64,000 nucleotides of DNA from NCBI GenBank assembly GCA_943736015.1, contig OX031062.1:2090501-2154500 (forward strand), in the 5' to 3' direction. The position numbers and the translations under genes are program-made. The stretch's first letter is position 1. Every line of letters begins with the position of its first letter. The notes beneath the pieces were generated by a model, which saw nothing but the letters and a program-made list of their open reading frames with translations, searched no databases and had not been told where the DNA came from. This stretch comes from Tridacna crocea. Its lineage: Eukaryota; Mollusca; Bivalvia; Cardiida; Cardiidae. Of this stretch, positions 1 through 64,000 are shown piece by piece.

Positions 1-201
1 GAAGCCACACAATTACTGCACGAGTACCACACATGTAACCGAAAAAAGCACGTTTACCAGATATGCATCGGATAAAAAAAAAGAAACGGTATATTAACGG
101 ATGTATCACCATATGAGTACTGGACTTGTATCGGATAAAATAGACGCGCAGCCACTGTCACCTGTGAAAATGTTACCGATATCTTCTACACTATAACTTA
201 C

Positions 202-429
202 CTAACTGTCTAAATCTCATGGCTCCTAGTTCAACATTTATATCTGAAATGCCAGGAAATTTAACTGTGTGACATCGTCCGCCAATTCTGTTCGAATATT
301 CATACAGACCAATGTTCATATTGGCATCACGCAGTTTCCAAGCAGCATAGGAACCAGCAATACCTGCTCCTATGATGGCCACGTCATGTGTGACGTCACA
401 GTGGATTTGTTCAGGCTGTTGATGTGTGG
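202..429 (-). CDS. Gene D exon 2: FAD-binding Rossmann segment of an amine oxidase-like protein
   Basis: The 228-nt exon is bounded by TTATTTCAG at its start and G|GTAAGT at its end. It encodes a short luminal linker (THQQPEQIHCDVTHD), then the beta-alpha-beta dinucleotide fold with GAGIAG, an acidic Glu at the end of strand 2 (LYEYSNRIGGR), and VELGAMRF, which matches the conserved region after the GGR motif in flavin amine oxidases. It ends in phase 1 and continues left of the window. Confidence 0.82.
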
Positions 430-2808
430 CTGAAATAATTTCAGTAGAGCTTTGTGAAAAGGGGGTTGGACGCGTCTACAAAAAGTATCGACTCATCTCA
501 TCCTGCGCGAATTGAGCAGGCAGACATGAATAGAAGCCACTAGCTGCTTTCCCACTTAACTCATTACCAAACGACAAAATTTAAGGTTTGTCCAAATAAA
601 AAGCATTTGCAGACAACAAAATAAAAGTGACTGAAAATTTGAAATTTGATTTGTGAAGGGTAGAAAACAATGTGGGAAAAGGAGAAAATGCTGGTTACCA
701 GCATTTTCTCCTTTTCCCACAATGTTTTCTAAAGGCTTCTTTCTCAGGGGCGTCAAAAGTAGGGATTGTGTGGTAATGCGTTAACCATCGTCGAGACAAT
801 GGTCAGCGGTGGGAGAGGAATGAATCGAGTGTTGAATTAACAATCATCCATCCTCGGAAAGAAATCGGCCGAGTCAGTGATTGAACTCAGGGCTCCCTGT
901 TATTGTATGGTCAGTCTTAGTATCAGTCATTGGCAGGAAAATAATTTTAACCCTTTACCCCATAAGGCATTTCTATGGTATCTCTAATTGACCCCAATTA
1001 ACAGCAAGGATGAAGCCGTTTCTTATATGTATATGAAATCTTTTGATATCATAGAAAACATTGTGACAAAAGGTGAAATTGCTCGTGACGAGCAATTTCA
1101 CCTTTTGCCACAATGTTTTCAAAAGGCTCCTACAAGCAATGCGTAGAAATGAGTATCTGTGGAGAAAAGGGTTAAAACTAGATTAAAGTTGCCGGGTCGC
1201 TTTATCTTTTGTTAACTTTTTACCTGGTTTTAAAATTCACGAACGAGCGAATTATTTTATTGACAAAAATTTACATAGTTTTATAGTCATATAAACATGA
1301 AAATACACAATATAATTATCATCGTGCTGTAGCTAGATAAAATAGATATACTAGGAAATAGCTTATAGGTTGTTGCCAAACAAGACGAAATTATTATTAT
1401 TAATATATTTTTTTTTTTAAATTTGAATGATAAAGAAATCCAGTTAACGATCTGGAAAATTTTAAGAGAGCCAAAAAGAAAAGAAAACTTGTTGGAGGAT
1501 CAGACAAACATAATGAAAAACTGTTGGCAGCCCGTAAAAACATTTCCGAGGGAAGCAGCCGCTTATTTTCAAACAATTGCTTCTCCCCAACAATGCCCTC
1601 CATACTACCTTAAAACGACAATATTTCACACTATTTTGTAAAAGTCTGTTTTGAATTAACTTACAATAATGAAATCTAAAAGGGAGCCTGAGCTTTGTAA
1701 TACATCTCACAAGGCTGGTCAAAGGAAATAGACAGTAAGTGGAACTTTCCATCTTCAGGATACGCAAATAGTGCAAATCATAGATCTTTCTGCATGTTTT
1801 TACAGTCTGATTTCAATCCATTCCAATTCCATTTTTTTTATAATAGGTACTGTGAGTGCAGGAATTGCAAAGATATCAAATGTGTATCTGATCAAAATAT
1901 CACACAGACAAAAGTATTTGTTTTTATAGTCTAGATACAAAATTGAAGCGATCCCGACATTCTAAATCCAGCCATCTTCGCAAGCCAAGGCTGATGATTC
2001 ACTACGTTACTCTACCCTTGGCGGATCGAGCTTGATTCTTACATTCACCCGATACGCTTTTTCATTGGATGCACCCAGCTCTAGCTGCAACGAATAAAAT
2101 CGCTCGTAGCATTTCATCTTTGATAAGAATAGAACTAGATCGTTACCTTTCGAATAGAAGGTAAACATGGAAACTCACGTGGATGTCTGCTTATCGCTTC
2201 ATGTGTATTCGTAAGCGGTTTGTTAAACGATATTTCATTTGCTTTTAGAAATATTATGTAAAGGGGGGTAATAACCAGCATCCAATAGAAGGCGCATCGC
2301 AGGAATCTCGAAATCGGGCTCAATCAGCCAAGGTAAGATCCACGTAGTGATCGTAAACTTGGCTTGCGAAGACGAAATCTAGCATGTATCAATGATAATA
2401 TGATAAATTATTGCTACAAACTGTACTTTATCTAAACAACCGCAAATTTGCAACAAAAAAAGTGAGAAAAAAACCTGTTAAATGTATTTACATATAAATT
2501 GGTATTTGATCTGTGTAATATATGTACATCACAGACCATGCATTTGTGTTAATCAAAACATCAAGGATTGCATGACTATGCAGTCTGATCTCAATTCGTG
2601 AACATTATTAGTTGCACGGTCAGGTGGCAGGGGACCTAGAACTTGTTCATGGCTGAGGTTAATCATGTCGCCCCTTGCCTTCGGCACGGGGCGACATGAT
2701 TCACCACAGCCGTGAACAAGTTTTCAAGTCCCCTGCCACTTGACTGTACAACGAATTTATTATACGGCAAAGTTTTCCCATTCCAACGTTTGTTAGGCGA
2801 ATTTAACC

Positions 2809-2858
<50 letters not shown>

Positions 2859-5134
2859 AGGTTTGGGTATGCTGACAAAGTAGAATTTCTCCCTCTGGGT
2901 GCCCCAATTCAGTGAAACTGGCGTCACTGAAACCCTGGTAATACGTGCAGCTTGGCGCATAATCTTGATGTTAATCTTGATCAATGCCGCCATTTTGGAT
3001 GTACTGATAGTGTAATCACGTATACTGTGCTCCCGAAAGGGAAACTGGTTTTACGTTTGGTTTTGCCAGTGTACATGATATATATGTTTGAGGCATATTA
3101 GATCACATCACGAGAAATTTCTTTGCAGTATAATAATCAAGTCTTCCAACGACCATACAATAACTGATTTTATTTCATGCTCTCCGGTAGGATATCGAGA
3201 AATAGCAGTGAAAATATTTTTCGATCTTACTGGTACAACCAGTGAAAATACCGATTTTCACGTTCTTGTTGCCTAGGTAAATTGCACGTCCTAACAACCA
3301 GATGGGAAATATGACGTCATATACTTTACATTTCTCGCGCTTGACGTAACGTTGCTATGCGGGAGGGGTACGCCACGGGGAATAACGGAAAAGAACTGTA
3401 CTGAATTTTGATAAAGCTTTTCCCAGAAAGGGTTAAAAGCATAAAATAAATAGAATATTTGTTTTTTTCGGTGAAAGATCGAAATTTATTTCATCTCGTG
3501 AACGACATGGGTAATATTTTTACTCGTGGCTGCGCCACTCGTGAAAATATTACCGATGGTGTCCACTCGATGAAATAAATTTCGATCTTTCACCGAAAAA
3601 AACAAATATCCTCTATGTCACCTTCACGGTAATTTCGATCTTTTTCAATGGTATTATTTAATTAAGGTGCATTTTAACACTACATTGTCTTGTTTTTGCC
3701 ACTATTAATTGGGACTTCATATCCTCTGTTGCCAGAGCACCTATACTCTGAACCATAAACAACTGTCTTTATGTACAGAATGACATCATTTACCTGATGA
3801 TAGAACGTTTGAACTTTGACCCTCGTCATGCTTTTCTGTCCTTTGTTCTGAAAACACAGAAAAATATATCATTTTTATTAGCGCCATTTTATGTTGTTAC
3901 GTTTCTACATATATCACTCATAATGAATGACAGCGATTAATATGCTAAACTCATTTTGCGGTCATACCGTTTTGGTTTTTTTTTTTTATATAATTGAAAT
4001 TCCTAGCATAGGCCTTTGACGTTGCATTGCTCTATCACAGAACATTCAAGTTTTCTTCGGCCGGTGTAATGCAGAGAAATGACCCGTTGGTCATTTTGTA
4101 ATGGGGGTCATTTATCAAAATATGCTATTTATAGTAATGGTGTTCGGTGAAATAAAACTCGGTACCTCGAGATAGAACAATATGGAGTTTCAGTTGCCCA
4201 TGGTTCTAGGTTTAAATCTTAATCAGTATGGTGATGGCAAACAATGATATGGCTTCCAGCTGATCGAGCAGTGAAACACACATCACAGTCTTTTGCACAT
4301 ATTTTGATTTGTTATAAATAATATATATACCAATCGGACGATTACTTAAAAATCATCATCAGTTTAGTAAATTACTGAATACAGTTGTTTAATTTCCAAC
4401 TTACCTCAAGCATATTAGATCTACAGCTTCCGCATGAAAGGCTTTTTTTTTATTATTTCATGCTTTCCGGTAGGTTATCGAGAAATATTGGTGAAATATT
4501 GTTCGATATTTCATGGTTACGACCAAAGAAAATACCTTTTTTTTATATTCTAGTTACCTGGGTAAAATGCGTACTACTCACAACCAGATTGAAATATGAC
4601 GTCATTTACCTTACATTTCTCTCGCTTGGAGTAAAATTGTAATGTGATGCTATTCGGGGGGGGGGGGGTACGCCACGGAGAATAACTGAAAAGAACTGTA
4701 TTGGATTTTGATAAAGTTCCTCGAAGAAAGGGTTAAAAGCATGAAATAAATAAAATATTTGTTGGTTTTTTTTCGGTGAAAGATCGAAATTTATTTCATC
4801 GAGTGAACACCATCGATAACATTTTCACGAGTCTCGCGAAGATTATTGGTATATTTTCACTCGAAGCTGTTCTACCCATGAAAATATTACCGGTGATTTC
4901 CACTCGATGAAATCAATTTCGATCTTTCACCGAGAAACAAACCAACAAACATTCCTTATTTGATGTTACTCTCAGATACATGTCAAAAAATGAAAGAAAA
5001 TGTGCAATTTTAAGCATTAATAAAACACTAAAAAACAAACCTGCTACAAGAATAAGCGTTGCTATGGAGCAACATGTCAACAAAGCAACAGTGATTAGAA
5101 TTCCAATCTGCACCTTATTTGGATTCAAATTCAT
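202..5134 (-). CDS. Gene D: flavin amine/L-amino-acid oxidase-like protein, first two coding exons (runs off the left edge)
   Basis: Two minus-strand exons (5134-5041 and 429-202) join in phase 1. They give an N-terminal hydrophobic anchor followed by a Rossmann FAD-binding start: VAIIGAGIAGSY carries GxGxxG, and NRIGGRC is the GG-doublet typical of the flavin amine oxidase superfamily (monoamine oxidases, L-amino-acid oxidases, molluscan aplysianin/escapin-type proteins). Enzymes of this fold oxidise amines or amino acids with FAD and release hydrogen peroxide. The substrate-binding and C-terminal FAD parts lie beyond the left edge, so the subfamily is unknown. The intron of about 4.6 kb is filled with repeats. 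Family assignment is good; substrate is not determined. Confidence 0.78.
556..784 (+). mobile_element. TTAA-flanked palindromic MITE, copy
   Basis: 229 bp. Ends TTAACTCATTACCAAACGAC and GTGTGGTAATGCGTTAA, with a central near-perfect hairpin TGGGAAAAGGAGAAAATGCT / its complement. TTAA target sites and TIRs starting after TTAA with CYC-TTTACC are typical of piggyBac-type MITEs. Confidence 0.75.
947..1175 (+). mobile_element. TTAA MITE, GCTCGTRACGAGC loop variant
   Basis: 229 bp between TTAA sites. The hairpin core is GAAATTGCTCGTGACGAGC instead of AATGCTGGTTACCAGC, so this belongs to the second loop type also seen at 33659, 43879 and 63011. Confidence 0.7.
1976..2371 (+). mobile_element. TIR element, CTTCGCAAGCCAA family
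   Basis: Ends CTTCGCAAGCCAAGGCTGAT and TTGGCTTGCGAAG; the interior includes CTCGTAGCATTTCATCTTTG. A second copy in reverse is at 11203-11613. Confidence 0.68.
2611..3136 (-). mobile_element. Palindrome-plus-body composite element
   Basis: A 140-bp near-perfect palindrome (CGGTCAGGTGGCAGGGGACC ... CTGCCACTTGACTGTAC) is joined to a 380-bp body ending GAGAAATTTCTTTGCAGTAT. The body contains a CT microsatellite, two GTCACTG...GACGTCACTG blocks and CGCCATTTTGGATG. The body is bounded by TACTGCAAAG-type inverted ends. Confidence 0.7.
2811..2852 (+). repeat. (CT)n microsatellite
   Basis: About 20 CT units inside a body-family element. Confidence 0.9.
3170..3612 (+). mobile_element. Hairpin family GATCGAAATTTATTTCATC, copy
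   Basis: Starts TTTCATGCTCTCCGGTAGGA, includes TTGACGTAACGTTGCTATGC, and ends in a hairpin with arms TCGGTGAAAGATCGAAATTT / its complement and loop GTAATATTTTYAC. Confidence 0.7.
4455..4950 (+). mobile_element. Hairpin family GATCGAAATTTATTTCATC, copy
   Basis: Same layout as 3170-3612, with an enlarged central loop carrying an extra GTGAAAATATTACCGG segment. Confidence 0.7.
5041..5134 (-). CDS. Gene D exon 1: N-terminal membrane anchor or signal
   Basis: The ATG at 5134 opens 31 codons plus one base. The peptide begins MNLNPNKVQIG and then has about 20 hydrophobic residues (ILITVALLTCCSIATLILVA), so it is a type II anchor or uncleaved signal. The donor is G|GTTTGT at 5040-5035. Phase 1 fits the next exon, which supplies CC to make an Ala codon. 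The region upstream of the ATG contains a possible 5'-UTR acceptor (CACAG). The ATG is the first in frame. Confidence 0.6.
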
Positions 5135-5284
5135 GTTTATGTATGTATTATCACCTGCCTGTGACAATAAATATCGCTCATGACAACTTGTAACATCATC
5201 AAGGATGTATCGTTTTTTATAAGATAACAGCGTATGTAAATTATCTATTTACTCTCAACCACAAAATCTCGAGTTGTAATCATA

Positions 5285-5485
5285 TTGAAAACAAATCCTT
5301 TTGAAAACCTCTGTGGAAAAAGGAGAAAATGCTGGTAACCAGCATTTTCTCCTTTTCCCGCGAGGTTTTCTACGCTTTTGCATACATTTACCATCATTTT
5401 ACCGTCATTTCCGTTGTCGTCTGCATATGAAATGCTTTCAAATTGGACAAGTCTAAAATTATATTGTTGGTTAAGAGTTGAATAA
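5285..5485 (+). mobile_element. TTAA MITE, decayed ends
   Basis: Hairpin TGGAAAAAGGAGAAAATGCTG ends replaced by divergent sequence, but GTCGTCTGCATATGAAATGC and the TTGGACAAGTCTAAAATT half remain. Confidence 0.6.
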
Positions 5486-6014
5486 ACAAAACCGGTTTAC
5501 CAACCTTTCCTACCCGAGTGGAATTTTTGAGTAGCGCAAAAATAAAGTTTAAGTTATGTAGGGAGACGTGTCAATAACTTTCTTTTCTGAAATCGCTACT
5601 TTTCTAATCGGTCAGCCGGTGTGACGCCGAGAAATGACTCCCCCCACTTACAAAATGACCCATGGGTCATTTTTGAAAACCTTTCCAAAACAATCTCTGG
5701 TTTAAACTACCCCTGGTTAGATGGCTTATGGAAATATTGTTGGAAAAAGACCCTCTTGTCCTTTTCCTACAATGTCTTTTCTCATTCAAATACTAGTCTC
5801 ATCGTTTGAGACAGTTTATTTGTAGTCTGCAAAGGATTTTAATTTGAGACAGCTTTAAACTTTTTGTGATATCAATATGAAATTACTGAAGTACGTCATT
5901 AATTCAGACAAGACTACATGTATTTTTATATGCAAAGAAATTTCTTGTGATCTTATTATATAATATGCCCCGAACATACATATCATGTTCACTGGCAAAA
6001 CGTAAAAATATTAT

Positions 6015-6502
6015 CATACTGCAAAGAAATTTCTCGTGATCTGATTGGTTAACATGCAGGGAACATAATATCATGTTCCCTGGCAAAAACCAGTTTCCCT
6101 TTTGAGTGCCTCGTAAACATCACTACACGTGCAATACATCATCCAAAATGGCGGCGTCGATCGATCACCAGACTGCACATTTATTCACCAAACTGCACAT
6201 TTTAGTAACGTCAGTTTCCAGTGACGTCAGTTTGCATTGAATTGGGGCACAAAGAAGGGAATTTCTCTTTCGTCAGCATACTTGATTCGTGAAATTATAA
6301 AACAGGAAAATTTCGCTTAACGCCCTTTGAAAGGGTAAAGCTTTGCAGTATAATAAATTCGTTGTACAGTCAGGTGGCAGGGGACTTGGAAACTTGTTCA
6401 CGGCTGTGGTGAATCATGTTGCCAACTAGTCTCCGCCACGGGGCGACATGATTCACTACAGCCGTGAACAAGTTTCCAAGTCCCCTGCCACCTGACCGTA
6501 CG
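6015..6502 (+). mobile_element. Body-plus-palindrome composite element
   Basis: Body TACTGCAAAGAAATTTCTCG ... CTTTGCAGTATAATAAATTC (6015-6360), then palindrome GTCAGGTGGCAGGGGACTTG and complement (6361-6502). Same family as 2611-3136, opposite orientation. A body fragment precedes it at 5928-6011. Confidence 0.72.
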
Positions 6503-6794
6503 AAGGCTCGGGGCTAAATTTTTCAAACAGGTAGAATTAGCTTAAAAAATGTTGGAATGGTAAAAAATCGTTGAACAGGTAGGTGGCAGGGGGACTTGGA
6601 AGCTCGTTCACAGCTGTGATCTGATAGATCCAATTTCTTCTTCTAAATGTTCAGACCAACTCAATACTGCAGAAACTAAACATGCAGATCATTACGTCCT
6701 GTTTTGTTTGTCGACAATACAGCATAAAACAACATGGGGGATTTCCGGTTACAGAGTTGCGTTTTACGGTCAACTCCCTTATAAAAGAATGACC

Positions 6795-7010
6795 AGCCCG
6801 TATTGCTTAGGTGGTAGAGCGTAAGATTCTTAAGCCTCAAGTTTCGAACGACTTGAGGAAGTAGGCTCAATTCTCGCGGATGGCCATCTTAAACTTCCAA
6901 TAGTCTTTTGGATGAGACTTTAAACCCAGGTTCCGTTTGATGGGGCTATACCCCGATTTTCGATTCAGGTCAACCTTCTTGGAAAGTGCAGGTAGTCGAT
7001 ACTTTCTGCA
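6795..7010 (+). mobile_element. tRNA-derived SINE
   Basis: TTGCTTAGGTGGTAGAGCGT (A box) and GGCTCAATTCTCGCGG (B-box-like), then GGATGAGACTTTAAACCCAG tail shared with 9214-9460. Confidence 0.65.
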
Positions 7011-7110
7011 AAATGTATTCAACCTGTTTTTTTAAACGTGGCTCAATTTTATTTAAAACACACACACACCCACACCCCCCACACACACACCCACACACAC
7101 TCACACACAA

Positions 7111-7425
7111 TTACCTCCCGCTAGATGGCATTATACAAATAGGCATCTATCTTATTTGGGCTTTATGGGTATAGAACCGGACTACTTTTCCAAACGACAA
7201 CCTTTACTTTGATTTTCAAAATAAGATAAATGTTTACTCAATAAAAGGCTACCAAGTACGATCCATTCAGCTATGGTCCGTTTGGATGTACATTTATTGA
7301 AACAGTCCCAACAGGCTTGGTTAGTAGCTTCGGTATATGCCCTACTTTCCCCTAGCATATGATATCCGAGATGCCACATTGCAGACAGGTCCAAATTCGA
7401 AGAAAATGACATGCGCAGACAACGA
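7111..7425. repeat. Dispersed repeat shared with 25970-26325
   Basis: TAGATGGCATTATACAAATA, ACCGGACTACTTTTCC, TTTACTCAATAAAAGGCTAC, GACATGCGCAGACAACG, in the same order as the second copy. Confidence 0.65.
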
Positions 7426-7734
7426 AAAACACACACACATACAAATAAAGGAAAGAAAGAAAAAAGAAAAACATTAATAATAATATATTGTAATATACAT
7501 TTCGGTTATATAAATCAGATGTAATAAAAAAATTCAATCCACTGGGTTTTTATCAAAAAGTGGTTTGAATAAAGTTGTCTAAACATTGCACCCTTCTCAC
7601 CAACAGTTTTTAAACGTTTATGGCACCTTCTCAGAACGACATCCATGTACTTTGACTTTGGTCATCCAACTGTGACCTTTCGTTGACCTTTAACCTATCA
7701 CCAAACATTACCATGTAACAACGACAATGCAGAA

Positions 7735-7933
7735 AAAAGGGACATTTGAAAACCTTGCGGAAAAAAGAAGAAAATGCTGCCAACAAGCATTTTCTTGTTT
7801 TGCCCCACAAGGATTTTATTGTTGTATATCCTTTTAAAGAAATGGTACATGATTAAACCAAAATTTATTTTGTCGTATGCCACTGGTATCAAATTGGATA
7901 AGTCCATTATTTTGTCGTCTGGTAAAGGATTAA
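7735..7933 (+). mobile_element. TTAA MITE, decayed, in gene A 3' region
   Basis: Hairpin GCGGAAAAAAGAAGAAAATG / ATTTTCTTGTTTTGCC followed by TTTTGTCGTCTGGTAAAGGA and TTAA. It supplies the possible gene A poly(A) signal. Confidence 0.6.
7864..7869 (-). promoter_or_regulatory. Possible polyadenylation signal of gene A
   Basis: AATAAA on the minus strand lies about 85 nt downstream of the gene A stop, inside the TTAA MITE at 7735-7933. If used, the MITE supplies the 3' end of the transcript. Confidence 0.35.
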
Positions 7934-7952
7934 TTCTGATTTATGTAGATAA

Positions 7953-8117
7953 CTAAGGGTAATGATGATCGTCGCCTTTGTGGTCATGGTCGTCGCCTTC
8001 GTGATCATGGTCGTCATGGGAACCGTGGCCATGGTGACTGTGTCCATGGTGATCGTGGTCGTCAGCCGCTCGACCAATCACACAGCACACCAATCGTTTC
8101 CCGGAGCGATCATGGCC
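7953..8117 (-). CDS. Gene A exon 7 (terminal): SOD C-terminus and His-rich tail
   Basis: The 165-nt exon starts after TTCCGTAG and stops at TAG (7955-7953). It encodes GHDRSGKRLVCCVIGRAA, matching the SOD1 C-terminus GSRLACGVIGIAQ including the Cys146 position. A 34-residue tail follows, made almost only of His, Asp and Gly (DDHDHHGHSHHGHG and similar), ending HHYP. The tail is in the same frame as the SOD part, which makes a chance reading unlikely. Confidence 0.85.
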   Translation of the reverse strand, partial: GHDRSGKRLVCCVIGRAADDHDHHGHSHHGHGSHDDHDHEGDDHDHKGDDHHYP

Positions 8118-9485
8118 CTACGGAATATATTGATAAAAAGACTGTTATTGTACTGCAAAGAAATTTCTCGTGATCTGATTAGATAATATGCCCAAACATA
8201 TATATCATATACACTGTGAAAACCATCGTAAAAGTAGTTTCCCTTTCGGGAACTCCAAATACATGACTACACTAACAACACAACATCCAAAATTGAGGCT
8301 TCGATCTAGATTAAAATCACGATTATTCGCAATTTGGCACGTATTACCGAGAGTTTAGTCACGTCAGTTCCCAGTGACGTCAGTTTTCATCGAATAGGGG
8401 CACGCAGTAGGGAAATTCTACTTCGTCAGCGTACTCAAGTTATTGACAGGTAAATTTCGCTTAACAAATGGTAAAAGTTTGCAGTATAATAAACTGAATT
8501 TATTTCGTCAGCTTGTGGTTAATATGGGGAAATATTTGCCGAAAAAGGGAAAGGTATGCGAAAATAACGAGTACCGTAAGGCACGAGTTATTTTCGCGGA
8601 CCTTTCCCTTTTGAGGCAAATATTTCCCCATATAAACTACAAGCTGATGAAATGAATGATATATTATATTTCCTCTGATTATTTTGTCAACGAATGCCAC
8701 TTTTAAAACTATTGATCTCAAGTCAATAGACCGGATAACCGATGGGAGGAAAATATTCACTGTGACGGGGAAATAATTCCCCCAGCTTAAATTACGTCAT
8801 TTCTTTACCCATAACATTTCTAAATATAGACACATGAAGTATAATATATTCGGTGTACGGTCAGGTGACAGGGGACTTGGAAACTTGTTCACGGCTGTGG
8901 TGATTTATGTCGCCAATTCGCCTTCGGCTCGGGGTGAAATGATTCGCCACAACCGTGAACAAGTTTCCAAGTCCCCTGGCTCGGGGCGACATGATTCACC
9001 ACAGCAGTGAACATGTTTCCAGGTCCCTGCCACCTGACCGTAGGAAAGCTCGAGGCGACATGATTCACCACAGCCGTGAACAAGTTTTCAAGTCCCTTCC
9101 ACTTGACCGTACGAAGTCTCGGGTCGACATGATTCACCACAGCCATGAACAAGTGTCCAAGCCCCCTGCCACCGGACCGTACAACGAATATAACTTACCT
9201 AAATTAATCACTTGACCTGCCCGCATAGCTCAATAGATAGAGCATAGGACACGTGGAAATGATGTTTTCGGTCAGTTGAGGGTGTAGGTTCAATTCCCAT
9301 GACTGACCATCTACAATTAAGTCTTTAGGATGAGACGTTAAACTGAGGGCATGTGTGACGGTGCTATACTCCGACAACGTTAAAGAACCAGATGTAACTT
9401 ACAATGGGTTTAGTCATGTATTTGTTCTATCCCCAGTAAAAGTACCAATATGGGCGTTTTATGAGAGAGAGAGAGACAGACAGAC

Positions 9486-9543
<58 letters not shown>

Positions 9544-12500
9544 GGAGGGACGGACATACAGACAGACAGAAATCATTTACTTACAACAATGGAGCGTCCC
9601 AAAATAGAGTGAGGACCAACCAATGAAAGTTTTGTATCGTTAAACCAGGCCGTAATGTCTTCTTTTCCGTCCGTCTGTATCGTGCCGAGATCACCCACAT
9701 CCCTGTAGCAATGAGAGACCTTACAAATGATTGAGGTATACATTGATCCTTGAAAATCGATATTTTGACCAATCAGGTCGTCGCACTTATTTTGTCCGAT
9801 GTGCGGCCTTGTTGTCCTCTATTTCTCCCCCCCCCCCCCCAAATAAACGACATTGGAGAGGTGCGATAGTATTTATGTATTTCGTGCTTGAATTTTAGAA
9901 GAAGTTTACAATAATTTATGATATGCTTTACAAACGTTTACCGCCGACATGCAATACAAGAACGAACAAGTACTCACGATTGATTTAAACCCTTTACCAC
10001 AAAATCCTGTGTTTTAACGACCCTGATGATAGAAGATTTTTGAGAACATTTTGGAAAGCAGAGAAAATGCTGGTAAGCAGTATTTTCTCCTATCCCCACC
10101 TTGTTTTCTATCCTTTCAGAGAAGTAACATTGTCATTTAAGCCAGATTTAACCTATCATGTACAAGTGCTTTGAATTTGGATAAGTCTAAACTTAATTCG
10201 TGTGGTAAAAGGTAAAATGGTCTTTAACGTCAGTTTCAAAGTTTTTCAGTCATATCACAGTTACAGTTCATATGTGTAAGTTATGTTTTGGTTTTCGCCA
10301 GTACTAGACTGAGGTTCTGAGGTACCTGTACTGGGTTTCCACAGTACTAGGCTGGGGTTCTGAGGTACCTTACTGGGTTTCGTCATTACTAGCTGGGTTC
10401 TCAGTACTAGCTGGGTTCTGAGGTATCTTACTGGGTTTTTGCCAGGACTAGACTGGGGTTCTGAGGTGTCTTACTGTGTTTTGCTAGTACTATGCTGGGT
10501 TTCTGAGGTACCTTACTGGGTTTTGTCAGTACTAGCTGGGTTCTGAGGTATCTTACTGGGTTTTTGCCAGTACTAGGCTGGGTTTCTGAGGTACCTTACT
10601 GGGTTTCGTCAGTACAAGGCTGGGTTTATGAGGTACCTTACTGGGTTTCGTCAGTACTAGGCTGGGGTTCTGAGGTATGTTACTAGGGTTTTGCCAGTAA
10701 TAGGCTGGTGTTCTAAAGTATCTTACTGGGTTTCATTATTACTAGGCTGAGTTCTGAGGTATCTTACTGGGTTTCGCTGGGGTTCCGATGTGTCTTACTC
10801 GAGGATAATCTCATGAAAAGCACATGGAGGCTCAGTTCAGGGCCCCCAGGGACCGTATTCACCAACCATTCTTAAGAACGGTCTTTGTTTTATTCTGTGA
10901 GACTTTCCAAGTTTGTAAGTAACACAACTTCTGATTGGCTTAACCAATTGGTTTACCTACTCAGAAGGTGTGTTACTTTCATTTTTGCAAAAATCCGGGG
11001 AAAAAGACTTAGAACGTTCTTGAGAATGGTCAGTCAATATGGACCTTAGTTACAAATTCTACACTTCTCCACTGAGCCACACAGGACCACTCTTAGAAAT
11101 AATGAACGGAAAGTGTTAACCCCCTTGTCGCTTCGAGACGAAGGTGATAGACATTCTAAGTTCATTTTCTAAAAACAATAATTTAAAAACTTTACGGTCA
11201 TCTTCGCGAACCAAGTTTACGATCACTACGTGGATCTTAAAAATGGCTGATTGAGTCCGAATTCGGGATTCCTTTGATGAGCGCTCTATTGGATGCTGGT
11301 TATTTACCCCCCCCCCCCCCCCCGCTTTACATCATATTTCTAAAAGCTAATGAAATATCGTTTTACAAACCGCTTACGAATACACATGAAGCGATAAGCA
11401 GACATCCACGTGGGTTTCCATGTTTACCTTCTTTTCGAAAGGTAGCGAGCTTGTTCTATTTTTATCAAAGATGAAATGCTACGAGCGATTTCATTCGTTG
11501 CAGTTAGAGCTGGCTGCATCCAATGAAAAAGCGTATCGGGGGAATGTAAAAATCAAGCTTGATCCGCCAAGAGTTGAGTAACGTTGTGAATCGTCAGCCT
11601 TGGCTTGCGAAGATGCTTCACGGTAAGTAACTGTGCATTTTAGTTTGTTAGCAAAAAATATTCGCCCATTAGTTATCTCAAAAAACAATCTGAATATCCT
11701 TTTAACGTTAAAATAAATGAGCTTCGACAACACAGTATGTTTATCTGACGAAGGGGTGGCTCCTTTTAAACCCCTTGTGACATTATTTGTATCATAATGA
11801 AAATAGACGATAATATAATTATGTAACTATTTTCATTTATCTTGAAAAATAATCTGTTATTAGCACTCTAATGACAACCTTTAAGGGAAATTTGTAATAG
11901 TATGATGAAGGCTACCCTGTTTCTCTTGTGGTTGGCTTGTATCGATCGACACCGCCGGTTTAGATATTGTTGTGTGGAAAGCATATCGTCAGTTTACTTC
12001 AAAAACCTCGTAACTACAGCTTGAGACAAGCTGTAGTTACGAGGTTTTTGAAGTAAACTGACGATATTCATGTATACGAGGCTCCCAGAAGAGAAACTGC
12101 TATTTCGTGAATTTTGTAAATGTACATATGAATATATGTTCGGGACATATTTCCCGATCAGATTGCGAAAAATTGCTTTGTAGTGTTATAAGGAAACTTG
12201 TTCACAGCTATGGCGAATCGTTTCATCAGCTCACCCGCCTTTAGCTCGGAGCGACATAATTCGCCACAGCCACAAACAACCTGGCCGTACAACTAATTAT
12301 ATATCTTACCTGTCTTTATCAATGGGATCATAGTGACCCCCGAGGCTTTTGCAGTTCTCGGAGAGGTCTCCAGATTCATGCACGTGTACATCCAGCTCAT
12401 CCAAGTCGAGATCACTCAGTGAGAATTTGAACTTGGCAAACCTGTCGTAGGCCTGGAACAAAATCAAAGCGTCGACACTAATTTGAAAATCAAGCAGAGG

Positions 12501-15500
12501 CCACTTAGTGAGAATTTGAATTTGGCAAACCTGTCGTAGGCCTGGAATAGAATCAAAGTGTCGACACTAATTTACAAATTAACTGAGCCATGGTTTAGCA
12601 AAGGGGGCTTAAAGATACACGTAAACTCGTTCTTCACTTTAACTTTATTACTTGTATGGTCAGGTGGCAGAGGACTTGGTAACTTGTTTACGGCTGTGGT
12701 TGATCATGTGGCCCCAAGCCTTTTGCTCGGGGCGACATGATTCACCACAGTCATGAACAAGTTTCCAAGTCCCGTGCCACTTGACCGTACATTGAATCTA
12801 TTATACTGCAAAGTTTTACCATTCCAACGTTTGTTCAGAGAATTTTACCTGTTTTGTTGTTGTTGTTGTTGTTGTTGTTGTGTAAAGAACTGGGTACTCT
12901 GAATAAAACAGATTTTCACTTTTGAGAGCCCCATTTTAATGCAAACCCACGTCACTGGGAACTGACGTCACTGAAACCTTGGTATACGTGTTAAAACGCG
13001 CAGCTTGGCGCATAATTTTGATGTTAATCCTGATCGACGCCGGATGGATATTGTGTTTATAGTGTAATCATATATACAGGGCTTCCGAAGGGGACACTGC
13101 TTTTACGTTGGCTTTTTGGCAGTATACATGATATATATGTTCGGGGCATATTATCCAATCAGATCATGAGAAATTTCTTTGCAGTATAAATAAATCTTTA
13201 TTTCATGAAACTTTAATCATTCTTGTATCTTCATGCTAGATGTTTCTTCTGAAAGTTACATGGCTACACAGATTACGACCTATAAAAACTGCATTTCATT
13301 TATCTCTTTTTTTTTAGGGGGGGGGAGGTTTATAGAAACCAATGTTGGCGTTTCCGGTTTGAATATACTTGATATATGATGTCATGTTTTTTTTTGTTTT
13401 CACGTGATCCCACAGTAAGTTTAAATGCGCCTAAAACTCGAAGAGTTCCACTCAACCCTTTACCACTCAATCCCGTCTTTTGACGATCCTGAGAAAGAAG
13501 CCAATAGAAAACATTGTGGGAAAAGGAGAAAATGCTGGTAACCATACTTTCTACCCTATCAAAGTCAGAAATCACCACAATCATTAACAAGATGTTAATT
13601 TGTTGTCTGCAGTTGCTTTGATTTTGGTCCAGTCCAACAGTTTGTCTATTGGTAAAGAGTTAAGGATAGGGCACTCTAATGGGATTCGTTTTACATCACC
13701 TTTCATCGCCAAAATCGTTTATGCTTGGCTTAGACTCGGGCAACCCGTTAAAACAATGCCGGGAAGCATCATCTATCGGCCAGTCGATTACGGATTACCC
13801 GAACCTTACCAGAATCCATACGATTTTTTCGGCGATGAAAGACGATATTACACGGATACCATTAGGGTCCGCTATCCTTGATGGAAAAAGAATTATCTAA
13901 GCGGAGAGAGATTTGACAACCGAAACCTTGTCTTTATCAACATGCGTGAGTAAAAGTGACATTTCAAAGCAGTTAAAAGTCGCGCCCCATTTGAAATCCT
14001 TCAATAAACAAGCCGGTGTAATGCAGAGAAATAATCCTCCCCTACAAAATGACCCAGACCATTATTCTACGTAGAGAAATGACCCCAGAAGTCATTTTAG
14101 AGGAATGAACCAGGCCAATTTTCTCCATTGAGAAATGACCCTCTACGTAGAGAAATGACCCATGAGTCATTTTGTATTCCTCTACGTAGAGAATTGACCC
14201 ATGAATCATTTTTGGGGGGAAGGTTATTTCTCTGCATTACACCGGCAAAAGGCGGTTTATGCACGTCCGGGACGTCTATCTGTCTGTCTGTCTGTAGGAG
14301 TGTTATGTTTCTAAAATACATAATTATAGTCCAAATGATGAAGCAAAAAAATCATATACTTACATTCTGCGTAATGTAAACATCACCTTTACCAAACTTA
14401 CAATGAGCAGAGTGTTTGTGATCTGTGGGAAAAAAAGACAATAGTTATACGTATTTTTTTTAAACCCTTTACCTCATAAGCCAGTTTTATTGGTCTTCAT
14501 TAAAAAGACATTTGGAAACATAATGGGAAAAGGAGGAAATGCTGGTAACCAGCTTTTTCTCCTTTTTCCGTCATGTTGTGATCCCTTTTAAATGACACAT
14601 AGAAATAGATTCAGTCAAGAATAATCTGTAGTATGCAAATGCTTCCAGTTTCGACAAGCCGAAAGTTTTATCTTTTCGGAAAGGTTTAAGACCCGTGTAA
14701 CCCTATTCTTAATGGCTTGCAACACGCGAAAAGGGGCATTTAGACATCTGCGTAAAGTGTCGTCTCGGATCAGCCTGCGCAGTCCACGCAGGCTAATCCG
14801 AGACGGCACTTTACGACTACATTTCATTTTGTGCTACAGTAGACATGGGCAAAACAGAAAGCTACATAAAAAAGAAGGTTTCGTATCGGATTAGCCTGGG
14901 CGGATTGCGCAGGCTGATCCGAGACGACATTGTACGCAAATGTCTGAATGCCCCTTTTCGTGTGTTGCAAGCCATATGTGAAAGCAACAAGTTGTGGTGA
15001 CGCTTTGTCAGTATTCGACCCAACTCGGCCGTTTCCGGACCTTCATCTATCAGGATGAATTCATCACCCGAGCTTTGCAGAACATCTTTGTCAGATTTAA
15101 GACTTGTCCACTTACGTAATGGGAGACAAAAAAACGTGAAATTAGGATTAAGTCCCTTTTAACATAAAAGTCAAGGTAACCGAATTGAAACTGTGCCCTT
15201 TTATTTGATTTTCTTTGATTTTCAGCCTTGCTTCACTAACACATGTTGCGATTGCAATAATTTAAAGCACAACGTACATGTACATGTACACGCATATGTA
15301 AGGTCTTCATAATATTTGCAAGTCGAATTTCACATACTAATACCATCGAAATGCGTCAAATAGATCGAATTAGTGGTTCGATAAATTTTTAAGGGTATGA
15401 TTAAACCTGAACATTTCTAAATAGTGGAAAGGATGACAAAGATAAACAGTTAATAATACCTTATTCAGGACAAAAGAAGTAGAAAAGAGCTATCAAGGGA

Positions 15501-18500
15501 AGAATCTGTCTTTAGATTCGTTTTAACCCATTACCACACAATCCTTACTTTTGACGCCCCTGAGAAAGCCTTTTGAAAACACTGTAGGAAAAGGAGAAAA
15601 TGCTGGTAACCAGCATTTTCTCCTTTTCCCATAGTGTTTTCTACCCTTCCCAGAACAAATTTCAATTTTTCAGGCACCTTTATTTTGTCGTCTGCAAATG
15701 CTTTCAATTTGAACCAGTCTAAAACTTTGTCGTGTGGTAAAGAGTTAATAGGGTTCAAGCCTTTACCACGTGACAGATTTGTAGCCTTTTCCCAATATTA
15801 AAAGCACTTGCAATGTGACGTTGAAAGCTATTTTTCAACATTATTTCAGTGTTAGCACGGTGCCCAGTACATCTACCCGTGCTTTTATGTAGTTCATGTT
15901 TTAAGCGTACGGCAACAATTTTCTTTCGAAGATTGTGGCTACTTTCTCCTATGGGCATCGTCGCTACACTCATCAGCAGTAAAAGAGGAGTGAGTTTTAA
16001 TGCAAAGGTTGTCATCAAAACTCTGAAAGAATTTTGTCTACTTTGGGATTCAAGCCATCGAACTCATGATTCCAAGCCCAATAACGTGACAGGCTCAGCT
16101 ACCTTCGCTCGGCAAATGAAAGACCTAAAAGAAAATAGAAATTGGAAAAGACCAAACTGTTCCTACTATGATCGTCCACAGGTCCATATATGCCACCATG
16201 ATGAAAGTCTTCGAAACGTAGATTAACATTCACATGTACATCTTCGTCATGATCATGGTCGTCATGGTGACTGTGGTCATCATGGTGGTCATGGTGACCG
16301 TGATCATCGTGGTGGTCATGGTGACCATGATCATCGTGGTCGTCGTGTTTGGCTTTTCCGTCATCACCGCTAAAAGTGAACTTGATCTGATTAGAGCCAC
16401 ATCTCTCGATGGCGCCTCCCTCGGGGTGTACAACACTTGCTTTGAGCTCGTCGAACTTCTGTTGTAAGGCAGCGATATTATGCTCTGCAATAAAACGTTT
16501 CTATGGTAACATATAGATTTAAGTCCTGTGTAGATGTTTGTTTGTCTGTTTTCCTGTTTTTCATTTCTTTGATTTTATTAAGTTTTTATCAAACGACAAA
16601 ATTTTAGACGGGTCCAAAATTGAAAAGATGCATAACTCAAAAATTAAAATGTTTCAAGAAGGACAGAAAAACGAAAAGGAGAAAATGCTGGTTTGAAAAT
16701 GTTTTTTAAAGGGTTTTTTATCAGGGTAGTAAAAACAGGGATTGTTTGGGAAATAGTTAAGCAGTGTTTTGTATACCTTTGAATATTTCATTGCCAGAGA
16801 AAGAAATAGAGGATATTTGTTTTTATCGGTGAAAGATCGAAATTTATTTCATCGGGTGAACACCATCGGTAATATTTTCAAGAGTGGCACAGTCACGATT
16901 GAAAATATTACCGATGGTGTGCGCAACTCTTGAAAATATTACCGATAGTATTCCCCGGATGAAATAAATTTCGATCTTTCACCGATAAAAACAAATATTC
17001 TATTTATGTAATGCTTTTAATCCTTTCATGGAGGAGCTTTATCAAAATCCAGTACAGATCTTTTCCGTTGTTCCCCGTGGCGTACCCCTCCAGCATAGCA
17101 ATGCTTTTCAGTATTACGTCAAGCGCGAGAAATGTAAGGTAAATGACGTCATATTTCCATCTGGTTGTTAGGCACGCGCAATTTACCAAGGCAACAAGAA
17201 CATGAAAATCGGTATTTTCAATGATCGTACCGGTGAAATATCGAAAAGTATTTTCACAGCTATTTCACGATATCCTACCGGAAAGCATAAAATGAAAAAT
17301 CGACCTGTTAAGAAGGTTATTATAGTTGTACGGTCCGGTGGCAGGGGACTTGGAATTTGTTATAGGGCCTACTGCAAAGTTTTAACTTTGAATTTTACCA
17401 GTGTTCATAATTTTGGTGAACCAAGTCGCCCCCTCGCCTTCGGCTCGGAGTGATATGATTCACCACAGTCGTGAACAAGTTTCCAAGTCACCTGCCACCT
17501 GACCGTACAACTAATATTATTATACTGCAAAGAAATTTCTTATGATCTGATTGGTTAACTCTTTACCACACGACAAACTTTAAGACTGGTTCAGATTGAA
17601 AGCATTTGCAGACAACAAAATAAAGGTGACTGAAAAATTGAAATTTGTTCTGGGAAGGGTAGAAAACACTGTGGGAAAAGGAGAAAATGCTGGTTACCAG
17701 CATTTTCTCCTTTTCCTACTGTGTTTTCAAAAGGCTTCTTTCTCAGGTGCATCAAAAGTAGGGATTGTGTGGTAATGGGTTAATATGCCGGGAACATATA
17801 CATGTATCATGTTCCCTGGGAAAAACCTCGTAAATCCAGTTTCCCTTTTGAGTGCCCCGTAAACATCAACACAATATCCAAAATGGCGGCGTCGATCGAC
17901 TACCAGACTGTACATTTACGCTCCAAACTGCATGTTTTAGTGACGTCATTTTCCAGTGATGTCAGTTTCATCGAAATGGGGCACACAGTAGGGAATTTCT
18001 ATTGCGTCAGCACACTCGATTCGTTAAATTATAAAGCAGGAAAATTTCGCTTAAAGCGCTTTGAAAGGGTAAAACTTTGCAGTATAATAAATTCGTTGTA
18101 CGGTCAGGTGGCAGGGGACTTGGAAGCTTGTTCACGGCTGTTGTGAATCATGTCTCCACCTCGCCGTCGGCTCGGGGCTACATGATTAACCAAAGCCGTG
18201 AACAAGTTTCAAAGTCCCCTGCCACCTGACCGTACAACTATTAATGTTTGTGGCATAGCTATTGTCCAAACTGATCGCGAGAAATGTTTTTGCAGTATAA
18301 TAAGAATTTAATGATGAAAATTTACCTATTAGAAGCATGCTTTCTGCTAAAATTTAGTCTCGATGGGTTATTACAAGTGAAACTCTTTACCAAAGTACAA
18401 AATTTTAAAATGGCCCACAGACGGGATATGGATATTGACAAAAACGCAGTAAGTTTTATCTTATACAGTAAATAACATCATGGGAAAAGGAGAAAATGAA

Positions 18501-19089
18501 CATTTTTTTCCTGTTCCTGTTTTATTGTTCTAGGGTCGTTAAAACTCGGAATTGTGTTTAAGGGTCGACAAAACAAGGGTCGTTAAAACTCGGAATTGTG
18601 TTTAAGGGTCGACAAAACAAAGGTCGTTAAAACCCGGGATTGTGTTTGAGGGTCGACAAAACAAGAGTAGTTAAAACTCGGAATTGTGTTTAATTCTTTA
18701 CCACAAGAGAAAATTTGAGACTGGTCCAAATTGAAAGCATTTGCAGACGACCAAATAAAAGTGACATTTTTTTTTTTTTTTTTTTCTTTTTTTTTGTGAA
18801 GGGTAGAAAACATTGTAGGAAAAGGAGAAAATGCTGGTTACCAGCATTTTCTCCTTTTCCCACAATGATTTCTGAATGCTTCTTTCTCAGGGGCGTCAAA
18901 AATAGGGATTGTGTGGTACAAGGGTCGACAAAACAAGAAAGGTAAATCAAAGGGGTTAGTCAATCCTAGAAAAGTCTTACTTATTGTTTTGATTTCTCTG
19001 AATCTTCTATCTTTGGGACCACATAGTGCTACCAAACAGTGGGCTGCAAGACAGCAGATCAGCAGCGACAGGTGCAGAAATTTTGTCAT
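7953..19089 (-). CDS. Gene A: secreted His-rich Cu/Zn-SOD-like protein (pernin/EP/HIP type)
   Basis: Six exons (19089-18981, 16484-16167, 14422-14364, 12452-12310, 9702-9585, 8117-7953) join in phase. They encode about 303 residues: a signal peptide, a His/Asp-rich segment, a Cu/Zn-SOD-like fold (HVHESGD, GGHYDP, GDLGT, GPHSILGRS, CCVIGRA) and a His/Asp-rich tail. This is the layout of the bivalve pernin, cavortin and extrapallial/heavy-metal-binding (HIP) proteins, which are abundant in haemolymph or extrapallial fluid and bind divalent metals. Relative to SOD1, His46, His48, His63 and Asp83 are present. The loop with His71 is missing and the His80 position is Asp (RDVGD). The small exon expected to hold His120 was not found. 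Dismutase activity is therefore doubtful. Family assignment is firm; function is inferred. Confidence 0.85.
8150..8487 (+). mobile_element. Body-family copy without adjacent palindrome, in gene A intron
   Basis: TACTGCAAAGAAATTTCTCG to GTTTGCAGTATAATAAACTG, with the GTGACGTCAGTTTTCATCGA block. Confidence 0.7.
8495..8656. repeat. Long hairpin, about 70-bp arms
   Basis: TTTCGTCAGCTTGTGGTTAA ... and its complement CTACAAGCTGATGAAAT, stem through GGGGAAATATTTGCC and GGGAAAGGT. It directly abuts the body copy on its left. Confidence 0.75.
8850..9185. repeat. Cluster of palindrome-family arms
   Basis: At least five half-units of CGGTCAGGTGRCAGGGGACTT or its complement in a row (8857, 8990, 9035, 9090, 9165 regions), each with GCGACATGATTCACCACAGC. 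The palindrome has been amplified locally into an irregular inverted/direct array. Confidence 0.7.
9214..9460 (+). mobile_element. tRNA-derived SINE in gene A intron
   Basis: CCGCATAGCTCAATAGATAG, GTTCAATTCCCATGAC, then GGATGAGACGTTAAACTGAG. Followed by GA repeats. Confidence 0.7.
9465..9541 (+). repeat. (GA)n microsatellite in gene A intron
   Basis: GAGAGAGAGACAGACAGACA then a long uninterrupted GA run ending 44 bp before the exon 5 donor. Confidence 0.9.
9585..9702 (-). CDS. Gene A exon 5: SOD GDLG and Greek-key region
   Basis: The 118-nt exon lies between TGCTACAG and GTAAGT. It encodes DVGDLGTIQTDGKED, then LSLVGPHSILGRSIV. It matches SOD1 HVGDLGNV...GDHCIIGRTLV. The zinc-ligand Asp83 is kept but His80 is replaced by Asp. 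The exon has exactly the length and phases (in 2, out 0) of gene B exon 5. Downstream a small phase-0 exon is expected by comparison with gene B but was not found among the repeats at 8118-9584. Confidence 0.88.
9985..10216 (+). mobile_element. TTAA MITE
   Basis: Starts TTAAACCCTTTACCACAAAA, hairpin with AGAGAAAATGCTGGTAAGCA, ends CGTGTGGTAAAAGG. Confidence 0.65.
10299..10800 (+). repeat. Minisatellite, about 40-bp unit
   Basis: About 12 diverged units of TACTAGGCTGGGTTCTGAGG followed by TACCTTACTGGGTTTCGTCAG. Confidence 0.85.
10850..11045. mobile_element. Palindromic MITE, GGTCCGTATT family
   Basis: GGACCGTATTCACCAACCAT ... GAATGGTCAGTCAATATGGACC, with ACTTCTGATTGGCTTAACCA inside. Related copies at 49649-49765, 49793-49960 and 54880-55042. 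Confidence 0.65.
11203..11613 (-). mobile_element. TIR element, CTTCGCAAGCCAA family, reverse copy
   Basis: Reverse of 1976-2371 with a C-run insertion at 11310-11323; ends TTCGCGAACCAAGTTTACGA and TTGGCTTGCGAAG. Confidence 0.68.
11983..12068. repeat. Solo CCTCGTAACTACAGCTTG hairpin
   Basis: Perfect arms ATCGTCAGTTTACTTCAAAA and complement, loop GAGACA. In gene A intron 4. Confidence 0.75.
12186..12297. repeat. Degenerate palindrome-family copy
   Basis: GGAAACTTGTTCACAGCTAT ... GGAGCGACATAATTCGCCAC ... CTGGCCGTACAACTAAT, decayed stem just downstream of gene A exon 4. Confidence 0.55.
12310..12452 (-). CDS. Gene A exon 4: SOD copper-ligand region
   Basis: The 143-nt exon follows GTTCCAG and ends AG|GTAAGA in phase 2. 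It encodes AYDRFAKFKFSLSDLDLDEL, then LDVHVHESGDLSENC and KSLGGHYDP. HVH corresponds to SOD1 His46/His48, Cys to Cys57, and the His of GGHYDP to His63. The stretch that normally carries HG...HG (His71 loop) is absent and the exon goes directly to DPIDKDR. A partial tandem duplicate of its 5' half lies just upstream (12503-12574). Confidence 0.88.
12503..12574 (-). pseudogene. Partial tandem duplicate of gene A exon 4 acceptor and 5' end
   Basis: About 72 bp repeats the sequence at 12413-12485 with a few differences. It contains the polypyrimidine/AG acceptor (TATTCCAG) and the first 38 nt of exon 4 (AYDRFAKFKFSLS). If used as an acceptor the frame reads into intron sequence and meets a stop codon, so it is a decoy site or a recent duplication rather than a working exon. 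Confidence 0.75.
12650..13190 (-). mobile_element. Palindrome-plus-body composite element
   Basis: Palindrome 12655-12790 (GGTCAGGTGGCAGAGGACTT), body 12791-13190 ending GAGAAATTTCTTTGCAGTAT. The body carries a GTT microsatellite at 12857-12883 where the 2611 copy has CT repeats. Confidence 0.72.
13451..13663 (+). mobile_element. TTAA MITE with one hairpin arm lost
   Basis: CAACCCTTTACCACTCAATC to TTGGTAAAGAGTTAA. Only the left arm of the hairpin (TGGGAAAAGGAGAAAATGCT) is present; the right arm is deleted. Confidence 0.65.
13662..13882. mobile_element. MITE with 60-bp terminal inverted repeats
   Basis: Left arm AAGGATAGGGCACTCTAATG ... CTTTCATCGCCAAAATCGT; the right arm is its diverged complement ending GGTCCGCTATCCTTGA. 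It is inserted immediately after the TTAA of the MITE at 13451-13663. The 93-codon open frame across it is an artefact of the arms. Confidence 0.7.
14013..14246. mobile_element. MITE with GCCGGTGTAATGCAGAGAAAT TIRs
   Basis: Arms GCCGGTGTAATGCAGAGAAA and its exact complement; inside are repeated GAGAAATGACCC and TCTACGTAGAGAAATGACCC units. One-ended relatives at 4055-4110 and 5605-5680. Confidence 0.72.
14364..14422 (-). CDS. Gene A exon 3: start of SOD-like fold
   Basis: The 59-nt exon lies between CCCACAG and GTAAGT. It encodes NHKHSAHCKFGKGDVYITQN, read with one base from exon 2 and ending in phase 0. This matches the first strands of Cu/Zn SOD (C-x-F...G-x-V-x-I-x-Q). It aligns with gene B exon 3, although B carries a longer version. 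The HKHSAH cluster adds further potential metal ligands. Confidence 0.78.
14460..14690 (+). mobile_element. TTAA MITE, in gene A intron
   Basis: AAACCCTTTACCTCATAAGC, hairpin TGGGAAAAGGAGGAAATGCT with complement, end CGGAAAGGTTTAAG. Lies 40 bp upstream of gene A exon 3. Confidence 0.6.
14711..14984. mobile_element. MITE with GGCTTGCAACACGCGAAAAG TIRs
   Basis: Ends ATGGCTTGCAACACGCGAAA and complement; two internal hairpins around GCCTGCGCAGTCCACGCAGG and TGGGCGGATTGCGCAGGC. Partial copy at 50040-50240. Confidence 0.75.
15523..15748 (+). mobile_element. TTAA MITE, well preserved
   Basis: TTAACCCATTACCACACAAT to GTCGTGTGGTAAAGAGTTAA with an intact hairpin; orientation opposite to the copy at 556. 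Confidence 0.78.
15877..16015 (-). CDS. Candidate alternative first exon of gene A with its own signal peptide
   Basis: Within intron 2 of gene A an ATG at 16015 opens MTTFALKLTPLLLLMSVATM, a strong secretory signal, followed by a basic stretch (SHNLRKKIVAVRLKHEL). A GTAGAT donor after 46 codons plus one base leaves phase 1. That is exactly the phase needed to enter exon 3 (AT|CAC). An AG (TTTCAG) lies 9 bases before the ATG. Use of this exon would make a form lacking the first His-rich segment. No transcript evidence is available, and a chance open frame or a remnant of another paralogue's first exon is possible. Confidence 0.35.
16167..16484 (-). CDS. Gene A exon 2: His/Asp-rich metal-binding segment
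   Basis: The 318-nt exon opens after TTTATTGCAG. It encodes a short helical stretch (ALQQKFDELKASV), one Cys (ERCGSNQIKF), then about 35 residues almost entirely His and Asp with Gly (repeats of DDHGHHDHH). A tail follows, VNVNLRFEDFHHGGIYGPVD, which resembles the end of gene B exon 2. The donor A|GTAGGA gives phase 1. Alternating His and Asp is typical of Zn/Cu/Cd/Ca-binding regions in HIP/EP proteins. If not spliced, the frame would stop about 70 nt later, so a two-exon short product is an alternative reading. Confidence 0.8.
16575..16761 (+). mobile_element. TTAA MITE with deleted hairpin arm
   Basis: AACGACAAAATTTTAGACGG at one end and GGATTGTTTGGGAAATAG-TTAA at the other; GGAGAAAATGCTGG arm without its partner. 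Confidence 0.55.
16803..17295 (-). mobile_element. Hairpin family GATCGAAATTTATTTCATC, reverse copy in gene A intron
   Basis: Hairpin at 16825-16995, then GCGAGAAATGTAAGGTAAAT and TCCTACCGGAAAGCATAAAA at the other end. Confidence 0.7.
17331..18237 (+). mobile_element. Two palindromes flanking a body copy, with nested MITE
   Basis: Palindrome 17331-17515 carries an internal insertion. Body 17523-18095 is interrupted by the TTAA MITE (17555-17783). A second palindrome lies at 18096-18237. Palindromes on both sides suggest the full element is palindrome-body-palindrome. Confidence 0.7.
17555..17783 (+). mobile_element. TTAA MITE nested in a body/palindrome element
   Basis: TTAACTCTTTACCACACGAC to TGTGGTAATGGGTTAA. 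The flanking sequence TGATCTGATTGG ... ATATGCCGGGAAC is continuous in other copies of the host element, so this insertion is a clean later event into an ATTGGTTAA-like site. Confidence 0.8.
18531..18692 (+). repeat. Tandem repeat, 49-bp unit, about 3.3 copies
   Basis: GGGTCGTTAAAACTCGGAAT then TGTGTTTAAGGGTCGACAAAACAA. The unit contains the GTTAAAACTCGGRATTGTGT end of the TTAA MITE, so the array appears to have grown from a MITE end. Confidence 0.8.
18690..18918 (+). mobile_element. TTAA MITE next to a 49-bp tandem array
   Basis: TTAATTCTTTACCACAAGAG, poly-T interruption at 18770-18797, full hairpin, end GGGATTGTGTGGTA. The right TTAA is missing. Confidence 0.65.
18981..19089 (-). CDS. Gene A exon 1: signal peptide
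   Basis: The ATG at 19089 starts MTKFLHLSLLICCLAAHCLV, a classical secretory signal with basic n-region and Leu/Cys/Ala core. Cleavage is likely after ALCG or nearby. A charged stretch follows (PKDRRFREIK). The donor A|GTAAGA leaves phase 1, which matches exon 2 (AG, completing a Lys codon). The exon is 36 codons plus one base. Confidence 0.82.
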
Positions 19090-19132
19090 GTTTAGTCACT
19101 GAAAAGATGAAATATAAGACAGTTTATCTTAT

Positions 19133-19632
19133 TATACTGCAAAGAAATTTCTCGTGATCTGCTTGGTTGACATGCCGGAAACATATATCATGTTCCCTGG
19201 CAAAAACTACGTAGAACTAGCTTCCCTTTTGAGTGCCCCGTAAACATCACTACACGTGCAACACAACATCCAAAATGGCGGCGTCGATCGATCACCAGAC
19301 TGCACAATTATGCACCAGACTGCACGTTTTAGTGACGTCAGTCTCCATTGACGCCAGTTTTCAAAGAATTGGGGCACTCAGAAGGGAATTTCTATTTCGT
19401 CAGCATACCCGATTCTTTAAATTATAAAACAGGAATATTTCGCTTAACGCGCGTTGAAAGGGTAAAACTTTGCAGTATAGTAAATTCGTTGTACGGTCAG
19501 GTGGGAGGGGACTTGAAAACTTGTTCACGGCTGTGGTGAATCATGTCGTCACCTCGCCTTCGGCTCGGGGCGACATAATTAACCACAGCCGTGAACAAGT
19601 TTCCAAGTCTCCTGCCACCTGATCGTACAACT
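19133..19632 (+). mobile_element. Body-plus-palindrome composite element
   Basis: Body TACTGCAAAGAAATTTCTCG (19136) to TTTGCAGTATAGTAAATTCG, palindrome GGTCAGGTGGGAGGGGACTT to CCTGCCACCTGATCGTAC. Lies 45 bp upstream of the gene A start codon. Confidence 0.72.
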
Positions 19633-19645
19633 AATAATGTATAAG

Positions 19646-19845
19646 TCTTTACCAAACGACAAAATTTTAGACGGGTCCAAATTGCAAGCATTTTCAGACG
19701 ACAAAATGAATGTGACTAAAGAATTGAAATTTGTTTAAGGAAGGAAAGAAAACATTGTTGGAAATGGAGAAAATGCTGGTTATCAGCATTTTCTCCATTT
19801 CCCACATGTTTTCAAAAGGCTTCTTTCACAAGGGCGCTAAAACTC
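19646..19845 (+). mobile_element. TTAA MITE, partly decayed
   Basis: CTTTACCAAACGACAAAATT, hairpin TGGAAATGGAGAAAATGCTG; the right end degenerates into a G-rich run. Confidence 0.6.
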
Positions 19846-21119
19846 CGGTTGGGGGGGGGAAGTGGGGAGGGAACTTATATCAAAATTCAGCAGTGTTGTT
19901 CTAATCTGTAAACGTAGATCCATCATCAGATTGCATGTTCAGTGCAGTCTGATCTTGATCTAAACTTTCAGCTCAAGAAACACAGGCTATAAGTCATAGC
20001 TCGCGCTGTTACTCGAATAGTTTGGAACGGTTTGAAGGTTTTTAGGCCAGGGAATCCCTCAAGGGATTCCCTTGCCTATAGGGATCGTAAGCTGTCTATT
20101 CAGACAAAAATGTTGGTTGGTGTGTCCACTCTATATCGCTGAGTCCGCCAAAACAACTAGTTTCCTAAGTATATACAGAGATTGCTTATCACACGGTGTG
20201 AATGCTTTCCTTTCCTCAAAGCTTTCATCTGCAAAACGCCATAGAATTGCAAGGGTATTACAATCCTTTAATAACTGACGAGTGTGTGTTTTTTTTATCC
20301 CATTTTTGTCATTAACACTGACCTAATAAAGGCGTAACCTAATGAACTTTGTTTATCCGGCAGTTGAGTATTCCTACGCGCTATATACGGTTAATATCTA
20401 TAACGCTCTCTCTTGCACTCCGGATCATTCATATTCAGGTATGGTGAGATTAACGAACAACGACTCTGCTCGGAGTTTGTCTATAACGTTGTGTTGACAT
20501 TTGAACATGTGTGTCACAAAACGCGTCTCCGCTAAAATGCGATTGTAAATAAAGCAAACTGCATATAGAATATTGGCTCGTGTTATGTTTATCACTTTTT
20601 CTTATGTATATAGACTAAATCTAGGGTACTTCAGCGGAATGCTGGAGAAATCGGCCCCTGGAGAAATCGTCCCCAAACTGGTTGGCCCGTGTTATGTTCA
20701 TCACTCCGGAGAAATCGTCCCCTGGAGACCATTTCTTCGGTGAAATCGTCCCCAAATAAAATTTCAGAAAAATCGACCCCAACATCAGATTTCATCCATA
20801 TCGTTAATCAAGTTGTCTATAAAAATATTTTTGAAATTTCGTTGTCTTTAGTATATACATTATGTGTATTAGATACCTTTATCCAAGAGTTATTTGGTAG
20901 TTTTGTCATTGTTTATACTGCCTATTTCACACTGATAGGATGTATTTCACACCTTTTACACCTGTCACAAATAGATTACACCTGTGTGATTCTTAAAAAT
21001 GTCTTTGATTGACTTTGATTTGAAACCAAATAAATGCTTACAATTTTTTTCTGTAGTCGTTCGCTTGTCATTTAATGTATTTTTTTCTCTCTCTCTCTAT
21101 CTCTCTACTAGTGTCATAT

Positions 21120-21520
21120 GACGTACCTGTGACCAATACCATTTAGCAGGGGCATCAGTGTCTCTGACACATATATTTCTAGTGTTCACTAGGGCTTGTG
21201 TGCATCCGAATATTTCCGGTCCATAACTTCTACAATTGTGGATGGATTTCAAAATAATTTGGCACAATTGACCTCCATCACGGTAAGATGTGCCATTTGA
21301 AACATCTGTTCAAGTAGGTTCAAGATCAAGGCCCCGTTGAAGGCCAATTTTTCGTCCGTACCATAACTCCTACATTTTTGGATAGATTCCGCTATAAATT
21401 AGCATAATGCATTGTTCTCCATCATGAGTAGAAGTTCCCTTTGAAACATTTATTCAGGTCCAGGGTCTAGGTCAAGCTTGAGAGTCAAGTGTTTGCGGGC
21501 TTGACACAAGTTGTCCTTGG
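21120..21520. repeat. Dispersed repeat with internal duplication
   Basis: CCATAACTTCTACAATTGTG ... CCATTTGAAACATCTGTTCA recurs as CCATAACTCCTACATTTTTG ... CCTTTGAAACATTTATTCAG about 135 bp later. Confidence 0.55.
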
Positions 21521-22479
21521 ACAACGATTATGAATTAGGATTAACGTCTTTTTATATTATGTAGATATAAGTATCGAAGCTCAAGTCACTGTGACTTGTC
21601 CGTAAAATAGGCAAGTAAAATAGGAAAACCGAGCCTAATCGTTTTCCCAAAACAATCCAACCTTTTCACAGTATTTTATTGAGAAAATATTTTGGCTAAA
21701 AGAGAAAATCGCTTGTAATAAGCAATTCCTCCCAATTTCCCCAAAATCTTACTTTTCAATATACACGAAGAACTACTTTGGATTTTTATCTACAACTTCC
21801 TTCAAATATGACCAGTTCAAAATTACCGTATCACGTATCACTTCAATCTTTATTATTCATTAAATTTTACCTTGGTGTCTATCTATCTTACATGTATTTT
21901 CATTGAAATCAATAAAAATAAATATGAACTTGCGTCATAAATGTAAAAAATAACGTCATTCAGGACTACAAGACATCACATGTCTCAGAAAATTTAGATA
22001 ACCAAAGTTGGTATTGCACCGATTGAATACGGTTCAATTTTGACTTGGGATTGTTTACAAGCACGACAAATTACTAAGTATTCTAAGCCATTATCAAGCA
22101 CCCCATAACTGTGAGCACTTACCTAGCTCTGGCTTAATTAGTTTCTGGCTAGTGCTTTCTAGTATCAGTTCAAAATTTCATGATAAAACCAAGAATTCCA
22201 GGGGCCTAGTGGAATCCGCTTGTATCCCTGTCCGTCTACCTGTTTGTATTAATTAAAATTGACCTCATGTGTTGTTTCGTATCCTCAATTTCCTGGCCTT
22301 CAGTACTATCAGTACTTTGATTTTATCATTAAATCTGACGTACAATTGGAAAGTGTAGAGTTAAGATCAGATAGCACCTTCTGTGCAGTCTGATCTTGAT
22401 CTACAACAAAGGCTCAAGAAACATTGATCTACGGCATACAAGTGGTACCTTAATGTTGAAAAAAAGTTTTAAAGACAAA

Positions 22480-22708
22480 TTAACCCTTTACCACACAATG
22501 CCGACTTTTGACGACCCTGAGAAAGAAGCCTGTTGAAAACATTGTAAAGAAAGGAGAAAATGATGGTAACCAGCTTTTTCTCCTTTTTCCACAATTTTTT
22601 CCCTCCTCTTCGATACAAATTTAAAATTTTCAGTCACTTTTGCTTTGTCGTCTGCAAGTGCTTTCAATTTGGGCAGGTCCGAAATTTTGTCGTTTGGTAA
22701 ATAGTTAA
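22480..22708 (+). mobile_element. TTAA MITE, well preserved
   Basis: TTAACCCTTTACCACACAAT to TCGTTTGGTAAATAGTTAA with hairpin, followed directly by a GA microsatellite. Confidence 0.75.
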
Positions 22709-22855
22709 GAGAGAGAGAGAGAGATAGACGGAGACACAGTGAAAAAAAAAAGCACGACTTACCGTTTTCAACAAGACTGAAGAACTGTTACTGGGCCGCG
22801 TGAGGACTGTTGAAGTGTTCTTATAAAAGACAGAGCTAATGACCTTTCAACAAAA

Positions 22856-23087
22856 ATTAACAAATCCAATTCTTACCCTTTTATCAGAAGAAAAAACTTT
22901 AGACTTGTCCAAATCGAGCGCATTCAAAGACAGCAAAATGAATGTATCCCAAATGATGGGTAGAAAACATTGTGGAAAAAGGAGAAAATGCTGGTTACCA
23001 GCATTTTCTCCTTTTCCCACAATGTTTTCAAAGGCTATTCTTTTTTCTTAGTCGCTGAAAATCGGGATTGTGTGACGAAGGACTAAT
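22856..23087 (+). mobile_element. TTAA MITE, degenerate ends
   Basis: Hairpin TGGAAAAAGGAGAAAATGCT with perfect complement; outer ends CAAATCCAATTCTTACCC and GGGATTGTGTGACGAAGG. Confidence 0.65.
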
Positions 23088-23232
23088 TACATCCCATTTC
23101 ATAAGTTGAACCCTTGTTACTTTAATTGTATGTTGTTTAACCTTTCCCACCGTGGAAACTTTTCCAATGATGTTTTCACGCGTTCTTCTATTCCGTGGAC
23201 GTTAAAAAGATAAATAAGCTTCTTTGCAAAGG

Positions 23233-23725
23233 GTTAAGTTTTGAAGACAACTTCACTTTCAGGTCACTGTACTCTGGACGCTTGAGAATTCTGTCAATGA
23301 CCCAGACAATCGGTAAACCTCGGGTATTAGATGTACTTACGGAATCGGCCGAGTCATGACGACTGTGATCGGGATTGCTAGTAGTTTGTTTGGCATATGG
23401 TAAGGATTTGAAACAGCTTCACTTTCAGGTCACTGTGCTTTGAATGCTTGAAAATCCTGTCAATGACCGGGACATTCGGCAAAACTCAGCTCCGAAGTAC
23501 AGCCACGGCATCGACCGAGTTGTTACGAGTGCAACAGGAATTGCCAACGGTTTGTTTGTTTGGCAAAAGGTCAAGTCTTGAACTACATGTAAATTCACTT
23601 TCAAGTAGCTCTTAATGACTGGAACAGTCGGCAAACCTCGGGTGTTTGAAATAGCTACGGAATCTGCCGAGTTGTGACGAGTGTGACCGGGATTGCCAAC
23701 GGTTTGTTTGTTTGGCATAGCATCG
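23233..23725 (+). repeat. Three diverged units of about 175 bp
   Basis: Each has CTTCACTTTCAGGTCACTGT (or a decayed form), CAATGACC.GGACA.TCGGCAAACCTCGG and CCGAGTTGTGACGAGTGTGA, ending GTTTGTTTGGCATA. Confidence 0.7.
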
Positions 23726-23947
23726 TTGGGAAGGGGGAGAAAAAGCTTGATTGCAGGATTTTCTCCACGTCTAAGCATCCTAACCATATTATTCGGAACA
23801 CCATCTGCTCATAGTCGGAAAATACGGAAACGTTTCTTATCCCGTAGGCTACTAAGCGCAACTTACTGACCTTTTGCGGACAATGTAGATTAAGATCAGA
23901 CTGCATAGGACGTTCAGTCTGATCTTTAATCTACAGTGTCCAATAAG

Positions 23948-24037
23948 GACATATCGTCGGTATACTTCCAAAACCTCGTAACTACAGCTTGTTACAAGCT
24001 GTAGTTACGAGGTTTTGGAAGTATACCGACGATATTC
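23948..24037. repeat. Solo CCTCGTAACTACAGCTTG hairpin
   Basis: Perfect arms ATATCGTCGGTATACTTCCA and complement; arms carry the same TATAC variant on both sides, so they have been corrected together or copied recently. Confidence 0.75.
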
Positions 24038-24107
24038 TACCCCGAAAATAACTTTGAAATAGCTAAACCAGAGTTTGTTTATCTTTTTTAACTATCCGCT
24101 TAAAAGT

Positions 24108-24336
24108 TTAACTCATTACCACACAATCCCTACTTCTGACGCCCCTGAGAAAGAACCCTTTAGAAAACGTTGTGGGAAAAGGAGAAAATGCTGGTAACCA
24201 GCATTTTCTCCTTTTCCCACAACGTTTTCTACCCTTCACAAAACAAATTTCAAGTTTTCAGTCACTTTTATGTTGTCGTCTGCAAATGCTTTCAATTTGG
24301 GCAACCCTAAAATATTGTCGTTTGGTATTGAGTTAA
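24108..24336 (+). mobile_element. TTAA MITE, well preserved
   Basis: TTAACTCATTACCACACAAT to TTTGGTATTGAGTTAA; the perfect hairpin extends through AAAACGTTGTGGGAAAAGGA. Confidence 0.78.
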
Positions 24337-24350
24337 TTTCGGATGTGTGC

Positions 24351-24584
24351 TTTACCCTTTACCTAACGACAAAATATTAGACTGGTCCAAAGTGAATTAA
24401 GCATTTGCAGACGACAAAATAAACCTAAACTCAAAAATTTATATTTGTTTCCAGCAAGGTAGAAAAACATTGTAAATAATGGAGAAAATGCCGGATACCA
24501 GCATTTTCTCCTTTTACCACAAGGTTTTCAAAAGGCTTCTATCTCCGGATCATAAAAACTCGGGATTGATTGGTAAAGGGTTAA
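24351..24584 (+). mobile_element. TTAA MITE, opposite orientation to its neighbour
   Basis: TTTACCCTTTACCTAACGAC to ATTGGTAAAGGGTTAA. It begins 14 bp after the copy at 24108-24336 in inverse orientation. Confidence 0.7.
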
Positions 24585-25037
24585 GAAAGTATATTTTTCT
24601 TTTTACTAGGAATTTTGAAAGCAAGTTTTTTTGCAGCCTGATCTTGCTTACACCGTCCATAAAACTATATTACGCAAACTTAAGCAATTTAAGGGCAAAC
24701 TACAGAGTACCCTCGTGTCTGGTGCCATTTTTCGAAATCTTGACGTGTCCACTTTAGTTTTCAAAGTGTTTTACACTAATTAAAGACAAGTTTTGATTTC
24801 CTGTCAAAGTTCTCCATTTTGAAAACCCAACAAAAAAACTTGACCGAGGATCGTTGTATCCGTTGGAACGTTGAACCCGAGAAAAGTTGTTTATACCGAC
24901 ATTGTAGATCAGTATCGGACAGCAAAGAACGTGTACTCTGATCTTGGATTTACACTTTTTGCTCCTTAGTCAGATATTTGGGCAAATAGTGGTTTCGAAT
25001 GACATTATGTCTTAAGTATACTGAAACAGAACGTTAA

Positions 25038-25225
25038 TTTAATTCTTGGACAGACGACAAAATTCAAGCTTTGTCAAATTGAAAGCAGTTTGCAGTCGAC
25101 AAAAAAAAGTTATTAAAAACACGAACTTTGTCTTCCAAAGGGTGGAAGAAAAACACTGCGGAAAAAGGAGAAAATGCTAGTCACCAGCATTTTCTCCTTT
25201 TCCCACAATGTTTTCAAAGGCCAAT
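25038..25225 (+). mobile_element. TTAA MITE, right end lost
   Basis: TTAATTCTTGGACAGACGAC and an intact hairpin GCGGAAAAAGGAGAAAATGC; no right TIR. Confidence 0.55.
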
Positions 25226-25652
25226 CTATGTATGGGTCATTATTTCGTAAACGGACAGTTTAATTTAGAACGGAAGGATAAAGTTTCATAACTCTTACTT
25301 ATGAGCCATGTTCTGGCAAAAGTAGGTTTGATATGTCAAATCAAGTCAGCCATTACAATTGTGGACATACAAAATCTATTTTCTCTAAATAACACGACTG
25401 AATCATGAGGTAGACTGGTCCTTTAGTATACAGAAAATTTAAACAGTAGCAAAAAGTTTCGACTCGTGCCAGCCTGCATGGACTGCGCCGTCTGACATAT
25501 ACTCGATACTTTTTTGCGGACGAATTAAGACTTCCTTCTCAGAGAGAATGGCTTGTCCATTTTTGTCAGGATTGAGTCTTGGATTCGATCTGATGAAGAC
25601 TAACCTACTAGTCCGGTACTTAACCGACTAACGAACCCTGCTTTGCAGTCGC

Positions 25653-25950
25653 CGAGCCCCGGTAGCTCATTCGGTAGCGTGCAGGACTGGAGAGTTCGAT
25701 CCCTGGCTACGACCCCTGGCTCGAGGATATCGACTGGCTCGATTTCTTTCCGAGGATTGATGATAGTCACTGCGACAGGACTCATTCTTCTCCCACCTCT
25801 GACCATTGATTCGATGATGATCATGTGGGAAAGCAGCCAGTGGCTTGGAAAGTAAATTGTGAAAAGTAATGGTAAAAGAAACTCCAGTAACACATGGATA
25901 GGTGCACTAGCCGCCGTGATATAACTAAAATAAAGTTGTAAATGTCGTTA
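25653..25950 (+). mobile_element. tRNA-derived SINE with conserved tail
   Basis: CCCGGTAGCTCATTCGGTAG and GAGTTCGATCCCTGGC head; tail GCCGTGATATAACTAAAATA and AATGTCGTTAAACACG. The tail motif recurs at 31440-31515. Confidence 0.7.
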
Positions 25951-25969
25951 AACACGATACAATCAATCA

Positions 25970-26325
25970 TTATCTCCCTCTAGATGGCATTCTCCAAATC
26001 CACATCTATCTAATTTGTACATTATGGGTAAAGAACCGGACTACTTATCTACGCTACAACTGTTAGACTTTGAAATTCAAACTAAAATAAACCTTTACTC
26101 AATGAAATGCTACCTTGTGCGATTCATTCAGTTTTGATCAGCGGTTTAAAGAAATCTATAGCTAAAACAGGCCTAAGTTTTCCTCAAACGTATTGATAAA
26201 ACCCATTTTTTTCCATTGCTACTTTATAGTGCGTATTTCCACAATTGTCCAAAAATCGGAGGGAGTGATGCGTCATAGTGGACAGGTCGAATCTTCGCGA
26301 AGAACATGACATGTGCAGACAACGT
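25970..26325. repeat. Dispersed repeat shared with 7111-7425
   Basis: TAGATGGCATTCTCCAAATC, ACCGGACTACTTATCTAC, TTTACTCAATGAAATGCTAC, GACATGTGCAGACAACG. Confidence 0.65.
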
Positions 26326-26463
26326 ACATCTGCTTCGCAGTCGGTTACTGGACTTTAAACCAGGGGATCGCAAATTCAAATCCCATACTGGGATTTTCTT
26401 TTTCAGGAATGGTGAAAGTCGCTGCGCCAGGATTTATTCCGTTGTAACGGCTACCACTTATAA

Positions 26464-26690
26464 CATTAGAAAACATTAAACAAACTCTTCACCAAATGTC
26501 TGAATTGAAAGCACTTGCAGACGACAAAATAAAGGCAACTCAAACATTGATTTTTTTTTTCAGTAGGGTAGAAAACATTGTGGGAAAAGGAGAAAATGCT
26601 GCTTATCAGCATTTTATCCTTTTAACTTAATGATTCAGAAGGCTTCTTCCTCAGATTTGTGAAATCCAGGAATTGTGTGATTATGGGTTG
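26464..26690 (+). mobile_element. TTAA MITE, decayed
   Basis: AACTCTTCACCAAATGTCTG start, hairpin TGGGAAAAGGAGAAAATGCT with imperfect complement, AATTGTGTGATTATGGGTTG end. Confidence 0.6.
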
Positions 26691-26799
26691 ATTTTTTTAT
26701 TGGACGAACCGATGATGGCAAACAGTGCTCACCTTTTTTTTTTTTTATCTCGTTCGATTACCATAAGAGTCAGTCATGAATTGTATCAACAATATTCTG

Positions 26800-26805
26800 T
26801 TTATT
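26800..26805 (-). promoter_or_regulatory. Possible polyadenylation signal of gene B
   Basis: AATAAA on the minus strand, about 165 nt after the gene B stop codon. It is the only canonical hexamer noticed close downstream. Confidence 0.35.
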
Positions 26806-26967
26806 TCTTTCTTTTCACATACATGTACATTTTTTACCAGCAGGAATTCATTTCGATATATTTACATGAAAATGACATACGCATTAGATGACATCCGAGC
26901 GCAGATGAGGCTTTGCAGCAGCTTTATGACTGGTTATAGCGTCGTAATGGTATGATCGCTTGGCTAA

Positions 26968-29900
26968 TTATTTATCGTCTACGGCGAGTCCGGAAGAATC
27001 TGCAAATGACGGAGAAAATAAGTCACTAGTGTCGAAATTATCCTCGTTATTACTAGCAAATGTGTTAGATGAGTCGTAACTTTCATATAGCGTATCTTGC
27101 AAAAAGTCAGTATTATCATTTATCGTACCTATATCACCTACGCTTGATTCATAATCATCGATAAGATTTGATTGATCATAGTTATGCTCTTGTAAATCAA
27201 AATCTCTGTCATAATCAAAAAGATAATTATCCTTGTCATAATCATCATTAATATTACTAACTTCACTTACTTTTTCCACAACATCTTTTGATGCCTCAAC
27301 AATTGGCTCAATGGTATTTACGGCAGCATCAACTAACTCTCCACTAGTATCTAAAACTGGTTCAATTATATTTTCGGAAACACCATTGGCTATAATATTC
27401 TTCGCGTTGTCTACAACATCATTTGATGCTTCCACTATAGGTTCAACAATATCATTTGCCAAGTCAGGTAACGCATTATCGATAATGTCAGTTGTACTGT
27501 CCAAAACATCTTTTGATGCCTCCACGACTGGCTCAATAATATCCTCTGTGGCATCGGTTGAAACATCTTCAATAATATCATTAGAGCTGTCGATTACATC
27601 TTTGGATGCTTCATCCATTGGTTCAACGATGTCGTCTATTACATCAGGAGAAACATTATCTATAACATCCGTCACACTGTTGACAACATCCGTCGATGCT
27701 TCCACAATTGGTTCTAGTATATCATTCGACTGTTCGAGAGAAACATCATCCATAATGTCACCAGCACTGTCCACGGCATCCTTGGCAGCTTCAACCATTG
27801 GTTCAACAATATCGTCCGTTACATCGGATGAAACATCTTCGATAATGTTATCAACACTGTCAATTACATTTGTTGATGTTTCAGCAATATCATTCGAGAA
27901 TTCTGAAGACGCATCATCTATAATGTCACTTACACTATCCACAGCGTCTGTAGAGGTTTCAGCCGCTCCTTCAATGATGTTGTCCGTTACATCGGGTAAA
28001 CCGTCGTTTACAATATCACTTAAACTGTCCACAACATCAGTTGAAACTTCCACTGCAGGTTTAATCATATCATCGGTCAATTCAGGTGATGAATCATCTA
28101 CAAAATCACTTGCATCATCTACAATACCTTCTGATGCTTCTGCTATTTGTTCAACAGTATCAACTAAATCTTCCGGGATCATATCGTCTAAAACGTCTTT
28201 CGTTTCGTCAACGAAATCATCTGATGCTTCAACAATCGGTTTAAGAACATCATCAACGTTTTCTGTTAATCTTTCCCTAACACCTTCCATATTGTCGATT
28301 ACACTCTCTGCAGCAGTATCTTCTGCAGCATCATTTATGCTATCAAAAACATCATTTGCACTATCTTCAATATTTTCTGATGCTTCAACTATAGGTTCAA
28401 AGGTATCACTTAAATCTTCTTGAATTGTATCTTCTAAAACGTCTTTTGTACTGTCAGCAAAATCATCTGATGCTTCAACAATTGGTTCAACAATATCTCC
28501 AACCTTTTCTGTTATTTCCTCCCTGGCATCATCTATAATGTCGGTTACACTGTCTGTAGAACTATCATCTGCGATATCACTTATGCTATCAACAACGTTA
28601 CTTGTTGCTTCAACGATTGGATCAAAAACCTCTTCATTGATATCTGTCAGATCGTCCGCGTGATCATCCATATTATCGATGTCTATAGAAATATCATCAA
28701 TCGAATCTTTAATATTTTCCATAGTGTCGGAAGAGATATCCTTTACTGTATCAGATACATTGTCTAATACATCGGGAACAGTACTTGCATCATCCTCTAC
28801 ATCTACTGAAATAAGTGCATCATCTTCTAGAGCTGTGAGACTGTCATCCTCATCTGTTTCTGTACCCAAAACTTTAGCATCATCGATATTATCCATTATC
28901 TCCTCCAAAGTTTTCTCATCATCCTTATCTGAAATATCTATTGCATCCTGTGATCCCGAAAGACGGGAAACAAACTTTATATTTGATGGTGAGTCATCAC
29001 TCAAATCTTGCTCAATGTCTAGTTCTGAGATACCATTGAGCTTATCTGATAAACTATTGAGAAAATCATCATCAATTTCAAAGTTTTCAAAAGTAGTTTC
29101 TTTCTTCATGATAACATTTTCATCAATATCGTCATCCATGTCATCAATTACTTCGACAATGCCATCATCTTTTAATGGAATTCCTTCAATATCGTCATTA
29201 TTGATTATATCTTCCTTATAATCATCATTCATCAGTAGGCTATCTTCAGACTCATAAAAAGTGTTTTCAACTGCATCTTCCAGAAATTCGTCAATTTCTC
29301 CAACGGTATCATCTACGTCATCATTTATTGCATATTCCTTTTCATTACTTTTTTCTAGGAAATCACCTAAATCAGTAACATCTATGGCATCGTCAATTTT
29401 ATCTTTGATAGGATTATCATCGGCAATTTCGTCAATTATATTATCATTTAAATCCTCTCTGACTTCCGAAATCATATCAGATTGACCTTCAATTCCATCT
29501 AGTAGGTTCTCTGACAAGTCTTCACCAAGGTCCGTTATTAACCCTTCATCGCCTATTTCTGTATCTACAGACGAAATTGACTCAGCTACATCATCCATGT
29601 TTCCGACTTCCAAATTATCGATCTTTTCTCCAATGTCTTCATCAGAACTGATTTCTAACTCATCCATATTTTCAGCTATATTTTCAACAACGTCTCCTAT
29701 ACCCTCGACTCCATCATCGAAGTCCTTCATTTTCTCTGTTATATCATTATCTGTGCTTATGTCTAAATCGCTTATACTTTCAACTGTTTCTTCAATTTTC
29801 TCAGATAAACTTTCCATATTGTCGTCTTCAGCATCAACTGAAATAATACCTGAGTCATCTAAATCGTCTGATATATTATCCATTGTATCAGAAAAGCCAT

Positions 29901-30963
29901 CTAGAATAGTGTCATCAACGTCATCGTCATCATCGTTATTATCATCATTGACATCTAAGTTATCAAAATCGTCAGCTTCCTCGAGAATAGTATCAGCAAT
30001 GTCATCATTATCATCATCATCATCATTATCATTAACATCAACGTTATCTCCAGGTATGTCCAAATCGTCAATTATTTCTGCTACATTTTCCTCAGTTTCA
30101 GATATGTCATCTGCTACATTATCCATAAAAGATTCATCATTATCCCGAGTTTCTTCAATTATATCATCTACGTCATCTGTAATGTCATCATTCTTTTCTT
30201 GCAAGTCCTCGATCGGCTCTAAATCTTCTACAGCATCTAATTCACCAAGCTTGTCAATGACGTCATCTGCAATATCAGACAAATTATCCCCTAAATCGAG
30301 ATCGATATCTGTCAGTTTATCGTCTACTCTCTCAACAAGATCTTCAATATCTGGGTCGTCAATAGATTCCAACAACTCTTCTACAAATGTTTCTATCAAA
30401 ACTTGTAAATTTTCTTCCGTGATTCCATCGTCAAAATTAACTACTTTTGCAGCAAACTTCCGAATCAGATCAGGTATTTTGCTTTCCATATCGTTAAGAA
30501 CCACATTGCTAACATCTGTAGGAATATCTATTGTTTCCAAAGCTTGTTTTACGTTGTACAAGACTCGTTTTGACACAGCAGAGATTACTGACGGCGAAGG
30601 TTGACTCAAAATTTTTCTTACGTTTGAATTTTTGTCAATTACTGGTAGCATTTTGTCAATTATCAGTGGTACTAAAACGCTATCGCCAGCAATATCGCGA
30701 GCGATCTTTGTTGCATTAAGTTGCTTGGCTGTTTGATCAGTTGGTCCAAAAACTGAATTTATCCTTTCAACAGGAATCGGAAGTCCAAATCCTATGGCTG
30801 TGCCATCCGGAGAGAGGTCTATCCGTTTCGGCACCAGTTCGGGTCTAATGGGCTCTTCTAGGATAAGCGATTCTCTGCTTTCTGGTTTCGCCAAGGCTTT
30901 ATTTGTTCGATCATGAACAACCACGCAGCAACCTGTCGGGTCTCGATCGTTAAGCCCTCGTAT
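26968..30963 (-). CDS. Gene B exon 7: end of SOD fold plus about 1300-residue acidic repeat region
   Basis: The 3996-nt open exon starts after TTATTGCAG. It first completes the SOD fold (RDPTGCCVVVHD), then has about 170 residues of ordinary composition with conserved-looking helices (NATKIARDIAGDSVLVPLII). From there to the end Asp, Glu, Ser, Ile, Val and Asn dominate, Lys and Arg are rare, and there are runs such as DNDDDDDNDD. Between about 28630 and 27270 some 15 units of about 37 residues repeat the core EPIVEASKDVVDS...DIIDD, which looks like amphipathic acidic helices. The C-terminal 100 residues add Tyr, Phe and Asn (NYLFDYDRDFD). The stop is TAA at 26970-26968. Confidence 0.88.
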   Translation of the reverse strand: MRGLNDRDPTGCCVVVHDRTNKALAKPESRESLILEEPIRPELVPKRIDLSPDGTAIGFGLPIPVERINSVFGPTDQTAKQLNATKIARDIAGDSVLVPLIIDKMLPVIDKNSNVRKILSQPSPSVISAVSKRVLYNVKQALETIDIPTDVSNVVLNDMESKIPDLIRKFAAKVVNFDDGITEENLQVLIETFVEELLESIDDPDIEDLVERVDDKLTDIDLDLGDNLSDIADDVIDKLGELDAVEDLEPIEDLQEKNDDITDDVDDIIEETRDNDESFMDNVADDISETEENVAEIIDDLDIPGDNVDVNDNDDDDDNDDIADTILEEADDFDNLDVNDDNNDDDDDVDDTILDGFSDTMDNISDDLDDSGIISVDAEDDNMESLSEKIEETVESISDLDISTDNDITEKMKDFDDGVEGIGDVVENIAENMDELEISSDEDIGEKIDNLEVGNMDDVAESISSVDTEIGDEGLITDLGEDLSENLLDGIEGQSDMISEVREDLNDNIIDEIADDNPIKDKIDDAIDVTDLGDFLEKSNEKEYAINDDVDDTVGEIDEFLEDAVENTFYESEDSLLMNDDYKEDIINNDDIEGIPLKDDGIVEVIDDMDDDIDENVIMKKETTFENFEIDDDFLNSLSDKLNGISELDIEQDLSDDSPSNIKFVSRLSGSQDAIDISDKDDEKTLEEIMDNIDDAKVLGTETDEDDSLTALEDDALISVDVEDDASTVPDVLDNVSDTVKDISSDTMENIKDSIDDISIDIDNMDDHADDLTDINEEVFDPIVEATSNVVDSISDIADDSSTDSVTDIIDDAREEITEKVGDIVEPIVEASDDFADSTKDVLEDTIQEDLSDTFEPIVEASENIEDSANDVFDSINDAAEDTAAESVIDNMEGVRERLTENVDDVLKPIVEASDDFVDETKDVLDDMIPEDLVDTVEQIAEASEGIVDDASDFVDDSSPELTDDMIKPAVEVSTDVVDSLSDIVNDGLPDVTDNIIEGAAETSTDAVDSVSDIIDDASSEFSNDIAETSTNVIDSVDNIIEDVSSDVTDDIVEPMVEAAKDAVDSAGDIMDDVSLEQSNDILEPIVEASTDVVNSVTDVIDNVSPDVIDDIVEPMDEASKDVIDSSNDIIEDVSTDATEDIIEPVVEASKDVLDSTTDIIDNALPDLANDIVEPIVEASNDVVDNAKNIIANGVSENIIEPVLDTSGELVDAAVNTIEPIVEASKDVVEKVSEVSNINDDYDKDNYLFDYDRDFDLQEHNYDQSNLIDDYESSVGDIGTINDNTDFLQDTLYESYDSSNTFASNNEDNFDTSDLFSPSFADSSGLAVDDK

Positions 30964-33900
30964 CTGCAATAATAATATTTAAAACAGATATGATAAAATA
31001 GTTTTCAGCTAACTTAATATTCTAGATTTAGCCCTAATCATACATTTCTAGACCATCCATTAGGTTCGTCTAGGCGTCTTTCTCGGCCATTGAGGTAATG
31101 AGTTCATAACAACAACAACAATAATAATGATAATAATAAAAATTGTTATTGTTGATGATGGTGATGTATTTTTTCCCAATTGTTATAAATATTATCATCA
31201 TCAATTCTATTTTTTGAAAATTAATAATAATAATAATAATAATTATAATAATGATGATGATAATTATTATTATTATTACTGTTATTATTATTATTATCAG
31301 AGTTACATCAAACGACAGATCCCTTAGGCACACCAATCTTTTACCATACACTGAATGTAACCACCCAGTTCCTCTTTGATCCTGTCCTTGGACAAGATAC
31401 ATGTACTTCGGAACCCTAGCCTAGCACTGGTGAACCCCAGGAAATACCTGAATTTGTGAGCTGTTGCCGTGATATGACTGAAATAATGTTGAAAGCAGGG
31501 AAAAAATCAATCAATAAGCATCTTTGATCGCAAGGAAAGTAATATCATAGTAAGTAGCATTCCTTGATCTTTTAAAAGTAATTTTTGTTCGCAGTGAAAA
31601 ATGCAATTTGCCCTCATGCATTAAGCCCTCTCCAACCATCTCTCTGTGATAGTATGCTTTAAGGCCCGTATTCTCCCTTATTCTTATCACACTCTATGTT
31701 CCAAGACTATCGATTTGATTGGATGGATCAGAACGTCCTAGCCAATCAGATAAATAAGCTTAAAAGTTAAGAATTTTAGACAACAGACAGACTGGATGGG
31801 AGGGTCAATACTGTCCCTGCTTTACAGACTCTACAGAGGGGCGATGCTCTTTGAAAAGTTGGCTGGTTGTATTGGGCTTTAACGCCACTTTAACAGGTAA
31901 GGTCATATCATAGAGGTCGGTGACGCACTTGTGTTTCCTGGCTTTCTCACACCAGTACTTACACTACTTTCTTTCCAAAGCCACCGACTACTTTTCTCAC
32001 ATGCTTCAGCAGAGGTGAGAGGCGAAAATACGCCGGAAAGAAAGTTCGCCTCAACCAGGTGTCGAACTCACAACCACCAGGTCATGAGTCCGACACGCTC
32101 ACTACTGAGCCACCCGGGCGGGCTCTTTGAAAAGACTGTTAAACGAATTTGTAGAACGTATAGACCCATGTTAACCTGCGCAGTCCGCGAAGGCTGACAT
32201 GCATCGATACTCTTTGCCATTGGTCAATTTTCTTCATGGCAAATTGAAAGTAAATGGCGACATACTTTGTGATGAGCTTTTCGAACATGTGTTAGAGCTC
32301 TTTTTCCACTATATGCCTCTAAAAGATAAAACGGCGAAAAGGAAACATAATAATTACCCTATATCCTAGATCTGCGTAGACTGGTCTAATCTGATAGAAA
32401 AATAAAGTAAAAAAACAAGTTACAACAAAATATGTGTATAAAAGTAAAATTAAAGGCAAGTAAACAAAACATGATACAAAAGTATACTGAAAGGCAAGTA
32501 AATAAAACATGATATAAAAGTATATTTAAAGCAAATAAATAAAAGATGATATAAAACTATAGTTAAAGGCAAGTAAATAAAACATGATATAAAAGTATAT
32601 TTAAAGCAAATAAATAAAAGATGATATAAAACTATAGTTAAAGGCAAGTAAATAAAACATGATATAAAAGTATAGTTAAAGGCGAGTAAACAACAAAAAG
32701 GAAAAGTCTGGGTGCAAAAAAAGCAACAACTTACAACTATAGATCGGCCGAAAATAGAAAACCGTCCATCTAAACTAGCTGGAACACTCGTCATGTCAGC
32801 AGTGGCCCTGCCTCTGTTGTCTGGTACAATATCGCCAATGTGACCTGTATATCTGTCAAAACAATGTTTGGAAATGGTTAACTCTTAAACATATGACAAA
32901 ATTTTAGACTTGTCCAAATTGAAAGCATTTGCAGACAACAATTCAACATGTCAACGGCGGCTTCGCCTTTATTGTCAGGTACAATATCACCTATGTGATA
33001 TCTTTGGACACAAACAGTGCCGGGATCGTTTAATTCTTTGCAAAACGACAAAAGAAACCAGATTTAGTCAAATTGAAAGAATTCACAGACCATTAAATGA
33101 AGATGGCTTGAATAATGATGTTGTGGGTAGTTATTAGAATTGTCTCGCTGAGACGACATAGGATTTATTGGAGAATTATTAGTATTTTCAATTTTGAAAT
33201 CAAGATCACTCCCTCCATCTGGAGCTCTGGATATATGCGCTGGTCACAATGGCAGAACTAGAATACTATTGAAAATTGCATTAGCTGTTCACTAAACTAC
33301 AAAAATCTGGATTGTCTGTAATCGGATGCATGTGCAGATAGAATTTACATGTGACTTACAGGATAGGAACTGTATTCGGAAAGGTAGGAAAAAATGTGGA
33401 GAAAAAGGGATTGTTAATTAGTTATATTGGAACTTGACGCCGTTTTAACAACTTAGGTCATATCTGGGCGGTCAGGAAACGTACGCATGTGTTTCGTGGC
33501 TGTTTTACAATAGTACTGAACACAACTTTTCTTTCCAAGTCAAGGACTATTTTTCTCAGACGATCGCCAGAAAGAAAAATCGCCTTAACCGGGTTTCGAG
33601 CACGCAACCTACAGGTCATGAGTCAGATACGTTAGCCACTGAGGTACCCTGCCGTACTCTTAACCCTTTCCCAAACAATCCCTGGTTTTTCCGTATCTGC
33701 AGTACAAGTCTTTTGAAAACACTGTGGAAAAAGGAGAAATTGCCCGTAAAGAGCAATTTTTCCTTTTCCCACAGTGTTTTCTACCCATTTGGAGAACTTT
33801 CTGCCTTCAAATTTGAAGTTGTCGTCTGCAAACTCTTTGAGTTTGGAAGAGTCTAAGATTTGTTGTTTGGGAAAGGGTTTAATCGGGGGCATGTATAGAT

Positions 33901-36900
33901 GAAAAAATAGGTGTGACATAAACAATGGGAACTACATTCGAAAAGGTAAAAAAAAAGTGGGAAAAAAGGAAGAAACTGGTTGCCACTATAGTTCACAACT
34001 GTCTCTCCATCAAGGTCGTTAAACTCGTGGAAGTTTTATAATGGGTTAAACACCAAACGAAATTTAAAAAATCCTAGTCATATATAGAGGATATTTGCCT
34101 TTTTTGTTTGTGTGAAATATCGAGGTCTATGTCATCTTGTGAAAATTATCGGTAATATTTTCACTTGTGAAAATATTACCAATGACGTTCACGATATGAA
34201 ATAAATTTCCATCTTTTACCGAAATGAACAAATATTCCATTCTTATTTCATGTTTCTAATCCGTTCCTTAGGGTCTTTTACATCATAATCCAGTGCAGGT
34301 CTTTTTGGTAATTCCCCGTGACGCACCCCCTCCGCATAACAACTTATTACAATATTATGTAAACCGCTAGAAAAGTAGGGTAAATTACGTCATATTTACA
34401 CCTGATTGAATGCATACCCATTTGACCTAGGTACATATAACTATTGCGCGGGAACTGCTGTTTCCGCCTTCAATTAAAGAGTTGGACAATAAAATCGGTA
34501 TTTTTCACTAGTCGTAACCATAAAATATCGAAAAAATATTCCGCCGTTTTTCTCGATAAACTACCGGAAACCATGAAATAAAATGTGTCACTCACCTTGA
34601 TGTCTCGAACAAATTTCCGACCTGTTTACAGTTTCCACTGACGTCGCCATATTGGTGTACTTCTAACCGGAAGTAGGTTCCTTTCGTGGCAGGCAACCCT
34701 TCCAATCTAACTGACATATGTAAAGGATTGCCATTTTTGCTCGTTTTCTGAATGCGAAAACACGAAAGAAAGCTGAAGCCATCGATCAGTAACATTTTCC
34801 AAACAAAATAAATTGTTGTTTGTTTGTTTGTTTGTTTGTTTGTTTGTTTACAGACACTTTAAAGCAATACGATTTCTGACTACCTTAACTAAATGATTAA
34901 AACAATTTAAAGTAATGCCATTTTTTCCTCAAAAAATAAACAGACTGGGCACTCAAGAAATAAAAATTAATTATGCTGTTACCACTCTAAAGATATTTGA
35001 GGGGTGCGAATTCGAAACCATAATTTTGAAATGTGGATGTGTTGATCTGCAACGATTTTTTTAAATGTCAAAACTGGTAGGTAACTGAAACTTTTGGCAG
35101 ACGACAAAACCAAAAACATTGCTTGGCTGATGAAACATGGCCTTACAATATTATCAAATTTCCTATCAGTATTGGAAAAAGTGTAAATGCTGGATTCCAG
35201 CATTTTTAATTATCATTGTTATTTTCTTTGATCATTTTTTTTTTTCAAATTTAAATTCATCAGGGTCATTAAAAAAGAAATAAAAACATCATTAGTTGTA
35301 CGGTCAGGGGGCAAGGGCCTTGGAACCTTGTTCACGGCTGTAGTAAATCGTGTCGCTTCCTCGCCTTCGTCTCGGGCGACATGATTAACCACAGCCGTGA
35401 ACAAGTTTCCAAGTCCTCTGCCACCTGACCGTACAACTTATGATAATGCAAAGTTTTACCATTCTAACGTTTATTAAACGAATTTTAATCTTTTTTTTTT
35501 TCAGTAAAAAAAATGAGAACGCTGACGAAGTAGAATTTCCCTTCTGAGTGCCCAAATTCAATGAAAAAGGACGTCACTGGGAACTGACGTCACTAAAACC
35601 TTGGTAGTACGTGTTAAAACGTGCAGCATGGGGCATAATCTTGATCGATTCCACCATTTTGGTTGTTGTGTTGATAGTGTAGTCATGTATACGGGGCTCC
35701 CGAAAGAGAAATTTCTTTTACATTTATTTTGCCAGTGTAAATGATAAATAAATACGTTCGGGGCATATTATCAAATCAAATCACGAGAAATTTCTTTGCA
35801 GTATGATAAAATAGGCTGGTAATGTTAAAAATACGAAATCGTAGAAACTTTACCCTTTGGTAAAAACGAATTCTGCCGGTCACAGTCGATTCTCGCGGCC
35901 ATCGTGCACCAAAATCACATTCACCAAGTCTGAAATCTACAGTAACAACAAATGACAGCTCTAAATTGCTTAGAGAGAGAGAGTCGTTTGGCGTGCAGAA
36001 AATACATCTGTAACTAACAGTTTCGATCCAGATCAGCCTACTTTTTCCTGGTGCATGAATCCCCTTTTTCACAGATCCAAAGTCGTCTGCTTTAACCCTT
36101 TACCAAACGACAAAACTTAAGGTTTGTCCAAATCGAAAGCATTTGCAGACGACAAAATAAAAAGTGACTGTAAATTTGAAATCTGTATGTGAAGAGTAGA
36201 AAACATTGTGGGAAAAGGAGAAAATGCTGGTTACCAGCATTTTTTCCTTTTCCCACAATGTTTTCTAAAGGCTTCTTTCTCAGGGGCGTCAAAAGTAGGG
36301 ACTGTGTGGTTATGGGTTAAATCCTTTTTTTTTTAGATAACGGGTTGAGCAATCACAGACATTTTTTTATTATTATTATCATTATTTAGTTGTATTGTAT
36401 TTTTTCATACTGATGAGCCAGTGCTTAACCTATAAATTATCGTAAATGTATAGCCGTTATTGCATATCATGGGAAAAATCATTTTTTTTAAACAGGTAAG
36501 TTTCGATTGGCTTTATAGCCTATTGGTATCGTATAGTTGCCGATTACGTTTGTGAAGATTATATCACACATTAATTCGGTGTTTTATCATTTATTTAATC
36601 CAACAAAAGGGTTAACTGTCGCGTCCTTATGAAAGTTTCTTACAAAATATCAACTTATGCTTCCCCCCTCCCCCCCCCCCCCCACAAAAGAAAGAAAATG
36701 GTTCAACATCTTGTTTAATGCCCTTTCAAGTTTCCCCCCCCCCCCCCCAGACGTACTATATGCAAGTACTAGTTTAACGCAGTGGACCCGTAATAGAAAA
36801 CAGCTATTTCCACTGTAATATTACCCTAGAAAATTTGCTGAGATTAAAAATGAGCATTATTGTGCTACTTTCACCGAGCCACTTTTTCCTTTTTGTCCTT

Positions 36901-39900
36901 CCTAGAATTATAATTTATAAATCTAAAACTAGACAATTTCATTACAAATGGATATGATAATTACCTCCCTTTTCTGGAAACTAACAAAAGTATCAACAAA
37001 TAATTTCAAGACAGACATCAAAGGAATTTCTTTTCGGTTAAAAATGTGCAATAGTATCATATCTGTACAAAATCTGTCTTTATCAGCTGTCCAGAAATTT
37101 TATGCCATGCTGCACTATGCCTATTACGGGTCCACTACCTTAAACGAATGTACAAATGTTTAAATCAATAAATTAGCAATAGCTATGGTCTCTAAGAATA
37201 AAAAGAAGTTTCAGTTTTGTTATATGAAATGAATCTTGATCGGGAAAAAATTACATCAGGACAAAATATAAAACTTCTCTTCCTCACGCCCCCTATAGAA
37301 AAAAGGGGTCAATATCTTGTTGAATGCTCTTTAATACGACGTGTATGATTAACAATTAACTCTGTGACCGCAATGACTTCTTTAGCTGTTTTTGTAGACA
37401 GTGTTGTTGAGGACCAGAGTGCCCATAAGAGAAAAGTAAAAATTAGAACAAGACTGTAGCACTCTGATCTTATATCAACAATGCCGTCTCCCTTCCCCTC
37501 CCCCCCCCCCAAAAAAAAACAATCATTTCGTCGGTTTACTTCAAAAACCTCGTAACTACAGCTTGTTACACGCTGTAGTTACGAGGTTTTTGAAGTAAAC
37601 CGATATTATGTAGTAAAGAACACATAACGTCGGTTTATTAAAAAAACCCTCGTAACTACAGTTTGATTGTTTGGTCAGTTGGTCCAAAAACTGTTACGAG
37701 GTTTTTGAAGTAAACCGATGATATGTAGTCAAGAACACACATGACGTCGGTTTATTAAAAAAAAAAACTCGTAACTTCAGCTTGTTACACGCTGTAGTTG
37801 CGAGCTTTTTTAAGTAAACCGACGATATGTAGTCAAGAACACACATGACGTCGGTTTACTTTAAAAAGCTCGTAACTACAGCGTGTAACAAGCTGTAGTT
37901 ACGAGGTTTTGAAGTAAATCAACAATATGTAGTCAAGAATACATATAACGTCGGTTTAGTTAAAAAGAAAACCTCAGATTTTAAAGACAGACCACTTTTT
38001 CATTTCATGGAACTCTAAGCATTTCGTTCCTATTTGAAATCGTTGGCAATTGTCGCATATCGTCGTTTTACTCTAAAAACCTCGTAACTACAGCTTGTTT
38101 CAAGCTGTAGTTACGAGGTTTTTGAAATAAAACCGACGATAAACAATATGCTCAAAAAAGAGGATGTGTCATCTCTGTAACTACAATATAGATATAATGT
38201 GACAAGATACTTTTCTGACATTAATACGCTGTGATTGATCTTTTGATTATCGATTTATTGCTGATCATTGATAACAACATTATAAAACGCCCTATTTTTA
38301 GGGTGTTAATGTCATGGCGGTCAGTGTATGGTTAACATTAAATGTCGTCTGAAGATTTCTCCGTAAAGGTATTAATTTCGACAATTCTGTGATGAAATAT
38401 ACAACTTATAAAAAGACCGAATGATATATATATTTTTGTTTGATTGTTCACATTTAAACTCATAACAAGATAAAATTTTGGATTTGCCAAAATTGAAAAA
38501 AAAAAAATAGATTTCCAGGCGGCAAATCCCAATGTTACATCTTTGACTTTATCTCTGAAAAGAATAGAAACTATTGTAGTAAAAAGAGAAAATAGTGGTA
38601 ACCACAATGTTATTAAAACCCCTTTTCCCTCAAGATTCGTCAAAAGTAAGGACTGTTAGGTAAGGGTAACCTTAAACCACATTATCCAAGCTTTTAACAA
38701 CCCAAGAAAACGCTTTTTAAAAAAACATTTTGGGAAAAGGAGAATATGCTGATAACCAGTATCTTTTCTTTTTACCAAAAGTTTCCAACCCGATGAAGAC
38801 AAAAATTCAAGCATTTGAGCACCATTGTAATTGTCGTCTAAAATGCTTTCAATTTGAACCAGTCTAAAATTTTGTCGTTTGACAAAAAGAGAAAACCCTT
38901 TCATGGCTAAGTATAAATGAACTCGACTTCTTTCGACGCCTTGAAATAGAATCATCTGAAACTCAGAAAAAATATTTTTCTATATTACTGGCTTGTTAAA
39001 CGATGGAATTATGCAGAGCGAAAAACCTGTCTATGATGAAACATTTTGAGTATTGAGAGAAATTTTTTCTAAGTTTTTCTTAATGAGCAGCTACTACGCT
39101 GGCTACTGACCTAGTTCTTGATGATATTGATATACATGTATTCGAATGAATAAATAGAGATTTGTGATTGGTCCAAAATGTAATGCTGTTTATTCTGATG
39201 GATCTTTGCATGCTTACTTTCAGGGAAAATTCTACGCAATCAAAAATATACGTCTTTTTTTCTAAAAAAAATTATAATGTTTGTCTCACATTGTTTTCAA
39301 AAGCAGGTGTTTTCATCAGACAAAAGGTTGATAACCCTATACTGATTTATGCGAAAATGTGGGGTGAAGATTGTAAAAACTACATTCATGAATCATTGGG
39401 ATGCGTAAGGGCTGATGATTCATGATCTTGACATTTTGGATTTTTTTTCTATTTGTAGCCCTTTTATAATTTTGGTAATTAATAACATCACTATCAACTT
39501 CAGTTTCATAGTTATTAATGATGATGATGACGACAACGATGACGATGATGATGATGATTTTTATTATTGGCAGTAGTAGTAGTAGTATCATTATTTTCGA
39601 GTCATGTTCTGTGAAAAAGGGACTAATTGCATATGTAGAAATTATCTACTTGTGTATTGTCATAACATGAATCGAAACTTTTTATCAATTTTCTGCATAT
39701 GCAAGGACCATCCTACCTCTGATTTCTGTCATAATGGATTTTATGGATCCATAATCATTATAATAACTCCCTTGGTATAATGACTCCCTTGGTATATTGA
39801 CCCGCTTGGTATATTGACCCCCTTGGTATAATGACTCCCTTGGTATAATGACCTCCTTGGTATATTGACTCCCTTGGTATATTAACCCCCTTGGAATAAT

Positions 39901-41594
39901 GACTCCCTTGGTATATTAACTCCCTTGGTATATTGACTCCCTTGGTTTAATGCAGCACGAAGATGGATGTAATCCCATTTTTGCCGGAGCATGGCTCAAC
40001 AACAAATGAAATAATAATAATAATATAATAATAATTTATTTATTCACTTAATTCCCCCTTACTGGAGATTAATAAATAGATAGTATATGGAACAATTAAA
40101 AGTAAAACAGTGAAAACAAAAATAAAATAATACAAAAAACAAAACAACAAAAATAATAATAAAGATCAATACAATAAGCTACGTGTTATTCACACCTGGT
40201 GGTAGCGGTTTGAGATGATGATGATGATGATGATTATTATTATTATTATAATAATTATTGTTTTTTTTTTTTGTTGTTGTTGTTGTTGTACATGACGGTC
40301 CTTCTGTTGATTACCAAAATCATCCTTGAGCCATGTTTTGGCTAAAGGGTGTTAAATACATATACGTGATGATGATACCATGCAAGTTAACGCAACATCA
40401 GAGCGCAATGGAACCTTAAGGTAGCAGACCCTTGATAAAAAAAAAACAGACATTTCCACTATAATATTATCCTACAAAATTTGCTATGATTGAAAATGAG
40501 TATTATTGTACTATTTTAACCGAGCCACTTTTTCCTGTTTTTTCTTCCTTAGAACTATCATTTATAAATCTAAAACCACTATATTCTCATCACGAAGGGA
40601 GGTAATAATTACCTCCCTTTTCTGGAAATTAACAAATATCTCAACAAATAACTTTAAAATAGACATCAAAGGAATTTCTGGTCGGTAAAAAATGTGCAAA
40701 AGTATTATATCTGTATAAATACATACTTATCAAATATCAAGAAATTTCATTCCATGTTGCACCAGCAATGAACATATTACAGGTCTACTATCTTAAATTC
40801 CGTTTTTTGTCTGACAATCAACTGAATCCTGTTGTAACTTGGTCCTTTGACCACCGGAAAACTTACAGATAGCAAAAAGGATCGACTCATGTCAACCTGC
40901 GCGGACTGCGCAGGTTGACATGAGTCGATACTTTTTGCAGATGCATTAAACCCCCTTTTTCACAGAGCATGCCACACAATTACCTTACCTTTTTTCTCCT
41001 CGTAGAATGAACGTTGTTGTACGACAGGCGGGGTGTCTACAGGTGTATCCCACATACCACCAAGGTTAAAGCCATTCAAATAGGATTGGTCTGAAAAAAT
41101 GAATGACAAATGTCAGAGTTGGATTGATTGATTGAATAAATGATTAATTGATTGGCTGATTGATTGATTGATTAAATGAATGAATGAATGCATGAATGAA
41201 TAAATGAATTATTGATTGATTAATTGATTGATTGATTGACGCCGTTTTCAACATTATTTCAATCATACCGCGTATCCATGCTCTCCTGGTGTTTCTTTTA
41301 CCAGTAGTCCTCATAATATTCTTTCCAAGCCACTGGCTGCTTTCATACGTAACAGTGGATAGAGGTCAGAGAGGAATGAATCCTGTCGCAAAAACTATCA
41401 TCAGTTCTCAGAAAGAAATGTTCCGAGCGACAAAGTTGGTAACATCATGGAAAAGGGAGAAACTGTTGGTTGAGTACAGAATCTAAAGTCTCTAGTAATA
41501 ACAAACAGATTATCTTACCGTATGTCGGTTGGCTTTTGGCCAACATTATAATGTATCCGAAAATGTATAGAATAAGTCCAAGCATACAATCCAT
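26968..41594 (-). CDS. Gene B: secreted SOD-fold protein with giant Asp-rich repetitive tail
   Basis: Seven exons (41594-41519, 41090-40989, 35936-35854, 34747-34596, 32852-32735, 32390-32358, 30963-26968) join in phase and give about 1519 residues. Residues 1-22 form a signal peptide, about 60-205 a Cu/Zn-SOD-like fold (VTGRIRF, LEVHQYGD, GHIGDIVPD, FSIFGRS, TGCCVVV), and the rest an extremely acidic low-complexity region. Compared with SOD1, His48, His80 and Asp83 remain. His46 is Glu, His63 is replaced, the His71 loop is missing and His120 is Arg, so it should not be an active dismutase. Both structural Cys positions (57 and 146) are kept. Gene A has the same exon phases, so the two are paralogues. 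An Asp-rich secreted protein suggests calcium or mineral binding, for example in extrapallial fluid or shell matrix; this is inference. Confidence 0.87.
31100..31300 (+). repeat. (AAT/ATT)n and GAT-rich simple repeat
   Basis: AATAATGATAATAATAAAAA to ATTATTATTATTACTGTTAT, partly self-complementary. Lies 140 bp upstream of gene B exon 7. Confidence 0.85.
31855..32125 (-). mobile_element. SINE, antisense, gene B intron
   Basis: Minus strand: GGCTCAGTAGTGAGCGTGTC and GTTCGACACCTGG head; GCGTTAAAGCCCAAT tail. A second copy lies at 33410-33650. Confidence 0.7.
32358..32390 (-). CDS. Gene B exon 6: 33-nt microexon
   Basis: ATT...AGG lies between TTCTATCAG and GTAATT and encodes IRPVYADLGYR in phase 0 both sides. 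By alignment with SOD1 VVHEKADDLGKG it covers the electrostatic loop start, with Arg at the copper-ligand His120 position. It is short but the frame, splice sites and SOD alignment agree. Confidence 0.7.
32450..32697 (+). repeat. AT-rich tandem repeat, about 75-bp unit, between gene B exons 5 and 6
   Basis: CATGATATAAAAGTATATTT, AAAGCAAATAAATAAAAGATG, ACTATAGTTAAAGGCAAGTA in rotation, about three units. Confidence 0.8.
32735..32852 (-). CDS. Gene B exon 5: SOD HIGD region
   Basis: The 118-nt exon lies between TTTTGACAG and GTAAGT. It encodes YTGHIGDIVPDNRGRATADM and LDGRFSIFGRSIV. GHIGDI keeps the His80 and Asp83 zinc-ligand positions. Length and phases are identical to gene A exon 5, which is strong evidence that the two genes derive from one ancestor. 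Confidence 0.88.
32947..33002 (-). pseudogene. Degenerate duplicate of part of gene B exon 5
   Basis: About 56 bp in intron 4 of gene B reads HIGDIVPDNKGEAAVDM on the minus strand, clearly related to exon 5 (HIGDIVPDNRGRATADM) but diverged. It lacks acceptor and donor, and is squeezed between two broken TTAA-MITE halves (32878-32944, 33026-33160). It may be a relic of a duplicated exon or of a third paralogue. Confidence 0.7.
33410..33650 (-). mobile_element. SINE, antisense, gene B intron
   Basis: Same family as 31855-32125 (CTCAGTGGCTAACGTATCTG, CGAAACCCGGTTAAGGCG). Confidence 0.68.
33659..33882 (+). mobile_element. TTAA MITE, second loop type
   Basis: TTAACCCTTTCCCAAACAAT to TTGTTTGGGAAAGGGTTTAA; hairpin core GAAATTGCCCGTAAAGAGCA. 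Confidence 0.72.
34085..34580 (-). mobile_element. Hairpin family, reverse copy in gene B intron
   Basis: Diverged hairpin 34100-34235, AAATTACGTCATATTTACAC block, ends AAACTACCGGAAACCATGAA, abutting gene B exon 4. Confidence 0.65.
34596..34747 (-). CDS. Gene B exon 4: SOD ligand region with lost ligands
   Basis: The 152-nt exon lies between CGCATTCAG and AG|GTGAGT. It encodes KTSKNGNPLHMSVRLEGLPA, then YFRLEVHQYGDVSGNC and KQVGNLFETS. LEVHQYGD aligns with SOD1 FHVHEFGD. The first His (46) is Glu and the second (48) is kept. Cys57 is kept. The PHFN motif with His63 has become GNLF, and the following loop is deleted as in gene A. Confidence 0.85.
34811..34850 (+). repeat. (TTTG)n microsatellite
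   Basis: About nine GTTT units. Confidence 0.9.
35295..35806 (-). mobile_element. Palindrome-plus-body composite element, in gene B intron
   Basis: Palindrome 35295-35440 (GTACGGTCAGGGGGCAAGGG), body 35441-35806 ending GAGAAATTTCTTTGCAGTAT; CCACCATTTTGGTTG block present. Confidence 0.72.
35854..35936 (-). CDS. Gene B exon 3: start of SOD-like fold
   Basis: The 83-nt exon follows TTACTGTAG and ends AGG|GTAAAG in phase 0. It encodes FRLGECDFGARWP and RESTVTGRIRFYQR, which matches SOD1 CVLKGDGPVQGIINF. An alternative AG six bases inside the chosen exon would break phase with exon 2, so the upstream AG was chosen. Confidence 0.75.
36092..36320 (+). mobile_element. TTAA MITE, well preserved, in gene B intron
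   Basis: TTAACCCTTTACCAAACGAC to TGTGGTTATGGGTTAA, hairpin intact. It sits just upstream of gene B exon 3. Confidence 0.76.
36774..37143. mobile_element. TIR element, AGTGGACCCGTAATAG family
   Basis: Ends AGTGGACCCGTAATAG and CTATTACGGGTCCACTACCT; the interior is shared with 40418-40797. In a gene B intron. Confidence 0.7.
37526..38143. repeat. Array of CCTCGTAACTACAGCTTG hairpins
   Basis: Five hairpins (about 37526, 37629, 37743, 37848 and 38058) plus a broken one (37949). Each arm is GTCGGTTTACTTCAAAAACC then TCGTAACTACAGCTTG. Spacers TATGTAGTCAAGAACACA are shared among the first ones, giving a period of about 105 bp. Single copies elsewhere at 11983, 23948, 49053 and 49963. Confidence 0.8.
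38450..38885 (+). mobile_element. Two decayed TTAA MITEs side by side
   Basis: The first (38450-38672) keeps CATAACAAGATAAAATTTTG and GGACTGTTAGGTAAGGGT. The second (about 38673-38885) keeps GGGAAAAGGAGAATATGCTG, ATGCTTTCAATTTGAACC and TTTTGTCGTTTGAC. Confidence 0.5.
39767..39953 (+). repeat. 17-bp tandem repeat, 11 copies
   Basis: CTCCCTTGGTATAATGA and near-identical units in exact 17-bp steps. In a gene B intron. Confidence 0.88.
40418..40797. mobile_element. TIR element, same family as 36774-37143
   Basis: AAGGTAGCAGACCCTTGATA and ACAGGTCTACTATCTTA ends; interior ATTACCTCCCTTTTCTGGAA shared. Confidence 0.7.
40868..40955. repeat. Hairpin GTCAACCTGCGCGGACTGCG
   Basis: AAAAAGGATCGACTCATGTC ... 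complement ending GACATGAGTCGATACTTTTT. Degenerate relatives at 25450-25525, 32155-32215 and 53825-53865. Confidence 0.7.
40989..41090 (-). CDS. Gene B exon 2: N-terminal linker
   Basis: The 102-nt exon lies between TTTTTTCAG and G|GTAAGG. It encodes DQSYLNGFNLGGMWDTPVDT and then PPVVQQRSFYEEKK. The NGFNLGGMWDTPVD part resembles the end of gene A exon 2 (FEDFHHGGIYGPVD), but the His-rich block of gene A is absent. Phase is 1 in and 1 out, as in gene A exon 2. Confidence 0.78.
41131..41240 (+). repeat. (ATTG/AATG)n simple repeat
   Basis: GATTGATTGATTAAATGAAT and similar, followed by a SINE tail (GACGCCGTTTTCAACATTAT). Confidence 0.85.
41519..41594 (-). CDS. Gene B exon 1: signal peptide
   Basis: The ATG at 41594 starts MDCMLGLILYIFGYIIMLAK followed by SQPTY. 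The hydrophobic core has no acidic residue, and cleavage is likely near MLAKS. The donor G|GTAAGA leaves phase 1, and the next exon starts AC, giving Asp. The exon is 25 codons plus one base. Confidence 0.8.
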
Positions 41595-42254
41595 TTTCAG
41601 GTAGGAAACTAGCAGTTGAATTATGTCCTTTATGTACAAATTATTGTGTGAAACTCATCTCTTCTCTAATAAAAGGTTTTTGTTGTTGTTGTATTTTGTT
41701 GTTCTTTACTTTTGTCAAATATCTGTTATTACATGTATATTAACACTTCCAGAAAAGGATACACTTTCATTTCCACACTTTATAAGCCCTTATACTTTTA
41801 TATAAAGAAAGATGTGATTATATATCTTGTTGTTTGCTTTATTGTTTTTGCTTTTATCCCTAATATTAATTTTTCATACAAATATTTTTTTTTAAAAATC
41901 AGTTAAAATGTTCGAAACACTGACAAGTGGATTTATCGAAAGATGGCATGCAAAATGCGGACCACATGATGATGTATATGGTAAATTTCTATATGGACAG
42001 TAGATATATATGTGGTCATGGTTCAATGATAATTACATATTTGTAATGTGGTAATATATATATATACCATTTACATCTACATTAATTGACAATTAATACC
42101 GTCTAAAATACACCGCTATATAAATGAAACGGACATTCTCAGACTTTAGAAAAGAACCAAATGTTTCAATTTCAATGACTTTTTCAGTGTTATTGTATAC
42201 TGGATCCTGTTACATGTATATATATATTTTTTTTTCGAGAACAGAAAGAGAACT

Positions 42255-42476
42255 TTAATTCTTTACCACACAATCCCGACTATTAACGACCCTGAGAAAG
42301 AGGCCTTCTGAAAACACTGTGGGAAAAGGAGAAAATGCTGGTAACCAGCATTTTCTCCTTTTCCCACAATGTTTTCTACCCTTCACAAATCAAATTTTGG
42401 TTTTTCAGTCACATTTATTTTGTCGTCTGCAAATACTTTCAATTTGGACCAGTCTATAATTTTGTTGTTTGGTAAA
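42255..42476 (+). mobile_element. TTAA MITE
   Basis: TTAATTCTTTACCACACAAT, perfect hairpin, ends TTTGTTGTTTGGTAAAAC without right TTAA. Confidence 0.7.
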
Positions 42477-43878
42477 ACATGGAAGATATGAAAAATAATT
42501 GCGCAATACAGAAAAGAATGAGGTTCTCATGAGCACAAAGCAATGAGCTATAATTTATATTTCAATATGGCAACCCTTTGCAAAGAAAGACAGATTTGTG
42601 GGAATAAAACTGAAATAGATCGAAATTAAGATGAAATGCCTTTTTAAACATATGACTGAGTTAAATACCGGAAAAGACCGGAAAAGGGATGCAAAATTTG
42701 TGCGACCAAAATCAAGCCTGTTCTCAGAGAAAGAAAGGGAATATGAATAGATCTAACTGACAAGTGTTTTCTAGAAATAGGGTAACATAGTATAGAATGC
42801 TACCACGTCGCATGAGTAGGCATTCGAGAAACATTTATTGTGCCGCACATTCGCAAATTCATTGAAGCCGGAAAAGTTTCGAATTTACCAGTACAGAAAT
42901 TTTAAAGGCCTGGTCAAAAACCTGCACCAGTTCCGGTACTAAATATGCGATAGTTGTCTACGATTTCACACAGGAACGAAATGCGTCCGGTTTCATGTAG
43001 TGAAAAAGTAGTGCGTCTTGAAAATATGAAATCAAGCCCTCTGCTACAGTGTCATACCAAGAAAAACTGGAAAGCCGGGATTTAGAATGTATTTCCGATG
43101 TCGATTCAATATTATTTCTTCCAGAACAATGTGAAAAAATGCTATTTCATGGGGAAATTTTGTGCCTGCGACCGCCAAAATAATTTATATCAATTACCAG
43201 TAACGGTCTATTTTTCGGCAATAATGAAGGTTGATGTGTTTGAGCACAAGCATTTGAAGCTATATTTGTCTATCACGGAAAACTGATATTCTTTTTCAAT
43301 CAGTCGATCATCGAACACCGTTTCCAAAAATAGCACATTTGCGCATGCGCCAATGTGCTATTCTTAGTAACGGTGTTCGACGATTAAGCAAAGAAATTTT
43401 CGGTATTCACTGATAAACCAATGGAGTTAAAGGAAGGAGATCGACGCTCGTGATGCCATGCACTTAAACTTTGTGTTGGTTACCAGATATAACGTTGAAA
43501 CAAACTGCAAACAGTACGCCCAGTCATCATTAGAGCCTCAGTAGGCTGTGGATGATAATTTACTGACAGTCATAATGATCTTGACCAATACTCTTTATGT
43601 CGCAAAAGCGCGCCATTATCATATAAATGGCTATCAAACTCAACAATTTTCAAGAACACTGAACTAGATGAATACCTACGATAATAACATATATCAAATG
43701 GGAGAAAACGCCGTTGGAATAATTGAATGAAATTGCTAACCAATTAGGCTATGAGATATAAATGTCTAAATATGTAAATCACTGGCTGAGGTTGTGAACA
43801 TCCATCACCATCAATTGATCGTCATGTCATGAATCATCAACCCTTATCCTGCTGAATGAATGGAATGAAATCTTTAAT

Positions 43879-44107
43879 TTAAGCCTTTCCCAAACAAGCC
43901 CTGGTTTTTACGTGTCTGCAGTAAAAGTCTTTTGAAAACACTGTGGGAAAAGGAGAAATTGCTCGTAACGAGCAATTTCTCCTTTTTCCCACAGTGTTTT
44001 CTACTCTTTTTGAAAACTTTCTGTCATTTTCTCCAAATCTAAAATTGTCGTCTGCAAACTCTTTTGGTTTGGAACAGTCCAAAATTTGTTGTTTGGGCAA
44101 GGGTTAA
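43879..44107 (+). mobile_element. TTAA MITE, second loop type, well preserved
   Basis: TTAAGCCTTTCCCAAACAAG to TGTTTGGGCAAGGGTTAA; hairpin core GAAATTGCTCGTAACGAGC. Confidence 0.75.
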
Positions 44108-46630
44108 GGCGATTGTAGGAACCAAAGCGTTGCCATTTCAAATTATTATATTCATTTTTTATTTACTGTTTTTTTTTTTTGGGGGGGGGGGGGAAAGGGA
44201 GAAATACCTCCTTTTCGGACAGTGTACATATAGATCGAAGATCAGACTTCACGTCCTGTGCAGTCTGATCTCGATCTACACTGGCCGCAAAAGGTATTTG
44301 AGTCACGCATAGCAGCCTAAGTGGTAGTAATGAAAATCAAAGGACTGATAGTCCTGAGAGTCGCCTGGAGGGTAATGGGTTAGAAGTGTTCACCCTTTTT
44401 TTTGTTCAAATCTTTTAAAAGCATTCAAGATACAGAATAACTCAACCATAAAATAGTATTATATGCAAGCATATTTCTGAGTTGTCATCCTAAAATTCAA
44501 AAAATCCGTATTAAAATTTACATTTAAAAAATGTGGTGGAAATTGAAATCTAGGCACCAGGACCAGCCTTAAAAAGTTCAAAGTTTTTTACTCACAGACA
44601 ACAACCCTTTACAATTAAAGACCAGATTATCTTCTTGTACAGGATCTAGTGACATACTTTTTGACCTGAAATGCCCTTTTGCAACTCGCCCATATCTAAT
44701 CTTAGCAGTCTGGCAAAGTTTTATGAGTATTAGACTGAACATAAAATTTATGGATTCTACAGTTCTACAACGGTTTCGTCTCATTTGACCTAGTGACAAC
44801 CTTTAGGCTTTTTCTTTTAACCCCAGGTGACCTATACTCAGTTTTGTCAAAAATATTATTGAGACAAACAGCCGGGCAGTTTCATGATAATTGGACTGAA
44901 TTGTAGCCTTTGGAGCACAAAGAAATATTTGACTCAGTGATCTACCTGTCCATTGGAAATAATTTGTTTTTGTTGTTGTCCAGGTTGAGGTTTTTACCAG
45001 CAATGGACTCTATGAATGTGGCTGCTACAACTCAAGAAAATCTATTACCCAATAGTATGATCATCAGCCTTTAATATTCGTCTGCGTTTTATAACGTCCC
45101 AGGGATTATAGTGCTTCCACACAAATCAGTTGTCTATATGTATATTGCTTTGCTGTAAATTAAATGTTTGCGATTCGCTTCATTACCCTTTACAAAAACC
45201 CTTCACAAGATTACAAACACCACAATAAAGAACTTGTTATTCGAGTGGGTTAACACTGATCTGTTCTATTATATTTGAATTATAGCGGAGTAAAAAAGTC
45301 AATTTCTCATATTGCTGGTTGTTAGAACTGCGCAGTGTTAATTCAGATTTTGGCAGTTACGAAAGCACCTTGCGTTCTAACACCCGCACTAATAAATTGT
45401 TGTTTGATAAATACTAGATCTAGGTTAATCACTCATTGAAAAAAAATAACTGCAGACTTTAACAAATTTGCCCGTCTTTTTGAACGAAAAACAGTTAAAC
45501 ATAGAAAACCCCAAAGCACTCTCTCTGCATAGGTCGGAGTACGCTGAAAGTAAAGGCCGTTTCAGCGACTGATTCATAAATATCTAAATTTATAAATATT
45601 TGCGTGGTGCAAATGACATTTATACGTCACGTGATTACAAGATCTATATTTGTCGCAAAGCTACATTCCGGAAAGCACCTGCAAAGCGATGACTTTGTAC
45701 AGCCTAGAACCGTGCACATTGCATACGCTATGTACGATCTCAGGTGCACCTAGAATATGGGTGTGCAAAGTATCTAAAGTCTAGATTAAAAAGCTGGGAA
45801 GAAACAACGTGTAAGAATGTCTAAGGAGACAATGCAACCATTCCAAGTCGTTATAAATTTGTTAAAAAAATTAGCCTACTGTTGAGAAAAAAACTATTGA
45901 AAGCCTCCATGTTAACTCGGCATCGCCTTTCTCTGTCCAATCATAGGTTGAGCGTTGAATTGAAATAAGACTTGCAGTTAGGGACAGATTGTAAGACTTA
46001 GAGTGTACTTCTAATGGGTAATTATCAAACAATTTTCACTGAGAATTGTCCACAAATAGAATCGTGCCGTAGAAAAAACACTAGCAGTTGAAGATTTTTC
46101 AGCGTGTCCGCAGACTTGTTGAGTTCATGGCAGCTATTTTTACATATATACGTAATGCGCTATTTTTAGAGATGATGTCTGCGTAAGCAACAGGCTAATG
46201 TGGACCCTTGTGGACGAAATGATTGTTTCAAAGGTTTGAACCGTTAAACAGCTCAGTCTTTATAGACATATTCATTATCACAAAGGCACAATTGTAAATT
46301 ATTTACAACAGAAAAAACTGGGTTCTTCACCGAATAATTAGAAAAACTGTTTTATCTCGTAAACCGGAACTTCGGACAGGAAGCAGTACAAGGCCGGAGG
46401 TATGCTTATGTCATCCCATAGATCAGGATGATAACAATGAGAGTCTGGTTGCAACGCAACCAGGCGACTTAACGACGTTTGGTATAAATGTTTACGCGCA
46501 TCAATACTGCGCATGTGTATTTCTCACAGAAAGTAAAACTATCAGCGCTATTGTGTATTTTTCGCACATATGGCAATAGTAACAGCGGATCGAACATTCT
46601 ACGGATAGTACTAGCACGGTTGCAATAACC

Positions 46631-46900
46631 ATGGTATTCTATGGTCGAAATAAAAAGGGGAAGTTTTCATCAAAACGAATGCTTATTTGTCGTGGAAAAA
46701 GAAAAATTTTTACGCAATGTCAGCCATCCAACGCTGAAAATGATACAGCTTCTGACGTTTTCCTGACACTGGCAGGCCAGTTGTCATGCTATCCTTTCAG
46801 GATGAAAGTGATAGCATCAAAACTGGCCTGCCAGTGTAAGGATGATATGACTGGTAAAGAACTAGCTGGAAAAAAAGTCCAGTTACACAGCAAACAATGA
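46631..46900 (+). CDS. Weak candidate: basic 89-residue open frame of unknown nature
   Basis: An ATG in a good context (ACCATGG) opens MVFYGRNKKGKFSSKRMLIC and ends after 89 codons. The product is basic with four Cys. The middle of the frame overlaps an inverted repeat (arms 46767-46784 and 46821-46838, ACACTGGCAGGCCAGTT), which argues that the frame may be part of a mobile element or a chance reading. I do not recognise it. Confidence 0.2.
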   Translation: MVFYGRNKKGKFSSKRMLICRGKRKIFTQCQPSNAENDTASDVFLTLAGQLSCYPFRMKVIASKLACQCKDDMTGKELAGKKVQLHSKQ

Positions 46901-49052
46901 AACAGGCAGAAAATTGAAGCTGTTGAAGTATACATATTTCTGGAAGTATGGCTATTTCCTCTTTGAAAAATACTGTGGGAAAAGGAGAAATTTCTTCTAC
47001 TGAATAATTTTTCCTTTTTCCATCATGTCTGCCGAGCTTTTATCCCATTTTTTCCAGAGACGTTTCTTTTTCTTTGCATTTCTATGAGTCGTAATTATGT
47101 ATGCAAATTTATAAAAAAAACAAACATGTAGATAATGAAGGGTTTGGTATGAATTTGAGGTATATAAGCTTTGAAGGAGTATAGGATCCAAAATTAATGT
47201 GGGAAAAGGAGAAATCGCTTTTAATGAGCATGAGCAATTTCTTCTTTCCCACTATGTCTGCTGAGCTTCTATTATGTATATAGTTTTCCTTGGAAAAAAT
47301 TAACGTCCAACGTGACCTTCATCCCTGTTTCCTGGGGAAAGAAGCACGGGTAGGTGCCATTTTTATTTTTTCTTATTGTCAAGATTTAGAAGTACTATGA
47401 TTGTGGAAATTTGAAAAAAAAATCTGTCCGTTAGAAAGTATGTTTTTATTGAAAATTAAACCCTTAACCCGGTCAAATTATCTCCCTTTTTAACTCAATG
47501 GTCTATATATAAAATGCATATTGGTACATTTACCATGCTCAGAGCCAGGCTTTCATATGTTTTTTGTGCAAAACTGAATTATTTTTCTTTAAAGTGATGT
47601 ATATTTGTATATTCTTCTGGCAATTTTCCTGTTTAATTGACTATTAAAGGAAAGTGTGTTAAATCCAGTATATGCTGAATTTTGGAACGGTATATTCCTT
47701 TTTCAAAAGCGAATTTCTCAGAAACGAGCACGGGAACCCCCTGTTTCTATTATTATAATCTACAAGAGACATGATGAGCTTTGTATGAGCAAAGTTTTAA
47801 AAAAATCTGTCCGTTGGAAGAATTTGTCATAAACGTCTTTAAAAGTGAACTGGGAAAACTTTTTATTCTCTTCGACTTTTCATGGCAATGTGTGTTCATA
47901 GCATTGTGGGAAAAAGAGGTACCATGTACCATGCGATTGTTACTTTTCCCGGTTTGCTTAGCCCAATAAAAATTCAAGAAAAGATTACGAATATGCTTCA
48001 TTTTTTTTCTTTTATATATTTTATGCTAGTCTAGAATTCGTTAAGTCGGTAACGAATCAGTGAGTAAGGAATGAGAAATGAAATTCTTAATATTCCACTT
48101 AATCACAGCAGCGCGGTGAAAGATCTACATCTGATATTTTGAAGGAAAAACATCTCCAAATTCATCAAGATTGCCCATATCCATAGAAATACAACTATTT
48201 GGTTATACTTTGTAAGATGTTGTCCCCTACTTTAAATCTACACGAATCTTCAACTCTGCTAAATGACAAAACTATTGACTTGTAGTATGAAGTATTTATA
48301 TATGAAAAATAATTCTCAAATGTCTGGACTTGTTATTTACTTCAAACATAATGACTGTATGAGTACTTCTCTACGTGCAGATCCTCTCCTTGCTGAAAGT
48401 TAAATGCTAACGTTCCTCCTTATACACATCAGATGCTCTTTGTGTATGCATAAATAAATTAAATTTTTTGAAACATAACTACAACAGCAAATCAAACTGA
48501 ACTATAGATGACTTCCATAGAAAGTAATATTGAAGTATTTGGTAGTGCTCGTCCACTTCTAGAGATCACTTTTGAACATCAAGTTTATCCGAACTGGTTT
48601 GCCAATCACATTTTCTATTAGAATTGTCCCGCGTGATTGGGGTTTTGTCATTTTATTGGTCAACTGTTATTAGCAATAACGGAAACATCATACTCTGAGT
48701 TAACCAATCAAATTTTCTACTAGGTTTGTATAACATGATGATGATTTTGTTATTTTATTGGTCAGCTATAATAACAGAAATATCATATTCAGGTTGCACA
48801 CTCCAGTCTCTCCTGTTTAGCTTTTGCACCTTTACAGACTAGGTGCGCGATCGTCCTGCCTGTTTTCGTTTGATCATCTCACTAAGTATCGGGCACTTGG
48901 TACGGCGCGATCTGAGTCCTCCCATATCCTAAGAAAAACTGAAATGGACCTTTACATTCAAGGGTTAAACAAGGTTTATTAACATCATCAAAGATCTTCA
49001 CAAAAGCTACACATCTTACAGACGGATTTCTTTGTCTGGCATCATATCATCG

Positions 49053-50036
49053 GTTTACTACAAAGACATCGTAACTACAGCTTGTTTCAAGCTGTATAGT
49101 TATGAGGTTTTTTTTAAGTAAACCGACGATATGCTCTTTAGCATTTATGTAACAACCATTCACTTTGATAACCCCCTGCCCCTTTTACAAGGATATTTTT
49201 AAAGTCGATTCAGATGTATAAAGTCTTCCTGATGACACATTATGTAAAAGAAAGATGCTATTTTGAGAATGTTTGACGTGTTCACGATACAAATAGAAAT
49301 GGTTAAACTCTCTTTTGAGATGAAAATGATCTAGACTGATGCAAGTTCGAAACGAATGCACAAAGTCATGTTTAAATGCTTCTCTATTGTTTGGATTTGT
49401 CTGTGAAAGGGAAGAAAACATTGTAGGGACAAGAGAAAATGCTGCTTACCAGCATTTTCTCCTTTTCCTACAGTATTTCTAAAAAGCTTCTTCTTAACGG
49501 TCGATGAATCACGGGATTTTTTTTTTCAGAGTTCAAACGACTTCCGCTCGACATTTTGCGTCGACAATAATTGATGACAAAATGTCAAATCACTGATATT
49601 GACAAGAATACTGTAATTAGCTGTGGTGATGTGATACAGATGTAAACCTGGGTCCGTATTTACCAACCGTTACTGAGAATATTCTTAGTCTTATGCACCA
49701 ATGTTTTCTAAATTTGTAAGTGACACAACTTCTGACTGGCTAAACCGAATGGAAATACAAATGTAGAAGTGATACACATGTAAACCTGGGTTCGTATTTA
49801 CCTATCGTTTTTAAGAACTTTCTTTGTTTGATTCTCAAGAATCTTTTAAATTTAAAAGAAACACAACTTCTGATTGACCAATTCATTTGGTTTAGCCAAT
49901 CAGGGGTTGTGTTACCATTAGATTTAGGAAAATCTTGAAGAATAAGACCAAAAATGTTCGGAAGACTTCAAAAACCTCGTAACGACAGCTTGTTTCAAGC
50001 TATAGTTACTAAGTTTATGAAGTAAACCGACGATAT
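49053..50036. repeat. Two solo CCTCGTAACTACAGC hairpins (49053-49130, 49963-50036)
   Basis: TCGGTTTACTACAAAGACAT ... and CTTCAAAAACCTCGTAACGA ...; both have imperfect arms. Confidence 0.65.
49649..49960. mobile_element. GGTCCGTATT family, one partial and one fuller copy
   Basis: GGTCCGTATTTACCAACCGT (49651) and GGTTCGTATTTACCTATCGT (about 49790), with ACACAACTTCTGATTGACCA and AGCCAATCAGGGGTTGTGTT. Confidence 0.6.
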
Positions 50037-50039
50037 AAT

Positions 50040-50240
50040 TGGCAGTCCGCGCAGGCTAATCCGAGACGGCACTTTACGACTGCATTGCATTTTGTCCTTC
50101 AGTAGACATGTACAAAGAAGAAAATTACATAGAAATGGAAATATCGTCTCGAAATAGCCTGCGCGGACTGCGCAGGCTGATTCGATACGACACTTTACGC
50201 AAATGTCCGAATGACCCTTTTCGCGTGTTGCAAGCCATAT
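50040..50240. mobile_element. Partial copy of the GGCTTGCAACACGCG MITE
   Basis: GGCAGTCCGCGCAGGCTAAT ... CCCTTTTCGCGTGTTGCAAG; left end replaced by the CCTCGTAACTACAGC hairpin (49963-50036). Confidence 0.65.
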
Positions 50241-51395
50241 AGAAATCATGGCTATGCAGCCCGCCAAGCTACTGGGTATAGAGGTACCAAGAACTAACAG
50301 CGTCTAGATAGCAGTTTATTGATGTTTCAATTGAAAAAAAAAACCATCTCGTGCACACTGTTATTTGTGATAATTTCTGAGTCAGAATGACACCAAAAAT
50401 ACCATCTTAAAAACTATATTCAAGGCAAAAGGAAAAACCTATAACGAAAAACAAAGTGAAAAGAAAAAGGATAAAATACCTGTAACCAGCATTTTCTCTT
50501 TTTCCCATGTTTTCGAAAGCCTTCTTTTTCAGAGAAAAACACGAGATATTGTATCATTTGTACGAGGGTGTCCCAAAACTCCTTGACAAATTTCATAAAC
50601 GAGACATTTTTAGCGTCAGTATATTCATTTTCACGCATTTCATCCATGAAGATGTTATTTCACTTTATATTAAGTCTCTAATGAAATATAAGCTTTACTT
50701 TTACTTTAAATGCACAACTGATAAGTAAGTGTCGTTTGCCGGCACAAGCCATTTTTCCCATGTACGTTTTTGTATGAACTTCAATCATGTACGAATATTT
50801 TCGACGTTTGATATCATTTCTGCTTCATACTATATGGACGTTTTCTTCCGAAACTTTGATGTCGTCATAGAAAATTTGAATGTGATCGAGTAAATAACAA
50901 ACAGTATACAAACAAACGAAAAAGACTGGTAGAAAATAGGAAATTTGAAATGACGACGTCAGAAGATTGCGCGGAGCAGCGAACTGTTATTAAAATATAC
51001 ATGTGCCGATCTTGAAATTACACTAGACTAGATTATAGAACAAATTTGGCGTTCTGAAAAGTTTAAAACATTACTTGGGCCCTGGCTGACGTGTGCCATG
51101 GCAGTAAAACAGACTTAAGGACAAAGGAATGCTAGAAAGAGGAGAAAGCACGAAACGGTGGGCCGATGTCTTTGGATGAAGAGTCGTTTGATTCGGTGAA
51201 CAGATGTATTTTTGCAGATTGGAAAATAACAGAGAGATATCATCCTCAACCGCCATTTCAAGGTCTTTTTTCCACAGAATATTCAAGGACAAACTGAACA
51301 TGTCACAAGTCTGCTGCGAGAGCTGGGTTCCACGTATGATATCTGATGATAACAAACAGAAGAAAGTTCACACGTCCCTAGAGTATCTTCCTGAG

Positions 51396-51623
51396 TTAAC
51401 CCATTACCACTCAATCTCTACTTTTGACGCCCCTGAGAAGGAGCCTTTTGAAAATACTGTGGGAAAAGGAGAAAATGCTGGTAACCAGCATTTTCTCCTT
51501 TTCCCCCAGTGTTTTCTACCCTTTCCAGAACAAATTTCTATTTTTCAGTCACCTTTATTTTGTCGTCTGCAAATGCTTTCAATTTGGACCAGTCTAAAAT
51601 TTTCTCGTGTGGTAAAGAGTTAA
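51396..51623 (+). mobile_element. TTAA MITE, well preserved
   Basis: TTAACCCATTACCACTCAAT to CTCGTGTGGTAAAGAGTTAA with intact hairpin. Confidence 0.76.
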
Positions 51624-52054
51624 AGCAAAAAGGAAAAACTTCTACTCGAACTTACCAGTGTGCCTGCTTTACACGGCTTAAGGCGGGTTTACAAAGTCGC
51701 AAGTTTGATTCCAGCTATGAGCATTTTTTACCGGTGGCCGACAGAAATTTGGTTTAAGACAGTTTTTCAGCGGCTTTGCATTGAATGACATGGCAAATGC
51801 GTTGAATTTCACGAAGAATACCTTGAGAAAGGCTCTTAAACTTGACAATGACGTCGATAATTAACTCTTGACGTGCACCGGAGTGTGGGTACTTGTAGTA
51901 TTTATGCTATAATTCTCTTACTTGTAAATTTTTGTATCATTGTATATACATGTTTGGTATATATGTATGTTTCATTTTCTTTTGCTACTGAAATTGTCAC
52001 CGAATTTTGGGACAACCCTCGTGCTTTCAACGAACACAACATTATGACAACATC

Positions 52055-52503
52055 ATTTCATGCTTTCCGGTAGGATATCGAGAAATAGCAGTGAAAATAT
52101 TTTTCGATCTTACACTGGTACCGCCAGTGAAAATACCGATTTTCATATTCTTGTTGCTTAGGTTGATTGCGCGTGCCTCACAATCAGATGGAAATATGAC
52201 GTCATTTTACTTACATTTCTCCCGCTTGACGTAATATTGTAATGCGTTGCTATGAGGGAAGGGTACGCCATGGGGAATAACAGAAAGAACTGTACTGGAG
52301 TTTGATAAAGGTCCTCCAGAAAGGGTTGAAAGCATGAGATAAATAGAATATTTGTTTTCTTTTCGGTGAAAGATCGAAATTTATTTCATCGAGTGGACAC
52401 CATCGGTAATAAGTTCACGAGTGCTGCGCCGTTCGTGAATATATTACCGATGGTGTCCACTCGATGAAATAAATTTTGATCTTTCACCGAAAAAAAAAAT
52501 ATC
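52055..52503 (+). mobile_element. Hairpin family GATCGAAATTTATTTCATC, copy
   Basis: TTTCATGCTTTCCGGTAGGA to AAATTTTGATCTTTCACCGA; lies directly downstream of the gene C poly(A) signal. Confidence 0.7.
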
Positions 52504-52508
52504 CTCTG

Positions 52509-52514
52509 TTTATT
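52509..52514 (-). promoter_or_regulatory. Polyadenylation signal of gene C
   Basis: AATAAA on the minus strand, about 22 nt after the TGA stop of gene C, just before the GATCGAAATTTATTTCATC hairpin element. Supports the choice of terminal exon. Confidence 0.45.
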
Positions 52515-52535
52515 ATCGCGGTGGGTGGCTGAATG

Positions 52536-52605
52536 TCAATAAAACTTTGGTGCAGACTTTATCACTTTTCTTTCTGTGGCTGGAAGTTTATCCCCTCTCC
52601 AGGGT
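52536..52605 (-). CDS. Gene C terminal exon
   Basis: Starts after CTTGTTTCAG and encodes PWRGDKLPATERKVIKSAPK, then FY and TGA at 52538-52536. A GTGATA inside could act as a donor, but the frame reaches a stop 10 residues later and an AATAAA follows, so this is taken as the last exon. Confidence 0.62.
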
Positions 52606-55600
52606 CTGAAACAAGTTAAAGATAAACACTGCAATAATATAGTACTAGAGATAAATGATGTTACAAGTAAAAGCTGTAAATTTTGTCAATAATAACATAA
52701 ACTTTGTAAAAGATTGAATATCAATTGTGTGACAAAATTACAAAAAAAGCGGAAAAACCTATTGCAAACAACAGAGGAAAATTCTGTTTAAAGAAATGTT
52801 TAAACGTTCAAAGAAATGACAAGATAAACTGCATTGCAAACAACGAGGATACATTCTGCAACAACAATGAAACAGAAAGAAAATGTTGAAGGAAATGACA
52901 GAGATAAAATCTGATGCAAATAAAAGAGATACTATTTTGTAAGAAGCAGCATAGATAAAATCTGTAACAAGTGAGAGGAGTATATTTCTGTAAAAGTATC
53001 AGAGTGAATGCTATAACAAATACCAGATGAATTCTGTGTGAAATAACAGAATCAAACTCTGTAACGAATAACATACTCAAATTTTGCAACAAATAACAGA
53101 ATCAAACTCTGTAACAAATAACAAAATCAAATTTTGTAACAAATAACAAAATAAAAATTTATAACAAATAACAAAGATAAAATCTTTAACGAATTTCTGG
53201 GATTTATTAAGTAACCCAAACAGAGATAAATTCTGAATCTAATAAAAGAGAAAAATTCTCAAATGGATTTTCTCTGACAAAACATACAGGTAAATTATGT
53301 TTAATAAGTGACAAATAAATTCTGTTAAAATGATTTTGTTACAAATAAAAGATTTTTTTTCCTGATAAATAAGAGAGAAAAATTATGTGACAAATAACAG
53401 AGAATTGTTGTAACAAATGAAAGGGACAGATCAAACGAATACTCTGACCTCAGTCAAGCGCTTCATCTTATAAATCTAGTTTACATCAAAAGCATTATGC
53501 AAACAACGATATAGACGTGGTCTATTATGGTTAAATTTGTCTGAGAGATCGGGAAGAAAAAATTCCTTGCTTTTAAATGTTTTGCCTTTATGTAACATTT
53601 TCTTTTTCAATTTTTGAAAGTTCCAAGAATTTACATGTTAGAAGTATAAATGTTAAAGTTAAAGCCAGATGTCATACCTATAGTACATTCTTGGAGCACA
53701 TTTGATATTGACTGGTTGAAAGACCTGAAAGTAAGAGAGAGAAATGTACAGTTCTATAAATAAATTAAGTCACTGAAAGTACCAACAGGCTAACGAATGT
53801 GGAATAAGTAGTTTGGGTAACGATACTGCGCAGGCTGACCTCGGTCGATACATTTTTTTGCAGATGTATATTTTAGTGAAAAGCTTCTCAAACAATACAC
53901 TCAGCCTACATTATGTCACAAACCGTGTCCGATCACTAATTTAACCCATTACCACACAATCCCTACTTTTGACGCCCTTAAGAAAGAAGCCTTTTGAAAA
54001 CACTGTAGGAAAAGGAGAAAATGCTGGTAACCAGCATTTTCTCCTTTTCTCACAGTGTTTTCTACCCTTTTCTACCCTCACTTTTATTTTGTCGTCTGCA
54101 AATGCTTTCAATTTGAACCAGTCTAGAATTTTGTCGTGTGGTAAAGAGTTAAGCAAAATACGAGAGAGACTTATTTTCACATTCTACGTAAACACAACGT
54201 TTCAGACTCAGCTCAGCAAAATAATGAACTTAGGTCATTTATCAGATTTAAAACCATTATTTTGCTCAGGCTGAGTATGAAATGGTGCATCAATGTAGAA
54301 TTAGAGAATGATTCTTAAGTCTATTAATGTTAGTAAATTGGATCTCAAGTAACAAAACCACCTTAAGTCTGAAAATAGGTATGCCAGTAGACTTGAGCAG
54401 AATAGATGAGACTTAGGTTTTACAGTGAACCTGGGCTCGTGACCTCTTTAGATTTGAAATGCAAGTATACAAGGATTTCACCTACCGGAATAGAATAATT
54501 CTGCGGGGCAGCTATTTGTATCTCTTTCTTCTTGGATAACTTTGGAATTATTTCTTCCTTTGACTCGATTACTCCTGAAAATATCAGTAATTTTCACCAC
54601 GTGAACCCTGACACAAGTTTGCTGCAGACGACGCGGAGAGCAGGTTGTGAAATTCAAATTTTCAAATCTTCAACATACATTAAAGTTGACTCAACAGTAT
54701 TTGTGGAAGCATTTTGGAAAATATATAGATTTCTTTATTACTTTGTGTATAAAGCAGATCCTGGCCTTTTGAGCTTGAAACTGTTATAGAAATTCCATGG
54801 ATAAGTGCTCATAACTCATATACTGTCGAAAATGCACATCCAAACCAAATGAACATACGTGTTGTTGTCATTTGTTCGTTATCTGTTGATTTGATCTGTA
54901 AGTTGACTACCCACATCAGTTTGATTTGTCCGAAAACCAAAATGGTTTAGCCAATCAGAAGGTGGGTAACTTTTAAATGTAGAGAATTTTTCAGGATAAA
55001 ACCAAAAATGTTATTAAGAATGGTTGGTCAAGACGGACCCTAATTACCTTGGACAGCAACAGAAGTTGGTGACGGCGAACCCTCATAAACCATTGTAGAA
55101 TTCCCGCCGGCCTTTTTGTTCAATGGAAGGTCACTGACATTCGTTGGCGCCGTTTCTGGTCGTGTCTGCTGACTTTGACCCTGTTCTACAATCGACCTTG
55201 ATATTTGAGATTTAGCGAAACGTTCGCCTGGTCGTATTATAGCTGACTGGGCACGTCTTATATCTGTCTCTCTTTTACGTTGTTTTTCTAGTTGTTCTGG
55301 AGCAGAAAATAAGTCCTCTTTTAATTCATTACCATCTGAAAATGTCATTTTCGTCTGGCAACAGACCACATTAGAAAAAGATAAGTACTGAAAGGTCTAA
55401 CAAATGATTAATATAAAAAAAATCTGGTATTAATCCCATTTGTTGTCCAAAATTGGACTTCCTGCCTAATAAGGCTTTGAGTCATCAATAAATGATGACT
55501 TTAAGAGGGTCATGACACGCTGTTGAAGTCATAGCTTATCCAGGAACAGCAAACTGATCCTGAAATTTCAAAATTAATTTTTAGGGCTTTACCTGAAGAT

Positions 55601-58600
55601 GAAATTTCACAAGTCCCAATGTGTTACTATATAAAGAATGGGATTCTTATGAGAAAATGGCGACCATTTGATGTCCCAGCTGATGATGAATGGGCTGTTT
55701 ACCACCAAATTGTGGTTCCAAAGTCATATCGTCATGAAATACTAAGTATAGCCCATGAAAGTCCTATGTCAGGTCATCTAGGTATAAACAAGACCTATCA
55801 CAAAATTATTACTCATTTTTATTGGCCTGGTCTCACGTCAGATGTCTCTAAATATTGTAAAACTTGCCATACATGTCAAATGGTAGGTAAACCCAACCAA
55901 ACCATTCCCAAAGCTCAATTACAACCTATTCCTGCTTTTGATGAACCTTTCAGTAGGATACTTATAGATTGTGTTGGTCCTTTACCTCGAACCAAGTCAG
56001 GAAATGAGTATCTCTTAACAATTATGTGTACTTCTACACGTTTTCCAGAAGCTATTCCTTTAAGGAACATCAAAACAAAATCAATAGTCAAAGCTCTTAT
56101 AAAATTTTTCACATTTGTTGGTCTTCCAAAATCAGTTCAGTCTGATCAAGGGTCAAATTTTATGTCTGGTATATTCCAACAGGTTATGCATGAATTAGGG
56201 ATCAAGCAATACAGGTCATCCGCTTATCACCCTGAAAGTCAAGGTGCTTTAGAAAGATTTCACCAGACATTAAAAAATATGATAAGTCATATTGCTTTGA
56301 CACTGAAAAAGATTGGGATGAGGGCATCCATTTGTTACTATTTGCAGCTAGAGAATCTGTACAAGAATCTCTTGGTTTCAGTCCTTTTGAATTAGTTTTT
56401 GGCCATTCTGTTCGTGGACCTTTAAAACTTTTGAAAGAGAAATTTCTCTCAAATGATGAAACATCTTTGAATTTACTGCAGTATGTTTCTGACTTCAGAA
56501 ATAGACTGTCTAGGGCATGTGAGGTTGCTAGGTCTAATCTTAAAACATCTCAGGGCAAAATGAAAGCAAGATATGACAACCATGTTAAAGATAGAAAATT
56601 TAAACCAGGTGACAAAGTCCTTGCTCTTTTGCCAATACCTGGCAGACCTTTACAGGCAAGATATTTTGGACCCTACACTATTGACAAGAAAACAAGTGAT
56701 TTGAACTATATAATTAATACTCCAGGAAGGCATAAAAACAAACAAATGTGTCATATAAATATGTTAAAGGAATACTTTGACAGAGATAGCTCTATTTCAA
56801 AACCAATTACAGTTGTAAACACTGTCCCACAAGAATCAAATGTATCTGATCTTGAAGTGAATTCGGACTTTATTGATAAATCTGATCCTGGTCCATCTAA
56901 ACTTGAGAATTCTGATATTTTGAGAAACCTCGACAACAAACTTTCTCACTTGGAACCATCGCAGCAGGAAGAGCTGAAACAGTTGATACATGAATATGAA
57001 CATTTATTTCCTGATATCCCCACAAGAACAGATAAAATCTATCATGATGTCATTGTGGAAGATTCTAAACCAATAAAGCAAAATCCATATAGGATGAATC
57101 CTTTGAAACAGAAATACCTCCAAGATGAAGTAAAATACTTACTGGAAAATGACTTTATTGAACCTAGCCAGAGTAATTACAGTTCACCATGTATATTAGT
57201 ACCCAAATCAAATGGAACTTATAGAATGTGTACTGACTATCGTAAGGTGAACTCTGTGACAAAAACAGACTCTTTTCCAATACCAAGAATTGATGACTGC
57301 ATTGACAAAGTTGGAAATTCTAAATATGTCACCAAATTTGACCTGCTAAAAGGATTCTGACAAGTTCCACTGACTGATAGAGCAAAAGAAGTATCAGCCT
57401 TTGCTACTCCAAACGGTCTGTACCAATACAAAGTTATGCCGTTTGGGATGAAAAATTCTCCTGCAACGTTTCAGCGGCTTATAAACAATGTTATATGTGG
57501 ATTAGATGGTTGTGATGCATATATTGACGACGTCATCATCTACTCAGACAGTTGGAGTGACCACCTTCAAAGAATCAGGAAGTTCTTTGACAGACTCAGT
57601 AAAGCGAAACTGACTGTGAATCTTGCAATAACTGAATTTTGTCATGCTACTATAACATTTTTAGGACATCTTGTGGGACAGGGTCAAGTTAAACCTTTAG
57701 AAGCTAAGGTCAATGCTATCTCTGAGTTTCCTGTGCCTAAATGTAAAGACAGCTGATGCGATTTCTTGGTATGGCTGGCTACTATAGGAAATTCTGTAAA
57801 AATTTCTCAGGTATTGCTGAACCTTTAACAAATTTACTTAAGAAAAGCACAAAGTTCAAATGGAATGACAAATGTCAAGATGCATTTGATCGTCTAAAAG
57901 CCATACTAAAGAGCGCACCAGTTCTCTTGGCACCTAATTTTGACAAATGTTTCAAATTAGCTGTTGATGCAAGTGATGTTGGTATTGGTGCTGTTCTTTT
58001 ACAAGAAGATAATAATGGTATTGATCACCCAGTTTGTTACTTTTCTAAGAAATTTACCAAACATCAGAAAAATTACTCTACCATAGAAAAGGAGTGTCTT
58101 GCTTTAATTCTGGCAATCCAGCAGTTCGAAGTTTATTTAACCTCTTCAACTTCACCAATTGTTGTATTCAGTGATCATAACCCTTTAAGTTTTTTACACA
58201 AACTTAAGAATAAGAATCAAAGATTACTGAGGTGGAGTCTATTGCTTCAAGAGTTTAATCTTGACATAAGACACATAAAAGGGAAAGATAACATTATACC
58301 AGATGCTCTTTCAAGAGTATGAAATTCAATTGGTCATTTTCCCTAAATCAAGTTCAAACTGGATTTTCAAATTGTACTTTCATTACCTTGACTATTTTCA
58401 TTAGTGTGAAATAATTAATATTTGAGTTTGTTATTTTCTATGTATACTTCAGATAAAGTATCATATACATGTATGTAAATAATATTGCAAAAAAAAAAGA
58501 AAGATTTATTTCATAAACCTTTCTTTTTCTTTTCAAGGGGGGAAGTGTTATGTACATACCCAGTTATTCCTAGCTCTGTTCATGTGTGTATCTATTTTTG

Positions 58601-61600
58601 AATGGTTTTCCCCTGTTGCTATTTTTTAGAACTGGATTCTCTCTTGTGGAATATTGTGCTGGAAGTTTCCAGGCCTTTTTACAATCTCATTACTAGAAAT
58701 TATGCAACTGATTTTAACATGAATTTTCTGGAAGTTTCCCTGTTATTATAGAAGGAAAAGCTTTTTACATCTCAGTGTTCACTAGTTAATACATGATTGC
58801 CAGACTACAGTGGGGATTATTTTGTGTTTGTGTCATATAATTAGTGCTTGGATTACATTCAGTTGGATTAGGATCAGACTAGACTAAAGTGAGGATTATT
58901 TCATGTGCTTGGATTACATTCAGTTTGGATCAGGATCAGATTGGAATTAAGACTGGAATAATTTGTCTTTTGAATTTAACGTCTAAGGTATTGTTTTGTA
59001 CTATTGTAATATTGTCACTGTTTATTTGATATTTTTGTTAATAAATTCTGTTACTTGTTATCGTTTGTTGCTGGCTTCTACATTCTAGTTACGCCTGACT
59101 CGTAACAGAAATTGGGGGCTCGTCCGGGATTGGAAAATAGACTAACGCATTCGTTTTCCTTTTGGGTTTAACCATCGATTGGAAAATAGACTAACACATT
59201 CGTTTTCCTTTTGGGATTAACCATCGACTGGAAACTAGACTAACGCATTCGTTTACTAATCAGTAATTATAATACAATTTTGTACTTGAATCCAGCAACA
59301 AACAAACATGTCTTTTGACTTAGATAAATTTACGGCTGAACCGTCTGTGGAGTTATTGAATTTGGGTAAAAAGACTGATTTGCTTAATCTTGCGAAGCAC
59401 TACAAATTGTCTGAAATAAAATCTTCAATGCGTAAACATGAAATTAAGAACATTTTGGTACAATATTTTGTTGATGAGGAGATTTTTAATGAAAATGCTC
59501 TTTCCCTGATAGTTGACGTTCAGTCAGTTTCAAGTTCGAAAGAACTTGAATTAAAACTTCAGATCAGACAGTTAGAAATGGAAAGAGAAAGGGAGAGAGA
59601 AGAAAGAGAAAGGGAAAGACAGAGAGAAGAGAGAGTAGAGAGAGAGAAGGAAAGAGAAAGGGAAAGAGAGAGAGAAGAAAGAGAAAGGGAAGAGAGAGAG
59701 AAGGAGAGAGAATTTCAATTAAGAATGAGGGAAATAGAAATGCAAGAAAGAGCAAATCAGCCGAAGCAAAAGATTGAATACAATTTCGATGTTACAAAGC
59801 ATATTAGGCTTGTTCCTCCATTTCAAGAAAAAGAAGTTGATAAATACTTCCTACACTTTGAAAAAGTTGCAGAAAACTTAAATTGGCCAAGAGAGCACTG
59901 GACTTTGCTTCTGCAAAGTGTTTTGATAGGTAAAGCTCGTGAAATTTATACACAACTAGGTGTTGAACAATGTCATCATTATGAAACTGTTAAAGAACTT
60001 ATTCTCAAAGGTTATGAGCCGGTCCCAGAAGCATATAGACAAAAATTTAGAAATTGTAGAAAAGATTCTAACCAGACTCATGTTGAATTTGCTAGAAACA
60101 AAGAACAGTTATTTGATAGATGGTGCTGTTCTAAGAAAATAGACCAAAATTATGATAAACTAAGACAACTTATGTTAGTTGAAGAATTCAAACGTTGTAT
60201 TCAATTTGATGTTAAGACATTCTTAGACGAAAAACAAGTTGAAACTTTAGAAGAAGCAGCTCGTCTGGCTGATAATTACTACCTTACACATAAAGTTTCT
60301 TTTATTGCTAAACCAAAACCTACTTCCTCACATCCCCAAAATAAATTTACGTCTGGTAATTCATCTGGCATGCCCAGTCAATCCAATACATCCAAACCCA
60401 ATTCTACTAGTGAAACCAAAAGTCAATATCCCTTATCTTGACCCACTTGTAACTATTGTAAGAAACCTGGTCATCTTGTTTCTGAATGTTTGAAATTAAA
60501 AAGGAAGTTAGAAAGTGATGAAGCCAAACCAACAGGGCTCACCACTCTTAGACCAAGGCCACAGTCTTCTATTAAATCCAATACAATTGACATAGTCACA
60601 AAACCCAAGTCTGATTCTACTATGGAGATTTTTGAACCATTTATGTTGAATGGTTTTGTATCACTTTCAGGTGATAATTGCCCACCTACCCCTATTAAAA
60701 TTTCAAGAGACACAGGAGCTTCTCAATCTCTTATTTTAGCAGATATACTGCCTTTTTCTGAGAAGACTTCTTCCGGTACTAGTGTCCTTATTCAGGGTGT
60801 AGAGTGTGGAACTGTTAATATTCCTCTCCATTACGTTAATTTGTCATCAGATTTGGTTACTGGGCTTGTGGTTATTGGTATTAAACCTTCCTTACCATTT
60901 AAAGGTGTCCATTTACTGCTAGGCAATGACTTAGCTGGAGATAAGGTTGTGGTTAATCCACTTGTAACTGACACACCAAATATAGGTCAAACAGATAACC
61001 CATCTTACGAACAAAGTCCGTAACAAAGAAACAAATGAATAAATGCATGGCAGAAATAAGGATCGGAGCGGGATTCGAACTCCGAACTCCCGGACGCAAA
61101 GCCAATACCCTAACCACTGAGCCAAAGAGATATCTCTCTGACGCAGTAGCCAGTTATTGTATTTAAATCGGGAGTATATGCCATGCAGGAAGGAGTGGTC
61201 TGCCGTAACACACCCCCTCTTAAAGTCATCATTTATTGATGACTCAAAGCCTTATTAGGCAGGAAGTCCGATTTTGGACAACAAATGGGATTAATGGCTC
61301 AATGGCCAATCCCGGACGAGCCCCCATCTTACGAACAAAGTCCGTAACAAAGAAACAAATGAATAAATGCATGGCAGAAATAAGGATCGGAGCGGGATTC
61401 GAACTCCGAACTCCCGGACGCAAAGCCAACTGGATTGTGGAATACTGTTCCGGAAGTTTCCGGGCCTTTTTACAATCTGTTTACTAGAAATTATGCAACT
61501 GATTTTAACATGACAGACCACTCCTAACGCATTCGTTAGTCTAGTTTCCAATCCCGGACGAGCCCCCATCTTACGAACAAAGTCCGTAACAAAGAAACAA

Positions 61601-64000
61601 ATGAATAAATGCATGGCAGAAATAAGGATCGGAGCGGGATTCGAACTCCGAACTCCCGGACGCAAGGCCAATACCATAACCACTGAGCCAAAGAGATATC
61701 TCCCTGACGCAGTAGCCAGGTATTGTATTTTTAAATCGGGAGTATACCATGCAGGAAGGAGTGGTCTGTCGTAACAAGAGGTTTTAACAGTGGACCATTT
61801 AAGTCAAAGTCATTCATTTGATGGTTGATAATATTAATTTTTTTGACATTGAGCTCTGTTTGTGTAATGGGCTTAAACAGTGTTTAAATCCGCTTATTAC
61901 ATAAAGTTAGTGACGTAAGAACTTAATAATGAATACAAACTGAAGAATTCCTCGGCGGACTGCGGTCTCCCCATACGTTGCCTGATAGCGTTGCCATAGT
62001 CTACACGTCTCTTGAACGCTATCCTATTGCATTCGGTTGTCTGGGGCGTACCGCATCGAAAGATGCTGTTATTTGTCACAGCTGGAGTTGGGGGCGGAGT
62101 TTGTGTCGCGGAATAGGGGCGTGGCTTCTCTTGTACTACTTGGTTTGCTTTAGCATCTGAAATAGCCAGAGAAAAGTCTTTCTACAAGCAACTAGTTATC
62201 AGAATATACTGAGATTGATTCCTATTGGTGGCGCTGATCATGCGAGAGTTTCATTGGGCAAGATATTCCAGAACCTTTGCCAAGAACCCGTAAAACCTAG
62301 GACATACGTTAATATATGTCCTAGGTTTTACAGGTGCTTTGCAATACCTTTGCTAATTAAAAAAGTATTGGTTTGTTTGTCTGTTTGGTACTTTCAGCAA
62401 ATATGACAATCATTTTTCATATACTCACCCAACTGTCTCTTTGAGGGTTTGTCTGGTGTTAGATTAATTCTCGTAATGGTATGAGGAACACTTAGTGGAA
62501 ACAGAAACCTGGAATGAAAAAACACAGAAAATTTGGGAATGCCGAGAAATCACTGGACGTAGTAAAAGTGCCGAAAATTTCAATAGAATGTGATTGTGGA
62601 AATTTCCTACCAAGTAGTATTTAACAGTGGGCCATTCTATTTTCATTAAAATTAATCTGCCGGCTGATAACATTTCATCCAGGATAGAAAACATGACTAC
62701 TTTCCATAAAAAAGTGGCTGGCTTACAACTGGCTAGGGGTCTTTTGGAGTGCTTTTCTTATTTATCCATCCGCGATGTTGATTTTTGCCATTTCAAAGCT
62801 ACAAAACGAAGCAAATATCGAATCTATAGAGCTGTTCTATTATAGGCTATCTAACTCATCTAGTTCATTGTTTGTGTATTTGGCTTGCTCAGTTTTTCAA
62901 TCCGCATGTTATTTTAACATATCAAATGACCCAGACGCGTCTGTTCATGGATCCATAATGACCTGTTTTTCTTGAAACATAGGATTGATTCGTCGCCACA
63001 GGACTCCTAGTTAACCCTTTCCCAAACAAGCCCTTGTTATTACGTGTCTGCAGTACATGTCTTTTGCAAACAATGTGGGAAAAGGAGAAATTGCTCGTAA
63101 CGAGCAATTTCTCCTTTTCCCACAGTGTTTTCTGCCCGTTCAGATAATTTTCTGCCATTGTTATGAAAGTTAAAATTGTCGTCTGCAAACTCTTTCAGTT
63201 TGGAAGAGTCTAAAATTTGTCGTTTGGGAAAGGATTAATGGTTGACATTGAAGGTGAGTCCTATAAGGTAATCCTGTTCTAAAAAGCGTCAGCCCTGAAA
63301 GTATTTCCTTGTGTTTTTCTTCTTCTTCTTCTTCTTCTTCTTCTTTCTCTTTATGAAACTATAATCACTCTTGTATCGTCATGCTAAATATTGACCCTGA
63401 TGGGTGCAAGGTCGCACTGATAAAGGCAGAGAGAAAATGCATTTCATTCTATTGCGGCTAGCCATTGCCATAACAACTATGGTTTCCGCTATGAATCGAA
63501 GACGAATACCTACAGCTTCTTTAACTCTTACACCTTATACTGATTTTTTTATCTAGGTTTACTCAGCTGGCTAGATTATAACAACGCCAACTTTTAACCA
63601 TTTGGCTGCTTATCGCGACTGACCTTTTGCGGGCAATGTAGATCAAGATCAGACTGCACAGAACATGCAGTCTGATCTTTGATCTACACTCTCCGATAAG
63701 GAAATAATATTCTCCAAAACATAACTTTATAACAATGATATTTAGGTTATTGACATGGTATTGAAAATTTATTTTTTGTTATACAGCAGGACAATGGTTA
63801 ACAATTTGTGGTTACCTTCTGCGTACAAAAATGTCCCTTTAAGTCAAAGATTTTTAATTTGCATTGATATATCGAAACTAGTTGGGATGGCTAGTGTACG
63901 GTGTAATCCGTTAGCGTTTTATTCAAGAAAAAAATATGAGAAGAAAATCTGTCATTTCTACTTACTTATCATAGAACTCTAGTATACACGGGTGTTGAAA
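52536..64000 (-). CDS. Gene C: unrecognised multi-exon protein, C-terminal seven exons
   Basis: Seven minus-strand exons join in perfect phase: 64000-63966 (partial), 62508-62429, 62156-61941, 55335-55048, 54574-54486, 53723-53677 and 52605-52536. They encode about 276 residues ending KVIKSAPKFY. The N-terminal part of what is visible is compact (PCILEFYDKFLFPLSV). The middle is Pro/Thr/Gln/Arg-rich and probably disordered (RPYSATQTPPPTPAV; RKRETDIRRAQSAI), and the end is basic. No known domain is recognised. It does not resemble the SOD-like genes. A 6.6-kb intron between exons 3 and 4 of the visible set contains the retroelement. Confidence 0.72.
52640..53435 (+). repeat. Degenerate tandem repeat, about 25-bp unit, gene C intron
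   Basis: Units like AACAAATAACARAATCAAAT followed by TTTGT. Best preserved at 53035-53190 and decaying outward. Confidence 0.75.
53677..53723 (-). CDS. Gene C exon 6 of those visible
   Basis: The 47-nt exon lies between CTTACTTTCAG and AG|GTATGA. It encodes VFQPVNIKCAPRMYY. Small, but splice sites and phases agree with both neighbours. Confidence 0.65.
53941..54152 (+). mobile_element. TTAA MITE, in gene C intron
   Basis: TTAACCCATTACCACACAAT to GTCGTGTGGTAAAGAGTTAA; a short deletion lies after the hairpin. Confidence 0.76.
54486..54574 (-). CDS. Gene C exon 5 of those visible
   Basis: The 89-nt exon lies between ATATTTTCAG and GTAGGT. It encodes VIESKEEIIPKLSKKKEIQI and AAPQNYSIP, and ends in phase 0. 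Confidence 0.7.
54880..55042. mobile_element. GGTCCGTATT family copy, abutting gene C exon 4
   Basis: AGCCAATCAGAAGGTGGGTA ... AAGAATGGTTGGTCAAGACGGACC, ending within 10 bp of the gene C exon 4 donor. Confidence 0.6.
55048..55335 (-). CDS. Gene C exon 4 of those visible
   Basis: The 288-nt exon lies between ACATTTTCAG and G|GTAATT. It encodes GNELKEDLFSAPEQLEKQRK, a basic helical stretch, then a Gln/Ser/Thr-rich disordered part (EQGQSQQTRPETAPT). A longer frame continues upstream of the acceptor, but the AG site fits the phase. Confidence 0.7.
55429..55509 (+). repeat. Left arm of 81-bp inverted repeat flanking the retroelement
   Basis: ATTAATCCCATTTGTTGTCC ... ACTTTAAGAGGG. Its reverse complement is at 61214-61294 with very few differences. 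It lies just outside the integrase end. Confidence 0.85.
55578..56290 (+). pseudogene. Integrase, N-terminal zinc and DDE core (Gmr1-like)
   Basis: The frame opens within the truncated left end (no proper start). It contains the HHCC zinc region (SGHLGINKTYH ... YCKTCHTCQ) with FYWPGL, then the catalytic core: first Asp in ILIDCVGPLPR, second Asp in SDQGSNF, and Glu in SQGALERFHQT. The length and motifs are normal for Ty3/Gypsy integrase. A one-base frameshift near 56290 breaks the frame after KNMISH. Confidence 0.85.
56291..57360 (+). pseudogene. Integrase C-terminus fused to N-terminal part of reverse transcriptase
   Basis: In the shifted frame the integrase continues (FSPFELVFGHSVRGPL), ends with a GPY/F-type module (RYFGPYTIDKKTSDLNYI) and runs directly into RT: LFPDIPTRT, IKQNPYRMNP, SSPCILVPKSNGTYRMCTDY, RKVNSVTKTDSFPIP, KFDLLKGF. 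The TGA at 57358-57360 falls where RTs have Trp, so it is a nonsense mutation. The unbroken link from integrase to RT is what shows the Gmr1-like order. Confidence 0.85.
57361..57755 (+). pseudogene. Reverse transcriptase, palm and thumb
   Basis: Continues after the TGA in the same frame: VPLTDRAKEVSAFATPNG, VMPFGMKNSPATFQRLI, then the catalytic AYIDDVIIYS box with both aspartates and TFLGHLVGQG. It ends at a TGA with a shift of frame at the start of the connection domain near 57755. Confidence 0.85.
57756..58322 (+). pseudogene. RT connection and RNase H domain
   Basis: MRFLGMAGYYRKFCKNFSG begins the connection. RNase H follows with LAVDASDVGIGAVLLQ (first Asp), NYSTIEKECLALI (Glu), VVFSDHNPL (Asp) and DIRHIKGKDNIIPDALSR (last Asp). 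All four catalytic acidic positions are present. The frame is intact after the shift at about 57755. It stops at TGA 58320-58322, followed by about 210 nt of A/T-rich sequence before the PPT. Confidence 0.87.
58535..58545 (+). promoter_or_regulatory. Polypurine tract
   Basis: AAGGGGGGAAG immediately before the LTR start TGTTATG. This is where plus-strand DNA synthesis is primed in LTR elements, so the sequence to the left is the 3' end of an element. Confidence 0.8.
58546..59107 (+). repeat. Long terminal repeat (562 bp), the only complete one
   Basis: Begins TGTTATGTACATACC and ends ACTCGTAACA, with the usual TG...CA and short inverted ends TGTTA/TAACA. AATAAA occurs at about 59040-59045. 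A direct repeat of GGATTAC/TCAGTTGGATTAGGATCAGA lies at about 58850-58945. Flanked by PPT on the left and PBS on the right. A fragment of the same LTR (GGAAGTTTCCGGGCC and on) recurs at 61432-61513. Confidence 0.85.
59113..59130 (+). promoter_or_regulatory. Primer-binding site for tRNA-Pro
   Basis: TGGGGGCTCGTCCGGGAT, complementary to the 3' end of tRNA-Pro including CCA, starts five bases after the LTR end. The identical 18-mer is well known as the tRNA-Pro primer site of several retroviruses. Confidence 0.85.
59128..59256 (+). repeat. Leader tandem repeat, 49-bp unit, about 2.6 copies
   Basis: Units start GATTGGAAAATAGACTAACG and end TTTAACCATC. The first overlaps the end of the PBS. They sit in the gag leader. 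An inverted copy of the unit start plus PBS occurs at about 61527-61568. Confidence 0.8.
59308..60441 (+). CDS. Gag polyprotein, capsid region (retrotransposon)
   Basis: Opens at ATG 59308 (MSFDLDKFTAEPSVELLNLG). It has a SAP-like helical start, then about 60 residues of almost pure Arg/Glu (coiled or charged single helix), then a Ty3/Gypsy capsid-type domain (IRLVPPFQEKEVDKYFLHFE, WPREHWTLLLQS, KARE, GYEPVPEAYRQKFRN). It ends at a TGA (60439-60441) in the linker just before the zinc knuckle. The same frame is open afterwards, so the stop is either a mutation or a leaky stop. Confidence 0.82.
   Translation: MSFDLDKFTAEPSVELLNLGKKTDLLNLAKHYKLSEIKSSMRKHEIKNILVQYFVDEEIFNENALSLIVDVQSVSSSKELELKLQIRQLEMEREREREERERERQREERVEREKEREREREREEREREEREKEREFQLRMREIEMQERANQPKQKIEYNFDVTKHIRLVPPFQEKEVDKYFLHFEKVAENLNWPREHWTLLLQSVLIGKAREIYTQLGVEQCHHYETVKELILKGYEPVPEAYRQKFRNCRKDSNQTHVEFARNKEQLFDRWCCSKKIDQNYDKLRQLMLVEEFKRCIQFDVKTFLDEKQVETLEEAARLADNYYLTHKVSFIAKPKPTSSHPQNKFTSGNSSGMPSQSNTSKPNSTSETKSQYPLS
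60442..61023 (+). CDS. Zinc knuckle and aspartic protease (retrotransposon, after in-frame TGA)
   Basis: Same frame as gag. CNYCKKPGHLVSEC is a CCHC zinc knuckle. About 70 residues later the protease active site KISRDTGASQSLIL is followed by VLIQGVECGTVNIPLHYVNL and LLLGNDLAG, as in retropepsins. The natural frame breaks at about 60998, where SINE sequence (CCATCTTACGAACAAAG) begins; the last codons and TAA are SINE-derived. Confidence 0.8.
   Translation, partial: PTCNYCKKPGHLVSECLKLKRKLESDEAKPTGLTTLRPRPQSSIKSNTIDIVTKPKSDSTMEIFEPFMLNGFVSLSGDNCPPTPIKISRDTGASQSLILADILPFSEKTSSGTSVLIQGVECGTVNIPLHYVNLSSDLVTGLVVIGIKPSLPFKGVHLLLGNDLAGDKVVVNPLVTDTPNIGQTDNPSYEQSP
60998..61150 (-). mobile_element. tRNA-derived SINE, copy 1 of 3
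   Basis: On the minus strand the sequence reads TGGCTCAGTGGTTAGGGTAT ... GAGTTCGAATCCCGCTCC, the A and B boxes of a tRNA-derived SINE head, with TTCGAATCCCG as B box. It carries the tail ATTTCTGCCATGCATTTATT. It is fused directly to the retroelement protease frame. Confidence 0.75.
61214..61294 (-). repeat. Right arm of 81-bp inverted repeat
   Basis: CCCTCTTAAAGTCATCATTT ... CAAATGGGATTAAT, reverse complement of 55429-55509. It lies between the first and second SINE copies. Confidence 0.85.
61325..61432 (-). mobile_element. tRNA-derived SINE, copy 2 of 3 (truncated)
   Basis: Same sequence as copy 1, truncated at its tRNA 5' side where an LTR fragment begins (about 61432). It is preceded on the left by CCCGGACGAGCCCCCAT, an inverted primer-binding site. 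Confidence 0.75.
61432..61513 (+). repeat. LTR fragment within the scrambled right junction
   Basis: About 80 bp matches LTR positions 58641-58721 (TGGAATA ... GGAAGTTTCC ... CTAGAAATTATGCAACTGAT). It is followed at 61527-61568 by the inverted leader unit and PBS, so LTR and PBS pieces are joined in opposite orientation. Confidence 0.75.
61570..61725 (-). mobile_element. tRNA-derived SINE, copy 3 of 3
   Basis: Full-length repeat of copy 1 including GCTCAGTGGTTATGGTAT and GTTCGAATCCCGC, again joined on its left to an inverted PBS (CCCGGACGAGCCCCCAT). Confidence 0.75.
61941..62156 (-). CDS. Gene C exon 3 of those visible
   Basis: It starts after GGCTATTTCAG. It encodes a Pro/Thr-rich part (QEKPRPYSATQTPPPTPAV), then RCGTPQTTECNRIAFKRRVD and GRPQSAEEFF. 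The donor is ambiguous: A|GTTTGT at 61940 or A|GTTCTT at 61922. Both leave phase 1 and would differ by six residues. Confidence 0.68.
62429..62508 (-). CDS. Gene C exon 2 of those visible
   Basis: The 80-nt exon lies between TTCATTCCAG and G|GTGAGT. It encodes FLFPLSVPHTITRINLTPDK and PSKRQL. Two other frames contain stops or are poor, and phase fits both neighbours. Confidence 0.72.
63011..63238 (+). mobile_element. TTAA MITE, second loop type, in gene C intron
   Basis: TTAACCCTTTCCCAAACAAG to GTCGTTTGGGAAAGGATTAA; hairpin core GAAATTGCTCGTAACGAGC perfect. Confidence 0.76.
63319..63349 (+). repeat. (CTT)n microsatellite
   Basis: TTCTTCTTCTTCTTCTTCTT run. Confidence 0.9.
63630..63700. repeat. 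GATCAGACTGCA hairpin
   Basis: GTAGATCAAGATCAGACTGC ACAGAACA and complement GCAGTCTGATCTTTGATCTAC. Copies at 23885-23935, 24904-24955 and 44233-44283 share the arms; all are preceded by a TTTTGC or TTTTCGG motif. Confidence 0.7.
63966..64000 (-). CDS. Gene C exon at right edge (partial)
   Basis: The sequence reads HPCILEFYDK up to A|GTAAGT, leaving phase 2, which matches the next exon (G completing Lys). The exon begins outside the window. Confidence 0.6.

Follow-up and report, generated by a model that had tools for sequence, protein, structure and literature searches.

The locus examined here, in a stretch of 64,000 nucleotides of Tridacna crocea DNA (contig OX031062.1, positions 2,090,501 to 2,154,500; "the window"), raises the question of how two neighbouring SOD-fold genes, A and B, are related and what their products may do. 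The first-pass annotation had described tandem secreted-type genes on one strand, derived from one ancestral SOD-like protein that split. We would give an even chance to the explanation that they are two old paralogues, A a metal-binding protein of the plasma type and B a pseudoenzyme with a helical acidic tail, putatively a calcium scaffold.

Gene models

Gene B (41594-26968) is followed by gene A (19089-7953); both lie on the minus strand, adjoin with a gap of 7878 nt and possess six exons each. The proposed tandem arrangement is borne out by these exon chains, rebuilt from sequence, and by the Sod_Cu matches given below. The gene models are sequence-based predictions (ORF, donor, pattern and splice-signal scans). 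Predicted splicing leaves a single open frame with one stop in each gene, all introns are GT-AG (10/10), and both models reproduce the shared intron phases 1,1,0,2,0 and the exon 5 of 118 nt reported at first sight. The predicted proteins comprise 293 (A) and 1508 (B; 166 kDa) amino acid residues. A SOD profile, which includes A and B themselves, was run over 2161 stop-to-stop ORFs of at least 20 aa; the five ORFs holding A4, A5, A6, B4 and B5 were its sole matches at E up to 1. Rfam gave 0 matches over the whole window. The features of gene B are:

41519..41594, minus strand: exon 1, start codon, hydrophobic signal-like peptide and phase 1 donor (ORF and donor scan, model)
40989..41090, minus strand: exon 2, the least certain, a 34-residue spacer with phases 1/1 (splice signals alone, model)
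35854..35936, minus strand: exon 3, first SOD strands (DFRLGEC...GRIRFYQR; pattern scan, model)
34596..34747, minus strand: exon 4, SOD core (LEVHQYGDVSGNC; profile E 1.2e-13, model)
32947..32998, minus strand: decayed partial copy of exon 5 within intron 4 (local alignment, 41/52 nt identical)
32735..32852, minus strand: exon 5, 118 nt, corresponding to human SOD1 exon 4 (profile E 1.8e-12, model, human exon numbering)
26968..30963, minus strand: exon 6, last SOD strand (GCCVVVHD), neck, acidic tail and stop (open frame, composition, periodicity, shuffles)
27424..27873, minus strand: the five 30-residue tail repeats that are best preserved (pN/pS)

Those of gene A are:

18981..19089, minus strand: exon 1, signal-like peptide, basic stretch and phase 1 donor (signal-exon scan, model)
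16197..16484, minus strand: exon 2, helix-like stretch and first His/Asp block (model, residue counts)
14364..14422, minus strand: exon 3, first SOD strands (SAHCKFGKGDVYITQN; pattern scan guided by clam relatives, model)
12491..12541, minus strand: partial copy of the exon 4 start, in the intron preceding it (local alignment, 45/51 nt identical)
12310..12452, minus strand: exon 4, SOD core with the copper histidines (VHVHESGDLSENC...GGHYDP; profile E 4.4e-15, model)
9585..9702, minus strand: exon 5, 118 nt, corresponding to human SOD1 exon 4 (profile E 1.8e-17, model)
7953..8117, minus strand: exon 6, carrying the final SOD strand (CCVIG), the second His/Asp block and the stop (profile E 0.087, model, counts)

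Exon 1 of A was the sole candidate in a signal-exon scan of 16490-26960. A direct junction of A2 to A4 was dropped, since the clam relatives revealed that the first SOD strand was absent from it; they thereby pointed to exon A3, which was then found. Exon 2 of B was sought among phase 1/1 candidates only, was the sole one above the splice cut-offs, and shows no similarity to exon 2 of A. For exon B3 an alternative acceptor in a different phase is possible, and B1 spliced directly to B3 is likewise in frame; the two phase-1 introns of B are therefore partly chosen and not independent finds. The partial copy of B5 aligned with a score of 49, against a maximum of 24 in 50 intron shuffles.

SOD domains and their relatives

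Both final models exceed the Pfam Sod_Cu (PF00080) cut-off of 28.9 bits, A with 1.4e-16 (61.5 bits) and residues 1-392 of B with 7.2e-11 (43.1 bits). Adding exon 3 raised both scores, which without it were 54.9 (A) and 37.1 bits (B). Neither protein has the full copper and zinc ligand set of active Cu/Zn SOD. A keeps the copper ligands H46, H48, H63 and H120, is without H71 and H80 and hence without the zinc site, and possesses no electrostatic loop (loop VII). B keeps 1/7 metal ligands and is best read from its residues as a pseudoenzyme.

With four of four copper histidines and neither zinc site nor loop VII, A resembles the Cu-only SODs and CSRPs, which are extracellular as A is predicted to be (PMC13017621); B, whose copper site is absent, fails these features. 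A differs from them in carrying D/D at the E110/D113 positions, which does not match the Cu-only SOD signature, and in being a single domain with His/Asp arms. As far as this source describes them, CSRPs consist of tandem repeats, and Cu-only SODs with a single domain are reported from fungi and oomycetes only (PMC13017621). Most likely, A binds copper in its barrel and other metals in the His/Asp arms, whether or not it is active as a SOD. The active-site arginine (R143) is present in A and absent in its relatives P0001 to P0006, a loss that speaks against an active enzyme in this group.

Residue counts confirm the two His/Asp blocks first claimed for A, each of 36 aa (17 H and 14 D in exon 2; 14 H and 11 D in exon 6). 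They flank the SOD domain on both sides, as in the His-rich SOD-like proteins of clams; B is without them. These relatives are Ruditapes philippinarum P0002 ("histidine-rich glycoprotein-like") and P0006, and Mercenaria mercenaria P0004 ("LIM domain-containing protein A-like"). Like A, they begin with a signal-like segment, possess a helix-like stretch, a His/Asp block and a His-rich end, and have a SOD domain devoid of both the zinc loop and the electrostatic loop; unlike A they lack R143, and unlike B the acidic tail. The suspected likeness of A to His-rich bivalve proteins of this kind is supported, and A probably forms a clade with the clam proteins (support 88/88, 98/96 and 83/84 with three sets of rows; with the 12-row set the clade was not recovered and not rejected, p 0.363).

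Pernin, EP/HRG, cavortin and dominin are described as secreted, metal-binding proteins with a SOD domain, and pernin, cavortin and dominin as being without SOD activity (PMC6530089; PMC12784942); related SOD-fold plasma proteins form particles and bind metals (PMC6530089). By these published descriptions, B is like pernin, cavortin and dominin in its ligand loss and A is like HRG in its His-rich make-up. Pernin has three SOD domains, against one each in A and B, and dominin is only 19.4 kDa by sequence (PMC6530089). The portions of these accounts available to us leave an acidic tail unmentioned for pernin, EP, cavortin or dominin (PMC6530089; PMC12784942).

The acidic tail of B

The last SOD strand of B and its acidic tail lie in one 4-kb exon and one frame, so that in the predicted model the tail is joined to the SOD domain as had been proposed. 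The tail had been put at about 1300 acidic residues: 1313 aa do follow the last strand, but the first 180 form a neck with only 14.4% D+E, and the acidic part proper is 1133 aa long (D+E 34.2%). The term "Asp-rich" is loose, since D makes up 23.4% of it, E 10.9% and I+V 19.3%. Ser amounts to 9.1%, K to 3.1% and R to 0.7%, His occurs twice, and the net charge is -345. A hydrophobic period at 100 degrees (z 20.5) is combined with a repeat lag of 30 (z 9.2). The tail is an acidic amphipathic-helix repeat, not poly-Asp. AF2 models of two single-exon pieces of B were of low confidence (pLDDT 46 and 50).

Aspein, Asprich, MSP-1 and Tridacna Tcr_654638 are acidic shell proteins comparable to the B tail in being very acidic; for Tcr_654638 the D+E content is 32.4%, in runs of Asp (PMC8217771), whereas the tail of B is I/V-rich and helical. 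B, a predicted protein, adds a SOD domain. An ordinary extracellular SOD of 22.4 kDa is recorded from the Laqueus shell. The accessible parts of papers on Tridacna, Laqueus, Lottia, Dreissena and Mercenaria mention no acidic-tailed SOD protein. No orthologue of B was found with residues 1-290, without exons 1 to 3, as query among 3814 candidates (0.55 to 1.75x length), and no acidic-tailed SOD among the best 7994 and 7998 word-sharing candidates, sets in which His-rich words may have displaced other relatives and the first of which used an incomplete A query. The earlier statement that no member with a giant Asp-rich tail was known agrees with these protein searches and with the papers listed on the family or on shell and plasma proteins.

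Pfam matches on exon 6 were all below cut-off: ApoLp-III (2e-8; 34.9 bits, cut-off 36.3), Apolipoprotein (1.6e-6; 28.4, cut-off 90) and Perilipin_2 (1.5e-4; 21.7, cut-off 30.1). Such weak apolipoprotein-like matches fit lipid binding and calcium binding equally well. Together with the strong helical periodicity, they are what favours viewing the tail as an array of lipid- or surface-binding amphipathic helices, and B as a carrier of lipid or a coat of droplets instead of a calcium scaffold. We consider this unlikely: the matches may reflect amphipathic composition, and typical lipid-binding helices are not known to combine such a net charge with so little K and R.

Kinship and proposed roles

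An alternative holds that A and B are direct duplicates, one of which became a metal carrier and the other an Asp-rich shell matrix protein. Same-strand neighbourhood, equal phases, the 118-nt exon and 33% identity over the SOD stretch are in its favour. The first human SOD1 intron position we take to match the first 0 of the phases 0,2,0. Exon 4 of human SOD1 comprises the 118 nt from c.240 to c.357 and is flanked by a phase 2 intron upstream and a phase 0 intron downstream (PMC11138100). Phases 0,2,0 and the 118-nt exon are thus an inherited animal SOD layout and not signs of a close pair; shared gene structure, which the first-pass annotation had taken as the mark of the pair, was rejected as proof of one, since its SOD-domain part is that layout. 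Sisterhood of A and B received p-AU values of 0.0106, 0.0088, 0.0534 and 0.0286 in four row sets, the nine-row tree (0.0534) not rejecting it at 0.05; and the I/V-rich, helical tail, with no run of Asp, speaks against an Asp-rich matrix protein. Direct duplication accordingly seems quite improbable.

B forms a long branch and its placement is unsure, and the trees did not put the two SOD domains in unrelated families. The idea of one ancestral SOD-like protein that split holds as an old split and mostly fails, by the low p-AU values, as a sister pair. A and B are best read as anciently diverged paralogues, not close duplicates. Human SOD3 and the eight secreted-type rows may form a clade apart from SOD1 (76/89, not starred). 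Human SOD3 shares with A and B the Cys before strand 1, GDLSxxC and the CC in the last strand, where readable SOD1-type rows have C then G; neither that Cys nor the CC occurs in SOD1. Unlike A and B, human SOD3 still has every metal ligand and an electrostatic loop. The best explanation appears to be that A and B, side by side, derive from a secreted EC-SOD/SOD3-like Cu/Zn SOD line.

B might instead be a decaying gene, with functionless simple-repeat DNA for a tail, in keeping with its long branch, lost ligands, decayed exon 5 copy and a pair of 82-aa repeats that lacks any constraint (in-frame ratio 0.84; other frames 0.91 and 0.45) and is unusable as a sign of selection. Only 8/28 neighbouring 30-aa windows are similar enough to be informative. 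Yet the open frame of exon 6 runs through 1336 codons, whereas 200 shuffles gave 125 at most, and all splice sites are intact. Among the best 30-residue repeats pN is below pS in 10/10 pairs, and pN/pS is 0.37 in frame, compared with 0.78 and 1.27 for the two alternative frames. As these repeats differ mostly at silent sites, the tail is real coding sequence, and decay is very unlikely. Heterodont plasma contains 30-40 nm particles whose protein is reported to be very rich in Asp, phosphoserine and His (PMC6530089). That B belongs to this calcium-binding phosphoprotein particle described by Marsh is suggested by its acidity and tail Ser, and is highly improbable given two His, 19.3% I+V and SxE sites below chance (6 vs 11.4 plus or minus 3.0), though SxD sites are somewhat above it (31 vs 24.3 plus or minus 4.0), while A has His and Asp but few Ser. 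SxE phosphorylation of the tail was rejected on the same count.

Under the two-paralogue explanation, the barrel of B would serve as a folding and oligomerising head and the 1,133-residue tail would do the work, its helices bearing D/E on one face and I/V/L on the other. B would be secreted into calcium-rich haemolymph or extrapallial fluid, where charge would keep the tail open; calcium would then neutralise the acidic face, the helices would pack via their I/V faces, and B would assemble into a calcium-holding particle or gel. The tail may thus be a calcium-binding helical scaffold. For B, we infer secretion, calcium binding, assembly, tissue and any shell role from sequence. A bolder version, conceivable but doubtful, makes B the first example of a class whose catalytically dead SOD barrel nucleates a giant acidic helical scaffold responsive to calcium. 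In the same fluid A, as a single-domain animal Cu-only-like SOD with His/Asp metal arms, would join B in a mixed-metal plasma or extrapallial particle.

Judged from the A-type proteins, animals may possess Cu-only-like SODs with a single domain; a 2026 review, in the part available, lists only tandem-repeat forms for animals (PMC13017621). SOD-fold proteins without SOD activity have been recruited more than once as major plasma or extrapallial proteins of bivalves, and B bears on the question of how such proteins hold metal and whether they supply the shell. With its SOD head and acidic helix repeat, B is a tangible calcium-storage candidate that can be cloned; a dead SOD barrel with a giant acidic helical tail would, if confirmed, be new.

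Gene models and inherited exon structure

Stop-to-stop translation, splice scoring and motif scans that drew on clam relatives supplied the exons, which were then joined. Gene A, an SOD-fold gene with two His/Asp blocks, and gene B, an SOD head with a giant acidic tail, are same-strand neighbours as the first-pass annotation had described: both are encoded on the minus strand, where B precedes A with 7878 nt between them. All ten introns are GT-AG. The spliced models predict products of 293 aa (A) and 1508 aa (B; computed mass 166 kDa, pI 4.05).

Exons of the spliced models
19089-18981, minus, gene A exon 1
16484-16197, minus, gene A exon 2
14422-14364, minus, gene A exon 3
12452-12310, minus, gene A exon 4
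9702-9585, minus, gene A exon 5
8117-7953, minus, gene A exon 6
41594-41519, minus, gene B exon 1
41090-40989, minus, gene B exon 2
35936-35854, minus, gene B exon 3
34747-34596, minus, gene B exon 4
32852-32735, minus, gene B exon 5
30963-26968, minus, gene B exon 6

The matched intron phases (1,1,0,2,0) recur in both models, with the two phase-1 introns of B constituting weaker evidence than the other three, since the search for exon B2 was limited to phase 1/1 candidates (one exceeded the cut-offs), a second acceptor in a different phase is possible for exon B3, and the frame of B is also kept without exon B2. The exon between these two introns differs in content between A and B. The phase-0 intron following ITQN (A) or FYQR (B) would coincide with the first intron of human SOD1, which we take to lie at c.72/73.

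The variant positions listed for human SOD1 place Q23 in exon 1, G28 in exon 2 and the start of exon 4 at H81, and they locate further introns at c.169/170, at c.239/240 and ahead of c.358 (PMC11138100). Given continuous numbering, exon 4 comprises c.240 to c.357, a length of 118 nt with phase 2 at its start and phase 0 at its end, and spans the same stretch as exon 5 of A and of B; the intron at c.169/170 is missing from both. Three of the five common phases and the 118-nt exon are therefore most likely inherited, and no longer serve as the sign of a close pair for which they had been taken.

Intron 4 of B holds a decayed copy of a 52-nt piece of exon B5 (32947-32998, minus; 41/52 identical; alignment score 49, whereas 50 shuffles of the intron reached at most 24). 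A 51-nt piece from the start of exon A4 recurs as a partial copy just upstream (12491-12541, minus; 45/51 identical) with its own acceptor, which could give an alternative splice. A broken Ty3/Gypsy-like element at 55535-61023 (plus) shows the unusual order integrase, reverse transcriptase, RNase H, with a SCAN-type gag domain downstream; perhaps it represents two tandem or nested copies of a Gmr1-like element. Introns and spacer also carry many copies of a dispersed minus-strand repeat, the translation of which contains words like KGENAGYQHFLLFPQCF.

Examples of the dispersed repeat
15534-15797, minus
17594-17779, minus
22491-22787, minus

SOD homology and trees

Pfam Sod_Cu matches the final models at 1.4e-16 (A) and 7.2e-11 (B). 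The top PDB row for each is a two-domain construct, 6dtk; the best single-domain matches are 5.9e-13 and 6.5e-8, respectively. An SOD profile run against all 2161 ORFs of the window (E up to 1) matched only ORFs of A and B, leaving exons A3, B3 and B6 unmatched; its E-values flatter both genes, which are part of the profile.

Trees combined eight relatives from protein searches (P0001 to P0008) with PDB fragments, in a set of 12 rows, a 10-row set lacking P0007 and P0008, a 9-row set also lacking P0003, and a 13-row set including human SOD3. An A+B clade received p-AU values of 0.0106 (12 rows), 0.0088 (10), 0.0534 (9) and 0.0286 (13). A grouped with P0001, P0002, P0004, P0005 and P0006 in three row sets (88/88, 98/96, 83/84); the 12-row set did not recover this clade, yet did not reject it (p 0.363). 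B sits on a long branch, of some 2 to 2.9 changes per column, and in no tree does it fall within the A group; it joins P0003 at 67/75 in the 13-row tree, which was unchanged with a second alignment. For the secreted-type rows as one group, the 12-row set gave no rejection (p 0.17), and the other sets gave 78/69 (10), 58/16 (9) and 77/83 (13). These results, from trees built without pernin, EP, HIP and cavortin, do not place the two SOD domains in unrelated families, and they disfavour A+B sisterhood, with modest support throughout. The common ancestor proposed for the pair is retained only as an old divergence.

Metal sites

A retains H46, H48, H63, H120, D83 and R143, but it has lost H71 to a deletion, has D in place of H80, and lacks loop VII. 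P0001, P0002, P0004 and P0005 have the ligands of A, but a different residue at R143; position 48 is Q in P0006, and P0003 carries S at 63, T at 80 and N at 83. The layout of A comes close to that described for Cu-only SODs, but their signature E/D is D/D in A (PMC13017621). In B one of seven ligands is left (H48), and position 83 is H. Dominin is reported to have five metal histidines mutated (PMC12784942), and cavortin and pernin to be without SOD activity (PMC6530089).

The acidic tail and proposed function

The last SOD strand of B (GCCVVVHD) shares exon 6 and one frame with the tail, bearing out the proposed joining of the two; the exon 5-6 junction is predicted. This exon contains 1336 open codons, versus a maximum of 125 in 200 nucleotide-pair shuffles. 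The tail, previously put at some 1300 acidic residues, begins with a 180-aa neck of only 14.4% D+E, and it is the following 1133 aa that are rich in acidic residues (D 23.4%, E 10.9%, I 10.4%, S 9.1%, V 8.9%; net charge -345). The tail as a whole has two His and no Cys. Hydrophobic periodicity lies at 100 degrees (z 20.5), with no enrichment at 160 to 180 degrees (z -1.4 to -2.3), and identity repeats at lag 30 (z 9.2), likewise 60 and 90. AlphaFold2 without an alignment rendered two pieces of B mainly as helix, at mean pLDDT values (46 and 50) too low for use.

Five adjacent 30-residue units, at residues 1030 to 1179 of the exon, have pN < pS in 10/10 pairs (pooled ratio 0.37), versus 8/10 (0.78) and 3/10 (1.27) in the other frames. 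Choosing the units for protein likeness favours a low ratio, a bias that comparison with the other frames controls only in part. Their differences at codon positions 1, 2 and 3 number 85, 51 and 157. The signal is weaker elsewhere in the tail: an 82-aa repeat pair gives pN/pS of 0.84 in frame versus 0.91 and 0.45 out of frame. Among adjacent tail windows, pN is under 0.36 in only 8 of 28, all eight with pS > pN.

Protein database searches with A and B found, among the candidates scored, no protein combining an SOD head and an acidic tail, and searches of the open-licence literature on the family or on shell and plasma proteins listed no paper that names one. A resembles Ruditapes and Mercenaria proteins, as fits a probably heterodont source. 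The public name of P0004 (Mercenaria mercenaria), "LIM domain-containing protein A-like," looks wrong, since Sod_Cu is its sole Pfam match (5.7e-16) and the protein is His-rich.

B has a signal-like start and would be secreted; its heads would oligomerise, on the model of the particles that pernin and dominin form (PMC6530089), and its composition suggests that calcium would drive folding and assembly. The barrel of A would hold copper, and its His/Asp arms other metals. A is a new member of an already known kind of protein, and B is a new variant of that kind.
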